A DNA stretch of 51,538 nucleotides from Rhodothermus profundi. Its GTDB lineage: Bacteria; Bacteroidota; Rhodothermia; Rhodothermales; Rhodothermaceae. The translations under genes and the position numbers were made by a program. Where the stretch lies: the NCBI RefSeq assembly GCF_900142415.1, contig NZ_FRAU01000011.1, positions 36,809 through 88,346 of the forward strand, given 5' to 3'. Below, one piece after another: positions 1 through 51,538 of the stretch (position 1 is the stretch's first letter; every line of letters begins with the position of its first letter). Under the pieces are notes generated by a model that saw only the letters and a list, made by a program, of their open reading frames with translations, was not told where the DNA came from and did no database searches.

Positions 1-182
1 AGGAGGATGTGCGGAGTCATTATCGGAAGGGTCAGCCGGGCGACTGGCGGAATCATTTTACCGAAGAACACGTGGCCGCCTTCAAAGAGAAATTTGGTGA
101 TCTGGTTGTCCGCTTGGGCTACGAACCAGATAACAACTGGACCCTGACAACAGCAACACCCGAGGAGCATCGCAATGCCTGA
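1..182 (+). CDS. Sulfotransferase, C-terminal end (partial)
   Basis: The reading frame is open from the window edge (first full codon at base 3) to a TGA at 180-182, about 59 residues. It carries RKGQPGDW followed by an HFTEEHVAAFKEKF-type helix. In PAPS-dependent sulfotransferases this C-terminal R-K-G-x-x-G-D-W loop contacts the 3'-phosphoadenosine of the sulfate donor. The catalytic P-loop-like N-terminal part lies outside the window. The stop overlaps the start of the next glycosyltransferase by 8 bases, so the two are probably translationally coupled. In context it would add sulfate to a sugar of the exopolysaccharide or to a glycan precursor. The family call rests on the end motif only. 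Confidence 0.75.
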   Translation, partial: EDVRSHYRKGQPGDWRNHFTEEHVAAFKEKFGDLVVRLGYEPDNNWTLTTATPEEHRNA

Positions 183-1134
183 AGTTGGGGTAGTTATTCC
201 CTGCTATAATCAGGAACGCTATATTCTGCGGGCCATCGAAAGCGTTCAGCGACAGACCTGGACCGACTGGGAACTGGTAGTTGTAGATGATGGCAGCACA
301 GATGCTTCGGCGGTCCTTGTGGAAGAGTTGACAGCGCAGGATGAGCGGATTCGTCTGGTACAACAGGAGAATCAGGGAGTAAGTCGGGCACGTAATCGAG
401 GAGTCCAGGAGCTTAGCCCCTCTGTACGCTATCTGCTTTTTCTGGATGCGGATGATATGCTGCATCCCGAAATGCTTCAGACTCTGACTTCCTATCTGGA
501 ACAGCATCCCGAGGCTGGCGCTGTTTTCTGTGGGTTTACGCGAATTGATGAAGAGGATAGGACAATTGCGGCGCCGCAACTATTTGTAGCCCATGCTTTT
601 GTGCCGACGCTCCTGGGATTTCGCCGCCTTGGAATGGACTACCAGGGCCGCATACCTTTTTACACGGTAATGGCTGATCCGGTAAATCTTCCATCTAATA
701 CCCTGATGCGGCGCCAGATTTTTGAGCAGGTAGGCGGATGGGATGAGACGGTGCCTCAGCCCGCAGAAGATCGCGACCTGTTTATGAAGATTGCGCTTTT
801 CAGTGAGTTGCATGTAGTGCCTCGGGTGCTGGTGTATTATCGGATGCACAGTCAGCAGTCTACGAAGAATTTAGCGTTTGCGTTGCAGCAGACGGCCCGT
901 TTGATGCGGCGATGGGTGCAGTACTGGCGCGCGCAACCGCCGTCGCGTGAGCGCACGGAAGTTTTGCGTTCCTGGCATTTGAGTATGGGGCGAGTGGGGG
1001 CCTGGAAGAGCGTGCAGGCCGGGTGGCGGCAGTTGCGAAGCCGGCGGGTAGTGCCTGGTATTCGCAATATTATTGCGGGTGTTCGCCGTTATCTGACTTC
1101 GTTTTTACCGTACGAGTGGGGCTGGATGTACTAA
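175..1134 (+). CDS. Family 2 glycosyltransferase (GT-A fold)
   Basis: This 319-residue protein opens with VGVVIPCYNQERYI, the usual first strand and helix of GT2 enzymes. It then shows VVDDGSTD (nucleotide binding, about residues 36-43) and FLDADD (the DXD metal and sugar-nucleotide site, about residue 90). The PAEDRDLFMK segment near residue 198 fits the ED acceptor-site motif. It has no predicted membrane segment, so it should act at the cytoplasmic face of the membrane, adding a sugar to a lipid-linked glycan. The ATG lies inside the end of the preceding sulfotransferase gene, and the next gene starts 3 bases after its stop. Donor and acceptor cannot be told from sequence. Confidence 0.9.
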   Translation: MPEVGVVIPCYNQERYILRAIESVQRQTWTDWELVVVDDGSTDASAVLVEELTAQDERIRLVQQENQGVSRARNRGVQELSPSVRYLLFLDADDMLHPEMLQTLTSYLEQHPEAGAVFCGFTRIDEEDRTIAAPQLFVAHAFVPTLLGFRRLGMDYQGRIPFYTVMADPVNLPSNTLMRRQIFEQVGGWDETVPQPAEDRDLFMKIALFSELHVVPRVLVYYRMHSQQSTKNLAFALQQTARLMRRWVQYWRAQPPSRERTEVLRSWHLSMGRVGAWKSVQAGWRQLRSRRVVPGIRNIIAGVRRYLTSFLPYEWGWMY

Positions 1135-1137
1135 AAC

Positions 1138-2361
1138 ATGCGTATTCTTTTCGTTACGCAGCGGTACCACCCGTTCGTTGGCGGGGTCGAGACGCAGACC
1201 CGCCTGGTAGTACATGAACTGGCCCGTCGCGGGCACAAGGTGCAGGTAGTTGCCACAACCCTTCGCGACGTGCGGTTGCCGGTGCGGCTGCGCGTGCTGG
1301 GTGACAGTTTGCTATTACCCCGTGGCCAGTCCTATAAAGACGAAGGCGTGCCCGTGCATGCGCTTACTCCCAGTGTCTGGGACCGGCTGCGTATGTTGCC
1401 TATTGGCGTGCGGGCGGTGCCGCTCCTGGCGCGTCGCTACCATACGCTGCGGCGTTTCGGGTATCCTTTCTTTCGACGCGTCTTTGCTCCCCGGTTGCGG
1501 CCTTTCATCGAATGGGCCGAGGTGGTGCATTCGGTAGCTGGAAATTACCTGGGTTGGACGGCGCAGGAGGTGGCCCGGGCGCTGGGCCGTCCGTTCGTGG
1601 TGACACCTTATGTGCATCCGGGGCAGTATGGCGATGGACCGGACGATGCCCGGCACTGGCAGGCAGCCGATGCCGTGCTGGCCCTGCTGGAGACCGACCG
1701 AAAGGTGCTCGTTGAACGCCTGGGGGTGCCCCCCGAGAAGGTACATCTCTACGGGGTAGTGCCGTTGCTGCCCGAGCAGGCCGATGGAGCCGGCTTTCGG
1801 AAGCGGCATGGACTGGGAAAGGCACCGATCGTGCTGTTTGTCGGACGCATGAACGACTACAAAGGAGCTCCGGCCCTGGTGCAGGCAGCTCCTTTGGTAT
1901 GGGCCCGGCGCCCTGAGGTGCATTTTGTGTTTATCGGGCCCGCGTCGGAGGAGGAACGGCGCATTTTTGACGGGGTAGATGCGCGGGTGCATTACCTGGG
2001 CCGGGTGGACGAGCAGGAGAAGGCAGATGCCTATGCGGCCTGCGATGTGTTCTGCATGCCTTCGCGCCATGAGATCCTGCCGGCCGTCTATCTGGAAGCG
2101 TGGAGCTACGGAAAGCCAGTAGTAGGCGGGCCAGCCCCGGGATTGCGGGAGTTAATCGAAGGCAATGAAGCCGGTATAGTAGTGGCGCAGACGCCCGAAG
2201 CGATTGCAGAGGGATTATTGCATCTGTTGCAGGCACCTGAAAAGGCGCATGCGCTGGGAGAGAATGGACGGCGTCTGGTGCAGCAGCGCTATACCCGGGA
2301 AGCGCTGGTTAATGTACTGGAGCGGATTTATGCAGACTGTACAGACCGGGCAGGTGGGTAG
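1138..2361 (+). CDS. Family 4 glycosyltransferase (GT-B fold)
   Basis: This 407-residue protein starts MRILFVTQRYHPFVGGVETQ, the typical GT4 N-terminal strand with a Gly-Gly loop. The C-terminal Rossmann half has LFVGRMNDYKGAPALVQA, and an E-x7-E donor-site motif with Glu312 and Glu320 (EILPAVYLE). This is a retaining transferase using a nucleotide sugar, probably cytoplasmic and membrane-associated. It lies between a GT2 gene and the ATP-grasp-like gene, 3 bases from each, so it is likely part of the same transcript. The exact sugar is unknown. Confidence 0.9.
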   Translation: MRILFVTQRYHPFVGGVETQTRLVVHELARRGHKVQVVATTLRDVRLPVRLRVLGDSLLLPRGQSYKDEGVPVHALTPSVWDRLRMLPIGVRAVPLLARRYHTLRRFGYPFFRRVFAPRLRPFIEWAEVVHSVAGNYLGWTAQEVARALGRPFVVTPYVHPGQYGDGPDDARHWQAADAVLALLETDRKVLVERLGVPPEKVHLYGVVPLLPEQADGAGFRKRHGLGKAPIVLFVGRMNDYKGAPALVQAAPLVWARRPEVHFVFIGPASEEERRIFDGVDARVHYLGRVDEQEKADAYAACDVFCMPSRHEILPAVYLEAWSYGKPVVGGPAPGLRELIEGNEAGIVVAQTPEAIAEGLLHLLQAPEKAHALGENGRRLVQQRYTREALVNVLERIYADCTDRAGG

Positions 2362-2364
2362 AGG

Positions 2365-3360
2365 ATGTTCCGACGAGCAGGAAAAGGCAGTTTTGCCGTC
2401 GTGAGGAGGATTGGCAAGGTGCTTCCTGACGGCATGAGATGTAGGTTGAGATATGCGTGGCGTATTGTGGATGATATAAGGCAGGGCGTAAGATTGAATA
2501 GCAAAGTAAAATGTGTAAAAAATATCTATATAGTAAAAAACCTCTTCAGGCCTGAGTTGTGCATTCTGTTTTATCCTAATAGACTGGCAAAATTCTATAC
2601 GATATATAAAATTATCACTTTGCTTGGATTTAGGATAGTGTACGAGCTTGATAAAGCGTATGATTTAGTTGTCAAGTGGAAGGATGCAACCTATACAGAT
2701 CCGCTGCCAGCATCCCTGCGAGATAAACCAGTCATTAATGCGGATTGTATAGATATCAGTAAAGCGTATATCTCAAAGATATTTTTTGATGTTTTTGGAT
2801 ATTCTATTTCTGTTGATCCTTTAAGATACAAAGGCATGATGGTTGTGAAATCAAACAAAAATTTTGCTCATGATGGTCGAATTATAAAAGGGCCGTTATC
2901 TAAAACAGAGGAAGATAAAGTATATCAACGTCTTGTTGATAGCATAGATCCAGAGACGGGACTGGCTGTAGATTTCAGGGTACCTGTTTTTGGAGATATG
3001 ATCCCAATTATCTGGAAGAAATATAAACAGATTGACGAAAGATTTGGGAGAAATGTGATATTTCGAGAGATTGCCTATCCTTATGAGGTTTTTTCGGAAG
3101 AAGAGCTGGAAAAGATTATAAAAGTAGCTCAAGTAATGAATCTGGATTATGGAGAGATGGATGTTTTAAGAGACAGAAGGACAGGAAAGATTTATATTGT
3201 AGATGTCAATAACACTCCAGCCATTGATAAAACTTTAGATTATTTCCTGAGTAAGGATCCTGATGAGGCTCATGTATTGATGAAAGCGCTCTGTAAAGGA
3301 TTTGTAGAACTGATAAAAAAGAAAGGAATCTATAATGCGAAATTTTTGCAAATCACCTGA
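2365..3360 (+). CDS. ATP-grasp-like protein of the polysaccharide locus
   Basis: This 331-residue protein has no family I can name with certainty. The C-terminal half looks like ATP-grasp: MMVVKSNKNFAHDGRIIKGP could hold the ATP-binding lysine. YGEMDVLRDRRTGKIYIVDVN followed by NTP gives the Glu ... Asp-x-Asn pair that binds magnesium in this fold. ATP-grasp enzymes join a carboxylate to an amine or thiol through an acyl-phosphate. Related proteins occur in some cell-surface glycan loci, where they are thought to add amino acids or peptides to sugars. The gene is clearly AT-rich from about base 2460 on, unlike the GC-rich gene before it, which suggests recent acquisition. Amino-acylation of the glycan is inference only. 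Confidence 0.6.
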   Translation: MFRRAGKGSFAVVRRIGKVLPDGMRCRLRYAWRIVDDIRQGVRLNSKVKCVKNIYIVKNLFRPELCILFYPNRLAKFYTIYKIITLLGFRIVYELDKAYDLVVKWKDATYTDPLPASLRDKPVINADCIDISKAYISKIFFDVFGYSISVDPLRYKGMMVVKSNKNFAHDGRIIKGPLSKTEEDKVYQRLVDSIDPETGLAVDFRVPVFGDMIPIIWKKYKQIDERFGRNVIFREIAYPYEVFSEEELEKIIKVAQVMNLDYGEMDVLRDRRTGKIYIVDVNNTPAIDKTLDYFLSKDPDEAHVLMKALCKGFVELIKKKGIYNAKFLQIT

Positions 3361-3366
3361 TTTGTT

Positions 3367-4398
3367 ATGCCAAAATGTTCGGTAATTATACCTGCCTATA
3401 ACGTTGAGAAATATATACGATTTTCCGTGTCATCTGTGTTGTCTCAAACTTTAAGAGATCTGGAAATAATTGTTGTGGATGATGGGTCCACGGATAATAC
3501 TTATGCTATTTTGACGCAACTAGCCTGGCAGGATTCCCGTATTCGCATCATTCGACATAGACAACGTCGCGGCGCCTCCTGCGCGCGCAATACTGCCCTG
3601 GAGGTAGCGCAGGGAGAATGGATTGCCTGGCTGGACGCTGATGATTGGATGGATGCGGTGCGGCTGGAACGTTTGATCCGGCTTGCCGAACGCTGGGGGG
3701 CAGACATGATCGCCGATAATATATATCTGGTTGATTTTTATAAATTTGATAACATAAGCGAGGGGCAAAAATTTGATCAACAACGTACCCTTTTTTCTAA
3801 ACGATTATTGAAAGCGCTTCCTCGTTTTATTACACCGGTTGAGTTTATTCTGGGCAATATGCCCGGGCCTCGAAATCCAAGGCTTGGTCTGATAAAGCCG
3901 CTTATCAGACACGCTTTTATAACAAAGCATGCGCTGAAATGGCGGGAAGAGGTTATGGTAAGCCAGGATACGGTGTTCTATTTCGAATGCCTTATGCATG
4001 GTGCCCGCCTGCTTCTGATACCTGAAGCTCATTATTATTATCTGGAAGGTCGTCCGCAAAGTATCAGTCTTTCTGTGTCGAATCTACAGGGAAATATAAA
4101 TCGATATAGAGTGAATCAATTTCTGATTGATAAATATGGAAGGGAAAATAGTGCTGTTAAAGCAGCGCTTCAAAAGCGATCTAAAAGATTGTTAAAGCTC
4201 ATACGATATGCGCTTTTCAAGAGAAAACTCTGTAATCGCCCATTTTATCGTAAATTAAAATTTGTGGTAAATAATCCTGTGATAATTTGTGACTATATCG
4301 TCTTTTGTTTGAAAATGACCTGCTATAAAATTGTATCCCGTCTCAAAGCACGGCTACTTTTATCTGAGCGCCGAGCCTCTCGGGGAGGGCGTCAATAA
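3367..4398 (+). CDS. Family 2 glycosyltransferase
   Basis: This 343-residue protein begins KCSVIIPAYNVEKYI. VVDDGSTDN follows at about residue 37 and WLDADDWMD (DXD metal site) at about residue 91. VSQDTVFYFE near residue 200 fits the acceptor-base region of GT2 enzymes. The C-terminal quarter is Lys/Arg-rich and hydrophobic, perhaps membrane-associated. Base composition changes within the gene: the first 130 bases and everything after about 3720 are AT-rich, while 3515-3715 is as GC-rich as the chromosome. This looks like a recombinant gene. Its last 7 bases overlap the end of the convergent acyl-modification gene. Confidence 0.87.
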   Translation: MPKCSVIIPAYNVEKYIRFSVSSVLSQTLRDLEIIVVDDGSTDNTYAILTQLAWQDSRIRIIRHRQRRGASCARNTALEVAQGEWIAWLDADDWMDAVRLERLIRLAERWGADMIADNIYLVDFYKFDNISEGQKFDQQRTLFSKRLLKALPRFITPVEFILGNMPGPRNPRLGLIKPLIRHAFITKHALKWREEVMVSQDTVFYFECLMHGARLLLIPEAHYYYLEGRPQSISLSVSNLQGNINRYRVNQFLIDKYGRENSAVKAALQKRSKRLLKLIRYALFKRKLCNRPFYRKLKFVVNNPVIICDYIVFCLKMTCYKIVSRLKARLLLSERRASRGGRQ

Positions 4399-5486
4399 GC
4401 GGATCCGGCTTCAATCTCCTGGGTGATTGCCTGCAGAAAGACTTCTGCCAGCTTGCGGGTGAAGTCTGGGGCGTAGGCATCGGCCAGGTGAACCAGATCC
4501 GGGAAGGCTTCGTCGGGGTACGTGGCAGGCACCTCAAGTACAAGCATGTCGTGCGCGTAGGCCCACTGGCGGAAAGAATGTATTTTTTCGGGTGTAGGAC
4601 GGTCGGTCAGTCGATGCCAGGAAGTGAGCGGGACGTTGAAGACCGCGACGCGCCCGCCGCGCCGCTGGAGCAGACGCACCAGGTCTGCAAAGACCGTCTG
4701 ATCCCAGTCTGGAATGACGCTGTCAGGGCGTAATGCATTGAGATGCTGCATTTGTTCGAGCATCAGGCGGCGAATGGCAGCAATTCCGGCGCTGTCGGTC
4801 CGAATGCCTCCTCGGGGAGCCAGGGAGGGTGGAGCAGATGAAACAGGCGGGCGGAGTCCCAGGCGACGGGGCAAGTCCTCGATCAACGCCCGTACTTTCC
4901 CGCGAATAAAGCGCCCGTAGCGTACGCTGTGCAAGAAGAGGCCAGCCGTTACGACGAGCTTGTCGCGCACTGCATCGCCGGCCTGCCACCAGAAGGTCGG
5001 CAGGTCCTCAAGGCGCAGGATAGGAGAAAGGAGCAGCGGCCAGCGTGGATCCGCCCAGAGACCGTCCCAGGTGTCCGTAAAAAGATCGCCGGGAGGCACG
5101 CCGTGCTTCAGTCCGACAAGCAGGACGGTTCCAGTCAGGAGCGAATCTGGAAGGCACCGAAGCGCCAGATAGTGCTCGGCCAGCGTTGAATATCCCTGGC
5201 CAAGGTTGTAGATGTAAAGGGGAGGCGGGAGGTTGGCCGCTGCGGCATGGGGGCGCAGCACTTCGCGAAACGTGGGCACGTCGACCGCGGCCGCCACGCG
5301 GGAACTGCCAATGAACAGGTAATGGACTGGTGTTTGGCCAGTGCGCAAGGGATGGTAAAAGTCTACGAGTCGCTGCACTCCCGCAAAGGGACCATTCGGC
5401 GTAAGCAACCGAATGGTCAGTTCTACTGCCACCAGAGGCGGCAGGAAGAATCCGAGGGCTTTGACGACAAGTTGCCGCAGCCGCAT
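4392..5486 (-). CDS. SGNH-hydrolase-like protein, probable polysaccharide O-acyl transfer partner
   Basis: This 364-residue protein has one N-terminal membrane anchor (about residues 8-28) and an extracytoplasmic domain. LFIGSSRVA at 58-65 fits block I of SGNH/GDSL enzymes, with Ser62 as likely nucleophile. DLVH at 330-333 fits the C-terminal Asp-x-x-His of the triad. It starts 3 bases after the stop of the MBOAT gene, so the two form a pair like those that O-acetylate alginate, peptidoglycan or cellulose. There the membrane protein brings the acyl group across the membrane and the SGNH partner places it on the glycan. That role is inferred from pairing and motifs; overall identity to a named family could not be tested. 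Confidence 0.7.
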   Translation of the reverse strand: MRLRQLVVKALGFFLPPLVAVELTIRLLTPNGPFAGVQRLVDFYHPLRTGQTPVHYLFIGSSRVAAAVDVPTFREVLRPHAAAANLPPPLYIYNLGQGYSTLAEHYLALRCLPDSLLTGTVLLVGLKHGVPPGDLFTDTWDGLWADPRWPLLLSPILRLEDLPTFWWQAGDAVRDKLVVTAGLFLHSVRYGRFIRGKVRALIEDLPRRLGLRPPVSSAPPSLAPRGGIRTDSAGIAAIRRLMLEQMQHLNALRPDSVIPDWDQTVFADLVRLLQRRGGRVAVFNVPLTSWHRLTDRPTPEKIHSFRQWAYAHDMLVLEVPATYPDEAFPDLVHLADAYAPDFTRKLAEVFLQAITQEIEAGSAY

Positions 5487-5489
5487 GGT

Positions 5490-6992
5490 TCAAAACTGAA
5501 AGTAAATGAACGGACGCCGGTCAAAGACGCCAAACAGCAGTACAAGCAGAATAAGGAAATAGTAGGTGCTCCATCGCAGCAAGCGAGGAGCAGTGTCGAT
5601 CCACGTCTCCAGTCGAACAACGTGGGCATCGATCCACTGAAGAGCTTCCAGCAGTCCAATGGATCCCAGGCTGACGATCCAGTCGGTAAATGAGAAGCCA
5701 GGCAGTCCAAAGCTTCCGGAGAGATCAAAGAGATGGGTTGCGATATGCGCAGCATCTGCTGCGGAACTGGCCCGGAACAGGATCAGACTGGTCATGGCCA
5801 GCCAGCAGGTGGTAAGGACGGCCAGACCATTGCGCAGACGAGGGATAATCCGGGCCAATCTAGGAATTCCGGCGGCATGAGCGGGGGCAGGTGCGAGCTG
5901 ACGCGCCCATTGTTCCACGCGTTGCCAGAACGTGCGGCGCGCCGGACGCGTCAGCAGGCCCACAATCAGATACAGCCCATGCAGCGCTCCCCAGAGCACA
6001 AAGGTCCAGGCAGCGCCATGCCAGAGGCCACTCAGTACAAAAACAATAAAGATACTTCCAAACCAGCGAATTTTAGAGCGGCGTCCCCCGCTGCGCAGCA
6101 GCGGCGCATATACATAGTCGCGAAACCAGGTGGTCAGACTGATGTGCCAGCGTTGCCAGAATTCGGCGATGGAACGGGCCGCAAATGGCCGGCGGAAGTT
6201 TTCCATCAGATCAATTCCGAAAATTCGGGCAGTGCCAATGGCAATGTCTGAATAGGCTGAAAAGTCGCAGAAGATCTGAAAGAAAAAGAAATAGAGCGCA
6301 ATCCAGTAATGCGTCCCACTATAAGCAGCAGGGTGCGCAAAGACAGGATCGACATAGAGCGCCAGGCGGTCGGCAATCACTACTTTTTTGAAGAACCCCC
6401 AGAGAATCAGAAAGAACCCGGTGCGAAGGTAGGCAGCGTGCAGTTTTCGGGGATGGTGGAGCTGAGGCAGCAGATTGCGGGCGCGTTCAATGGGGCCGGC
6501 TACCAGTTGCGGAAAGAAGCTGACAAATAGCGCAAAGTACCCCAGGTGGCGTTCTGGTTTGAGCGTGCCCCGGTACACATCGATAGTGTAGCTGAGCGTC
6601 TGAAACGTATAAAAGCTGATGCCAATCGGTAGCAGCACGTCGAGCGTAGGGACCTCGGTGGGATGCCCCAGTAGCCCCAGCAATGCTTCCAGCGCATCGG
6701 CAAAGAATCCCAGGTATTTGAAGGTAGCCAGGAGCCCCAGGTTGGTAACGAGGCTCAGGATCAGAAACGGTCGGCGAGCCTGCCGCGTGGTGCAGCGCCC
6801 CATTGCCCGACCGCACAGATAGTCGATCAGCGTGGAGACCACAATGAGCAGCAGGTATTCGACCTTCCACCAGGCATAAAAGACATACGAGGCGAGCAGC
6901 AGCAACAGCCAGCGAAAGCGTGCTGGCAGACCGTAGTACAGCGCAACGACCAGCGGCAAAAAGAGCAGAAAGTCTAGCGAGTTGAACAGCAT
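5490..6992 (-). CDS. MBOAT-family O-acyltransferase (AlgI-like)
   Basis: This 500-residue polytopic membrane protein begins MLFNSLDFLLFLPLVVALYY, typical of AlgI/DltB-type acyltransferases. Conserved features include LLPIGISFYTFQTLSYTIDV, WHISLTTWFRDYVY and SGLWHGAAWTFVLWG, with the invariant catalytic histidine at about residue 325. Family members move an acetyl or other acyl group from a cytoplasmic donor to an extracytoplasmic polymer or its partner protein. The ATG has a close GAGGT Shine-Dalgarno on the reverse strand (6993-6998). The gene runs opposite to the surrounding glycosyltransferases, so this two-gene acylation unit is transcribed separately from the divergent region at 6993-7298. 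Confidence 0.93.
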   Translation of the reverse strand: MLFNSLDFLLFLPLVVALYYGLPARFRWLLLLLASYVFYAWWKVEYLLLIVVSTLIDYLCGRAMGRCTTRQARRPFLILSLVTNLGLLATFKYLGFFADALEALLGLLGHPTEVPTLDVLLPIGISFYTFQTLSYTIDVYRGTLKPERHLGYFALFVSFFPQLVAGPIERARNLLPQLHHPRKLHAAYLRTGFFLILWGFFKKVVIADRLALYVDPVFAHPAAYSGTHYWIALYFFFFQIFCDFSAYSDIAIGTARIFGIDLMENFRRPFAARSIAEFWQRWHISLTTWFRDYVYAPLLRSGGRRSKIRWFGSIFIVFVLSGLWHGAAWTFVLWGALHGLYLIVGLLTRPARRTFWQRVEQWARQLAPAPAHAAGIPRLARIIPRLRNGLAVLTTCWLAMTSLILFRASSAADAAHIATHLFDLSGSFGLPGFSFTDWIVSLGSIGLLEALQWIDAHVVRLETWIDTAPRLLRWSTYYFLILLVLLFGVFDRRPFIYFQF

Positions 6993-7298
6993 GACCTCGC
7001 GCGTTTCAGAAAAGCCAATCTTAAGTTAGCAAGGCGCTGCTCGCTAGGCTGCCTCCTCTGGCGCAAGGTAGCGGCAGAAACTCATCCGATCTTTATAGGA
7101 GGGACTGGCACTTTCAGGTGGGAGGTTGTATCCTTCCGGCACATCTCTGGGCGGGTGAAGGTGGCGGAAAGAAACCGCTGCTTTCGGAAGTATCCGACCT
7201 AGGTGAGGAAAACGGGACGTCAGGCGGCCGGAACGGGCTTTGGTGGCTTTGGGCGTCCCGTGGGGCAGGAAGTTGAATGGATACAGACCCGAAAGCTC
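6993..7298. promoter_or_regulatory. Divergent intergenic region with several inverted repeats
   Basis: This 306-base gap separates the MBOAT gene (reverse) from the secreted hydrolase gene (forward) and must hold promoters for both. I see no clear -35/-10 pair. Visible structure includes CTTCCG at 7133-7138 pairing with CGGAAG at 7185-7190, and inside it GCGG and CCGC flanking an A-rich loop. ACGGGACG at 7212-7219 pairs perfectly with CGTCCCGT at 7254-7261. These could fold into a structured 5' leader of the forward transcript. None matches a riboswitch consensus that I know. Confidence 0.4.
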
Positions 7299-10085
7299 AT
7301 GCGTGTGCGTGCGTGGTGGCGGTGGATCCTCCTGGTGGGGATCATAGGAGGCTATACCGAAAGGGAAAGCCAGGCGCAACAGGGGTATGAAATTCTAGGA
7401 GAGCAGAAACGCTGGCATCCCATCACCATTCAGGTCTATGGGCCTCAGGCAGATGAGCAGGGGGACCCGAATCCCTTTCTGGATTATCGCTTTAACGTAG
7501 AAATTACGGCGCCCGATGGCCGGCGCTATGTTGTGCCTGGCTTCTTCGCAGCCGATGGGGATGCGGCCAATACATCGGCCACCGCGGGGAATGTCTGGCA
7601 GGCCCATTTTACCCCTTCGCAGATCGGCACCTATCGGTTTCGGGTCTCTTTTCGGCAGGGGCCTCAGGTAGCCATTTCGCTGAAGCCGGATGCAGGGACG
7701 CCGATCCCTCCCGATGGGCTGGAAGGGACGTTCACCATTGGTGAGACGGATAAGGCGCCCCCTGACTTCCGGGCACGGGGCATCCTGCGCTACGTAGGGG
7801 AGCGTTACTTTCGCTTTGAGGATGGAACCTATTTTCTGAAGGGCGGAGCCGGCTCTCCCGAGAATTTCCTGGCTTATGCCGATTTTGACAATACTATAGA
7901 CCATGGCGGTGCTGCCAACGACTTGCCCAATGGGCTTCATCGCTACGCTCCCCATCTGTCCGATTGGAATAGCGGCGACCCTACCTGGAAGGACGGCCTT
8001 GGAAAAGGAATTATCGGAGCAATTAACTATCTGGCCGGGGAAGGGGTTAACTCGCTGTATTTTCTCACGATGAATGTAAATGGCGATGGCCGCGAAGTCT
8101 ATCCCTGGACTTCCTACGACGAACGGTACCGCTTTGACGTCTCCAAGCTGGCGCAGTGGGATATCGTTTTTCGACACATGCAGCGAAAGGGTATCCTGCT
8201 GCACGTGATTACTCAGGAACAGGAAAATGACCAGTTGCTGGACGGCGGTAACTTAGGCGTAACGCGGAAGCTTTACTATCGAGAGCTGGTCGCCCGGTTT
8301 GGGTACCATCTCGCGTTGATCTGGAATCTGGGAGAGGAAAACACGAATACGACGGCGCAGCGCAAGGCCTTTGCGCAATACATTCGGAGTCTGGATCCCT
8401 ATGATCATCCGATCGTCGTGCATACATTTCCCAGAGATCATGAAAAGGTTTATGGGCCCTTGTTGGGATATCCTTATCTGGAGGGGCCTTCTCTGCAGCT
8501 CAGCAAAATGGCGGGAGGGTATGCAGCCACGCGCACCTGGATTGAACGCAGCGCCGCAGCCGGACGTCCCTGGGTCGTGATGCTGGATGAGCCGGGCAAT
8601 GCCGCTGTCGGGTGCTCACCGGATGGCCCCGACAACAACCATGACGCGTGCCGCAAGGAAGCGCTCTGGGCGAATCTGATGGCCGGTGGGGGAGGGGTAG
8701 AGTGGTACTTTGGCTATCAGCGCCCGCATAATGATCTGGATCTGGAAGATTTTCGCAGCAGGGATCGGCTCTGGGACTACACGCGCTTTGCCCGGCAGTT
8801 TTTTCTACAGCATCTTCCTTTCTGGGAAATGGAGCCTGTTGCCGCAACTTCTGTGGGAGCTCCGCCGGACGCTTACGTGCTGGTGCAGCCTGATGCAACG
8901 GGATGGAAGAGAGCGGCTGTCTATTTCCCTCAGGGCAGTGGAACGCTGATGGCCCCCGAAGGCACCTATACGGTCTACTGGTTTGATCCCCGAAACGGCG
9001 GTGATCTCCAGCAGACCGATCCTCAGCAAATCTCTGGGAGACAGACCGTTACCCTGCGCCCGCCCGCTCAGGACGGACAGGACTGGGTGGTGTTGCTGGT
9101 GCGGGCTGACTCGGGAGCAACGGCGGCGCTAGCAGTGGATCCGCAGCAGTTGGATTTTGGGGAGGTCGCGCTCGATACAACGGTGCAGCGCTCCCTGACC
9201 CTGCGTAATACAGGCACGGCCACCCTCACTCTGACCGCGCTGCGTTTCCAGGGAAACGATACAACCGCCTTTGCACTTGTGTCTTCGCCGTCGTTGCCGC
9301 TAACGCTTGCGGCCGGGCAGACGCTACGCCTTACCATTCAGTTTATGCCTTACCGGGAAGGCGAGCACCAGGGCTCCCTGACCATAGCCACCGAGCAGGG
9401 GGTGCACGTCACGGTTGCGCTATCGGGGACCGGACAACCTGCTGTCGAGCTTCCGGTGGTGACGCGCTTCGTGCTGGTGGATGCGCAGACCGACACCGAC
9501 GTGGCGGTGTTGCGCCCTGATACGGTGCTGTGGGTGGAAAATCTGCCGGCAGCCATTAATATCCGGGCGGATGTCATTGGCAGCGTGGGCAGTGTTGTTT
9601 TCTGGAAAAATGGGGTGAAGGTACGTACGGAAAATGTACCCCCGTTTACGCTGGCAGGGGATGTTGCAGGGGATTACAAAAGCTGGGCCTATGAATTCGG
9701 GCGTTATGTAGTGGAGGCCGTGCCGTATACGAAAGCAAATGGGCAAGGCAAGGCCGGACAGGGGCTGAAGCTTACCTTTGAGATTCGCCAGTATCTAACC
9801 GCCACGGAACCATTCGGGCCTGTTTCCCGGCCAATCCTGGACGTGCTGCCCCATCCGATTCGCCAGCAAGGTTTCGTTCAGCTCGTTCTGCCTGAGGCGC
9901 AACAGGTGCGTTTAGTACTGTATGATCTGCTGGGCCGGCCGGTTCAGGTTATCTATCAAGGATGGCTTGCGAGCGGAACGCATCGCTTTGTGATCGAGGG
10001 GAGCCGTTTGGCCGCCGGTCGCTATTTATGCCGGGCACAGATGCACCAGCAGACGCTCACGCGCACCGTGACCATTCTTCCTTGA
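7299..10085 (+). CDS. Secreted apiosidase-like glycoside hydrolase with T9SS sorting domain
   Basis: The chosen ATG gives a 928-residue precursor with a clear signal peptide ending near AQA/QQ. A GTG 96 bases upstream would put about 32 residues before the signal peptide. Domains in order: DUF5060-type beta sandwich (about 25-150), an apiosidase-like (DUF4038/GH140-type) TIM barrel (about 158-520) and a small collagen-binding-2-like sandwich (about 520-605). Then come a choice-of-anchor-D domain (608-714), an Ig-like domain (about 718-834) and a T9SS type A sorting domain at the end. Likely catalytic acids are Glu346/347 in WNLGEEN and Glu431 in MLDEPGN. It is predicted to cross the outer membrane by T9SS and cleave a side chain or backbone of a glycan, possibly the polymer made by this locus. 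Confidence 0.82.
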   Translation: MRVRAWWRWILLVGIIGGYTERESQAQQGYEILGEQKRWHPITIQVYGPQADEQGDPNPFLDYRFNVEITAPDGRRYVVPGFFAADGDAANTSATAGNVWQAHFTPSQIGTYRFRVSFRQGPQVAISLKPDAGTPIPPDGLEGTFTIGETDKAPPDFRARGILRYVGERYFRFEDGTYFLKGGAGSPENFLAYADFDNTIDHGGAANDLPNGLHRYAPHLSDWNSGDPTWKDGLGKGIIGAINYLAGEGVNSLYFLTMNVNGDGREVYPWTSYDERYRFDVSKLAQWDIVFRHMQRKGILLHVITQEQENDQLLDGGNLGVTRKLYYRELVARFGYHLALIWNLGEENTNTTAQRKAFAQYIRSLDPYDHPIVVHTFPRDHEKVYGPLLGYPYLEGPSLQLSKMAGGYAATRTWIERSAAAGRPWVVMLDEPGNAAVGCSPDGPDNNHDACRKEALWANLMAGGGGVEWYFGYQRPHNDLDLEDFRSRDRLWDYTRFARQFFLQHLPFWEMEPVAATSVGAPPDAYVLVQPDATGWKRAAVYFPQGSGTLMAPEGTYTVYWFDPRNGGDLQQTDPQQISGRQTVTLRPPAQDGQDWVVLLVRADSGATAALAVDPQQLDFGEVALDTTVQRSLTLRNTGTATLTLTALRFQGNDTTAFALVSSPSLPLTLAAGQTLRLTIQFMPYREGEHQGSLTIATEQGVHVTVALSGTGQPAVELPVVTRFVLVDAQTDTDVAVLRPDTVLWVENLPAAINIRADVIGSVGSVVFWKNGVKVRTENVPPFTLAGDVAGDYKSWAYEFGRYVVEAVPYTKANGQGKAGQGLKLTFEIRQYLTATEPFGPVSRPILDVLPHPIRQQGFVQLVLPEAQQVRLVLYDLLGRPVQVIYQGWLASGTHRFVIEGSRLAAGRYLCRAQMHQQTLTRTVTILP

Positions 10086-10128
10086 TATCAAATGGCTTAA
10101 ATCCAAAACTGCCATTGAGATGGGCAAA

Positions 10129-10160
10129 CAGGCGTATCCTGAAAGCGCAGGATGCGCCTG
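10129..10160 (+). terminator. Strong 13-bp hairpin downstream of the secreted hydrolase gene
   Basis: CAGGCGTATCCTG (10129-10141) pairs with CAGGATGCGCCTG (10148-10160) around a 6-base loop, with one G-U pair and otherwise full complementarity. It begins 44 bases after the stop codon. No T-run follows directly; TTTTT occurs at 10173-10177, inside a second weak TGGCT/AGCCA pair. It may be a terminator or an mRNA 3' end stabiliser. The rest of the gap up to 10287 includes an AT-rich stretch (10238-10270) that could hold the promoter of the next gene. Confidence 0.5.
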
Positions 10161-10287
10161 TGGCTTGGCCGCTTTTTAGCCAGAGCACCTCTATGGCATC
10201 TTCTGGGAAACGCGTGCTACGGAGGAGGTTTGCGCTTATCTAATATGACATATTCATTATTCATTCATCTTAGGGGTGTCAGGTGCT

Positions 10288-13200
10288 ATGCGGAAGCGAT
10301 TACAGGTGCTCTATTTGCTCGTGATCTTGCTGAGCGTGAGCCTGTGGACCGGCTCAGAACAGGTCCGGGGACAGACAATAAGCTTTAATGCAGCCGACCT
10401 TCAGGGCGTCTCGTTAAAAAATCCCACATCCCTGCAGTTTGGACCGGACGGTCGGCTCTACGTGGCCCAGCAGAATGGCCTGATCCTGGTGCTGACGGTG
10501 GAGCGAACGGGGCCGGCTACCTACCAGGTCATCAACCAGGAGACCATTACGTTGATTCAAAACATTCCCAATCATGATGATGATGGTACGCTGAATCCTT
10601 CGGTCACGACGCGGCAGGTAACCGGTATTCTGGTAGTGGGCACGCCGAGCAATCCTGTTATTTATGTTACTTCGAGTGATCCCCGGATTGGAGCAGGAGG
10701 CGGTGGACAGGATCTCAACTTAGATACCAACTCCGGTATTTTGTCTCGTCTGACGTGGGTAGGAACCAGCCGGGATGATCCGGCGGGCTACTGGGATAAG
10801 GTGGATCTGGTGCGAGGGCTGCCGCGCAGCGAAGAAAACCATTCGCCCAATGGGATGGCCTATGATCCCACTACCCATACCTTGTATATCGCAATAGGAG
10901 GACATACAAACGCCGGGGCCCCGTCGAACAATTTCGGGTTTACCATAGAGTATGCCTTATCAGCCGCTATTCTGTCGGTTGATCTGAATGCGTTGGAGGC
11001 GATGCCTATTCAGGGTAGTGGGGATAACAAGTACGTGTACGATCTGCCGACGCTGGACGACCCGACGCGTCCGAATGCAAATGGTATTGATGACCCAAGT
11101 CTACCCGGATATGACGGGGTGGATATCAATGATCCCTTTGGCGGAAATGACGGATTAAACCAGGCCAAATGGGATCCGACAGGCCCGGTTCAGGTCTACG
11201 CCACCGGTTTTCGGAACGCCTATGATCTGGTGATCACCAGTAACGGTCGCATGTATGCCGTAGATAATGGAGCAAATGGAGGATGGGGAGGGCACCCGGA
11301 TGGCGAAGCCGATTATCCTGCGGAGACTACCGTTGGGCAGTGCACAAATAAATATCTGGCGGGTGAGCCCGGATCGACCGGACCCGGACCGGGAGGCGAC
11401 CCCAAGGTCAATAACCTGGACAATCTGCACTTTATCCGAGAGCTGGTTCCCGGGGATCCCAACTACGTGCAACCCGGTGAGCGCTACTACGCGGGCCATC
11501 CGAACCCGATTCGCGGCAATCCGCTAGGAGCCGGCCTGTTCAAAGACTCAGTCTGGTATGGGCCGGGGGATCCGCGCCTGCCTGTTGACTGGCCGCCCGT
11601 GCCGCCCGCTCTCGCATATGCTGCAGAGTGCGACTATCGCCAGCCAGGCGTAGCAGATGGCGCCTTGACAACCTTTACGTCTTCGACAAACGGCATCACC
11701 GAATACACGGCTTCGAACTTTGGCGGAGCGCTTCAGGGAAACCTGCTGCTGGCCTCCTTTGATGGTAACCTCTATCGTGTCGAGCTGAGCGCAGATGGTA
11801 AGCAGGTCCTCACAAAAGAAGTGTTGGCCTCCGGGTTTGGGTCGATTCCCCTGGATGTCACTGCGCTCGGAGATAATGCTCCATTTCCGGGCACGATATG
11901 GATTGCCAACTATGGATCAAACACCATTACCGTCCTTGAACCGAACGATTTCCTGATATGCTCGGGTAGTTACGACCCCACGCTGGACGAGGACGGTGAT
12001 GGCTACACCAATGCCGACGAAATCGACAATGGAACGGACCCGTGCTCGGCTGCCAGCAAACCAGCAGATGCGGATGGCGATCTGATTTCGGATCTCAACG
12101 ATCCGGACGACGACAACGACACCCTGCCCGACACGGCGGATCCCTTTGCCATTGACGCAAGCAATGGATGGAATACGCCGCTGCCGGTTTTCTACAACTT
12201 CTTTAATAACGATCCAGGAACGGGCTTTTTCGGTGTGGGCCTGACGGGGTTGATGACCAATGGCACCGCAGATTATCTGACGTTGTTTGATCCAAACAAT
12301 CTGATTGTTGGCGGAACAGCCGGACTGCTGACCATTGTCGCTGTTCCGCCTGGTGATGCTGAAGGTGCTGCCAACACCCAGCAGTATGCCTTCCAGTTTG
12401 GGGTAGCGGTCAGCAGTACTACGGCACCGTTTGTTGTTGAGGGACAAATAAACAATCCGTTCTTTAGCGGTGCGCCCCAGGTGGGACAGTCGCAGGGTAT
12501 TTTTATCGGGACAGGTACGCAGCAGGACTTTATCTACATCGGTCTGGTCGTTGAAAGTGGCGGCGAGGGCATTGAGGTAGTCCATGAGACAGGCGATGTA
12601 GCGACCCGACAGTTTGTGCCGGTAGCAGGAGCGCTCAGCAGCACGCATGTCAGATTCTTCCTGGAGGTCAATCCACAGGCCGGGACGGTGCAGCCTCGCT
12701 ATGCATTGGATGACGGCATAGTGCAGGATGTGGGAACGCCGCTGGCTCTTTCGGGCAACCTGCTGGCCGTCGTGCAGGGTACTTACGAGGCAGCTCCGGG
12801 CATCCCGTCGGGGCTGGCGGTAGGGGTACTTGCCCGCCAGGGGAGTTCCGCTACGGCGTTTGAAGCTACCTGGGATTACCTGCGCGTGCAGGAGGTACTG
12901 CAGACCAGTCAGGCTATCGTTGAAGTGACGCCCACAGGTAATCTGGGGGCCAGCACGTATGCTAACGGCTCGTTTATCATCCAGAACACTTCGACAGGAG
13001 GGGAGCAGATCGTCTCTGTCCGGATTCGGCTGGCTTCGGGCATGCTGCCGGACATGATCTTTGATCCGGATGGATTGGCCGGGGACAACGTCGCCAAGCC
13101 ATTTACCCCGAACTCCGGAGCGGTTGAAACAGGGCTGCTGGGGCATACCCTGTTGGATCCTCACAATGGGGTGGATGGCAGTGATGGTTATGAGACGCTG

Positions 13201-16200
13201 GAGATTCAGTTCAGCCAGTTTGATCCCGGTGAGGTGTTTACCTTCTCTATCGATGTAGATCCCAACAGTATCAAGGGCACCTCGCAGCCTGGCCCTGGTG
13301 GGTCGGGGAGTGTATCTGGACTCGAACTGGTAGGAAGTGAGGTGGAAATCACGTTCAGTAATGGTCTGACGCATCGCGTTCCGCTCTTTCGGCATCCAAA
13401 TGGGAGTCTGGGAGGGGCGCGGGCCTGGGTGCGCAGTGCCGCTCCCCCTCGGCCACGTCTGGAGGTGGTGGGGCTTGCCAGCTTGCCGACCACCGTGAAT
13501 GATCCGAATCAGATATTCCGGGTCTACGGACCGGTAGGCGCTACCGTGAAGCTGTTGGTCGTTGAGGCGGCGCTGTTTGAGCCGGCCGGAGGCGGCTATA
13601 ACGTGGCGCCCTACGATGCAAATAGCGTCTTGCAGGTGCAGGATTTCACCGCTACGCTGGATGTTTCGGGCACGGCTGACATTCCCGTGACGCTGACCAA
13701 ATCGGATCCGGCCGGTGGTATTCACTATGCTGTCGCTGTGGTGGAAGACCCAGATGGAATGACCGGCCTCACCTCTAATGTCGTGGTGCTGGCCTACGAG
13801 CCACCGCCTCCGCCTCCTTCGGCTGCATTGATTCGCTTGAACACTGGAGATGGTACAGTAACTACCAGTGGTGTAGTATGGGACGCGGATGCCTACTACT
13901 CAGGACCTAGCAAAACGTACAAAAACCTGTCGCTGCCTATTGCCGGTACGCAGGACGACGTGCTGTATCAGACGGAGCGCTACTCGAACGGCGGTCCAAT
14001 GGTTTATGAGATTCCGCTGCCTAATGGTGTGTATGACGTCCGGTTGCACTTTGCCGAGATCTGGTGGGGGGTCAAAAAGCCGGGAGGACCGGGCTCGCGC
14101 GTTTTCAATGTTGACGTAGAAAATGGGCAGGGCGTGCTGACAAACTTCGATATCATCGCTGAAGCTGGTGCGCCTGCTACGGCGCTGATTAAGACGTTCA
14201 ATGGCATCGGGGTAACGGATGGTGCCCTGACCATTGTGTTTACGCCTCTTGTTAACAATGCAAAAATTTCGGCTATTGAAATTCTGACTTCAGGTCCCCG
14301 AGGCGTTCTGGTTGTTTCGCCCACCAGCCTGGACTTCGGGCAGCAGGTCGTCGGCACAACGGCCAGTCAGACGTTAACGCTGACGAACCAGGGCACCGCC
14401 GATCTGACAGAGATCCTAATGGTTATGACGGGACCTCAGGGAACCGAGTTCACGGTGAGTACAAACTGTGGGACGTTAGCGCCGGGAGCCACCTGCACGG
14501 CTACCGTCACGTACACTCCGGTTACGCTTGGTGCCGTCAGCGCTACGCTCAGCATCCACTATCACGACGGGACGGGAATCCATCAGGAAAAACTCGTTCC
14601 CATAACCGGTGAGGGCGTCAGCACGCCAACTTATACGCTGACAATTACGACGGTCGGGAACGGAACCGTCACTAAAAATCCAGACCAGACAGCTTATGAA
14701 TCTGGAACCGTAGTGCAACTGACAGCGGTACCGGCTGCCGGATGGGTTTTCAGCAACTGGAGTGGCGATCTGAGCGGCAGCGACAATCCGGTAAACGTGA
14801 CGGTAACGACCGATATGAACATTACGGCCACGTTTATCGAGCTGCCCTCGGCCGACAACTTCCTGGCTACTCTGACGGTCACGGACGCGACAGGAGAAAG
14901 CCGAATCCTTTCGTTTGGCACGGCAAACGGGGCTACGGACGGGTTTGATGCAGCCTACGACCAGAAGGCACCGCCGCTGCCGCCTCCAGGGGCATTTGAA
15001 GCCCGCTTTCTCAACGGAGGGGAAGCGCTGTACAAAGATGTGCGGGCTTCCGTAGTGGAAGGGGCTGCGGTGCAGTGGACCCTGCAATTCCAGCCAGCTA
15101 CGGGCGGATGGCCGGTCGTCATCTCCTGGAATCCGCTGACGTTGCCACCCGGTAGCTTCCGCTTGCAGGATACAGGGGGCGGCACTCAGGTGGACGTCAA
15201 CATGAAGACGCAGCATCGATACGTAGCCGACAGTGGAGCGCCGACCACCTTGGTGATCCAGTACGTGGCCCCGACCGCAGCCGCCTTCACAAATGCCTCC
15301 GTCAATCTGGAAACAGGCTGGAATCTGGTCGGGTTGCCTCTGGATGTGGCCGATGGGGCGCTCGGCATTGTGTTTCCGACCGCCGAGCCGGGTGCATTGT
15401 TTGCCTATGAAGGGAAATACGAGGCGGCTACGCATCTGGTCCCCGGCCGCGGATACTGGCTGAACTCTACCCAGACGGTTGCGCAAACAGTGCAGGGGTA
15501 TGCGATCAACAATCCAACCTATTGGCTGGAGTCGGGGTGGAATCTGCTGGCCGTGCCCTCCTGCACGATTAACCTGCCGCTGGATGCTACGGAAGATCCG
15601 GCAGGGCTGGTCACTACGGTCTACGAGTATGGGGGTGCGGCGGTTGGCTATCAGCTTGCTACAGCGCTAAGCCCGGGTCAGGGATACTGGGTGCAAGCGA
15701 CGGCCGCCGGTATGATTCGACCTGGTTGCGATGCACCGGGTAAACAGGCTGCTGCCGTTGCTGCAACAACGTTGTCGGCAGCTTCGGACGCTGCCGTGAT
15801 TCAAGTAGAGAATGCAGCAGGGGGCTCGCGCACGCTCTATCTGACCACAGAGCCGGTGGTCGCTACGGACTTCCCGGCCTATCTGTTGCCGCCGTTACCG
15901 CCAGGCAAAGCGTTTGACGTGCGCTTTGACGGGGACAGCCGATTGGCCGGCGGTGCAGAAGCACTGCTCCAGATTCAGGCTGCTCCTGAGCTGTTTCCAC
16001 TGCGCCTGGTGCTGGCTGATGCCCCTGGAGAAGGAACGCTTACCGTTCAGGAAATGCATAATGAATCGCCAGGGCGCACCCATGTATTGACGCCTGGCCA
16101 GACGCTGGCGCTCGAAGATGCGCAGGTAACAGCCTTGCGGCTGGTCTGGCAACCGGCAACACCGGACTTGCCTGATGCTATTCAGCTACATGCAAACTAC

Positions 16201-16449
16201 CCGAATCCTTTCCGAACAGAGACCTACCTGGTGCTTGATTTACCAGAGCCCGGCGAGGTGGAAGTAGAAGTGTTTGATCTGCTGGGCCGTCGCGTGTACC
16301 GGTTGACGCAGCCAGTAGCGGCTGGCTATCAGAAACGCATTCGTCTGGACCTGCGCCGCGAGCCCTCAGGTACCTACCTGTATCGGGTAACCGTGCGCAC
16401 CCTTTCCGAAACCTACACCCGGGTAGGGCGAATGATGAGGATTCGGTAG
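10288..16449 (+). CDS. Giant secreted multidomain carbohydrate-binding protein with T9SS sorting domain
   Basis: This 2053-residue precursor uses the ATG at 10288, which has AGGGG 12 bases upstream; a GTG 12 bases earlier would overlap that site. A signal peptide ends near VRGQ. Regions in order: a glucose/sorbosone-dehydrogenase-like six-bladed propeller (about 40-550) and Asp-rich thrombospondin-3-type calcium repeats (560-620). A concanavalin-like beta sandwich (625-868), an anchor-type sandwich and a malectin-like sugar-binding domain (1178-1335) follow. Then come a choice-of-anchor-D domain (1338-1444), a divergent InlB-type repeat (1450-1520), a mirrored set of repeats (1525-1960) and a T9SS sorting domain (about 1963-2053, YPNPF ... 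FDLLGRRV). It is probably displayed on the outer surface and binds or organises the polysaccharide; oxidoreductase activity is unproven. Confidence 0.85.
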   Translation: MRKRLQVLYLLVILLSVSLWTGSEQVRGQTISFNAADLQGVSLKNPTSLQFGPDGRLYVAQQNGLILVLTVERTGPATYQVINQETITLIQNIPNHDDDGTLNPSVTTRQVTGILVVGTPSNPVIYVTSSDPRIGAGGGGQDLNLDTNSGILSRLTWVGTSRDDPAGYWDKVDLVRGLPRSEENHSPNGMAYDPTTHTLYIAIGGHTNAGAPSNNFGFTIEYALSAAILSVDLNALEAMPIQGSGDNKYVYDLPTLDDPTRPNANGIDDPSLPGYDGVDINDPFGGNDGLNQAKWDPTGPVQVYATGFRNAYDLVITSNGRMYAVDNGANGGWGGHPDGEADYPAETTVGQCTNKYLAGEPGSTGPGPGGDPKVNNLDNLHFIRELVPGDPNYVQPGERYYAGHPNPIRGNPLGAGLFKDSVWYGPGDPRLPVDWPPVPPALAYAAECDYRQPGVADGALTTFTSSTNGITEYTASNFGGALQGNLLLASFDGNLYRVELSADGKQVLTKEVLASGFGSIPLDVTALGDNAPFPGTIWIANYGSNTITVLEPNDFLICSGSYDPTLDEDGDGYTNADEIDNGTDPCSAASKPADADGDLISDLNDPDDDNDTLPDTADPFAIDASNGWNTPLPVFYNFFNNDPGTGFFGVGLTGLMTNGTADYLTLFDPNNLIVGGTAGLLTIVAVPPGDAEGAANTQQYAFQFGVAVSSTTAPFVVEGQINNPFFSGAPQVGQSQGIFIGTGTQQDFIYIGLVVESGGEGIEVVHETGDVATRQFVPVAGALSSTHVRFFLEVNPQAGTVQPRYALDDGIVQDVGTPLALSGNLLAVVQGTYEAAPGIPSGLAVGVLARQGSSATAFEATWDYLRVQEVLQTSQAIVEVTPTGNLGASTYANGSFIIQNTSTGGEQIVSVRIRLASGMLPDMIFDPDGLAGDNVAKPFTPNSGAVETGLLGHTLLDPHNGVDGSDGYETLEIQFSQFDPGEVFTFSIDVDPNSIKGTSQPGPGGSGSVSGLELVGSEVEITFSNGLTHRVPLFRHPNGSLGGARAWVRSAAPPRPRLEVVGLASLPTTVNDPNQIFRVYGPVGATVKLLVVEAALFEPAGGGYNVAPYDANSVLQVQDFTATLDVSGTADIPVTLTKSDPAGGIHYAVAVVEDPDGMTGLTSNVVVLAYEPPPPPPSAALIRLNTGDGTVTTSGVVWDADAYYSGPSKTYKNLSLPIAGTQDDVLYQTERYSNGGPMVYEIPLPNGVYDVRLHFAEIWWGVKKPGGPGSRVFNVDVENGQGVLTNFDIIAEAGAPATALIKTFNGIGVTDGALTIVFTPLVNNAKISAIEILTSGPRGVLVVSPTSLDFGQQVVGTTASQTLTLTNQGTADLTEILMVMTGPQGTEFTVSTNCGTLAPGATCTATVTYTPVTLGAVSATLSIHYHDGTGIHQEKLVPITGEGVSTPTYTLTITTVGNGTVTKNPDQTAYESGTVVQLTAVPAAGWVFSNWSGDLSGSDNPVNVTVTTDMNITATFIELPSADNFLATLTVTDATGESRILSFGTANGATDGFDAAYDQKAPPLPPPGAFEARFLNGGEALYKDVRASVVEGAAVQWTLQFQPATGGWPVVISWNPLTLPPGSFRLQDTGGGTQVDVNMKTQHRYVADSGAPTTLVIQYVAPTAAAFTNASVNLETGWNLVGLPLDVADGALGIVFPTAEPGALFAYEGKYEAATHLVPGRGYWLNSTQTVAQTVQGYAINNPTYWLESGWNLLAVPSCTINLPLDATEDPAGLVTTVYEYGGAAVGYQLATALSPGQGYWVQATAAGMIRPGCDAPGKQAAAVAATTLSAASDAAVIQVENAAGGSRTLYLTTEPVVATDFPAYLLPPLPPGKAFDVRFDGDSRLAGGAEALLQIQAAPELFPLRLVLADAPGEGTLTVQEMHNESPGRTHVLTPGQTLALEDAQVTALRLVWQPATPDLPDAIQLHANYPNPFRTETYLVLDLPEPGEVEVEVFDLLGRRVYRLTQPVAAGYQKRIRLDLRREPSGTYLYRVTVRTLSETYTRVGRMMRIR

Positions 16450-16463
16450 CATTTAGATGGAAG

Positions 16464-16492
16464 GCGGGGGCGGGCTGCCGGCTCGCCCCCGC
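16464..16492 (+). terminator. GC-rich hairpin after the giant surface-protein gene
   Basis: GCGGGGGCG (16464-16472) pairs perfectly with CGCCCCCGC (16484-16492) around an 11-base loop, 14 bases after the stop codon. No T-run follows, so it is an imperfect intrinsic terminator or a 3' stabiliser. A TATAAA at 16616-16621 ahead of the next gene could be a -10 element, but no good -35 was seen. Confidence 0.5.
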
Positions 16493-16653
16493 GCATGTCG
16501 CGTCAGCTATTGGCATCGCCGAACCATGTGCAAAAAGACGCATCTTGAATGCGCCAGAACGACCTATGTGCTGCCGAAAAAGCGCGTGCGCCATGCGGTC
16601 AACTTCGCTGTAAACTATAAACGCGAATTTTGAAAACAGCGACGAGTAGTTGT

Positions 16654-17598
16654 ATGACGACTCAGCGGGTTTTTGTAACCGGAGGTGCCGGGTTTATCGG
16701 ACGCTGGGTGGTGGCTCAGTGTCTGAAGCAGGGATATCAGGTCGTTGTTTACGACAACCTGCAGGCCGGTTCGGTAGACCACCTGCTGGAATTTGCGGAT
16801 CGCATTGACTTCTACGAAGCGGATATTCTGGATGCAGCGACCCTGCAGGCGGTTATGGAGGAGACGCAGCCGGTTATCGTGTTTCACCTGGCTGCGCTGC
16901 ACTTTATTCCCTACTGCAACGCCCATCCGCAGGAGACGCTGCGGGTAAACGTGGAAGGTACCTACAACGTGCTGAACGCAGCCGCCCGGGCAGGCGTGCG
17001 CACGGCCATCGTGGCATCCAGTGGTGCCATCTATCCCAGTGTGGAAGGGTTGATTCCCGAAACGCTTCCTCCCGCTCCGGTTGATATTTATGGCCTGAGC
17101 AAACTGCTCACCGAACAGGTGGCGGAACAGTTTGCGCGCACGACCGACATGGCCTGCGTGGCCGCCCGACTGTTTAACACGTACGGGCCGTTCGAAACCA
17201 ACCCGCATTTGATTCCTCACATTGTGGCATCGCTCCAGCAGGGGCCGGTGGTCGAACTGGGTAACATCCACACAAAACGTGACTATATCTACGTCGAAGA
17301 CGTAGCCCGCCTGCTGGTAGCGCTGGGCGAGCGTGTAACCGAAGGCTATGAGATCGTCAATGTGGGAACTGGCCAGGAGTACTCGGCGGAGGAAATCGTG
17401 GAGACGCTGAGTGAACTGATGGGCCAGAAGATAACTATCCGGATTGATCCGGACCGGGTTCGCGCCGTGGATAAGCTGCATCAACGTGCCGATACTACTC
17501 GGTTGCAGCAATTGACGGGTATGTTGCCGGAAATAACGCTGCGGGAAGGACTGGCACGGCTGTTGCAGCACGAAGGCTTACCGGTGCGAACGCAATAA
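16654..17598 (+). CDS. NAD-dependent sugar-nucleotide epimerase/dehydratase
   Basis: This extended short-chain dehydrogenase has 314 residues. VFVTGGAGFIG near the N-terminus is the GxxGxxG NAD-binding loop, VFHLAALH is the next conserved strand, SSGAIY holds the catalytic Ser region, and Tyr146/Lys150 (YGLSK) form the Y-x3-K pair. Overall it resembles UDP-glucose 4-epimerase and related enzymes that change sugar configuration on a nucleotide carrier. I prefer the ATG at 16654; a TTG 24 bases earlier in frame is less likely. A clear terminator follows, so it probably forms its own unit between the surface-protein gene and the glycosyltransferase run. The exact sugar substrate is not determined. 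Confidence 0.88.
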   Translation: MTTQRVFVTGGAGFIGRWVVAQCLKQGYQVVVYDNLQAGSVDHLLEFADRIDFYEADILDAATLQAVMEETQPVIVFHLAALHFIPYCNAHPQETLRVNVEGTYNVLNAAARAGVRTAIVASSGAIYPSVEGLIPETLPPAPVDIYGLSKLLTEQVAEQFARTTDMACVAARLFNTYGPFETNPHLIPHIVASLQQGPVVELGNIHTKRDYIYVEDVARLLVALGERVTEGYEIVNVGTGQEYSAEEIVETLSELMGQKITIRIDPDRVRAVDKLHQRADTTRLQQLTGMLPEITLREGLARLLQHEGLPVRTQ

Positions 17599-17604
17599 CT
17601 CTCC

Positions 17605-17628
17605 GCCGTTGCCAGCCAACGGCTTTTT
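17605..17628 (+). terminator. Rho-independent terminator after the epimerase gene
   Basis: GCCGTTG (17605-17611) and CAACGGC (17617-17623) form a perfect 7-bp stem with a 5-base loop, followed directly by TTTTT. It begins 7 bases after the stop codon of the epimerase gene. Confidence 0.85.
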
Positions 17629-17815
17629 CCTGCCGGGAAGCAACTGGCGGCCGACCCTGTTTGAGGGAGCTCTCAGAAGTGCTGCTGCAGCAGAAAACAT
17701 CCTGACCCGGCCTGGTGACTCAAGCCCTTATAGGCCGGTTTCCTTTGATAGAGGGGGCGTGATAGCTCAGGGCTTGTGTAATGCGCAGGTAAAAATCTGA
17801 AAAGAACCTAACAGC
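17629..17815 (+). promoter_or_regulatory. Candidate leader region before the long glycosyltransferase run
   Basis: This 187-base gap lies between a terminator and the first gene of a long tight gene run, so a promoter is expected here, though no convincing consensus was found. CAAGCCCT (17721-17728) pairs exactly with AGGGCTTG (17769-17776), with a 40-base spacer that could hold a further fold. CTGCTGCAGCAG at 17681-17692 is palindromic. No known riboswitch class was recognised. Confidence 0.4.
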
Positions 17816-18850
17816 GTGAAATCGAAGCGCGTGCAGCAACCGGCTGAAAAACCAGCAACGCTGATCTGCATGACGCCGGTGCGCAACGAGGCGTGGATTC
17901 TGGAGCGCTTTCTGCAGTGCGCCTCGACATGGGCTGATTATATTGTGATCGCCGATCAGCAATCAACGGACGGCTCGCGCGAAATTGCCCGGCGGTTTGA
18001 AAAAGTCGTGCTTGTTGATAATCCACATGATGCCTACGACGAGGGAGCACGCCAGCAGCTACTGATCCAGACAGCCCGGGAATTGCCCGTGCAGGGGCAG
18101 TGTATTCTGATCGCCCTGGATGCCGACGAGATGTTCTCGGCGAACTGGATGGAGAGCAAGGAGTGGCAGCAGTTGCTGAGCGCGCCGCCGGGTACCGTTC
18201 TTTATTTCCAGTGGGCGAACATTGGTCCAAATGTTTCCTGCGCCTGGATTGACCCTTCCTATAAACCCTTTGGGTTTGTGGACGACGGTTCGCCGCACCG
18301 AGGCCGCCCTATTCACAGCCCGCGCGTGCCTGTCCCGGAAGATGCGCCAGCGCTGTATTTCCATGAGATTAAAGTGCTGCACTACCAGTACGCCGACTGG
18401 GCCCGCATGCGGAGCAAGCAGCGCTGGTATCAGGTCTGGGAGGCCTTACATCACCCCGAAAAGCGACCGGTAACGATTTTCCGGCAATATCATCATATGG
18501 AAGCCGCTATCCGTCAGGCCGGACCGGTGCGCTCCGAGTGGTTGGCTGGCTATGAGGCGCTTGGAATCGACATGCGGTCGATTCCAAAGGCTTCCCATTA
18601 CTACTGGGACGAAGAAGTGCTGAAGCTGCTGGTTGAACACGGTCCGGAGCGCTTTCGAAAGCTCAACATATGGGACCAGGACTGGGGGACGCTTGCCGCC
18701 CGGCAAGGATTGTCCTATAACGGGCAGCTTCGTGATCCCCGCACTCCGTTTGAGAAGACAATCCATGCCTGGTTGCGGGCTACGCAGGGCATAAGCCACA
18801 AACTTCCTGTACGCGCGGTGCAGAAACTGTTGCAGTTATTTGGATGGTAA
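17816..18850 (+). CDS. Glycosyltransferase family 2-like protein
   Basis: This 344-residue protein starts at a [21 protein letters not shown] is the N-terminal strand and helix of the GT2-like superfamily, [10 protein letters not shown] replaces the usual DDGSTD, and ALDADEMF (about residue 100) supplies the DXD site. The C-terminal half is rich in Trp, His and Tyr and does not match a domain I can name. It probably transfers a sugar in the cytoplasm. A terminator precedes its leader, so it is likely the first gene of the unit running to about 25373 or beyond. The SD-containing end overlaps the leader of the epimerase gene that follows. Confidence 0.8.
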
Positions 18851-18856
18851 CTACGC

Positions 18857-18863
18857 TGGAGGA
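18857..18863 (+). promoter_or_regulatory. Shine-Dalgarno that fixes the start of the CDP-paratose-epimerase-like gene
   Basis: TGGAGGA lies 6 bases before the ATG at 18870. An in-frame TTG at 18840, inside the preceding gene, would add 10 residues that do not belong to the dinucleotide-binding fold. The strong site favours 18870. Confidence 0.75.
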
Positions 18864-18869
18864 ATATCT

Positions 18870-19946
18870 ATGAGCAGAATGCGCAAACTTCTGGTTACGG
18901 GTTCTTCGGGCCTGATTGGCTCGGAAGTGGCTTCGTACTTTTCCCATCGAGGATGGGATGTGCATGGCGTGGACAACAACATGCGCGCGTTTTTCTTCGG
19001 GCCGGAGGGCGACACGCGTTGGAACCAGCGACGGCTCGAAGAGACGCTGCCGCGGTTCACGCATCATGAGCTGGACATTCGGGATCGCCAGGGCGTGCTG
19101 GAGCTGATCGAAACCCTGCGTCCTGATGCGATTGTGCATGCCGCTGCGCAGCCTTCGCACGACAAGGCGGCGCAGATACCGTTCGAGGATTTCGACGTCA
19201 ACGCCGTTGGTACGCTTAACCTGCTGGAAGCTACCCGGCGCTACGCGCCTGAGGCCGTGTTCGTGCACCTGTCCACGAACAAGGTCTATGGCGATGCGCC
19301 CAATGAGCTGCCTCTTGTGGAGTTAGAAAAGCGCTGGGACTATGCCGACCCGGCCTACTACAACGGTATTCCGGAGACGTTTCGGATTGACCAGTCCAAG
19401 CATTCGATTTTTGGGGCCTCGAAGGTAGCTGCCGATATCATGGTGCAGGAATATGGGCGGTATTTTGGTATGAAGACCTGCTGTCTTCGTGGGGGGTGCC
19501 TGACGGGGCCGAACCATGCGGGCGTAGAGCTGCATGGTTTTTTGAGCTACCTGATCAAGTGCAATGTGACAGGCCGCAAATACACCATTTATGGTTATAA
19601 AGGCAAGCAGGTTCGAGACAACATTCATTCTTACGATGTAGCCCGGTTTATTGAGTGCTTTATCGAAGAGCCCCGGGTGGCGGAAGTGTACAACCTGGGG
19701 GGCGGTCGGGGAAACAGTTGCTCGATTCTGGAAGCCTTCGATATGATCGAGGCGCTTTCTGGTAAAAAGATGATCTACGATTATGTGGATAAACCCCGGG
19801 AGGGAGATCACATTTGCTACATTTCAGACCTGACGAAAATGAAAACCCACTATCCTGAGTGGGATATTACAAAAAAGTTGTCGGACATTTTTGAAGAAAT
19901 CTACCAGGGATGGATCGAACGCGTGAAAGCCCAACAGGTGGTCTGA
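18870..19946 (+). CDS. CDP-paratose 2-epimerase-like sugar-nucleotide epimerase
   Basis: This extended short-chain dehydrogenase/reductase has 358 residues. [15 protein letters not shown] is the NAD-binding loop; [16 protein letters not shown] and STNKVYGD are typical of the CDP-paratose/CDP-tyvelose epimerase branch. The usual Tyr of Y-x3-K is Phe181 (SIFGASK, Lys185), which I recall as common in this subgroup but which would change the mechanism if no other Tyr substitutes. It should act on a nucleotide-activated sugar, altering C2 or C4 configuration. The following glycosyltransferase starts 37 bases before its stop. The named substrate is by resemblance only. Confidence 0.8.
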
Positions 19947-21097
19947 TTGCCTTTGTGCAACCATTTGGACTGCGAGACAGTAGCGGCGGCGGACGCATCC
20001 TGCGCGCGCTGCTTGAAAAGGCTCCGGTGCCGTTTCTGAGCATCTGCACAGGCGTGCGTCCGCCGGCTCCGCCACCGTTTGGGCGTGAAGTGCATCTGCC
20101 GCCTCGTCCCTATTTCGGCCGTCTTGAGGGCACCCGGTTCGCGCGTTATTTGCGCTGGATCGCTGAGTGGCGACAACCAGCCTTTGAACGGGCGCTGGAG
20201 CAGACTATTCTGGAGGCCGGGGCTACGGCGATTCATGCCATTCCGCACGGGATAGATTTCTGGCTGGCCTTCCGGATAGCCGAACGGCACGGGCTGCCCT
20301 ATTTCCTGAATGTGCACGATGATATGCGTTATAACCTGGCCACGCACCCGCGCCTCGACTTTCTGATGGATCGGTTGGCCTACGTCTGGCAACGCGCCAC
20401 CGGGCGAATTGTCATTTCAGAAGCCATGGGCGAGGCCTATAGTCGGTGGTTTGGTCGCCTGCCCTATGAGGTGATTACGGATGGATTGCCTGAGGAGCTG
20501 CCTGAGGGGGCGCGGCCGCGTCCGGCCAACCGAGCAGTCGTGTATTTCATGGGCGCGTTGCATCTGTCCTATCACCCCAACTTTCGGGTGCTGGTCGAGG
20601 CCATCGATCGGTTGCAGATTCGCCGGCCGGACTGGCAGGTTGCGTTTGTTACGCGGGGAAGTCGTACCCCCACGCGCCCCAAACGCGTTCCTGTAGAAGA
20701 ATTACCTTATGCTCCCGAGGCTGAGGTAATGCGCGACCTGGAGCGGGTGGATGTGCTCTACCTACCGCTGCCGTTCGGCGAGCAATATCGCTGGTTTACG
20801 CGCTACAGCCTTTCCACCAAGCTGGTAACGTACCTGGGAAGTGGGCTGCCGATCCTGTATCATGGTCCGGCCGATGCAGCCGCGGCGCAACTGCTGGCCC
20901 GCTATAACGCGGCCATTCAGGTGCATGCGTTAGATGCAGACGCATTGAGTCGAGGGATTGAGCGCGCGCTGGAAGAGCGGGAGCAGTGTGTTGCTGGCGC
21001 GTTGCGGCTGGCGCGTGAGCGCTTCCGCCTCTCAGATCAGCGGGCCCGCTTCTGGGCGCTTCTTACCGGACAGGAAGTCTCGGCCCCGAATGCCTGA
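19910..21097 (+). CDS. Glycosyltransferase, GT-B fold (GT4-like)
   Basis: The protein is about 395 residues. [23 protein letters not shown] looks like the first strand and loop of a GT4 donor/acceptor domain. [23 protein letters not shown] marks the start of the second Rossmann domain, and [21 protein letters not shown] matches the donor-binding end, without a classical E-x7-E. The chosen ATG overlaps the preceding epimerase gene by 37 bases; the first dozen residues are not clearly needed, so a later GTG at about 19955 is possible. Likely role is a sugar transfer step in the same pathway. Confidence 0.82.
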
Positions 21098-21103
21098 GCG
21101 GCC

Positions 21104-22072
21104 ATGACTGCTATCTCTACATCGCGCTCAGCCGTCTGCACCCTCTTTGAGGGGCATTACCACTACGGGGTAGGAGCGTTGGTGAACTCTCTCTACCGCC
21201 ACGGCTTTCGGGGAATCGTCTGGGTAGGATATCGGGGAAAGCTGCCGCCCTGGGCTCGCGCTGCGCGGCAAACACCGGAGGGCTACGATCTGGAGGTTGC
21301 GCAGAATTGTCTTATTCGTTTTTTGCCCCTTCAGATCGACATTTTCTTTTCAAACTATAAACCGTATTTCATGCTGGATCTCTGGGATCGCTATGGCCTG
21401 GAGGCCGAGCGATTGTTTTATTTCGATCCAGACATTGTGGTCAAGTGCCGCTGGTCTTTCTTTGAAGAATGGGTCGATAGTGGCGTAGCGCTCTGCCTGG
21501 ACGGGGCCTATGCCTACATGCCGGCTACCCATCCGTTTCGTCTGCAATGGCAGCAGTTTGCCTGTCGCCAGGGACTTGAGGTGCGGCGGTGGCCTAATGA
21601 ATACTATAATGGCGGATTTATCGGAGTGCGCCGTGAGCATCGCGTTTTGCTGGAAGCCTGGCGGACGTTGATGGAAGCGTTGCGCCAGGAGGGTGTTAAC
21701 ATTTCCAGTTTTAAAAACTATGAGGGCTACAATATTGGCGATCGGAGCCACCCCTTCTACGTGGCCGATCAGGATATGCTGAATCTAAGCGTGATGGTAA
21801 CGGAGGTGCCGCTCAGCGTGATGGGTACCGACGCCATGGATTTCACCGGAGCCGGCTTCACGATGTCGCATGCCGTAGATGCCCCAAAGCCCTGGAAAAA
21901 GAATTTTCTATGGCTGCTGCTAAAGCGCGGACGCCTGCCCACGCTACCTGATGCTGAATTTTTGAAGTATATTGACAGACCGATCCCGCTCTATTCGCCG
22001 TTGCGTCTGCGCCTGAGACGCTTGAATTATCTGGCCAGTAAAGCGGTGGGTACGTTCTACCATCGGCACTGA
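21104..22072 (+). CDS. Glycosyltransferase-like protein with a DXD-type site, first of a tandem pair
   Basis: This 322-residue protein begins with AVCTLFEGHYHYGVGALVNSL, like the first helix of GT8-like nucleotide-diphospho-sugar transferases. RLFYFDPDIVVK near residue 105 is the probable metal-binding D-x-D. EYYNGGFIGVRREH near residue 167 is the N-G-G-x-F-G-type acceptor segment that recurs in this superfamily. There is no membrane segment. It is followed 4 bases later by a gene with the same general layout, so the two may act on consecutive positions. The family is tentative and the substrate unknown. Confidence 0.72.
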   Translation: MTAISTSRSAVCTLFEGHYHYGVGALVNSLYRHGFRGIVWVGYRGKLPPWARAARQTPEGYDLEVAQNCLIRFLPLQIDIFFSNYKPYFMLDLWDRYGLEAERLFYFDPDIVVKCRWSFFEEWVDSGVALCLDGAYAYMPATHPFRLQWQQFACRQGLEVRRWPNEYYNGGFIGVRREHRVLLEAWRTLMEALRQEGVNISSFKNYEGYNIGDRSHPFYVADQDMLNLSVMVTEVPLSVMGTDAMDFTGAGFTMSHAVDAPKPWKKNFLWLLLKRGRLPTLPDAEFLKYIDRPIPLYSPLRLRLRRLNYLASKAVGTFYHRH

Positions 22073-22076
22073 GCCT

Positions 22077-23102
22077 ATGGCAACAACTCGTCGGCATTAC
22101 GTCACCTTTGATGACCGGCCTGTCCGTAACGCAGTAGGATTGAAGCTGTTGATGCTATCGGCGGCTGAGCATGCTCCGGACGATGTGCTTCATGTGGTGT
22201 TGCCCGAGCTTCCCGAAGCGCTGGTCGATTGGGCTCGTCGTCAGGCTCCCTCTGCCCTGCTTCACAGGCTGCAGCCCCGGGGAGAAGGTTGGTCAGCCAA
22301 ACCAGAGGTGTTGCTCTACCTGATGGATCAGGGAATTGGTGAGCTTATCTGGCTGGATGCGGATCTGATGATGATTCGTAATCCCCAGCTACTCTGGGAA
22401 ACGCTGTCGGAAGAAGTGTTGGTTGCTGCCGAAGACCTGGCGCGGCATTACGACGCAGCATTGGGAGAAGAGAAAGCACGGGTCTGGGGCTACAAGAAGA
22501 AACGAGATCTGGAAACGGGCCTGAACAGTGCCGTGCTGCGCGTAACCTATCGGCACCGTCCGCTCATTGAGAGCTGGGGCAAGCATTTGCAGCATGAGCT
22601 GTATCTACAGGCGCAGCGCAATTTTCAAGGGTTTGTGGATCGGCCGCGCGCGCTTTACGGAGATCAGGAGGTGCTGGATGCTCTGTTGATTACACAGTTT
22701 GTGGAGATCCCGGTACGGTTTCTCAAATATGGGCCCGAGATCATCCATGATCATCGGCATTTTTATGCCTATACGGCTCGGGATCGAATTCGGAACGCCC
22801 TGCGCCTGGCGCGGCCTTACTTTGTTCACTGCACTGGGTTTCATCCCTGGCTGGAAGGACCCGGTTTTCATCACGAAGAAAGTGGAGAATACTTCCACGA
22901 GAGCGTGCAGCTCAAGCCGTATGTCTGGTATGCCCGTCGCTATGCCGACAGGTTGGAAGAGGACAATCTGGACTTCTGGCTGCACTACCGCACGCCTTTT
23001 GGGCGGCTCTGTCAGGTGCTGACGCTGAACAATCCTCATCTGCAGGGACTGGGGCTCTGGGCCCTGGATCGGTACCGACGGTGGCGTAAACGGCGACAAT
23101 AG
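22077..23102 (+). CDS. Nucleotide-diphospho-sugar transferase-like protein, second of a tandem pair
   Basis: This 341-residue protein carries AVGLKLLMLSAAEHAPDDVLHV as the N-terminal fold and ELIWLDADLMMIRNP as a clear GT8-type DXD motif (about residues 92-97). DLETGLNSAVLRVTYRHRP and, later, DQEVLDALL match the acceptor and second metal-ligand regions. It is soluble and probably acts in the cytoplasm. It shares the order of motifs with the gene before it but little of the wording, so they are distant relatives rather than a recent duplication. The next gene starts 4 bases downstream. Confidence 0.75.
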   Translation: MATTRRHYVTFDDRPVRNAVGLKLLMLSAAEHAPDDVLHVVLPELPEALVDWARRQAPSALLHRLQPRGEGWSAKPEVLLYLMDQGIGELIWLDADLMMIRNPQLLWETLSEEVLVAAEDLARHYDAALGEEKARVWGYKKKRDLETGLNSAVLRVTYRHRPLIESWGKHLQHELYLQAQRNFQGFVDRPRALYGDQEVLDALLITQFVEIPVRFLKYGPEIIHDHRHFYAYTARDRIRNALRLARPYFVHCTGFHPWLEGPGFHHEESGEYFHESVQLKPYVWYARRYADRLEEDNLDFWLHYRTPFGRLCQVLTLNNPHLQGLGLWALDRYRRWRKRRQ

Positions 23103-23106
23103 ATGC

Positions 23107-24261
23107 ATGCGTATTGATCTGCTGTTTCCGGTTCTTCCGCCTGCGCTGGATGGCATCGGGGATCATACCGCGCATCTGGCTGCTGCGCTGGCAGCCGAGG
23201 GGGGGGCTGTTCGCGTGCTAACGGCACAGGCCAGGTGGACTGCTATCCCCGGGGTAGAGGTGGTGCAGGCGTTTCGCTGCCCTCCCCGTCGCGGCGTGGG
23301 AGAGCTGGTTCGTTGTGTCGCAATGGATCCGCCAGACTGGTTTATTGTGCAGTTCAATCAGTTCAGTTATGGACGCTGGGGGCTGAATCCTTTTCTGCCG
23401 ATAACATTGCGGAAGCTGCGCCGCCGGTGGCCCCGCATGCGTCTGGCGGTGCTGTTCCACGAAGACTTCGTACCGCCTACAAGCTGGAGGAACCGGGTTT
23501 TTCGATGCTGGCAGATACCCCAGTTTCGGGCGCTGGGCCGTCTGGCCGATGTGGTGGCTTTCTCGATTCAGCCCTGGGTGGCGCAGTACCGGTCATGGTT
23601 CCCGCAGGCGCGTGTGGTGCACTGGCCGGTGGGGTCGAACATCCCCGATGTGGGATGTGACCGCTCAAAGGCCCGGGAACAACTGGGCATTGCGCCGGAG
23701 GGACTGGTTGTGGGCGTATTCGGGACAATAGGCGCTGGACGCCTGGTGGATTACATCGCAGCAGCCATTGACCGATTATGGAGGGAGGGGCTCTCATTTG
23801 AGGTACTGTATGTAGGGCCTCATGGGAAGCAGTTGCGGGCGCATCTGCCTTCTGAAGTAGTGCTGCGCGATGCCGGGGTGTTGTCTGATGTGGATGCTTC
23901 GATCCACCTGGCGGCGATGGATCTGCTGCTGGCGCCGTTTGTGGATGGCGCTTCGACGCGCCGTGGGTCGATGATTGTGGGCCTTCAGCATGGACTGGCG
24001 GTGTTAAGCACCGACGGACCGCTGACCGATCCGCTGCTGCGGGCAGAGCACGGACGATCGCTCTGGTTGACGCCGGTAGCAGATCGGCAGGCTTTTGCAG
24101 AAGCAGCGTGGCATCTGGCCACGCATCCGGCGCTTCGGCAAAAGCTGGGGCACAATGCCCGGCGTTTTTACGGGACAGAATTGGACTGGATGGTGCTGGC
24201 TCAGCGGGTTCGTCAAACGTTGGTACAGGTGAAGTCAGATGAAGCAGTGCGCATGTTATGA
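23107..24261 (+). CDS. Family 4-like glycosyltransferase
   Basis: This 384-residue protein begins MRIDLLFPVLPPALDGIGDHTAHLA, the GT4 N-terminal strand with its Gly-rich loop. LVVGVFGTIGAGRLVDYI marks the second domain. FVDGASTRRGSMIVGLQHGLAVLST is the donor-site end, with the first Glu of E-x7-E missing. An overlapping ATG four bases upstream is in another frame. The last bases overlap the next start as ATGA, showing translational coupling. It is expected to be a retaining sugar transferase of the polysaccharide pathway. Confidence 0.85.
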   Translation: MRIDLLFPVLPPALDGIGDHTAHLAAALAAEGGAVRVLTAQARWTAIPGVEVVQAFRCPPRRGVGELVRCVAMDPPDWFIVQFNQFSYGRWGLNPFLPITLRKLRRRWPRMRLAVLFHEDFVPPTSWRNRVFRCWQIPQFRALGRLADVVAFSIQPWVAQYRSWFPQARVVHWPVGSNIPDVGCDRSKAREQLGIAPEGLVVGVFGTIGAGRLVDYIAAAIDRLWREGLSFEVLYVGPHGKQLRAHLPSEVVLRDAGVLSDVDASIHLAAMDLLLAPFVDGASTRRGSMIVGLQHGLAVLSTDGPLTDPLLRAEHGRSLWLTPVADRQAFAEAAWHLATHPALRQKLGHNARRFYGTELDWMVLAQRVRQTLVQVKSDEAVRML

Positions 24262-25373
24262 GGGTAGGGATTCTCATGCCGCTGGCTGAACAGCGTGGGG
24301 GAGCCGAGCAGCTTCTGCGGCTTTTCCTGCAGCACGTGCCGGGGGCGCCCGAGGACTGGCTGCTGGTGTTTTTTGAAGCTGGGCCGCTTGCAGAAGAGGC
24401 GCGGTCCCTGGGATTTCCTGTGTGGATTATACGGGCCGGACGTCTCCGGCAGCCGGTGCGCTATATGCAGACCGTGAGGCAGCTCGTGCGGCTGTTCCGG
24501 CAAGAGCGCGTCACGCTGGTGCTGAGCTGGATGAGCAAGGCCCATTTATATGGAGGAATTGCCGCACAGATGGCCGGAATTCCGGCGCTCTGGTTTCAGC
24601 ACGGAATCCCGTTGGCCGGCGAGGTAATGGATCGACTGATCACGCTGATGCCGGCGGTCGGAGTGCTGGCTTGTTCTCGGGCAGCGGCTGATGCACAGAG
24701 GCAGCTCTGGCCGAACCGACCGGTCGAAGTGGTATATCCCGCTGTTGATCTGACTGTATTCGATCCTGATAGGCTGCCGACGTTCGCCGAAGCGCGACGT
24801 CAGCTCGGGCTGCCCGAAAGCGGTCCCCTGATTGGTATGGTCGGACGGCTGCAGCGCTGGAAAGGGATGCATACGCTTATTCAGGCCATGCCCCACATTC
24901 TGGAGCGGCATCCTGAGGCGCATGCTGTGATTGTGGGGGGGCGGCATGAGCTGGAGCCAGACTATGAGCTGTTTCTACGGCAGTTAGTCGCGCAACTAGG
25001 CCTGCAGGAGCGGGTATTAATGGTGGGGTTTCAGCGCGACGTTCCGCTCTGGATGCAGGCGATGGACGTGGTGGTGCATGCTTCAGATCGCGAGCCGTTT
25101 GGTATGGTGGTCGTTGAGGCGATGGCTCTGGGTAAGCCGGTGGTGGCCGGTGCGGAAGGCGGGCCCCGCGAGATCATTACGGAAGGGGTTGATGGCTTGC
25201 TGGCACCCTACGAGGATGCCACGGCACTTGCCCGGCAGGTTTTACGCTACCTGGACGATCCGACGTTTGCCTGTCACGTGGGCGAGGCCGCCCGCCGACG
25301 GGCACGTGATTTTAGGCCAGAGGTGTTTGTAAATAGAATGGTAAATACACTGTATTTATGGGTTCAAAGCTAA
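24258..25373 (+). CDS. Family 4 glycosyltransferase
   Basis: This 371-residue GT-B protein begins MRVGILMPLAEQRGGAEQLLR, a textbook GT4 first strand with GGAE. GPLIGMVGRLQRWKGMHTLIQAM opens the donor domain. Glu279 and Glu287 (EPFGMVVVE) form the E-x7-E motif, followed by MALGKPVVAGAEGGPREII. It should be a retaining transferase that uses a nucleotide sugar. The start overlaps the stop of the preceding gene by 4 bases. The last 50 or so bases turn AT-rich, marking the left edge of the second low-GC island. Confidence 0.92.
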   Translation: MRVGILMPLAEQRGGAEQLLRLFLQHVPGAPEDWLLVFFEAGPLAEEARSLGFPVWIIRAGRLRQPVRYMQTVRQLVRLFRQERVTLVLSWMSKAHLYGGIAAQMAGIPALWFQHGIPLAGEVMDRLITLMPAVGVLACSRAAADAQRQLWPNRPVEVVYPAVDLTVFDPDRLPTFAEARRQLGLPESGPLIGMVGRLQRWKGMHTLIQAMPHILERHPEAHAVIVGGRHELEPDYELFLRQLVAQLGLQERVLMVGFQRDVPLWMQAMDVVVHASDREPFGMVVVEAMALGKPVVAGAEGGPREIITEGVDGLLAPYEDATALARQVLRYLDDPTFACHVGEAARRRARDFRPEVFVNRMVNTLYLWVQS

Positions 25374-25380
25374 GAGAACT

Positions 25381-26214
25381 ATGTTTTGGCACCTGTTACC
25401 GCCATCATGGATTCGGTGGATGGGACGTTTACCTTTTAAGTTGTCTGTTTTTCGCCCATTTATTGATATGATAGCTCGTTTTTTAAGGCAAGGTGAACAT
25501 GTGATGGCGCATGGCATTGGTAAAGGCTTGCGTTTTGACCCGGCTGGACTTAGAGCTGGATATGCCTTGGGTACAGCCGACTTGGAAGAACAAAAGGTGT
25601 TGGCTGCTTGGTTGCGTTGCGGGCAGGTGTTCTATGATATCGGCGCAAATGTAGGATTCTTCTCAGTGCTAGCCGCTAAGCTTGTTGGGCCAACAGGAAA
25701 GGTCTATGCATTTGAGCCGTTTCTGCAAAATATTGAAGCAATTCGTAAAAATGCAGCTCTAAATAGCTTTGAGGAGATAATTGAGATATGGCATGGAGCA
25801 GTTTCAAATCGCAGCGGTAGTGGTAAACTGGTACTGTGTGAATCAAGTGATCGATTCAGACTGGAAGACACAGCGGTGAATGCGCCAAGTATCACCGTTC
25901 CGCTCTACACGATTGATGAATTGGTATTGAAAGGTCGACTTAGGCCTCCGGACCTGGTAAAAATTGATGTGGAAGGGCACGAGTTACAAGTGTTGCAGGG
26001 CATGGAGGAGACAATTCGGCGTTATCGGCCAGTTATTCTCTGTGAGGTACATTGGTGGGTAGGAGAAAATGAAGCGTTGCTGAAAGAGCTAGTTTTGCCG
26101 CTAGGATACCGTATTGCTCAAATAGATGATAAAACAATGCTGGGACATTTAAAGAATTATCATCTATTGATGATTCCAGGTAGCGTAAGCGGATCGCGCC
26201 AGAAGCGCATGTAG
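25381..26214 (+). CDS. FkbM-family methyltransferase
   Basis: This 277-residue protein has FYDIGANVGFFSVLAAKLVG (motif I, SAM binding) and KVYAFEPF (motif II) at about residues 82-113. VKIDVEGHELQVLQGM at about residues 197-212 is the signature of the FkbM family. Family members O-methylate sugars or polyketides with S-adenosylmethionine. In this setting methylation of a sugar in the polymer is likely. Base composition is lower in GC than in the genes upstream. About 100 non-coding bases separate it from the polymerase gene. Confidence 0.88.
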   Translation: MFWHLLPPSWIRWMGRLPFKLSVFRPFIDMIARFLRQGEHVMAHGIGKGLRFDPAGLRAGYALGTADLEEQKVLAAWLRCGQVFYDIGANVGFFSVLAAKLVGPTGKVYAFEPFLQNIEAIRKNAALNSFEEIIEIWHGAVSNRSGSGKLVLCESSDRFRLEDTAVNAPSITVPLYTIDELVLKGRLRPPDLVKIDVEGHELQVLQGMEETIRRYRPVILCEVHWWVGENEALLKELVLPLGYRIAQIDDKTMLGHLKNYHLLMIPGSVSGSRQKRM

Positions 26215-26318
26215 AAAAGTGCCTTGGATGAAGCGGCAGGCTTAGCAAAGTAGGATTTTGAGTTGGTAGCCCTGAGTGTTTAGCAAGTAAAGGACGAGAG
26301 ATTAAAGAGCCAGAGCAT

Positions 26319-27764
26319 ATGCGATTGACGTTTCCGCTATTCGGAACTGCAGCGGCCATTTCCTGGCGCCGGACGCTGGGGGTGGGCGTGCTGGGCGCGT
26401 TGGGTGTCGGCGCCGTACTCTGGCTGTTATTGACCGGGCACGGCCGGCTGGCCCTGACGCTCATGCTGCTGGAGCTGTTTGTGGCCATGGCCACGGTGAA
26501 CGTGCGCGTGGCCATTCTGGCGGTGTTTGCCTATTTGATTGTGCTGGGGGATCTGCGGCGGCTGTTGATCCCCCTGTTTGGCTGGTCTGGGCTTGATCCG
26601 TTGCTGGTGGTGGGAAGTGTATTTGCGCTGGTGGTGGTAGCCGGAGCGCTGGTGAACCGAGAGATTCGCTTCGACACGAAACTGGCGAAGTGGACGCTGG
26701 CGCTCATGGCAATCATGGTGCTGCAGATTTTCAACCCGAAGCAGGGGGGATTGATGGTGGGGCTGGCCGGCGCGATGTTTCTGATCGTGCCGATCTGCTG
26801 GTTCTGGGTCGGACGCACCTATGCAACGCCGGCCTTTATGCGCACGCTGCTCTACGGGCTGGTGCTGCCCCTGGCACTGGTGGCGGCTGCTTATGGGACC
26901 TATCAGGTATTTTTTGGCTACCTGCCGCACCAGCAGCGCTGGCTGGAGATGAACTGGTATCAAGGGTTAGGGAGTCCCAATAACCCTTCGCCCATTTCTC
27001 TTTTTGCTTCAAACACGGAATATGGAAAATTTTTGAGTATCGGAGTTGTGCTAGCATGGGCTGCTTTTTTGAAAGGAAACCGAATGGCAGGAGGAATTGC
27101 CTTGATACTGCTTGTTGCGGTAGCCCTAACAGGAATTCGAGGCCCCTTGTTTTTTTCTTTGGCCATGATGGTAGGACTCTGGGCGGTGCTTTCACGGTCA
27201 ACGGTTGTTTGGGTGTTGCGCGGCGGCCTAGCTGCCGTGGTAGCTATTGTAGGATTAACCGTAGGATTGACTACAGCAACGCAACTTGATATAGATCCTC
27301 GAGCACGAAAACGACTAGAACGTCAAGCACAGGAATTTGTTTACGCATGGCGAGGACAAACTGATTATAGTTCGGCTGATAAACATTTTAGCATGATGCT
27401 TGGAGGGTATTTGTATTCGCTAAGCAATCCGTTTGGATTAGGTATCGGATCTGTCACGAAAGCAGCACTGAAGTTTGGAGGACGAGCTTATAATACAGAG
27501 ACGCATCTAGGAAATAGTTTCGTTGCACTAGGATTACCAGGAGGAGTTTTGTATCATGTAATTATATTTCTTATAATACTTTATGCATTTCGATATTGGA
27601 TATTTTCTCGTAGTCTAATTTCATTGGCTATTTTGGGGATTTTAGGAGTCACAATGGCCAGCTTGCTTGCAGGAGAGGCATATGCTGTTGGTCCTTTAAC
27701 AGCTTTCTGTGCGGGAGCAATAGACAGATTATACTCAAATTGTATAGTAAACAAAATAAACTAG
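26319..27764 (+). CDS. O-antigen ligase/polymerase-like membrane protein (Wzy/WaaL type)
   Basis: This 481-residue protein has about ten hydrophobic segments and the LTGIRGPLFFSLAMM motif near residue 270. That motif resembles the T-G/S-R-G start of the O-antigen ligase domain, with a long periplasmic loop on either side. Such proteins join lipid-linked repeat units into a polymer or attach the polymer to an anchor. The first 640 bases are GC-rich, but from about 26960 (residue 213) the gene becomes much more AT-rich up to its end, as if its 3' half came from another source. The stop lies 8 bases before the next ATG. Polymerase versus ligase cannot be told. Confidence 0.82.
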   Translation: MRLTFPLFGTAAAISWRRTLGVGVLGALGVGAVLWLLLTGHGRLALTLMLLELFVAMATVNVRVAILAVFAYLIVLGDLRRLLIPLFGWSGLDPLLVVGSVFALVVVAGALVNREIRFDTKLAKWTLALMAIMVLQIFNPKQGGLMVGLAGAMFLIVPICWFWVGRTYATPAFMRTLLYGLVLPLALVAAAYGTYQVFFGYLPHQQRWLEMNWYQGLGSPNNPSPISLFASNTEYGKFLSIGVVLAWAAFLKGNRMAGGIALILLVAVALTGIRGPLFFSLAMMVGLWAVLSRSTVVWVLRGGLAAVVAIVGLTVGLTTATQLDIDPRARKRLERQAQEFVYAWRGQTDYSSADKHFSMMLGGYLYSLSNPFGLGIGSVTKAALKFGGRAYNTETHLGNSFVALGLPGGVLYHVIIFLIILYAFRYWIFSRSLISLAILGILGVTMASLLAGEAYAVGPLTAFCAGAIDRLYSNCIVNKIN

Positions 27765-27772
27765 GCAAAAAA

Positions 27773-28693
27773 ATGAGTATTCCAGTTTTGTATATTGGAG
27801 GATGGGGGAGAAGCGGGAGTACTTTGATTGGAAATATTTTAGGATCTATAGATCCATTTATACATCTAGGCGAATTGGTATGGATATGGGAACATGGATG
27901 GAAGTCTAATCACTTATGCGGATGTGGTATTCAGTTTCAATCGTGTAGTTTTTGGAAGAGTGTGTTGGATGATTTTTTAGAGAAGAACAGATCTGTTGAT
28001 ATAGATAAAATCATTTTTGTTAGAAATAGATATTTTATGTCAAACATTAATTTTCTCAAATTAATGCTTGGAAAGATAAATGATGAAATTGAAGAGTATT
28101 TATACTATGTGCATCAATTATATAAAAGTATATGGAGTAAATCAGAGAGTAAAGTTATTGTTGATTCGTCGAAGGTTGCTTTTCATTTCCTTGCATTAAG
28201 TATGATTAATGATATTGAATTATACTTGATTCATTTAGTAAGAGATGCAAGAGGGTGTGCTTATTCTTGGTGCAAACATATTTACCGTGAAGATGCAGAA
28301 TCAGGAAAAAAGATTCCATTCGTTCAATATTCTCCAGCTTTTTCAACTTCTAGATGGTGTTTATATAATACTTTTTTTGAAATTTTTAAATCAAAAAGTT
28401 GTAAGCATGCATTAATAAAATATGAGTCGTTTATTCGGGATATTACATCTTATATAAAGTGCTTTATGTCTATGCTTGGAGTCGAAAAAATTAAATGTTG
28501 TGATGTGATGGATGGAGATGGTAATGTGAAAATCGGAATTAACCACACCGTATGGGGTAACCCTTCACGGCTAAAAAGAGGAAAAATCAAAATTCGTCTG
28601 GATGATGCCTGGCGGCGAGAAATGCCGTGGAAGGATCGTCTGGTCGTTACAGCGCTTGCCTGGCCCTGGCTGCTAAAATACGGCTATCTGTAA
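27773..28693 (+). CDS. PAPS-dependent sulfotransferase
   Basis: The ATG at 27773, eight bases after the polymerase stop, gives 306 residues; a TTG 33 bases earlier would overlap the polymerase gene. YIGGWGRSGSTLIGNIL holds the 5'-phosphosulfate-binding loop and LIHLVRDARGCAYSW the 3'-phosphate-binding strand and helix, both standard for Sulfotransfer_1/3 enzymes. It should move sulfate from PAPS to a hydroxyl of a sugar or lipid. The coding sequence is strongly AT-rich up to about 28560. The last 110 bases are GC-rich and run without a break into the normal-composition gene that follows, a likely recombination edge. Confidence 0.88.
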   Translation: MSIPVLYIGGWGRSGSTLIGNILGSIDPFIHLGELVWIWEHGWKSNHLCGCGIQFQSCSFWKSVLDDFLEKNRSVDIDKIIFVRNRYFMSNINFLKLMLGKINDEIEEYLYYVHQLYKSIWSKSESKVIVDSSKVAFHFLALSMINDIELYLIHLVRDARGCAYSWCKHIYREDAESGKKIPFVQYSPAFSTSRWCLYNTFFEIFKSKSCKHALIKYESFIRDITSYIKCFMSMLGVEKIKCCDVMDGDGNVKIGINHTVWGNPSRLKRGKIKIRLDDAWRREMPWKDRLVVTALAWPWLLKYGYL

Positions 28694-28697
28694 ATCC

Positions 28698-29801
28698 ATG
28701 CGGGGACCGAACCGGTACTATCGTTGTCTGGGCTATCGGGAGGAGCCGGAGGTGATGGAGCTGACGCGACCGCCAGCACGACCGTCGTATCTACACCGGG
28801 TGCTGCAAATCGTCGAGCGTGAGCTGGAGGGAATGGGCCTGACTTTTTTTGTTACGTGGAAGCTGGATGTGTTGCCAGCGTATGGCAACCATGTCGTAGC
28901 GATCGTCATGGGCGATGAATGGAGCCAGATTCCAGCCTATGTTGATCGGGTGCTGGTAACGTTTAAATGCTATGGCATTTATCCACAGTTAGCTGCGCGG
29001 CCACTGCGTAAGCCTTCTCGCCTGAATACTTTGTTGCTGCTGCGCCATCTCCGCGTGCTGGCGCACTGGTTGCCCGGAGCCCTGCGCTATAGTGGACGTC
29101 TATTACAGGGATGGCTTCGCGGCAAATCTTTGCCCCCGATATATGATCTGCCTCTAGGATATGGCAACCAGCAAGCACTACCTGTGCTTCCCATTGAAGA
29201 GCGGCCGATTGATGTGTTTTTTGCCGGAAGTGTAGCGCAGGGATTTCCCCGACGTTTCTGGTCGCCATATCGCTGGTTCCCCAGCCCCAAGCGACTGGCA
29301 CGATTGCGGATGTTGCAAGTGCTTGAAACGCTACAACAGCGCGATCCGGACCTCCAGATCTTTGTCCATACTAACGCTCGGTTTGTACTCAATGCCCTGG
29401 AGTATGGCCTGACTAAGCCCGGTGAAGTCCTGGATACTGAGGCGTACTCGCAGACGCTGATGCGCAGCAAAATTTGCCTGGCACCAAGAGGTACCTCAGC
29501 TGACACGTTCCGGTTGTTTGAAGGCCTGCGTTACGGGTGCGTGGTCATCTCAGACCGGCTTCCTCGGCGATGGTTTTATCGCGAGGCTCCTGTCATTCAA
29601 ATAGATGACTGGCAGGAACTGCATACGCTGATTCCCGCTTTGCTCCGCAATACGCAACGGATGCGACAGCTTCAGCAAGAAGCCCTGCGGTGGTGGCAGA
29701 CCGTTGCTTCGGAGGAGGCTATTGGACGCTGGATGGCCCGGTGCATTCGAAGGCGACTGAGCGAAATCTCGACGGCTTCATCAGAAGCGGTACCGGTATA
29801 G
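28698..29801 (+). CDS. Exostosin-like glycosyltransferase
   Basis: This 367-residue protein has KICLAPRGTSADTFRLFEGLRYGCVVIS at about residues 257-284. This is the R-G-x-x-x-D-x-x-R-x-x-E-x-x-x-x-G-C-x-P-V block shared by exostosin (GT47) domains and related bacterial transferases. LPLGYGNQQALP and IDVFFAGSVAQGFPRR fit the start of the donor domain. It should act as an inverting sugar transferase. The preceding gene ends 4 bases upstream and a GT4 gene begins 4 bases downstream. Substrate is unknown. Confidence 0.78.
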   Translation: MRGPNRYYRCLGYREEPEVMELTRPPARPSYLHRVLQIVERELEGMGLTFFVTWKLDVLPAYGNHVVAIVMGDEWSQIPAYVDRVLVTFKCYGIYPQLAARPLRKPSRLNTLLLLRHLRVLAHWLPGALRYSGRLLQGWLRGKSLPPIYDLPLGYGNQQALPVLPIEERPIDVFFAGSVAQGFPRRFWSPYRWFPSPKRLARLRMLQVLETLQQRDPDLQIFVHTNARFVLNALEYGLTKPGEVLDTEAYSQTLMRSKICLAPRGTSADTFRLFEGLRYGCVVISDRLPRRWFYREAPVIQIDDWQELHTLIPALLRNTQRMRQLQQEALRWWQTVASEEAIGRWMARCIRRRLSEISTASSEAVPV

Positions 29802-29805
29802 GACA

Positions 29806-30963
29806 ATGATTCACCTTGCCTTCATTACCCATAATATTTTTCCAGGCGACGGGCAGGGACGCGTCAACTTTGAGCTGGCCCGCTATTTTCTCTTGCGGGG
29901 CGCTACGGTAACGCTCTTTGCCGACAAAGTAGACCGGCGGCTGCTGGACATGGGAGCCTCCTGGGTGCCGGTGCACACCGGTCCGCTGGGCGAAGCCGTC
30001 GATCTCTACAAAGTCTGGCGCTTTCGGCAGCAGGTTGACCGCATCCTGGCTACCATGGACCATCTGTTTGATGTGATCATGGGATGCGGCGTGGTCACCT
30101 GTTTTCCCCATACGGTCAATGCCGTCCATTTCGTGCATGGCACCTGGCTGCGCTCGCCCTATCATCCGGCGCGCCGCAGCCGGCACCCCCGGGCTCTGTA
30201 CCAGCGGATCTTTTCGCAGCTTAACGCTGCCTGGGAACAGGAAGCGTTCGTGCAGGCCCGGCAGATTGTGGCCGTCTCGGAGATGGTCCGCGACGAGTTG
30301 ATCACTATTGGTGTCCCCGCGGAGCGCATAGAGGTGATTGTCAATGGCGTAGATCTGGATGAATTCCATCCCGGGCAGGCCGACCGCAGCCGGTTGGGAT
30401 TACCTGAAGCGGTGCCGCTGGCCCTGTTTGTCGGCGACATTCGCTCCCCTATTAAAAACCTGGATGGCGTGCTGCATGCCATGAAGCAGGTGCCCGCGCT
30501 TCATCTGGCCGTGGCTGGACGGCTGCCCGGCAGTCCCTATCCCGCCCTGGCCGAGCGGCTGGGCATCGCCGAGCGTGTGCATTTTCTGGGATTTCGACGG
30601 GATATTGCCTCGTTGATGCGAGCTGTAGATTTTTTCGTCTTACCTTCTCGGCGCGACTCGTGTCCGCTTGTGTTGCTTGAAGCGCTCGCCAGTGGTCTGC
30701 CGGTAGTGGTCTCTCGTCTGGTAGGAACAGCCAGCCTGGTCGGTGAAGCAGGCTTTGTCATCGAAAATCCAGAAGACCGGGAGGCGCTGGCCCAAGCGTT
30801 GGAAACACTTACTCGGGACGCCGATCTGCGGCGCGTGATGGGACAGAAGGCGCGCGCTATTGCCAGGCAGCATAGCTGGGAGCGCATGGCCTCGCGGTAT
30901 GCAGCGCTGTTTGAGCGATTGATTGGCAAAGAATTTCCGTTACCTGAACTGTACACGGTGTAG
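29806..30963 (+). CDS. Family 4 glycosyltransferase
   Basis: This 385-residue protein opens with FITHNIFPGDGQGRVNFELARYF, a GT4 N-terminal strand and Gly-rich loop. VIVNGVDLDEFHPG is the usual linker motif (about residue 180-193), and LFVGDIRSPIKNLDGVLHAM starts the donor domain. SRRDSCPLVLLEALASGLPVVV is the donor site, with Asp in place of the first Glu of E-x7-E. It is expected to be a retaining transferase in the cytoplasm. It sits in a run of four sugar transferases. Confidence 0.91.
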   Translation: MIHLAFITHNIFPGDGQGRVNFELARYFLLRGATVTLFADKVDRRLLDMGASWVPVHTGPLGEAVDLYKVWRFRQQVDRILATMDHLFDVIMGCGVVTCFPHTVNAVHFVHGTWLRSPYHPARRSRHPRALYQRIFSQLNAAWEQEAFVQARQIVAVSEMVRDELITIGVPAERIEVIVNGVDLDEFHPGQADRSRLGLPEAVPLALFVGDIRSPIKNLDGVLHAMKQVPALHLAVAGRLPGSPYPALAERLGIAERVHFLGFRRDIASLMRAVDFFVLPSRRDSCPLVLLEALASGLPVVVSRLVGTASLVGEAGFVIENPEDREALAQALETLTRDADLRRVMGQKARAIARQHSWERMASRYAALFERLIGKEFPLPELYTV

Positions 30964-30965
30964 CG

Positions 30966-32114
30966 ATGGCACGTCCCCGCATGCTCTGCATCAGCACAGC
31001 CGGTCCCGTAGGACAGGATATCCGGCGCATCCGACGCCTGACGGCGGGATTGCCGGTGGATTGTGCGATCTGGGGACTGGACCGGAGCCGATCGCGAACA
31101 GAAAACATGCGGGCAGTCTGGGAACGGCTGCGCCAGGACCGTCCTGATCTGGTGTACCTGGAGGGGACAGGCATTGCTGCTGGGCTGCCGCTCATCCGAG
31201 CCGCGCGGACCTGGGGGCAGCGCTACGTGGTATCGTCGGGGGATCCAGTGGGTGGTTTTTTTTACGTAACCAAAGGCCTGCCCTACGGCATGGTGTTCGG
31301 TGCGTACGAGCGCTTGCTGTACCGGCACTGTGCCGGATTTATCGGGTGGACGCCCTACTTGACCGGGGTGGCCCTTAAGCTGGGAGCGCCACGGGCGATC
31401 ACTGTCGAAGGAGGCGTCGATCTGAAGACATTCCGGCCGTATCCAGCGGCGCAGCGTCAAGCGCTCCGTCAGCGCTACGGCATTCCGGCCAACCACCTTG
31501 TCTGTGGCGTGGTAGGGAGCCTGAAATGGGTGCCCCGGCAACGCTACTGCTACGGCCTGGAGCTGGTTGAAATGCTGCGTTATCTGCAGCGTGATGATGT
31601 AACCGTGCTCATTGTAGGCGATGGTGACGGTCGGTCCCGCCTGGAAGCCCGGGTGCCTGCCAGGCTGCAAGATCGCGTTGTGTTCACCGGGCGCGTTGAA
31701 GAAGCTGAAGTAGTTGATCTGCTGAATGTCATGAACATCGGGTTTATCACACAGACGCTGGACGCGCTCGGCCGCTACCGGCTCACGACAAAATTGCCTG
31801 AATATCTGGCCACAGGATTACCCATTGCGATGAGTCCGATTCCAGGCTTTTACGACTATGTCTATCCGGCTGGCTGGACGTTGCCTGAAGGACATCCGGC
31901 AGATCCGGCTTTCCATCAGAAGCTGGCAGCCTGGCTGGATGCGTTGTCCTGGGAAGAGGTCAGAAAGCGAGCGGCAGAGGCCCCAGCGCTTGCGCAACGG
32001 TTTGGCTACGACGTATTGCGGCCGCGTTTTGCCGCCTTTATCAGTGATCTGTTGGGCATTGACCTGGCGGAGCAAGCTGTATCACCGGAAAACGTTCAGC
32101 ACGGATGCGGATAG
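30966..32114 (+). CDS. Family 4-like glycosyltransferase
   Basis: This 382-residue protein has a two-domain GT-B pattern: DLVYLEGTGIAAGLPLI and VVSSGDPVGGFFY in the N-terminal half, then VEGGVDLKTFRP as linker. VCGVVGSLKWVPRQRYCYGLELV and LLIVGDGDGRSRLE-like text follow in the C-terminal half. The end motif is TTKLPEYLATGLPIAMSPIPG without the first Glu of E-x7-E. It starts two bases after the preceding stop and overlaps the next start by 10 bases, which supports co-translation. Sugar specificity is unknown. Confidence 0.86.
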   Translation: MARPRMLCISTAGPVGQDIRRIRRLTAGLPVDCAIWGLDRSRSRTENMRAVWERLRQDRPDLVYLEGTGIAAGLPLIRAARTWGQRYVVSSGDPVGGFFYVTKGLPYGMVFGAYERLLYRHCAGFIGWTPYLTGVALKLGAPRAITVEGGVDLKTFRPYPAAQRQALRQRYGIPANHLVCGVVGSLKWVPRQRYCYGLELVEMLRYLQRDDVTVLIVGDGDGRSRLEARVPARLQDRVVFTGRVEEAEVVDLLNVMNIGFITQTLDALGRYRLTTKLPEYLATGLPIAMSPIPGFYDYVYPAGWTLPEGHPADPAFHQKLAAWLDALSWEEVRKRAAEAPALAQRFGYDVLRPRFAAFISDLLGIDLAEQAVSPENVQHGCG

Positions 32115-33364
32115 CCTGTTATGCGCTGGTAGAGCAGCACGCCGGTAGTGTGGCCTCGGCCAACTATCTGGTGCTGGAAGAGCTGTTGCGGCGCGGGCAT
32201 CAGGTGGACCTGTTTGCCAAAGCCGATTTTGTGCGCAAACCGGAAGGGTTGGCGCGCTGGCCGAATTTTCACTACAGGGGCGTGCTGCTCAAGGAGCTGC
32301 TGGCCCTGCGCGATCGGTGGCGCTCGCTGTTGCGCGGAGGGTTGGAGCGCATCGTGGAAGATTGGATCTATCGCAAGCACCTGGAGGTTATCGCCCGTCG
32401 GGTAGCTGTGCAGCATCGGCAGGATCCGTATGACGTCCTGCTGTTTCTGGGCGTGGGCGCTCAGTTTCAGGTAGGAGGCGTGCCGGTAGTCGCCTGGCTG
32501 CAGGGACCACCGCAGACTGAATGGCAGGCGATTCGGCGACTTCGGGATCGGCTGATTGAACTTTCGGGCCGAACCCTCTACTGGAAGCTCTGGGCATTTT
32601 ACCGACATCGGCAACGCACGGCGCGGCGCGAGCTGGCGCGCTGCCAGGCTGTTATCTGCGGGAGCCAGTGGAGCCGTCAGCACGTGATAGCCTTTGGCGT
32701 GCCGGCTGAACGGGTCTTTGCCCTGCCCTATCCGTTCGATCTGGAACTGTTCTGTCCCCGTCCGGCAACACCGCCTCGATACCCGGGGCGGCGTACTCTC
32801 CTCTGGCTGGGACGGATTGATCCCCGCAAACGGCTCGACCTGATGCTGGACGCTTTCGCATTGCTACTGAAAAAACGCCGCGATGTGCATCTGGAGATTA
32901 TCGGGCGGTTTACCTATGCGCCCGAGTATCGCCGCCTGATTGAGACCTTTCCCTTTCCGGAACATCTGACCTATGCGCCTGCGATTGCGCGTCTTGAGGT
33001 CCCGGAACTGCTGCGGTCGGTGGATGTGGTTGTGCAACCCAGTGAAGATGAAAATTTTGGTTCTACCGTCGCAGAGGCGCTCTGTTGTGGTCGGCCGGTG
33101 GTGCTGGGCCCAACCAACGGCACCGGCGAATATTGCGGAGAAGCTGCTTTTCGCTTTGAGCGCTATACGCCAGAGGCCTTGTGCAGGGCGCTGGAGACGG
33201 CGCTGCAGGCAGTCGAAACAGATCCAGCGAGGCTGGCGCAGGTAGCCCGGCAGACGGCTGAGCAGCAGTTTGACGTCCGTCGCATAGTGGACCAGCTAGA
33301 GGCTATTCTGGCTCGCACCACAGCCCCACAGCCAATGCGGGAGCTGATTCAACAGACTGAGTAG
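32105..33364 (+). CDS. Family 4 glycosyltransferase
   Basis: This 419-residue protein shows MRIACYALVEQHAGSVASANYLVLEEL at the start and VVAWLQGPPQTEW in the acceptor domain. RTLLWLGRIDPRKRLDLMLDAF opens the donor domain. SEDENFGSTVAEALCCGRPVVLGP holds the complete E-x7-E donor motif. Length is slightly above the GT4 average because of a basic helix around residues 155-180. It overlaps the gene before it by 10 bases and is followed 4 bases later by a sulfotransferase, so sugar addition and sulfation are likely co-expressed. Confidence 0.91.
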   Translation: MRIACYALVEQHAGSVASANYLVLEELLRRGHQVDLFAKADFVRKPEGLARWPNFHYRGVLLKELLALRDRWRSLLRGGLERIVEDWIYRKHLEVIARRVAVQHRQDPYDVLLFLGVGAQFQVGGVPVVAWLQGPPQTEWQAIRRLRDRLIELSGRTLYWKLWAFYRHRQRTARRELARCQAVICGSQWSRQHVIAFGVPAERVFALPYPFDLELFCPRPATPPRYPGRRTLLWLGRIDPRKRLDLMLDAFALLLKKRRDVHLEIIGRFTYAPEYRRLIETFPFPEHLTYAPAIARLEVPELLRSVDVVVQPSEDENFGSTVAEALCCGRPVVLGPTNGTGEYCGEAAFRFERYTPEALCRALETALQAVETDPARLAQVARQTAEQQFDVRRIVDQLEAILARTTAPQPMRELIQQTE

Positions 33365-33368
33365 ACTC

Positions 33369-34301
33369 ATGGAAGAGCAACAAGGCCGGCTTCCTGATTT
33401 TCTGATCATTGGGGCTCAAAAAAGTGCAACGACCTGGCTGGCCCGCTTGCTTCGCCAGCATCCTGGTGTTTACATGCCGGAAAGGGAACTGCATTTTTTT
33501 AACTATCCCGGATCGCTTGCGCAGTACCAAGCAGCGTTTCGAGCTGCCCGACCCGATCAATTAATTGGTGAGAAAACCCCGGATTATCTGCATCTGACAG
33601 AGCGGCAGATAGCCCGCATTAAGGAGTGGATGCCTTCGGTGCGGCTCATTGTCGTGCTGCGTGACCCGGTGGCGCGTTCCTGGAGCCAGGCTCGCATGGA
33701 AGTAGCCGCGGTAAACCGGCGTCCCCTTGCCTGGCGAGATCGCTTCTGGCTAGCATGGCATGTCCATCTATTGCGCAATCGACTGCGTAGCGACTACCGC
33801 CGCGCCCTGCAGCGATGGCAACAGTTCTTTCCACGCCAGCAGTTTCTGGTTTTGTTTTATGAGGACTTATACCGGGACCCTGTCTCCTTCATGCATCGCG
33901 TGTTCGATTTTTTGGGGTTGTCAGCGTTGCCAGCGCAAACGTTGCATGCACTGGCGAAACGGCGAGTGTGGGAATCACCGGCAGCAGATATGCCAGCCTG
34001 GCTACGTTATGCGCTGACCCGGCGTTATTGCGCGCAGACGCAATGGCTAAAACAGCAGGGATATCAGGTGCCGGCGTCATGGCCAAATGCTAGTCTGGTG
34101 CAGCAGCTACGCCGCGAGGAGCGAGGGCTCTCCCTGAAAGCAGGGGTACTGACAGGCATGTTAACGGTGCTGTCTTTGCCTGAGCATCTGCTGGTTTATA
34201 TGGGACGCTGGTTTCCGGCATTGCGTCTGTATCGGCTGTACGATCGCCTCCAGCATTGGCGAATGCACCGCGAAGAACATGAACGTCCTTCAACTCGGTA
34301 G
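33369..34301 (+). CDS. PAPS-dependent sulfotransferase
   Basis: This 310-residue protein has FLIIGAQKSATTWLARLL (5'-phosphosulfate loop, about residues 11-28) and LIVVLRDPVARSWSQ (3'-phosphate site, about residues 92-106). LVLFYEDLYRDPVSFMHRVFDFLGL is typical of heparan-type and other carbohydrate sulfotransferases. The C-terminal loop RKG-x-W is not obvious. It is expected to sulfate the polysaccharide or its precursor in the cytoplasm. Composition is normal for the locus, unlike the AT-rich sulfotransferase at 27773. The next gene starts 23 bases before its stop. Confidence 0.9.
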   Translation: MEEQQGRLPDFLIIGAQKSATTWLARLLRQHPGVYMPERELHFFNYPGSLAQYQAAFRAARPDQLIGEKTPDYLHLTERQIARIKEWMPSVRLIVVLRDPVARSWSQARMEVAAVNRRPLAWRDRFWLAWHVHLLRNRLRSDYRRALQRWQQFFPRQQFLVLFYEDLYRDPVSFMHRVFDFLGLSALPAQTLHALAKRRVWESPAADMPAWLRYALTRRYCAQTQWLKQQGYQVPASWPNASLVQQLRREERGLSLKAGVLTGMLTVLSLPEHLLVYMGRWFPALRLYRLYDRLQHWRMHREEHERPSTR

Positions 34302-35424
34302 TGGGTGGTTTGCGGAAGCCCCGGGAGGACTGGAGCGGGTCTATGAAGCCCTGTGCCGTTATCTGCCGGCGACCGGCGTGCATTGCCAGGGGGTGGTGAT
34401 GGGCTCGGAGGCAGTAGCCCGGACTACAGAGGGAAAATTTGTGGCGGCAGCGCCTCCGGAAGCTCCACTCTGGAGGCGATGGCAGGGTGTGCGCCGGGCC
34501 GTCCGGCAACTCCGTCGTGACAGACCGTGGGACCTAGTGGCTGCTCACTTTGCCCTGTACACTTTCCCGGTGCTGGATCTGGTGCAGGATCTGCCGCTGG
34601 TGGTCCACTTCCATGGGCCCTGGGCCTGGGAAGGACGCGAGGAGGCCCGGCGAGGCGTTCAGGTGGCGGTCAAAGCCTGGCTGGAGCGGACGGTTTACCG
34701 GCAGGCAGTGCGTTGCATTGTGCTGTCTGAGGCATTTGGGCATGAGCTAGTAAGACGCTACGGTGTGGCACCGGAGCGCGTTCGCATAGTCCCGGGTGGG
34801 GTCGAAGCCTCGCGCTTTGCGCTGGACTGCTCCCGGCAGGAAGCCCGTGCGAAGCTGGGATGGCCTGCGGATCGCCCCATTGTGCTCAGCGTGCGGCGCC
34901 TGGTGCGACGGATGGGGTTAGAGCGGTTGATCACTGCGATGACTGCCGTGCGGCAGCGCATTCCCGAAGTCCTGCTGTTGATTGCCGGACGCGGACCGCT
35001 GGCCCAGGCATTGGAGGCGCAGATCAAAGCGCTGGAGTTGCAACAACACGTGCGTCTGCTGGGATTTGTCTCGGACGATCAGCTCCCGCTGGCTTACCGC
35101 GCAGCCGACCTGACCATCGTGCCAACCATTGCGCTTGAGGGCTTCGGGCTTATTACGCTGGAATCACTGGCCGCGGGTACCCCGGTGCTCGTAACTCCGG
35201 TCGGTGGGTTGCCTGAGGCAGTGCGGGGACTCTCAGAATCCCTGGTGCTGGACGACACCACCCCGGAAGCTCTGGCAGCTGGCCTGATCGAAGCACTGAC
35301 AGGACGACGCGTATTGCCATCGGCCGAGGCCTGCCAGGCGCACGTGCGCGCGCACTACGACTGGCCTGTGATCGCGCAGCAGGTAAAAGGGGTGTATGCA
35401 GAGGCGTTACGGGAGGGCGCGTAA
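34279..35424 (+). CDS. Family 4 glycosyltransferase, last gene of the locus run
   Basis: This 381-residue protein begins MNVLQLGSGWFAEAPGGLERVYEAL and has VHFHGPWAWEG in the acceptor half. VRIVPGGVEASRF is the linker, and PIVLSVRRLVRRMGLERLITAM starts the donor domain. Glu and Glu of EGFGLITLE form the E-x7-E motif, followed by SLAAGTPVLVTPVGGLPEAV. The ATG lies inside the end of the sulfotransferase gene (23-base overlap). A hairpin follows its stop, and the next gene is on the other strand, so this appears to be the 3' end of the long polysaccharide run. Confidence 0.92.
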   Translation: MNVLQLGSGWFAEAPGGLERVYEALCRYLPATGVHCQGVVMGSEAVARTTEGKFVAAAPPEAPLWRRWQGVRRAVRQLRRDRPWDLVAAHFALYTFPVLDLVQDLPLVVHFHGPWAWEGREEARRGVQVAVKAWLERTVYRQAVRCIVLSEAFGHELVRRYGVAPERVRIVPGGVEASRFALDCSRQEARAKLGWPADRPIVLSVRRLVRRMGLERLITAMTAVRQRIPEVLLLIAGRGPLAQALEAQIKALELQQHVRLLGFVSDDQLPLAYRAADLTIVPTIALEGFGLITLESLAAGTPVLVTPVGGLPEAVRGLSESLVLDDTTPEALAAGLIEALTGRRVLPSAEACQAHVRAHYDWPVIAQQVKGVYAEALREGA

Positions 35425-35434
35425 GCCCCTGGCC

Positions 35435-35468
35435 AATAAATTAAGGCCCGGACTGTGAGGCCCGGGCC
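35435..35468 (-). terminator. Probable terminator between convergent polysaccharide and E1 genes
   Basis: GGCCCGG (35445-35451) and CCGGGCC (35462-35468) form a 7-bp stem with a 10-base loop. Read on the reverse strand, the stem is followed by the A/T-only stretch TTAATTTATT, which suits termination of the E1 gene. On the forward strand no T-run follows, but the same hairpin may still slow transcription arriving from 35424. Confidence 0.65.
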
Positions 35469-35490
35469 AGAATAGCCAGGCAGTAGGCCG

Positions 35491-37623
35491 TCAATATGCC
35501 AGCAAATCGCGCGCGGCCTGCAAGATGTCTTCATCCTGGGGCAGGACCGCGCTTTCCAGCGGGTCTGCAAACGGAATGGGCGTGAAAGCGCCGGCCACGC
35601 GCTGCACCGGAGCGTCCAGGTATTCAAAGGCCCGGGCTGCAATCTGAGCCGCAATTTCAGCGCCAAAGCCGGCAAATTCGTGGTCTTCGTAGACGACCAG
35701 GACCCGGTTGGTCTTCTGAACGGAGGCTAAAATGGTATCTATGTCCAGCGGAATGATGGTGCGAATATCAATGATTTCGATAGAAACCCCGTCTTCGCGG
35801 GCGAGGCGACGGGCTACGTTGACCGATTTGTGCACCATCATGCCATAGGTGACAATGGTCAGGTCGCGGCCTTCCTGAACGACGCGGGCTTTGCCAAACG
35901 GAAGCAGATAGTCCGCGTCTGGCTCTGGCGTGCGCGCAGCGGCGGCCCGGTAGAGCGCTTTGTGCTCCAGGAAAAGCACGGGATCGCGCATGCGAATGGC
36001 GGTTTTGAGCAGCCCCTTGGCATCGGCAGCGTTCGAGGGCAGGGCAATCTTATAGCCGGGCATATGGCCAAAGATGCCCTCGATATTCTGGGAATGGCAC
36101 AGGCCGCCGTGGATGTAACCGCCGCAGGGGACGCGGATAACGAGCGGGCATTCCCAGGCGTTGTTTGAACGATACCGGAAGGGGGCCACCTGGTTGCGCA
36201 GTTGCTGCATGGCCGGCCAGATGTAGTCGGCAAACTGAATTTCCACGACGGGCTTGAAGCCACAGGCTGCCAGGCCTACAGCCGTTCCAATGATAGACGC
36301 TTCGGCCAGAGGAGAGTTGAAGCAACGATCGAAGCCGAACCGTTCGGAAAGCCCGCGCGTGGCCGTAAACACGCCCCCTTTGGGATCAGCCACGTCTTCG
36401 CCATAGACGATCACGCGCTCGTCGCGCTCCATTTCTTCATGGAGCGCATGGTTGATGGCATCCACCATAACGACTGGCGGACCTGAAGGCGTGCTCTTTT
36501 CATATTCCAGGTCGAGCGTGCCTTCAAAGTATACGTAGCGCGTAGCGGTGTCGGGGTCTGGATCCGGCTGTTGTTCAGCCCAGCGCGCGGCCTCATCGAC
36601 CTGGTGGCGCACTTCCCTGCGGATTTCTTCGATCTGCTCTGGCTGAAGCAAGCCGGCCTGTTGCAGCGTCTGTTCCAGGCGCAGGATCGGGTCAAGCTGG
36701 CGGTCTTTTTCCAGCTCTTCCGGCAGGCGGTATTTGGCGTGGTTGTCCGAGGAAGAGTGCGGCAGCAGACGGACGACGTCGGCAACCAGCAAGACGGGCC
36801 CCTTGCCGGCGCGAATGTATTCGATGGCTGCCCGGGCCGCTGCATAGGCTTTGAAAAAGTCGGTGCCGTCCACGTGAATGCGAGCCAGTCCCTCGTAGCC
36901 GGCGCCCAGCTTGTAGGGGTTGCCGCCGGCGGTTTGCTGTTCGATCGGGACAGAAATGGCGTAGCGGTTATTCTGAATGAAGTACAGTACCGGGGCTTTG
37001 GCGCGGGCAGCCCAGTTTAGCGCTTCGTGGAAGGCGCCCTGCGATGTAGCACCTTCTCCGGCCGAGCAGTAGACGTAGGCGTTTTCTCCGCGGCGCTGGA
37101 CGCCCATGGCCGTGCCGAGGGCCGGCAGAAACTGGGCACCTACTGAAGAAGAGGGGGTTACGATGTGTTTGGCGCGGTCGCTGTAATGCGAGGGCATCTG
37201 GCGGCCGCCGGAGTTGGGATCGTCGGCTTTGGCCAGATGGGCCAGCAGGGCATCTTCGGGGCGATTGCCCAGCATCAGGTACATGCACAGGTCCCGGTAG
37301 TACATCCAGAACCAGTCGAAGCCCGGTCTGGAAAGTAAGCCAATGGCAGCTTGCGCGGCTTCATGGCCAGAGCCCCCGATATGGAAGAAGCCTTTGCCCT
37401 GCTTGAGCAGGGTCAGCATTTTTTCGTCCAGCCGTCGCGCCAGCAGCATGGTGCGATAGACGCGAAGCAGCGTGTCGCGGTCAAAGTCGGCCGGACTTAC
37501 GGGCTGGATATCCAGGTCGCCTTCGTAAGCCAGAACAGGAAGCTCGGCGACCTGCTGGCCGTTGCCTCCAGAATTTGGAAGCGCTTTTTCAAGGGTATGA
37601 GTCGTTTTCTTTTTCCGCGGCAT
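35491..37623 (-). CDS. Fused alpha/beta 2-oxoacid dehydrogenase E1 (branched-chain type)
   Basis: This 710-residue protein fuses both E1 chains. The alpha half (about 50-360) has FHIGGSGHEAAQAAIG and the thiamine-diphosphate motif AGEGATSQGAFHEALNWA ending in NNRYAIS. The beta half (about 385-710) has VYGEDVADPKGGVF, SPLAEASIIGTAVGLA and QLRNQVAPFRYRS. It decarboxylates 2-oxo acids, most likely branched-chain or pyruvate-type, and passes the acyl group to an E2 lipoyl enzyme; E2 and E3 are not in this window. The start with MPRKKKTTHT is preferred; an alternative 18 codons upstream has weaker support. The fusion is known in Bacteroidota-side bacteria. Confidence 0.92.
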   Translation of the reverse strand: MPRKKKTTHTLEKALPNSGGNGQQVAELPVLAYEGDLDIQPVSPADFDRDTLLRVYRTMLLARRLDEKMLTLLKQGKGFFHIGGSGHEAAQAAIGLLSRPGFDWFWMYYRDLCMYLMLGNRPEDALLAHLAKADDPNSGGRQMPSHYSDRAKHIVTPSSSVGAQFLPALGTAMGVQRRGENAYVYCSAGEGATSQGAFHEALNWAARAKAPVLYFIQNNRYAISVPIEQQTAGGNPYKLGAGYEGLARIHVDGTDFFKAYAAARAAIEYIRAGKGPVLLVADVVRLLPHSSSDNHAKYRLPEELEKDRQLDPILRLEQTLQQAGLLQPEQIEEIRREVRHQVDEAARWAEQQPDPDPDTATRYVYFEGTLDLEYEKSTPSGPPVVMVDAINHALHEEMERDERVIVYGEDVADPKGGVFTATRGLSERFGFDRCFNSPLAEASIIGTAVGLAACGFKPVVEIQFADYIWPAMQQLRNQVAPFRYRSNNAWECPLVIRVPCGGYIHGGLCHSQNIEGIFGHMPGYKIALPSNAADAKGLLKTAIRMRDPVLFLEHKALYRAAAARTPEPDADYLLPFGKARVVQEGRDLTIVTYGMMVHKSVNVARRLAREDGVSIEIIDIRTIIPLDIDTILASVQKTNRVLVVYEDHEFAGFGAEIAAQIAARAFEYLDAPVQRVAGAFTPIPFADPLESAVLPQDEDILQAARDLLAY

Positions 37624-37770
37624 TGTTCTCACGGATTGATGTACCACTACAGGGCTGCAGGGGCAGCCAGCTCCCAAAGCAAACGTGTGGGATATTGTGC
37701 ACGTTCCACCTACACGCCGGACGAACCGAAGCTGGCTGCCTTAATTTACGAAGAAGCTGCGGCCGACGCT
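37624..37770 (-). promoter_or_regulatory. 5' region of the E1 gene with nested inverted repeats
   Basis: This 147-base gap lies between the kinase stop and the E1 start. GGCAGCCAGCT (37662-37672) pairs exactly over 11 bases with AGCTGGCTGCC (37730-37740). Inside the 57-base spacer, AACGTG and CACGTT form a second pair. The outer arm ends 39 bases before the E1 ATG, so the fold would be part of its mRNA leader, or else an operator. No known RNA family was recognised. Confidence 0.45.
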
Positions 37771-39267
37771 TCAGGCGCTGACCGCTTCGTCTGCCGCTGC
37801 GTAGGGCAGCTCAAACCAGAAGCGACTGCCTCGGCCGACAGTGCTTTCGACGTGGATCGCTTCGCCGTGGGCCTGCAGGATCTGCTTGACGATACTCAAT
37901 CCCAGGCCTGTGCCGCCACTGCGGCGTGAGCGATCGGGATCGACGCGATAGAAACGTTCAAAGATACGATCCAGGTGCTCTTCGGGAATGCCCCGTCCTG
38001 TATCCACTACTTCTACATGCACTTTGTCGCGTCGCCGCCGGATCCGGCATCGTATGTAGCCTTCGTCGGTGTAGGAAATGGCGTTGTCGATCAGGTTGGT
38101 CAGGACCTGCCGGATGCGCTCGCGGTCGGCCCGCACAAAGACCGGATCGTTTTCGGCCTGAATGATCAGGCCTTTTTCTTCGGCTTTAGGCCGCAGCATA
38201 TCGACTACTTCCTCAACGACCTCCTGCAGGTTGAACACCGAGGGGTGGATCAGATCGGCCCGGTACTCCAGACGAGCGATTTCTATCAGATCGTTGAACA
38301 GGTTGTTGAGTCGGTTCAGATTCTGCAGCGCTTTTTCTACGTATCGCTTGCGCGTCTCTGGATCCATGGTGGGCGAAGCCAGGGCTTCCAGATAGCCCCC
38401 AATGGAAAAGATGGGATTGCGCACTTCGTGGGAGACGTTGCCGATAAATTCCGTTTGCAGACGCGTTAGACGTTGCAGCTCGGCAATTTTTTCGCGGAAG
38501 CTGTCTGACATTTCATTGAGGTGGTGCGCCAGATCCTGAAACTCGGCAGCTCGCGTGTGCACCTGAATTTTTTCGTCGAAATGCCCTTCAATAATATTGC
38601 GTGCGCTGTTGCGGATGGCGCGCAGGGGGGCGGTGACTTTTTCGGTGGCGATCCAGCTTCCCAGGAGGGCCAGCAGGAGCGCGGCCAGCATGCCCAGCAC
38701 CAGCGTCAGTTCCATCTGCCGCGCCAGTTGGTACCAGAGCGGAGCAGGTTGGCCGACCTGCACGGTCCACCCGGAAGCGGGGTCGTACAGGGTAAGATAG
38801 AAGATCTGTCCCTCCGCGGTGAGGCGGCTGAAAAAGCGAGCGGAGGCTTCTGCACTGACCAGCGTATCCAGCCGTGGGAGCGAGGCAGAGGGAACCGGCT
38901 GGCCGGCCTGGCCGCTCCAGATGATTGAGTCGCCGCGGGCCAGCGTCAGGTGCAGTCCGGTAACGCGGCTGAGCAGAGCCAGCGTGGACGGCAGCTCATG
39001 GGACGGCGTCTCTGGAACCACCTGATAGAGCAGCCGCTCTGCCTGGGTGCGCAGCGTTTGTTCCATGGTGTTGTGAAGCCGGCCGTGCAGCACCAGGCCG
39101 GTATAAAGCCCTACGCCCAGCACGGCCAGCCCCACAAACAACGCAAACGTCAGGAACATCCAGGTGCGCACCGAGGCGCGGGGGGGGAAAATCCAGCGCC
39201 AGACCCGATACAACAGGCGACGCACTCCTCGCGGTCGCCGATGACGCTTAACCCTCGCTGGGCTCAT
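37771..39267 (-). CDS. Sensor histidine kinase with periplasmic sensor domain
   Basis: This 498-residue protein has two membrane segments (about residues 35-60 and 185-210) around a periplasmic sensor region, then HAMP, then HisKA with IGNVSHEVRNP (phosphorylated His280). HATPase_c follows with the N box LTNLIDNAISYTDEG, G1 DTGRGIPEEHL and G2 GGTGLGLSIVKQIL. The ATG at 39267 follows a GAAGAGG site; a TTG 12 bases earlier is less likely. It overlaps the response-regulator stop by 20 bases, so the pair is co-translated. It will phosphorylate that regulator in response to an envelope signal; the signal is unknown. Confidence 0.93.
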   Translation of the reverse strand: MSPARVKRHRRPRGVRRLLYRVWRWIFPPRASVRTWMFLTFALFVGLAVLGVGLYTGLVLHGRLHNTMEQTLRTQAERLLYQVVPETPSHELPSTLALLSRVTGLHLTLARGDSIIWSGQAGQPVPSASLPRLDTLVSAEASARFFSRLTAEGQIFYLTLYDPASGWTVQVGQPAPLWYQLARQMELTLVLGMLAALLLALLGSWIATEKVTAPLRAIRNSARNIIEGHFDEKIQVHTRAAEFQDLAHHLNEMSDSFREKIAELQRLTRLQTEFIGNVSHEVRNPIFSIGGYLEALASPTMDPETRKRYVEKALQNLNRLNNLFNDLIEIARLEYRADLIHPSVFNLQEVVEEVVDMLRPKAEEKGLIIQAENDPVFVRADRERIRQVLTNLIDNAISYTDEGYIRCRIRRRRDKVHVEVVDTGRGIPEEHLDRIFERFYRVDPDRSRRSGGTGLGLSIVKQILQAHGEAIHVESTVGRGSRFWFELPYAAADEAVSA

Positions 39268-39967
39268 CCTCTTCCACAAAGCGATAGCCTACGCCGCGCA
39301 CCGTCTGGATATGTTTGGCAAAGTCGCCGAGCTTTTCCCGCAGGTTCTTGATATGCGCATCAACGGTGCGCTCCGTGACCATCATGGCATCCTTCCAGAT
39401 GCGTTCAAGCAACTCCTGACGCGTAAAAGCCTTGCGGGGATGCCGGACCAGGTAGCGGAGCAGCTCGAATTCAGTCAGCGTCAGCCCCAGATCGCGGCCG
39501 CGCAGCGAGGCCCGGTACTCGTCTTCGTAAATGGTCAGGTCTTTAACCTTCAACGTGCGGCTTTCTTCCACACCCGCGCGACGCAACACCGCCTTGATCC
39601 GAGCCAGCAGCACCTGCGGCGAAACGGGCTTGGTCAGGTAGTCATCGCCACCCATCATGAGCCCTTTAACCTGATCCTCTTCCTCGCTCTTCGCGGTAAG
39701 GAAGATGATCGGGATGTGCTCGGTCTCTACCCGGGAGCGCAGGCGCTTGCAGACTTCATAGCCATCCAGGCCCGGCAGCATGATGTCGAGCACAATCAGG
39801 TCGATTTCGGGCGTAGCCTTTTCCAGCGCCTCTTCTCCATCGTACGCCTTATGCACCTGGTAGCCTTCCTGAGCCAGGAAGTGGCTGATGACCTCGACAA
39901 CGTCTTCCTCGTCGTCCACTACCAGGATGTTGATTTCCGCAGGTTCGGCTGTCCGTGGCATGGTCAT
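39248..39967 (-). CDS. OmpR/PhoB-type response regulator
   Basis: This 239-residue protein has an N-terminal receiver domain with the acidic pair in LVVDDEED, phosphorylated Asp61 in LIVLDIMLPG, Thr91 and Lys113 (YLTKPVSP). A C-terminal winged-helix DNA-binding domain follows, with LTLTEFELLRYLVRHPRKAFTR and VDAHIKNLREKLG ... GVGYRF. It is the partner of the kinase gene that follows with a 20-base overlap. Targets are unknown; candidates are envelope genes nearby. The reverse-strand leader before it is AT-rich and could hold its promoter. Confidence 0.95.
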   Translation of the reverse strand: MTMPRTAEPAEINILVVDDEEDVVEVISHFLAQEGYQVHKAYDGEEALEKATPEIDLIVLDIMLPGLDGYEVCKRLRSRVETEHIPIIFLTAKSEEEDQVKGLMMGGDDYLTKPVSPQVLLARIKAVLRRAGVEESRTLKVKDLTIYEDEYRASLRGRDLGLTLTEFELLRYLVRHPRKAFTRQELLERIWKDAMMVTERTVDAHIKNLREKLGDFAKHIQTVRGVGYRFVEEDEPSEG

Positions 39968-39987
39968 TCTCTAAGTTGGTGGGAAAT

Positions 39988-40008
39988 AAAAAAACCGTCG
40001 CTTCAACG
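39988..40008 (-). terminator. Possible weak terminator after alanine racemase
   Basis: On the reverse strand, CGTTG and CGACG form a 5-bp stem with a 3-base loop and one G-U pair, followed by CG-poor GG then seven T. It lies 25 bases after the racemase stop and before the response-regulator start. The stem is short, so termination may be partial. Confidence 0.4.
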
Positions 40009-40032
40009 CCAGATAATAAATATAAGTTTTCT

Positions 40033-41184
40033 TCAGAGGTTCTCAGCAGAAGAAAAGGACGCGGCCCGGGAATGAGCTAGATAGTGTCGGGGGACCCGTT
40101 GCGCGGCCATGCAGCTTAGCTCGTACGGAACGGTCTCAGCCCACCGGGCAACTTCCATGATGGAAGGACCGCCGTCGCCGAAAAAAACGACCGGAGTCCC
40201 TTCTTGCACATCGGGAGCGCTTTCAGGATCGCCCAGGTCGATCATGGTCATATCCATGCAGACGGTTCCGACAATAGGAAAACGCCGCCCCTGCAGGCCC
40301 ACCTGACCCCGATTGGAAAGGCGACGCGGAATGCCATCGCCATAGCCGGCGCCGACCACGGCAATGCGCCGCCAACCCGGCGCTGTCCAGGTGCGGCCGT
40401 AGGAAATGGTGGTGCCAGGAGGAACCGTGCGAATCTGAACAATATGGGCGACAAAGCGCATAACAGGCTGCAATCCAGCCTGACGGGCCTGCTCCGCACG
40501 GGAAAGATAGCCGTAAAGCGCTGCACCGATGCGAGCGCGTTGGCGGTGGCTGTTCCAGTAGGAGCGGGGCAGGGTAAACAACGCGCTGCTACTGGCTACG
40601 TGGAAGGTTTCAAAAGCATCGCCTACCTGCCGACAGAGCTGGTCGAAGCGCTCCAACTGCTCCTGCAGGAAAGGATCATCAGGGCGGTCGGCTGTGGCCA
40701 GATGGGTGCAAAGACCGGCCAACGTGACGCCCGGCGTTTGTGCCAGGCGACGGATGATCGCAGGCGCTTCCTCCGGCCAGAGCCCCAGCCGTCCCATACC
40801 GGTATCTACCTTGACATGAACCCGGAGGGGACCGTACCGCTTCACCGCTGCACAGACTGCCTCGGCCAGCGCCGGCGATGAAACCGTAACCTCAATGTGA
40901 TGCTGCACGCAATGGGGCAATGCATCCGGCAAAACCGCTCCCAGCAGTACAATCGTTCCCGCAATACCTGCCTGCCGCAGCGCCACTGCCTCGTGCAGCC
41001 GAACCACGGCAAAATGGCGAACACCCGCTTCCTGTAAGGCACGGGCCACGGGTAACAACCCGTGGCCGTACGCGTCGTCTTTGACCACCGCTATGGGGAC
41101 AGCAGGCCCCAGCCGCTGCCGTATCTGTCTCAGATTATGATGAAGCTTGTCCAGGTGAATTTCAACAAACGCAGGGTGCCACAC
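40033..41184 (-). CDS. alr: Alanine racemase
   Basis: This 383-residue fold-type III PLP enzyme interconverts L- and D-alanine for peptidoglycan. VEIHLDKLHHNLRQI starts the TIM barrel. Lys35 in AVVKDDAYGHG binds PLP, with Asp-Asp where most family members have Ala-Asn. Tyr262 in TISYGRTW is the second catalytic base. RARIGAALYGY and VCMDMTMIDL are the conserved PLP-phosphate and dimer regions. D-Ala-D-Ala ligase, which uses the product, is encoded 5 kb away on the other strand. It is followed by the two-component genes on the same strand. Confidence 0.95.
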   Translation of the reverse strand: MWHPAFVEIHLDKLHHNLRQIRQRLGPAVPIAVVKDDAYGHGLLPVARALQEAGVRHFAVVRLHEAVALRQAGIAGTIVLLGAVLPDALPHCVQHHIEVTVSSPALAEAVCAAVKRYGPLRVHVKVDTGMGRLGLWPEEAPAIIRRLAQTPGVTLAGLCTHLATADRPDDPFLQEQLERFDQLCRQVGDAFETFHVASSSALFTLPRSYWNSHRQRARIGAALYGYLSRAEQARQAGLQPVMRFVAHIVQIRTVPPGTTISYGRTWTAPGWRRIAVVGAGYGDGIPRRLSNRGQVGLQGRRFPIVGTVCMDMTMIDLGDPESAPDVQEGTPVVFFGDGGPSIMEVARWAETVPYELSCMAAQRVPRHYLAHSRAASFSSAENL

Positions 41185-41248
41185 GGTAAGCCTACGTTTA
41201 CGAGGTAAAAGGCCGCGCCGCTGACGCCTTCCCCCTGAAAAAAGATCC

Positions 41249-42307
41249 TTAAAAAATTAACTGCCATTGAACGACCAGTAGATGTTGCCCGAGGCCCCGT
41301 TCGGTTGCGTACGCAACCGTGAGCCGCTGCCGCTCGTAGGGCGCTCCCTGCAGCGCACTTGGACTGATGCTGAAACCTGTCGTCAGGATCGTGCGGTCGG
41401 CTTCCGCACCGCTTTCTTCCAGCCACTCCAGCCGCGCAAAAGCTTCCGCGCCGCGGTGCAGCCGCACGGCGCTCAGCCCGGCAATACCCGTCAGGTGATC
41501 GCTCGACCGAAGCACAGGCTGCCCTGGTTCATACCGCACGACCACCCCGTCAAGCTTTAGCCGAAACCATCGGCTTCCAGGCTTTGCGCCCCAGTACCAG
41601 TGGAATCCGTAGGACAGGTAGCGCCGATGGTCGGTGTTCGGATTGCCGGCGCTGTTGTAGCTAACAAAGCCACCGGCTTCGATGTCTGCCTGCTCCGACA
41701 GGTAGAACTGACCGCCCAGGCTAACCGCTATGCCGGTGCGCTGCTGGCCCTCGGTAACGTCGGTATTGCTGGGGCTGGCGCGGTAGTTGCCGCGCAGGCG
41801 ATCCCAGCTTCCATCGCCGTTGTGCAGGAAAAGGATAAAGCGGCCTCGAGGATGATGATAAGCAGCCTCCACGCCAAAGTCGCGTCCGTCGCGGCCAATG
41901 GTGCGGGCACCCCAGCGCTCGGCGATAGCCGGGCGCTCTACAGCATCGACGTACCGGTGCGAGGTCAGCCCGAGAGCACGTGGTTGAATGGAAGGCATGC
42001 GGCCTATGCGAAACGACCAGCGGGCGTGAGGCGTGTAGATGGCATAAGCGTCCAGAAAACGTGCAGAGGGGGCCGTGCCGTCTAATTGAACGCGAAAGGT
42101 CCATCGCTCGGACAGGCGCACCCTGACGCGCAGTCGGGCCCGCCGAACGCCAAAACCTATCCGCGTGCGCTGAAGCGTTTCGTGCTGACCGTAGCTGAAG
42201 CGCGTCTGCAACGTTCCACTCAGGGTAACGGCCGGCAAACTGGACGGTTGCGCCTGCGCCGTCATAGCAGCAAGGCCCAGCAGTAAAAGTCGAAACCGCA
42301 CGGTCAT
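41249..42307 (-). CDS. Porin-like outer-membrane beta-barrel protein
   Basis: This 352-residue precursor has a signal peptide ending near TAQA. Alternating Arg/Gly-rich strands are typical of phosphate-selective porin O/P-like barrels: GTLQTRFSYG, RRARLRVRVRLSERWTFRVQLDGT, FLDAYAIYTPH and FRIGRMPSIQPRALG. The last residues, VVQWQLIF, end in a hydrophobic strand with terminal Phe, as outer-membrane barrels do. It probably forms a channel for anions or small solutes; specificity is unknown. It is divergent from the dipeptidyl-peptidase gene across a 111-base gap. Confidence 0.72.
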   Translation of the reverse strand: MTVRFRLLLLGLAAMTAQAQPSSLPAVTLSGTLQTRFSYGQHETLQRTRIGFGVRRARLRVRVRLSERWTFRVQLDGTAPSARFLDAYAIYTPHARWSFRIGRMPSIQPRALGLTSHRYVDAVERPAIAERWGARTIGRDGRDFGVEAAYHHPRGRFILFLHNGDGSWDRLRGNYRASPSNTDVTEGQQRTGIAVSLGGQFYLSEQADIEAGGFVSYNSAGNPNTDHRRYLSYGFHWYWGAKPGSRWFRLKLDGVVVRYEPGQPVLRSSDHLTGIAGLSAVRLHRGAEAFARLEWLEESGAEADRTILTTGFSISPSALQGAPYERQRLTVAYATERGLGQHLLVVQWQLIF

Positions 42308-42418
42308 ATCTTCGCTGGTTCAAGGTAAGCAGCACGCGCCAAAAGTACGTGCATGCTCCCTTCTTTTCCAGCGCTGTCCTATCTTAAGAACGGATTCGCG
42401 TAACGGATACGTAGAGCA
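42308..42418. promoter_or_regulatory. Divergent promoter region of porin and dipeptidyl peptidase
   Basis: This 111-base gap separates two divergent starts. TATCTT at 42380-42385 could be a -10 element for the forward gene, but no clear -35 is seen. GCACG and CGTGC flank an 11-base spacer near 42331-42351 and could be an operator. Nothing stronger was recognised. Confidence 0.35.
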
Positions 42419-44734
42419 ATGATGCGTCTGCAGAAAACGTTCGGCATTTTCCTGGGACTTTTTTTGCTGGCGCCGGCTGCTACGGCACAGCAGGATGTTC
42501 AGGAGCGCCCGCGGCTTACGCTGGAAGACATTCACGCGTCCCGTAAGTTTATTGGCGAATTTTTCCAGGGAGGACGCTGGGCGGCTGAGGGGCCGGTCGT
42601 TCTGTACATCGAGCCCGACCCGCAGACCGGTGCTACGCACTTGATCCGATATAACCTGGAAACAGGTCAGCGCGAACGACTCATCGACGGTAACCGGCTG
42701 TACGCCCCGGATGTCGAGCGCCTGATCCGCATTGAAGCCTATCAGTATAGCCAGGACGGCCAGCGGGTGCTGCTCTATACCGACTCGGAACGGGTCTGGC
42801 GCTACAATACTAAAGGGTTCTACTACGTCTATGATCTGCAAGCCGATTCGCTCTGGCCGGTTAGCGACCGGCGCAAAGGCTTTCAGATGTTTGCCAAGTT
42901 TAGCCCGGACGGCCGCCAGGTAGCCTTTGTGCGCGACCGCAACCTGTACCTTGTCGATCTTGAAACAGGCCAGGAAGTCCCGCTGACGACCGACGGCGCA
43001 CCAGGGAGCATTATCAATGGTACGTTCGACTGGGTTTACGAAGAAGAATTCGGATTACGGGACGGTTGGGCCTGGAGTCCAGATGGCCGCTACATTGCCT
43101 TCTTCAAGTTGGACGAGTCAAAGGTCCCGGCCTTTACCATGATGGACCTTCGGGCACCCTACCCGAAGGCCATTACGTTCCGTTATCCCAAAGCCGGTGA
43201 ACCTAACAGTGAAATTCAGATTGGGGTTATTGATCTGCAGACGGGTCAGGTGCGCTTCTTCGATACGGACACCTGGTATGAAGGCGGCGACCGATACGAG
43301 TACCTGGCGCGCATGGGATGGACCCCCACCATTGAGGGCCGCCATTACGTCTGGATGTTTCGCATGAATCGCGATCAGAACCACCTGGAACTGCTCTACG
43401 GCGATCCGGCCACGATGTCCCTGCGCACCGTGCTCGAAGAGCAGGCTTCAGCCTGGCTCGAAGTGGAGACCGGCTTTACCGATCTGGAAGCCGGGCAGAT
43501 TACCTATCTGCAGGATAACCAGCATTTTGTGTGGATCAGCGAACGCGACGGTTATCGGCACCTGTACCTGTACCGCAACGATGGCACGCTGGTCCGTCAG
43601 CTCACGCAAGGCAGGTGGGACGTAACCGATTTTCACGGCGTGGATGAACAGGGTGGCTGGGTATACTTTACGGCGACAATCGATGGGCCCCGAGAGCGCC
43701 ATCTCTATCGCATCCCCCTCCATCCGGAAGCATCCAATGGCCAGGCGTCTGCGCCGCAGCGCATTACGCAGGCACCCGGAACGCACGACGTTAGCCTTTC
43801 AAGCGACTTTCGGTATTACATCGACACGCACACGCGTTTCCTGCAGCCACCTGTGGTAACGTTGCACCGCATTACCGGTGAGCAAATCGCTGTGCTGGAA
43901 GGCAACGAGGCGCTGCGGGAGCGACTGGCCGCCTATGGGCTACGTCCACCAGAGTTTTTCACAGTGCCCGGTGCCGACGGTACCCCGCTGCAGGCTTACC
44001 TCATCAAACCATCCGATTTCGATTCCACCCGGCAATACCCGTTGCTGCTATACGTTTATGGAGGACCCGGCTCGCAGACTGTTGTGGATCGATGGGGCGG
44101 TGCGCGCATGCTCTGGCACTACTACCTGGCCGAGGAGCTGGGAATTCTGGTTGCCAGCGTAGACAACCGCGGAACTGGAGCCCGGGGCTACGCCTTCAAG
44201 ACTGCCACCTATCGTCGGCTGGGCCAGCTCGAAGCCCAGGATCAGATTGCTGCAGCTAAAGCGCTGGCGCAGCGCCCCTATGTTGATCCGGCCCGCATTG
44301 GCATCTGGGGATGGAGCTACGGCGGTTACATGACCCTGATGGCCATGCTCTATGGCGATGGACCGCAGGTCTTCCGCGTAGGGGTTTCGGTAGCTCCCGT
44401 TACTGACTGGCGACTCTATGATACCATTTACACCGAGCGTTATATGTCCACGCCGCAGCGTAACCCGGAAGGCTATCGGCTCGGCTCTCCCATTACCTAT
44501 GCGGATCGGCTCACCGACCGACAGCGACTGCTGATCATTCATGGTGATCTGGATGACAATGTCCATTTCCAGCATGCGGTGCAGATGATTGACGCGCTGC
44601 AGCGAGCCGGTAAACAGTTCGCGTTCATGATGTATCCAGGCCGCAATCATGGCATCTACGGAGGCAATACGCGCCTGCACCTGTTCACGTTGATAACCGA
44701 CTTTTTAAAGGAAAACCTGGTGAACCCACGCTGA
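42419..44734 (+). CDS. Dipeptidyl peptidase IV, S9B family
   Basis: This 771-residue precursor starts with a signal peptide ending near ATAQQ. Residues about 60-490 form the DPP IV propeller, with VYEEEFGLRDGWAWSPDG holding the Glu-Glu pair that binds the substrate N-terminus. The C-terminal alpha/beta hydrolase domain has Ser633 (GWSYGG), the Asp pair at 712-713 (HGDLDDN) and His744 (GRNHGIYG) as catalytic triad region. It removes X-Pro or X-Ala dipeptides from peptides in the periplasm. A clear terminator follows, so it probably is a single-gene unit. Confidence 0.95.
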   Translation: MMRLQKTFGIFLGLFLLAPAATAQQDVQERPRLTLEDIHASRKFIGEFFQGGRWAAEGPVVLYIEPDPQTGATHLIRYNLETGQRERLIDGNRLYAPDVERLIRIEAYQYSQDGQRVLLYTDSERVWRYNTKGFYYVYDLQADSLWPVSDRRKGFQMFAKFSPDGRQVAFVRDRNLYLVDLETGQEVPLTTDGAPGSIINGTFDWVYEEEFGLRDGWAWSPDGRYIAFFKLDESKVPAFTMMDLRAPYPKAITFRYPKAGEPNSEIQIGVIDLQTGQVRFFDTDTWYEGGDRYEYLARMGWTPTIEGRHYVWMFRMNRDQNHLELLYGDPATMSLRTVLEEQASAWLEVETGFTDLEAGQITYLQDNQHFVWISERDGYRHLYLYRNDGTLVRQLTQGRWDVTDFHGVDEQGGWVYFTATIDGPRERHLYRIPLHPEASNGQASAPQRITQAPGTHDVSLSSDFRYYIDTHTRFLQPPVVTLHRITGEQIAVLEGNEALRERLAAYGLRPPEFFTVPGADGTPLQAYLIKPSDFDSTRQYPLLLYVYGGPGSQTVVDRWGGARMLWHYYLAEELGILVASVDNRGTGARGYAFKTATYRRLGQLEAQDQIAAAKALAQRPYVDPARIGIWGWSYGGYMTLMAMLYGDGPQVFRVGVSVAPVTDWRLYDTIYTERYMSTPQRNPEGYRLGSPITYADRLTDRQRLLIIHGDLDDNVHFQHAVQMIDALQRAGKQFAFMMYPGRNHGIYGGNTRLHLFTLITDFLKENLVNPR

Positions 44735-44741
44735 ACGACCC

Positions 44742-44772
44742 GGCCCGTGCTATCTTTGGCACGGGCCTTTTC
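44742..44772 (+). terminator. Rho-independent terminator after dipeptidyl peptidase IV
   Basis: GGCCCGTGC (44742-44750) and GCACGGGCC (44759-44767) form a perfect 9-bp stem with an 8-base loop, followed by TTTTCT. It starts 7 bases after the stop codon. Confidence 0.9.
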
Positions 44773-44792
44773 TGTGGTACACAAGAAAGGGG

Positions 44793-46109
44793 ATGTACGG
44801 CAACATGGAATCAAGTGCGCGCAAGACGCCAGACCTGCTCATTCGGGGAGGAATTCTGCTTGATCCCGAAACGGGCCGGCAACGCCGGGCCGACCTGCTT
44901 ATTCGCAACGGTCGTATTGCCCGCATTGCAGAGTCCATTGAAGCCGATGACGTGCCCGTCTATGAGGCGGCCGGTAAGTTTGTCTCGCCCGGTTGGATGG
45001 ACATGCATGTGCATCTGCGCGAGCCCGGCCAGGAGCATAAAGAGACCATTGAGACGGGCTGCCAGGCGGCTGCGTTTGGCGGGTTTACGGCGGTGGCCTG
45101 CATGCCCAACACCGATCCGCCCATCCACACGCGCGATGTCGTGGAGTTTGTGATCGAGCGCGGTCGGCGCACCCCGGTTGACGTCTACCCGATTGCCTGC
45201 GTGTCGAAAAACCGGGAGGGAAAAGAGCTGACCGAAATGGCCGACCTGGTAGAAGGAGGAGCCGTGGCTTTTAGCGATGATGGGGCGCCGGTGCAGCACG
45301 GAGGGCTGATGCGCCGGGCACTCGAATACGCTTCGATGCTCGACCGGGTTATCATCAACCACATGGAAGATCTCACGCTGAATCCCCAGGGCCATATGCA
45401 TGAGGGCGTGGTATCGACCCGGCTGGGGGTACCTGGCATTCCGTCGCTCGCCGAAGAGGTGATGGTTGCGCGCGACCTGCTGCTGGCCGAGTATACCGGG
45501 GGGCACGTGCATGTGGCCCATATTTCGACGGCCCGGTCGGTGGAGCTGGTCCGGCAGGCCAAGGCGCGCGGCGTGCGCGTAACGGCGGAGGTTTGTCCGC
45601 ATCACTTTACGCTAACCGATGAGGCCGTTGAGCGCACAGGCTTTTCGACCAACACGAAGATGCATCCGCCGCTGCGCACCGCGGCCGACATTGCAGCGAT
45701 CAAGGAAGGGTTGCGCGATGGGACCATCGATGCCATCTGCACCGACCATGCGCCGCATGCCAGCTTTGAGAAAGAGGTTGAGTTCATCGAAGCGCCTTTT
45801 GGCATCATTGGGTTGGAGACCGCCTGGGGGCTGATCGGGCGTGAGCTGATTGCACCGGGCGTGCTAACCGTAACCGAGGCCGTTTACAAGCTGACGGTAG
45901 CGCCACGCCGCATTCTGCGGTTGCCTGTGCCGCGCCTGGCCGAAGGAGAACCCGCCAACCTGACTATTTTTGATGCCACAACGCGCTGGGTTTTTGAAGC
46001 GCGGCATATTCGCTCAAAAAGTCAAAATACGCCATTTATTGGAGAAGAACTGGTAGGACGCGCCTGGGCTATCTATAACCGCGGCTGGTTTGTTGTCCAG
46101 GACCCCTGA
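44793..46109 (+). CDS. pyrC: Dihydroorotase
   Basis: This 438-residue amidohydrolase closes carbamoyl-aspartate to dihydroorotate, the third step of pyrimidine synthesis. HVHLREPGQEHKET holds the two metal-binding His, followed by FGGFTAVACMPNTDPP. VAHISTARSVELVRQAK and EVCPHHFTLTD supply further His ligands, and CTDHAPH the catalytic Asp. The length fits class I dihydroorotases. AAGGGG directly precedes the first ATG, so the ATG at 44805 with better spacing may be the true start. It stands alone after a strong terminator; other pyrimidine genes are not nearby. Confidence 0.95.
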   Translation: MYGNMESSARKTPDLLIRGGILLDPETGRQRRADLLIRNGRIARIAESIEADDVPVYEAAGKFVSPGWMDMHVHLREPGQEHKETIETGCQAAAFGGFTAVACMPNTDPPIHTRDVVEFVIERGRRTPVDVYPIACVSKNREGKELTEMADLVEGGAVAFSDDGAPVQHGGLMRRALEYASMLDRVIINHMEDLTLNPQGHMHEGVVSTRLGVPGIPSLAEEVMVARDLLLAEYTGGHVHVAHISTARSVELVRQAKARGVRVTAEVCPHHFTLTDEAVERTGFSTNTKMHPPLRTAADIAAIKEGLRDGTIDAICTDHAPHASFEKEVEFIEAPFGIIGLETAWGLIGRELIAPGVLTVTEAVYKLTVAPRRILRLPVPRLAEGEPANLTIFDATTRWVFEARHIRSKSQNTPFIGEELVGRAWAIYNRGWFVVQDP

Positions 46110-46154
46110 GCCGCGGCATGTTGATGCAAGGGACTTCCCAGTAACCAGGACGAG

Positions 46155-47405
46155 ATGACAGGCATGCAGGCCACCGGAGCGCGTTTGCAGGTGGGCGTGG
46201 TTTTTGGCGGCGTGTCGCCAGAGCATGAAGTGTCGGTCATTACAGGGCTGCAAGCAGTTGCTGCGCTCGACCGCACCCGATACGAGGTTATTCCCCTGTA
46301 CATCGCGAAGGACGGCCGCTGGTACACGGGAACTGTATTGTTTGAGCTGGAAGCCTACCAGGATCTGGAGGCGATTCGACAGACGGCTGTTCCCGTGCGG
46401 TTTGATCCGGCCGCGCACGGAAAGCTACTGCTGGTCGAAGCAAAACCACGCCGCTGGCCCTGGCAACGTCCCCGACGCTATCTGGTGGACGTTGTGCTGC
46501 TGGCGCTGCATGGCGGCGACGGCGAAAATGGCGGGGTGCAGGGATTGTGCGAAGCGCTCAACGTTCCCTACACAGGAAGTGGGGTGCTGGGATCGGCGCT
46601 GGGAATGGATAAAGTTCTCTCCAAGCTGCTCTGCCGGGAGCAGGGCATTCCGGTTGTACCCTTTCAGTGGTTTCGAGAAGCGGACTGGGCCGATCATGAA
46701 GAAGCCTGGTTAGATCGGCTGGAAGCCGAACTGGGCTATCCCATGGTGGTGAAGCCGGCTCGACTGGGCTCTTCGATTGGCATTCAGCGCGTCGAGGATC
46801 GCCAGGCGCTTGACGCAGCCATTGAAGAAGCATTCCGCTACGATGAGAAGGTGGTGGTCGAACAGGCCATTCGCAATCTGCGTGAGGTGAACTGCGCTGT
46901 GCTGGGCGACCCTTCGGAAGCACGGCCCAGTGTGCTTGAGGAGCCGGTGCGAAGCGACCGCACCCAGCTCCTGACGTTCCAGGACAAATACATGCGAGGA
47001 GGCAGCAAAGCCGGCCACCGCGGTCGCAAGCAGCAGGCGCCCCAGGGCATGGCCTCCCTGGACCGGATCATTCCGGCACCGCTTGAAGCCGACCAGACGC
47101 GGGCCATTCAGGAAATGGCCGTGCGCATTTTTCAACTTTTCGAGTGCGCGGGTGTAGCCCGCATCGACTTTTTACTAGATGACGATACTGGACAGGTTTA
47201 TTTCAATGAAATCAACACAATCCCTGGCTCCTTTTCCTTTTATCTGTGGGAGCCGGCGGGTGTGCCGTTTGACCGGCTGATGGATGAGCTGATTCGTCTG
47301 GCGCAGAAGCGACACCGGGAAAAGAACGGCCGCGTGCGCTCCTATGAGGTGAACTTGCTGTCGGCGCGCAGCTTGCAGGGCCTTAAAGGCGCTAAGTCGC
47401 CGTAG
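46155..47405 (+). CDS. ddl: D-alanine-D-alanine ligase
   Basis: This 416-residue ATP-grasp enzyme makes the D-Ala-D-Ala end of peptidoglycan precursors. VVFGGVSPEHEVSVITG, LLALHGGDGENGGVQGLCE, PYTGSGVLGSALGMDKVLSK and VVKPARLGSSIGI are the family motifs. VARIDFLLDDDTGQVYFNEINTIPGS gives the metal-binding Asp and Glu-x-Asn. It is longer than most family members; a basic insertion, MRGGSKAGHRGRKQQAP, replaces the short lid loop at about residues 281-297. Its end overlaps the convergent psuG end by 14 bases. Confidence 0.95.
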   Translation: MTGMQATGARLQVGVVFGGVSPEHEVSVITGLQAVAALDRTRYEVIPLYIAKDGRWYTGTVLFELEAYQDLEAIRQTAVPVRFDPAAHGKLLLVEAKPRRWPWQRPRRYLVDVVLLALHGGDGENGGVQGLCEALNVPYTGSGVLGSALGMDKVLSKLLCREQGIPVVPFQWFREADWADHEEAWLDRLEAELGYPMVVKPARLGSSIGIQRVEDRQALDAAIEEAFRYDEKVVVEQAIRNLREVNCAVLGDPSEARPSVLEEPVRSDRTQLLTFQDKYMRGGSKAGHRGRKQQAPQGMASLDRIIPAPLEADQTRAIQEMAVRIFQLFECAGVARIDFLLDDDTGQVYFNEINTIPGSFSFYLWEPAGVPFDRLMDELIRLAQKRHREKNGRVRSYEVNLLSARSLQGLKGAKSP

Positions 47406-48285
47406 CAAGTGCGCGGGCAATCCGGGCGGCTACAATGGCATTCTGTTCCAGCAGGGCAATGTTCGCCTGCAGCACGCGCGAGCCCAGGCGTTCGCGCAGC
47501 CGGGCCAGCAGGAAGGGGGTGAGCGCCTCCGCACGTAGCTGGCGCGTTTCGGCATCCTGCAACGCCTGTTCCAGCGCAGGCAGCACAACCTCCCGGGGAA
47601 GTGCCACTCGGTCGGGTGGCGGAACCGTCACAAGCAGCGCTCCGGGCAAACCCAGTCGCTGCCGGGCTCGATACAGCGCTACAACTTCTGCCGGTGTATC
47701 GCACCGGACGTCAACGGGCAGACCGCTTGTCGGGCAATAGAAGGCCGGCATGGTATCGGTGCGATAGCCTACAACGGTGATGCCGCGCGTTTCGAGCTGC
47801 TCGCGCGTGGCTTCTAAATCCAGGATGATCTTCGGTCCCGAACAGACCACGATGGCTGGGATGCGAGCCAGCGCCTCCAGGTCGGCACTGATGTCCATGG
47901 CCGGCTGGCCGTCGATGCGGCGATGCACGCCACCAATGCCTCCGGTAGCCATGACCGGTATACCGGCACGCCAGGCCAGGTGCAGCGTAGCTGCTACGGT
48001 TGTGGCGCCGTCCAATCCTCGGGCTACCACAACCGGTAGATCGCGCAAGCTGACCTTCCGGATGCCTGGAGCAGTTGCCAGATAGCGTAGCTCATCGGGA
48101 TGGAGGCCAAGCCGCACCTGGCCCTTCAAGATGGCAATTGTGCAGGGGCGAGCGCCTTCGGCGCGGACGGCCGCCTCACACCGGCGGGCCGTATCCAGAT
48201 TATGAGGAGCGGGCAGGCCGTGCGCAATGACCGTCGATTCCAGCGCAACCGGAGCGTCCATAAGCAACAGCAACGGTGAAAACAT
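47392..48285 (-). CDS. psuG: Pseudouridine-5'-phosphate glycosidase
   Basis: This 297-residue protein splits pseudouridine 5'-phosphate to uracil and ribose 5-phosphate. ALESTVIAHGLP, ILKGQVRLGL, ARGLDGATTVAATL with VMATGGIGGVHR, VVCSGPKIILD and TDTMPAFY are family motifs. DISADL and the Lys of LKG mark the manganese and substrate site. A start at the ninth codon (48261) would avoid overlap with the divergent lipoprotein gene. No pseudouridine kinase gene is in the window. It is convergent with, and overlaps by 14 bases, the ddl gene. Confidence 0.93.
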   Translation of the reverse strand: MFSPLLLLMDAPVALESTVIAHGLPAPHNLDTARRCEAAVRAEGARPCTIAILKGQVRLGLHPDELRYLATAPGIRKVSLRDLPVVVARGLDGATTVAATLHLAWRAGIPVMATGGIGGVHRRIDGQPAMDISADLEALARIPAIVVCSGPKIILDLEATREQLETRGITVVGYRTDTMPAFYCPTSGLPVDVRCDTPAEVVALYRARQRLGLPGALLVTVPPPDRVALPREVVLPALEQALQDAETRQLRAEALTPFLLARLRERLGSRVLQANIALLEQNAIVAARIARALATAT

Positions 48286-48826
48286 GCTGCGCGCTGCTTA
48301 CACAAGTTACATTGGCACCGGCCACCTGTTCAAATGGGGCCTGGCTCTCTTATGGCTGGTGGGCTGCCAGCGCGACGTTTCCGTTCCATCACCTCTTAAG
48401 CCGCATGCGCTGCAACCCGGACGCTTTCTGGTTGTGTTGCAGGGGGCAGTCACTGACACGCTTGAAGGGACGGCCCGCTTTCGCCAGGACACGTCAGGGG
48501 TCGTCGTGGTGGACCTGAGCGGGCAGCCGGACAACCGGCGTGGCCTCTCGCTGGAATGGTCGTCTGCGCAGGCCGATACGCTGGAAGCAGTGCGGCGATG
48601 GATAGCGGGACCATCTTCCAGCGCGTTTGTGGTGGGTTATCTGGACTGGCCTCCCTATACCTTTGTTACCGAAGCGGGCAGCCTGGTGCTCATAGAACGC
48701 TCGCGCACCGATCGGGTAGTCGCTACCTTCCGGCTAGCGCTCGGCGCGCTTGATCGACGCACCGGTGAGCCGCTGGAGGTTGAGGCCATCGGATCTTTTA
48801 TCGCCATACCGGTCTCAGAAAAGTAG
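48284..48826 (+). CDS. Small lipoprotein of unknown function
   Basis: The ATG at 48284 gives 180 residues with a lipoprotein signal: a hydrophobic run then LVGC, with lipidated Cys28. A frame open further upstream would bury the signal inside 19 extra residues. The mature part is mainly beta strand, with TDTLEGTARFRQDTSG and FVVGYLDWPPYTFVTEAGS, and no domain I recognise. It probably lies on the periplasmic face of a membrane. Its start meets that of the divergent psuG gene, so the two share regulatory sequence within their own coding ends. Function is unknown. Confidence 0.7.
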   Translation: MLRAAYTSYIGTGHLFKWGLALLWLVGCQRDVSVPSPLKPHALQPGRFLVVLQGAVTDTLEGTARFRQDTSGVVVVDLSGQPDNRRGLSLEWSSAQADTLEAVRRWIAGPSSSAFVVGYLDWPPYTFVTEAGSLVLIERSRTDRVVATFRLALGALDRRTGEPLEVEAIGSFIAIPVSEK

Positions 48827-48835
48827 CCGGCAGAC

Positions 48836-48863
48836 TTGACTTCGCCGGTCCTTCTTTTAATCT
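48836..48863 (+). promoter_or_regulatory. Sigma70-like promoter before the zinc-ribbon gene
   Basis: TTGACT (48836-48841) and TAATCT (48858-48863) are separated by 16 bases, close to the vegetative consensus. A good AAGAGGAG Shine-Dalgarno follows at 48912-48919, five bases before the ATG at 48925, leaving a leader of about 55 bases. Confidence 0.55.
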
Positions 48864-48924
48864 TAACATTGTGGTGGTCATAGATCGCCATTAATGATCC
48901 TGTTCACCTCTAAGAGGAGCGCCT

Positions 48925-49410
48925 ATGTATCGGAGCAGTCATGGCCGAAAGGATCGGATTCTGAAGCAGCGTCGGCAGGATGCCTACTGGGAGCATCAGA
49001 AATGGCCTGAGCCTACCCGTTGTCCTGACTGTGGGGCCGTGTTCCGGCATGGCCGGTGGACATGGGAGCAGGCAACGGACGTAGTGCATGAAGCGCGATG
49101 CCCGGCCTGCCGGCGGGCAGCCGATCGCTACCCGGCCGGTTATGTGGAGCTGAAAGGTGCGTTTCTAAGTGCGCACCAGGAAGAGATCCTGAACCTGGTT
49201 CGGAATCTGGAGGCGCAGGAAAAACAAGCGCGTCCTCTGGAGCGCATTCTGCAGCTTGAATTGCAAAATGGCTGCTGCTATGTAACTACAACGGGCGTAC
49301 ATCTGGCCCGGCGTATTGGCGAGGCGCTTGCCCGGGCTTACCAGGGAAAGCTCAGCTTCGCCTATGCAGATGGCGACCGCGTCATTCGCGTGCAGTGGCG
49401 CCGGGACTGA
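48925..49410 (+). CDS. Zinc-ribbon protein of the BCAM0308 type
   Basis: This 161-residue protein has two CxxC knuckles, Cys33/Cys36 (CPDC) and Cys59/Cys62 (CPAC), which should bind one zinc. A basic N-terminus precedes them, and a C-terminal half with TTTGVHLARRIGEALARAYQG and a final VQWRRD follows. This order matches proteins annotated as the BCAM0308 family, related to the NMD3-like fold; their role is not established, and nucleic-acid binding is a guess from the basic zinc ribbon. It has its own promoter and strong ribosome site. The end is 2 bases from the convergent malQ end. Confidence 0.8.
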   Translation: MYRSSHGRKDRILKQRRQDAYWEHQKWPEPTRCPDCGAVFRHGRWTWEQATDVVHEARCPACRRAADRYPAGYVELKGAFLSAHQEEILNLVRNLEAQEKQARPLERILQLELQNGCCYVTTTGVHLARRIGEALARAYQGKLSFAYADGDRVIRVQWRRD

Positions 49411-49412
49411 TT

Positions 49413-50957
49413 TCAGGGGGACGGCAGGAGTCGGCCGTATGTTTCAGTAAGTAAACGCAGGCGTTCTGCCACCCTGGGACGAAGCTGGTTGGCCCGTACG
49501 CGCCAGGACCAGTTGTGGGGGCCGGTCGTGCCGGGGGTATTCATGCGCGCTTCGCTCCCCAGGCCCAGCACGTCTTGCAGCGGAAACACGACCAGCTCGG
49601 CCACGGAGGCCATGAGCGTGCGGATGCAGGTCCAGTGGATCTCGCGTTCGCGTTTTCGGTCCAGGTCAAGATAGGTGCGGGCGTAGGCCCTGGCGCGGGC
49701 AACCACTTCAGGGGGGAGGGTGGTTTTGTTTTCGCCGCGCCACCATCCTACGATGGTATCGTTGTCGTGCGTGCCGGTGTAGGCCACCAGATTGCGCGTG
49801 TAGTTGTGGGGCAAGAAGGTGGAGGTGGCGTCGTCGTCGAACGCAAACTGGAGTACGGCCATGCCGGGAAAGCCGAAGCGCTCCATGAGTTCGGTTACAT
49901 CTGGGGTGATAACCCCCAGGTTTTCCGCAACCAGAGGAAGCGGCCCCAGCTTCTGCTGAATGGTTTCAAAGAATTCGGCGCCCGGGCCGGGAACCCAGCG
50001 TCCGTTGACTGCTGTTGGTTCGCTGGCTGGAATTTCCCAGTAGGCCGCAAAGCCTCGAAAGTGATCCAGCCGGATCAGGTCTACGCGTTCCAGCAGCACA
50101 GCAAAACGCTGCGTCCACCAGTGATGGCCGGTCTCCCGAGAGACGTCCCATCGGTAGAGAGGATTGCCCCAGCGCTGTCCGGTCTCGCTGAAATAGTCAG
50201 GGGGGACGCCGGCAACTACCGTAGGATGGCCCTGTTCATCCAGATGGAACAGATGCGGGTTGGCCCAGACGTCAGCGCTGTCGTGGGCGACGTAGATAGG
50301 AATGTCGCCCATCAGGCGGATGCCCCGGTCATGACAGTAAGCACGCAGGTCCATCCACTGTTTATGAAAAAGATACTGCCAGAATTGATGCTTGCGGAAT
50401 GAGCGCGCTAGCTCCTGGCGTGCGCGGTGCAGCGCTTCCGGCTCACGCCGAACCAGTTCAGGCGGCCACTCGGTCCAGACCGTACCGCCCTGCGCTTCTT
50501 TGAGCGCCATAAAAAGCGCATAATCATCCAGCCAGAATGCTTGCTTTTCACAGAAGAGCCAGAAATCCGTCTCATCAATGCGATCTGGATGGGCTTCAAA
50601 CGTAGCATAGGCCTTTTCCAGTAAATGCTTCTTGTAGACGGTAACCCAGTCGTAGTCTACGCGATCTTCAGGAAAGGCAGGAGGATGGGCAATGTCGTCG
50701 GTTTGCAGCAAGCCTTGCTCGACCAGTCGCTCGGGACTGATCAGCAGCGGATTGCCGGCAAACGTGGAAGGGCTGGCGTATGGCGAAAAGCCCAGTCCTA
50801 CGGGCACAAGCGGAAGCATCTGCCAGAGACGCTGACCGGCCTCGACCAGAAAATCGACAAAGCGGTAAGCTGCAGGCCCCAGATCTCCAATACCGAAAGG
50901 ACCGGGCAGGGAGGTCGGATGCAACAGAATACCGCTGGAGCGAGGAAGACCGTGCAT
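49413..50957 (-). CDS. malQ: 4-alpha-glucanotransferase (amylomaltase)
   Basis: This 514-residue GH77 enzyme moves alpha-1,4-glucan segments between oligosaccharides. SSGILLHPTSLPGPFGIGDLG is the typical N-terminus. GDIPIYVAHDSADVW, LIRLDHFRGF (with the nucleophile Asp), VAENLGVI (acid/base Glu) and YTGTHDNDTIVGWW are the conserved GH77 regions. The length fits the short bacterial type without an extra N-terminal domain. It should work in cytoplasmic maltodextrin or glycogen turnover. No other glycogen genes are in the window. The region upstream (50958-51204) contains no recognised gene. Confidence 0.96.
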   Translation of the reverse strand: MHGLPRSSGILLHPTSLPGPFGIGDLGPAAYRFVDFLVEAGQRLWQMLPLVPVGLGFSPYASPSTFAGNPLLISPERLVEQGLLQTDDIAHPPAFPEDRVDYDWVTVYKKHLLEKAYATFEAHPDRIDETDFWLFCEKQAFWLDDYALFMALKEAQGGTVWTEWPPELVRREPEALHRARQELARSFRKHQFWQYLFHKQWMDLRAYCHDRGIRLMGDIPIYVAHDSADVWANPHLFHLDEQGHPTVVAGVPPDYFSETGQRWGNPLYRWDVSRETGHHWWTQRFAVLLERVDLIRLDHFRGFAAYWEIPASEPTAVNGRWVPGPGAEFFETIQQKLGPLPLVAENLGVITPDVTELMERFGFPGMAVLQFAFDDDATSTFLPHNYTRNLVAYTGTHDNDTIVGWWRGENKTTLPPEVVARARAYARTYLDLDRKREREIHWTCIRTLMASVAELVVFPLQDVLGLGSEARMNTPGTTGPHNWSWRVRANQLRPRVAERLRLLTETYGRLLPSP

Positions 50958-51204
50958 GAACGTCTCAGATCGCGCTGATCCACATGATTACAGCGGCGCC
51001 AAAGATACGGGATATGACAACGATAAGGGAGCGCAAAGCGAGGAAAAGCCTGTAAAGAAAAAGAAAGCAGCCACTTGCTTACATGGAAGCAGCCTGTACC
51101 CTTTCGAAGAAGGACCCGCCTACCTGGACAGGCCTCCGAGAAGCCTCCTGCTGATGGGTATAAGCAAATCGTAGCGTTGTACGCTTGTCTTTCTTCCTGT
51201 AGAT
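50958..51204. other. Non-coding gap between malQ and a T9SS cargo gene
   Basis: This 247-base stretch should hold the malQ promoter on the reverse strand. AGCGT and ACGCT flank TGT near 51172-51184, a small pair close to the end of the reverse-strand cargo gene. No clear promoter consensus or gene was recognised. Confidence 0.4.
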
Positions 51205-51538
51205 TTATTTAACCAGGATGATTTTGCGTTGTTGGACGAAGCTGCCGGCCGTGAGGCGATAGAAATACAAGCCACTGGCCAGGCCCTGCGCTTCGAAACG
51301 CACGGCATAGAGGCCAGGCGCTAGCTTTTCGTCCACCAACACGCCGACGCGTCTTCCCAGCACGTCGTAGACTTCCAGGCGCACCCGCACCTGCCGTGGC
51401 ACGGCAAAGCGAATCGTAGCCTGCCGCCGAAACGGATTGGGATAGGCTTCGTAGAGCGCAAAGCGTTCGGGCACAGCGCCTTCGTCTTCGGCGGCCACCA
51501 GATAGGGGGCCACTTCCAACAGGCGCAGGCCTACGGCA
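51205..51538 (-). CDS. C-terminal end of a T9SS-secreted protein (partial)
   Basis: The reverse-strand frame is open from the window edge to a TAA at 51205; the true start is outside, so the apparent TTG start near 51519 should be ignored. The end is a T9SS type A sorting domain: ALYEAYPNPFRRQATIRFAV, then VYDVLGRRVGVL and GLASGLYFYRLTAG, ending with IILVK. Such domains direct cargo across the outer membrane and are cut off or linked to a surface anchor. It matches the ends of the proteins at 7299 and 10288. The function of the missing part is unknown. Confidence 0.88.
   Translation of the reverse strand, partial: AVGLRLLEVAPYLVAAEDEGAVPERFALYEAYPNPFRRQATIRFAVPRQVRVRLEVYDVLGRRVGVLVDEKLAPGLYAVRFEAQGLASGLYFYRLTAGSFVQQRKIILVK

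Follow-up and report, generated by a model that had tools for sequence, protein, structure and literature searches.

The window analysed here is a stretch of 51,538 nucleotides of Rhodothermus DNA, a genus of thermophiles, as the preliminary description had surmised for its source. Its positions 1-35424 hold most of a polysaccharide locus. That description had taken this interval as the whole locus, which is correct as to its nature but not as to its start, since its start lies some 11 kb farther upstream, still on contig C11, with 1,210 N directly upstream of window base 1. An E1 dehydrogenase gene on the opposite strand, which gave no match in a plasmid DNA search, follows the last gene. The genes in the window are listed below (ST, sulfotransferase; GT, glycosyltransferase); the relatives are G001, R. 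marinus AA3-38 (G002) and R. marinus DSM 4252T (G004), whose counterpart loci were compared over 60 kb of fetched sequence.

1..182, + strand: C-terminal end of ST4, a 59-aa fragment (PF00685, 22.7 bits, cut-off 22)
175..1134, + strand: GT2a, family 2 (PF00535, 123.6 bits)
1138..2361, + strand: GT4a, group 1, core gene (PF13692, 112.7 bits; 82-87% identity in the three relatives)
2365..3360, + strand: accessory ATP-grasp-like protein (low GC, 36.7%; PF08443, 16.3 bits, under cut-off)
3367..4398, + strand: GT2b, family 2, low GC of 42.8% (PF00535, 137.8 bits)
4392..5486, - strand: putative SGNH-like MBOAT partner (motifs only, GSS at 60 and DLVH (DxxH) at 330)
5490..6992, - strand: MBOAT membrane O-acyltransferase, DltB-like (PF03062, 109.1 bits)
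7203..10085, + strand: 960-aa protein of uncertain role (DUF5060, collagen-bind_2 and Ig-like domains in Pfam)
10276..16449, + strand: 2057-aa protein of uncertain role (malectin, PF11721, 85.5 bits)
16630..17598, + strand: SDR nucleotide-sugar epimerase/dehydratase 1 (PF01370, 188.5 bits; 83-88% identity in relatives)
17816..18850, + strand: GT2c, family 2 (PF13704, 40 bits; 81-85% identity in relatives)
18840..19946, + strand: SDR nucleotide-sugar epimerase/dehydratase 2 (PF01370, 148.5 bits)
19910..21097, + strand: GT4b (PF13692, 21.1 bits, under the curated cut-off; 78-86% identity in relatives)
21104..22072, + strand: GT-A-like putative GT (DPD motif; no significant Pfam match)
22077..23102, + strand: putative GT, weakly Nucleotid_trans-like (PF03407, E 0.042, under cut-off)
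23107..24261, + strand: GT4c (PF13692, 25.2 bits, under the curated cut-off; 69-75% identity in relatives)
24258..25373, + strand: GT4d (PF00534, 150 bits; 77-79% identity in relatives)
25381..26214, + strand: accessory FkbM methyltransferase (PF05050, 96 bits; GC 45.8%)
26319..27764, + strand: Wzy-like polymerase candidate (Wzy_C, 15.5 bits, weak, cut-off 31.7)
27740..28693, + strand: ST5 (GC 33.6%; PF13469, 21.8 bits, not reaching the cut-off of 27)
28698..29801, + strand: exostosin/RXYLT1-like GT (PF24785, 31.1 bits)
29806..30963, + strand: GT4e (PF13692, 102.4 bits; 79-88% identity in relatives)
30966..32114, + strand: GT4f (PF13692, 46.1 bits; 81% identity in G001, 86% in G005)
32105..33364, + strand: GT4g (PF00534, 86.5 bits; 75-85% identity in relatives)
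33369..34301, + strand: ST6 (PF13469, 79.4 bits)
34279..35424, + strand: GT4h, final gene of the locus (PF00534, 130.3 bits; 73-81% identity in relatives)

The upstream part of the locus encodes a priming transferase (C11:27634-28437; PF02397, 220.1 bits), the Bac_transf-type enzyme being split over two overlapping genes, a Wzc-type co-polymerase/tyrosine autokinase with Wzz and GNVR domains (TIGR01007, 153 bits against a cut-off of 108), a 173-aa SLBB-like protein (a weak match, E 0.052) and a HepA/MsbA-like ABC exporter. The latter passes the HepA-family model NF045513 (863.5 bits against a cut-off of 725), a family of ABC transporters known from heterocyst formation, a role that is not expected in Rhodothermus. 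No match to a Polysacc_synt flippase (PF01943) was observed anywhere on C11, and Poly_export proteins are encoded outside the locus, on contigs C1 and C5. The protein previously called Wzy-like does have 11 hydrophobic segments in a simple Kyte-Doolittle scan, its family match being the weak part of that assignment; it is 80-82% identical in the three relatives and was found in four of seven genomes of the genus.

More than a dozen sugar transferases had been counted in the window, in agreement with the 14 GT-like genes that we recognise, 12 of them with Pfam matches at E <= 0.01 (two of these, GT4b and GT4c, under curated cut-offs); the adjacent genes at 21104-22072 and 22077-23102 had no significant family match. 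For nine of the 14, each of the three compared loci holds a clear counterpart. As for the others, GT2a has no close counterpart in these loci and is 85.6% identical to a gene of G006 that there adjoins the ST4 counterpart, GT2b has partial matches only (29-42% identity), the GT-A-like gene is 87-89% identical in the two R. marinus strains with no match in G001, its neighbour at 22077-23102 matches none of the three loci, and GT4f is unmatched in both R. marinus loci. The exostosin/RXYLT1-like gene is 77-78% identical in G001 and DSM 4252 and 72-77% in AA3-38, in two pieces. The two predicted epimerases belong to the SDR/epimerase family, although their exact specificity is not fixed by the matches (SDR 1 had no equivalog over cut-off among the matches listed); SDR 2 is 93-98% identical in all six other genomes of the genus, over partial length in G006.

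All three sulfotransferases originally recognised, ending at 182, 28693 and 34301, are present, and the locus holds more: at least five and probably six, of several subfamilies. In a motif scan, 5' and 3' PAPS motifs were present in ST1, ST2, the N-part of ST3, ST5 and ST6, and an RKGxxGDW motif in ST2 and the ST4 fragment; we take these motifs to be PAPS-binding. The genome yielded seven ST genes or fragments altogether, six of which fall inside the locus. When the 3.14-Mb genome was searched with PF13469, PF00685, ST2 and ST5, only one lay outside this 38-kb stretch, in a second glycan region at C1:246839 that combines the ST with GT1 genes and a UDP-GlcNAc 2-epimerase. The genome also encodes an APS kinase, as do 11 of 14 control genomes.

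Compared with the C-terminal ends of tandem STs from other Rhodothermus genomes, the ST4 fragment shows 62-90% protein identity, and the remainder of its gene lies within the N gap. This gap likely contains the remainder of exactly two genes, since the spacing of tandem STs in AA3-38 (868 to 912 bp) fits, keeping in mind that 1,210 N may differ from the real gap size. ST5, flanked by the Wzy-like gene and the exostosin/RXYLT1-like GT, carries RSGST and RDARGCAYS motifs and has a homologue of 29% identity in G017, at a place that passes PF13469 with 59.2 bits in all. A PDB sequence search with ST5 returned nothing relevant (one row, E 1.2), its single-sequence structure model has a mean pLDDT of 35.4, and no match was observed in the three relatives' loci, where only 21-45 bp separate Wzy from the next GT. 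The nearest solved relatives of ST6 are heparan sulfate 3-O-sulfotransferases (1t8t, E 1e-18), with which its EKTP segment and both PAPS motifs align; its counterparts are 59% identical in G001 and 79-82% in G005 and G006, and it is missing at its site in DSM 4252 and AA3-38.

Of the MBOAT/SGNH pair proposed earlier, the MBOAT member is firm (TIGR04091, 167 bits, under the cut-off of 375; DltB structures at E about 1e-31), the other being recognised by its motifs, for which Pfam and NCBIfam gave no hit and the PDB none of relevance (one row, E 1.2), with a single-sequence structure model that is unusable (mean pLDDT 38.5). A 112-aa match to this partner (77-79% identity) occurs in DSM 4252 and AA3-38 between GT4a and SDR 1. 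The MBOAT, ATP-grasp-like and FkbM genes are without counterpart in the fetched loci of the three relatives, and AA3-38 carries an IS200-like ORF at the FkbM site. The 960-aa protein matches there by its C-terminal tail alone, and the 2057-aa protein, which ends in a sorting-tail-like C-terminus (Por_Secre_tail, 25.1 bits, slightly under the cut-off of 27), has no full-length match. The O-acylated polymer that had been envisaged is plausible, if less well supported than a sulfated one: the pair is encoded on the opposite strand and the MBOAT is missing from the relatives' loci. Its methylation, from the single, clear FkbM gene that those loci also lack, is only predicted.

In the comparison across the genus, blastn pieces of >150 bp were taken in, tblastn contributed at most four pieces per query for G001, AA3-38 and DSM 4252 and at most three, in rows of >38% identity, for further genomes such as G005 and G006, and ORFs over set lengths were listed. 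The core is colinear in all three relatives (69-95% protein identity), and the ST, ATP-grasp, FkbM and MBOAT genes vary between them at fixed sites. The R. marinus loci share the colinear core and the ST sites with the window locus, and differ in that ST5, FkbM and MBOAT go unmatched in the fetched 60 kb, where neither of the two large proteins is matched over its full length. Six STs were found in AA3-38 (one PF00685/PF13469, four in tandem and one PF03567-type) and two in the DSM 4252 locus, with another at 1.004 Mb of that genome adjoining a Wzx-like gene. G003 gave no ST match, but it cannot serve as a natural control free of STs, as its contig breaks off within the ABC gene, just short of the ST array.

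The locus is of a known, synechan/xss-like kind in a new arrangement. The xss cluster of Synechocystis PCC 6803, as far as its description goes (PMC8205485), likewise unites GTs, Wzy, a co-polymerase and STs, with the OPX encoded elsewhere. The Rhodothermus locus differs in belonging to Rhodothermota rather than cyanobacteria, in having probably six STs against two, in a HepA-like ABC protein in place of a Polysacc_synt flippase on the contig, and in its additional MBOAT, FkbM and ATP-grasp genes. That 2021 paper holds sulfated polysaccharides among bacteria to be exclusive to cyanobacteria, with no STs known in other bacterial EPS clusters; this cyanobacteria-only statement is already qualified by two clusters. 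In Pontiella sulfatireligans (PMC7356697), a non-cyanobacterium with sulfated EPS, a putative sulfated glycosaminoglycan cluster has an ST among GT2/GT4 genes, though in another phylum, the cluster accounting for one ST gene out of three and the sulfation being mostly N-sulfation. The Salinibacter ruber cluster (PMC6060240), from the same phylum, lies in genomic islands and has variable STs and GTs; it is described as O-antigen, and is likened here by that description, not by gene content.

We consider it quite probable that the product of the locus is a sulfated heteropolysaccharide, either secreted or capsular. The priming enzyme would load the first sugar onto a lipid carrier, about 15 glycosyltransferases would assemble the repeat unit, with the two SDR enzymes supplying nucleotide sugars, the PAPS-dependent STs would sulfate the polymer, the ABC protein would flip it and the Wzy-like protein polymerise it, and export would fall to Wzc together with proteins of the outer membrane, one of them SLBB-like and encoded in the locus, the Poly_export ones encoded elsewhere. 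The polymer may also be acylated by the MBOAT pair and methylated by FkbM. The core appears to be common across Rhodothermus, with STs and other decorations gained, lost and recombined, so that the polymers of relatives would be expected to form a single family whose members differ in sulfation. Several observations count against this reading, namely the absence of a flippase match on C11, the weak Wzy match and its presence in four of seven genomes, the two STs of DSM 4252, the sharing of just nine of 14 GT-like genes by the three loci, and the lack of an ST match in G003, whose contig, as noted, stops before the ST array.

The primary paper on the EPS of DSM 4252 is reportedly that of Sardari 2017. 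A sulfated polymer as product, which the preliminary description had also proposed, is well supported: sulfation is the most prominent decoration, and the locus is syntenic with that of DSM 4252T, a strain entered in a review table with both sulfate and acetate in its EPS (PMC10672628). In the EPS of R. marinus DSM 16675 an FT-IR band, an indirect sign of sulfate, is interpreted as sulfate ester in the report cited (PMC9590192). No paper assigning genes to the sulfated EPS of R. marinus was found in the literature searched. We infer that this locus is the source of R. marinus-type sulfated EPS, in the order of steps given and with all decorations on one polymer. It supplies candidate genes that can be deleted individually, genetic tools being described for the genus (PMC6801211), and the natural variants, one core with two to six STs, would allow sulfation patterns to be matched to enzymes.

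The second ST-bearing glycan locus is the main confounder: the reported sulfate could originate from such regions, either the one on C1 or, in DSM 4252, that beside the Wzx-like gene. It is very unlikely, however, that the sulfated EPS comes from there and that the STs studied here act elsewhere, e.g. on a glycoprotein glycan, as the present locus holds all but one of the seven ST genes or fragments, together with Wzc and the ABC protein. A surface-bound O-antigen, sulfated as in the Salinibacter ruber cluster where STs and GTs are reported (PMC6060240), would accord with the only match of the Wzy-like protein, a weak one to an O-antigen-ligase-type domain. We nevertheless think an O-antigen improbable, given the Wzc-type kinase and the (weakly matched) SLBB-like protein, a combination that points to capsule or EPS export.

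Another reading divides the region into at least two neighbouring glycan units, one for sulfated EPS (the upstream part plus 16630-35424) and one inserted at 2365-16449 with another product. This insert, with its ATP-grasp, GT2b, MBOAT pair and two large proteins, is largely missing from the relatives' loci and contains the opposite-strand pair and low-GC genes. On the other hand, accessory decorations are common inside EPS loci, and the 112-aa partner match is retained at this position in both R. marinus strains, so part of the insert is old; a division into two units seems doubtful to us. For its first unit, it is compatible with a sulfated EPS.

Returning to the sulfated heteropolysaccharide that we favour, the tandem STs deserve mention. 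Two of those in AA3-38 are 51% identical in the front and share a 332-nt identical run in the back (runs of >=30 nt were counted), and the same pattern recurs over a shorter stretch in one other genome; the remaining tandem copies have no such contrast. This points to gene conversion having shaped some of the STs. Codon shuffles, tried as a test, were not specific, since the back half of the ST is conserved anyway: two cross-strain pairs, the second AA3-38 gene with DSM 4252 (125-nt run) and the fourth with DSM 4252 (56-nt run), also gave 0/5,000. The case thus rests on identity within versus between genomes. No paper combining sulfotransferase genes, gene conversion, polysaccharide and bacteria was found in the literature searched. 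Tentatively, the tandem STs might form a recombining cassette array, in which, within a genome, conversion holds some copies near-identical in their PAPS-binding back halves as the fronts diverge, each strain having its own enzyme set for different acceptor sites and the encoded sulfation pattern shifting on a constant backbone. If true, this would be comparable to the antigenic variation of glycans, perhaps driven by phage or surface recognition.

The polysaccharide locus for a sulfated polymer, which the preliminary description had predicted in window 1-35424, is real, and it is bigger than first described. The source genome amounts to 3.14 Mb in 18 contigs, of which C11 (88,346 bases) holds the window at 36809-88346, and family searches recovered three sulfotransferases (STs), an MBOAT protein, an FkbM protein, a Wzy-like protein, two SDR proteins and 14 glycosyltransferase-like (GT-like) genes, each where it had been placed. 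Some of the earlier names need qualification: the "over a dozen" sugar transferases are these 14 genes, but two have no significant family match; the Wzy-like protein (26319-27764) is present, but its family match is weak; of the proposed MBOAT/SGNH pair the MBOAT (5490-6992, minus strand) was found, whereas the SGNH name of its partner (4392-5486, minus strand) comes from motifs alone; and ST5 (27740-28693) by itself falls under the Pfam cut-off, although its homologue in another genome (G017) coincides with an above-cut-off PF13469 match. Every listed gene lies on one strand except the MBOAT pair, and between 16630 and 35424 intergenic gaps are at most 217 bp and overlaps are frequent. The predicted methylation would be due to a single gene, FkbM (25381-26214).

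On the same contig the locus extends about 11 kb upstream of the window, with the following features.

Features of the upstream part of the locus, all within C11:25707-36808
glycosyltransferase
priming transferase, as two overlapping genes: CoA_binding_3 (under its cut-off) and Bac_transf
Wzc-type kinase
SLBB-like protein, 173 aa
ABC exporter, exceeding the HepA-family cut-off
ST1, GC 34.5%
ST2
ST3, first 135 codons, followed by a stretch of N

The ST3 reading frame enters a stretch of 1,210 N (bases 18100-19309 of fetched piece L011, C11:17500-37200), which lies inside a tandem ST array and whose last N directly abuts window base 1. The ST described as ending at 182 is present, but only as the tail of a tandem ST (ST4, 1-182). 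In G006, another genome of the genus, ST1, ST2 and ST3 are followed by a contig break, and on a different contig GT2a and GT4a come after a complete ST, an order that matches the source genome. ST3 and ST4 are therefore most likely separate genes, so that the locus has at least five STs and probably six. Repeats in the array would explain both the N gap here and the contig break in G006.

The core of the locus (Wzc, the SLBB-like protein, the ABC exporter, Wzy, both SDRs and nine of the 14 GT-like genes of the window) is colinear in the relative G001 and in Rhodothermus marinus AA3-38 and DSM 4252, at 69-95% protein identity. The source genome is distinct from both of these R. marinus strains, its aligned DNA pieces being about 73-84% identical to theirs. 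Wzc and SDR2 occur in all seven genomes of the genus, own included, some copies being fragments at contig ends; Wzy was found in four of the seven, the remaining three being assemblies of about 70-260 contigs; and PF00685 matches occur in six, the exception being G003, whose locus breaks directly before the ST array. In the other five relatives examined, two regulators, the first glycosyltransferase and the priming transferase are located upstream of Wzc; the fetched 60 kb of G001 (L095-L097) has none of them. The remaining five GT-like genes of the window are unevenly distributed: that at 21104-22072 is present in both R. marinus loci and missing from G001, GT4f (30966-32114) is present in G001 and G005 and in neither R. 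marinus locus, GT2a (175-1134) has a counterpart in G006, and neither GT2b (3367-4398) nor 22077-23102 is closely matched in the loci of G001, AA3-38 and DSM 4252. When the genome was searched with PF13469, PF00685, ST2 and ST5, one ST was found outside the locus, on contig C1. It lies in a second glycan region (C1:244000-250500), together with two GT1 genes, an SDR and a UDP-GlcNAc 2-epimerase. DSM 4252 has another ST at 1.004 Mb, adjoining a Wzx-like gene, and the sulfate measured in R. marinus could stem from either locus.

Decoration genes differ between relatives at fixed sites. For ST5, FkbM, the ATP-grasp-like gene and MBOAT the loci fetched from G001, AA3-38 and DSM 4252 gave no match, and at the site of ST5 the two R. 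marinus strains have just 21 bp between the Wzy match and the next glycosyltransferase match. ST6 (33369-34301) does not occur at its site in either R. marinus strain (in DSM 4252 a GT2-like ORF takes its place) and has counterparts in G001 (59% identity) and in G005 and G006 (79-82%). A PF03567-type ST lies between GT2c and SDR2 in AA3-38 and G001. In all, two STs were found in the locus of DSM 4252 and six in that of AA3-38. GC content is low in ST5 (33.6%), the ATP-grasp-like gene (36.7%), GT2b (42.8%) and FkbM (45.8%), as in ST1, compared with 51-64% in the other listed genes, which suggests that these low-GC genes were acquired by transfer. In DSM 4252 and AA3-38 the MBOAT partner is matched, in the same place, over just 112 aa, and the acylation pair may therefore have been lost there. 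An IS200-like transposase ORF (PF01797, 24.2 bits, cut-off 23) is found in AA3-38 (L100:4954-5595) between GT4d and Wzy, the FkbM site of the window.

The tandem array can be followed in the complete chromosome of AA3-38, where four successive STs are spaced about 0.9 kb apart (L099:10388-14018). The first 273 nt of the third and fourth are 51% identical, but their back halves have 332 consecutive identical nt, and identity over codon columns 160-275 is 99.7%. In G006 the ST3-type and ST4-type genes show 47% identity in their front parts and 95% in their back parts, the latter over the roughly 130 nt that precede the contig end. Between AA3-38 and G006, for comparison, the fourth-type genes show 77% in the front parts and 86% in the back parts. 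Since the back halves in these two pairs are closer within a genome than between species, the alignments point to gene conversion or unequal crossing-over in both. The second ST of AA3-38 speaks against a general rule of back-half homogenisation: its back half is 75% identical to its neighbours, slightly below the values for copies in DSM 4252 (78%) and G006 (77%), and a 125-nt run is common to this gene and that of DSM 4252. A codon-shuffle test gave 0/5,000 for both within-genome pairs and 79/5,000 for the AA3-38/G006 fourth-type pair, but it also gave 0/5,000 for two cross-strain pairs, and thus by itself proves nothing. In the alignment the back half contains the RKGxxGDW motif of SULT-type enzymes; the front half presumably holds the acceptor site.

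Synthesis would begin with priming and assembly by about 15 glycosyltransferases, with sulfation using PAPS as donor; an APS kinase is encoded in the genome, as it is in 11 of 14 control genomes. The ABC protein would flip the polymer unit, the Wzy-like protein would polymerise it, and Wzc with outer-membrane partners would export it; Poly_export proteins are found on contigs C1 and C5. Both the order of these steps and the exact polymer made are inferred. Among solved structures, the nearest relatives of ST6 are heparan sulfate 3-O-sulfotransferases. The alignment includes both PAPS motifs and the EKTP segment, the Glu of which serves these enzymes as catalytic base, and this favours a sugar as the probable acceptor.

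Of 394 genomes sampled from the phylum, 14 have ST2-type homologues (four of the 14 being Rhodothermus, own included) and 14, again with the source genome among them, have ST5-type homologues, so that each type is scattered. PF13469 STs overall are found in 33 of 40 genomes, one of which is the source genome, and STs are therefore ordinary in this order. The less ordinary feature is a variable ST array within one conserved exopolysaccharide (EPS) locus: this is a known kind of sulfated-polysaccharide locus, unusual in its ST complement and with an array that is mosaic in part.

The locus offers candidate genes for the R. marinus EPS that has been described as sulfated. A review table lists arabinose, xylose, acetate and sulfate for the EPS of strains DSM 4252 and MAT 493 (PMC10672628, citing Sardari 2017), and for DSM 16675 an FT-IR band at 1219 cm-1 was read as sulfate ester (PMC9590192); "sulfotransferase", "gene cluster" and "EPS biosynthesis" do not occur in the text of the latter. 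Arabinose, galactose, glucose and mannose, with xylose in marine broth, are also reported (PMC6801211), as is high xylose for DSM 4252 in a meeting abstract (PMC4698589). All these data concern relatives and none the window's species, and since the R. marinus locus lacks MBOAT and retains so little of its partner, the acetate gives the MBOAT pair no support.

Two large proteins (7203-16449), the first of 960 aa and the second of 2057 aa, lie within the locus in just this one of the four genomes compared, as the loci fetched from G001, AA3-38 and DSM 4252 gave no full-length match to either. The second carries a malectin domain and ends in a sorting-tail-like segment, and binding or trimming of the polymer is a possible role for the two. 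The low-GC ATP-grasp-like protein (2365-3360), of no close family, lies between glycosyltransferases and might join an amino acid to the polymer or to a precursor of it. Directly past the locus, an E1 dehydrogenase shares 90-93% identity with two Rhodothermus MAG records. It belongs to a set of apparently unrelated flanking genes (35491-50957) that also comprises a histidine kinase and response regulator, an alanine racemase, a porin-like protein, an S9 peptidase, an amidohydrolase, a D-Ala ligase, an indigoidine-synthase-A-like protein and a GH77 protein.
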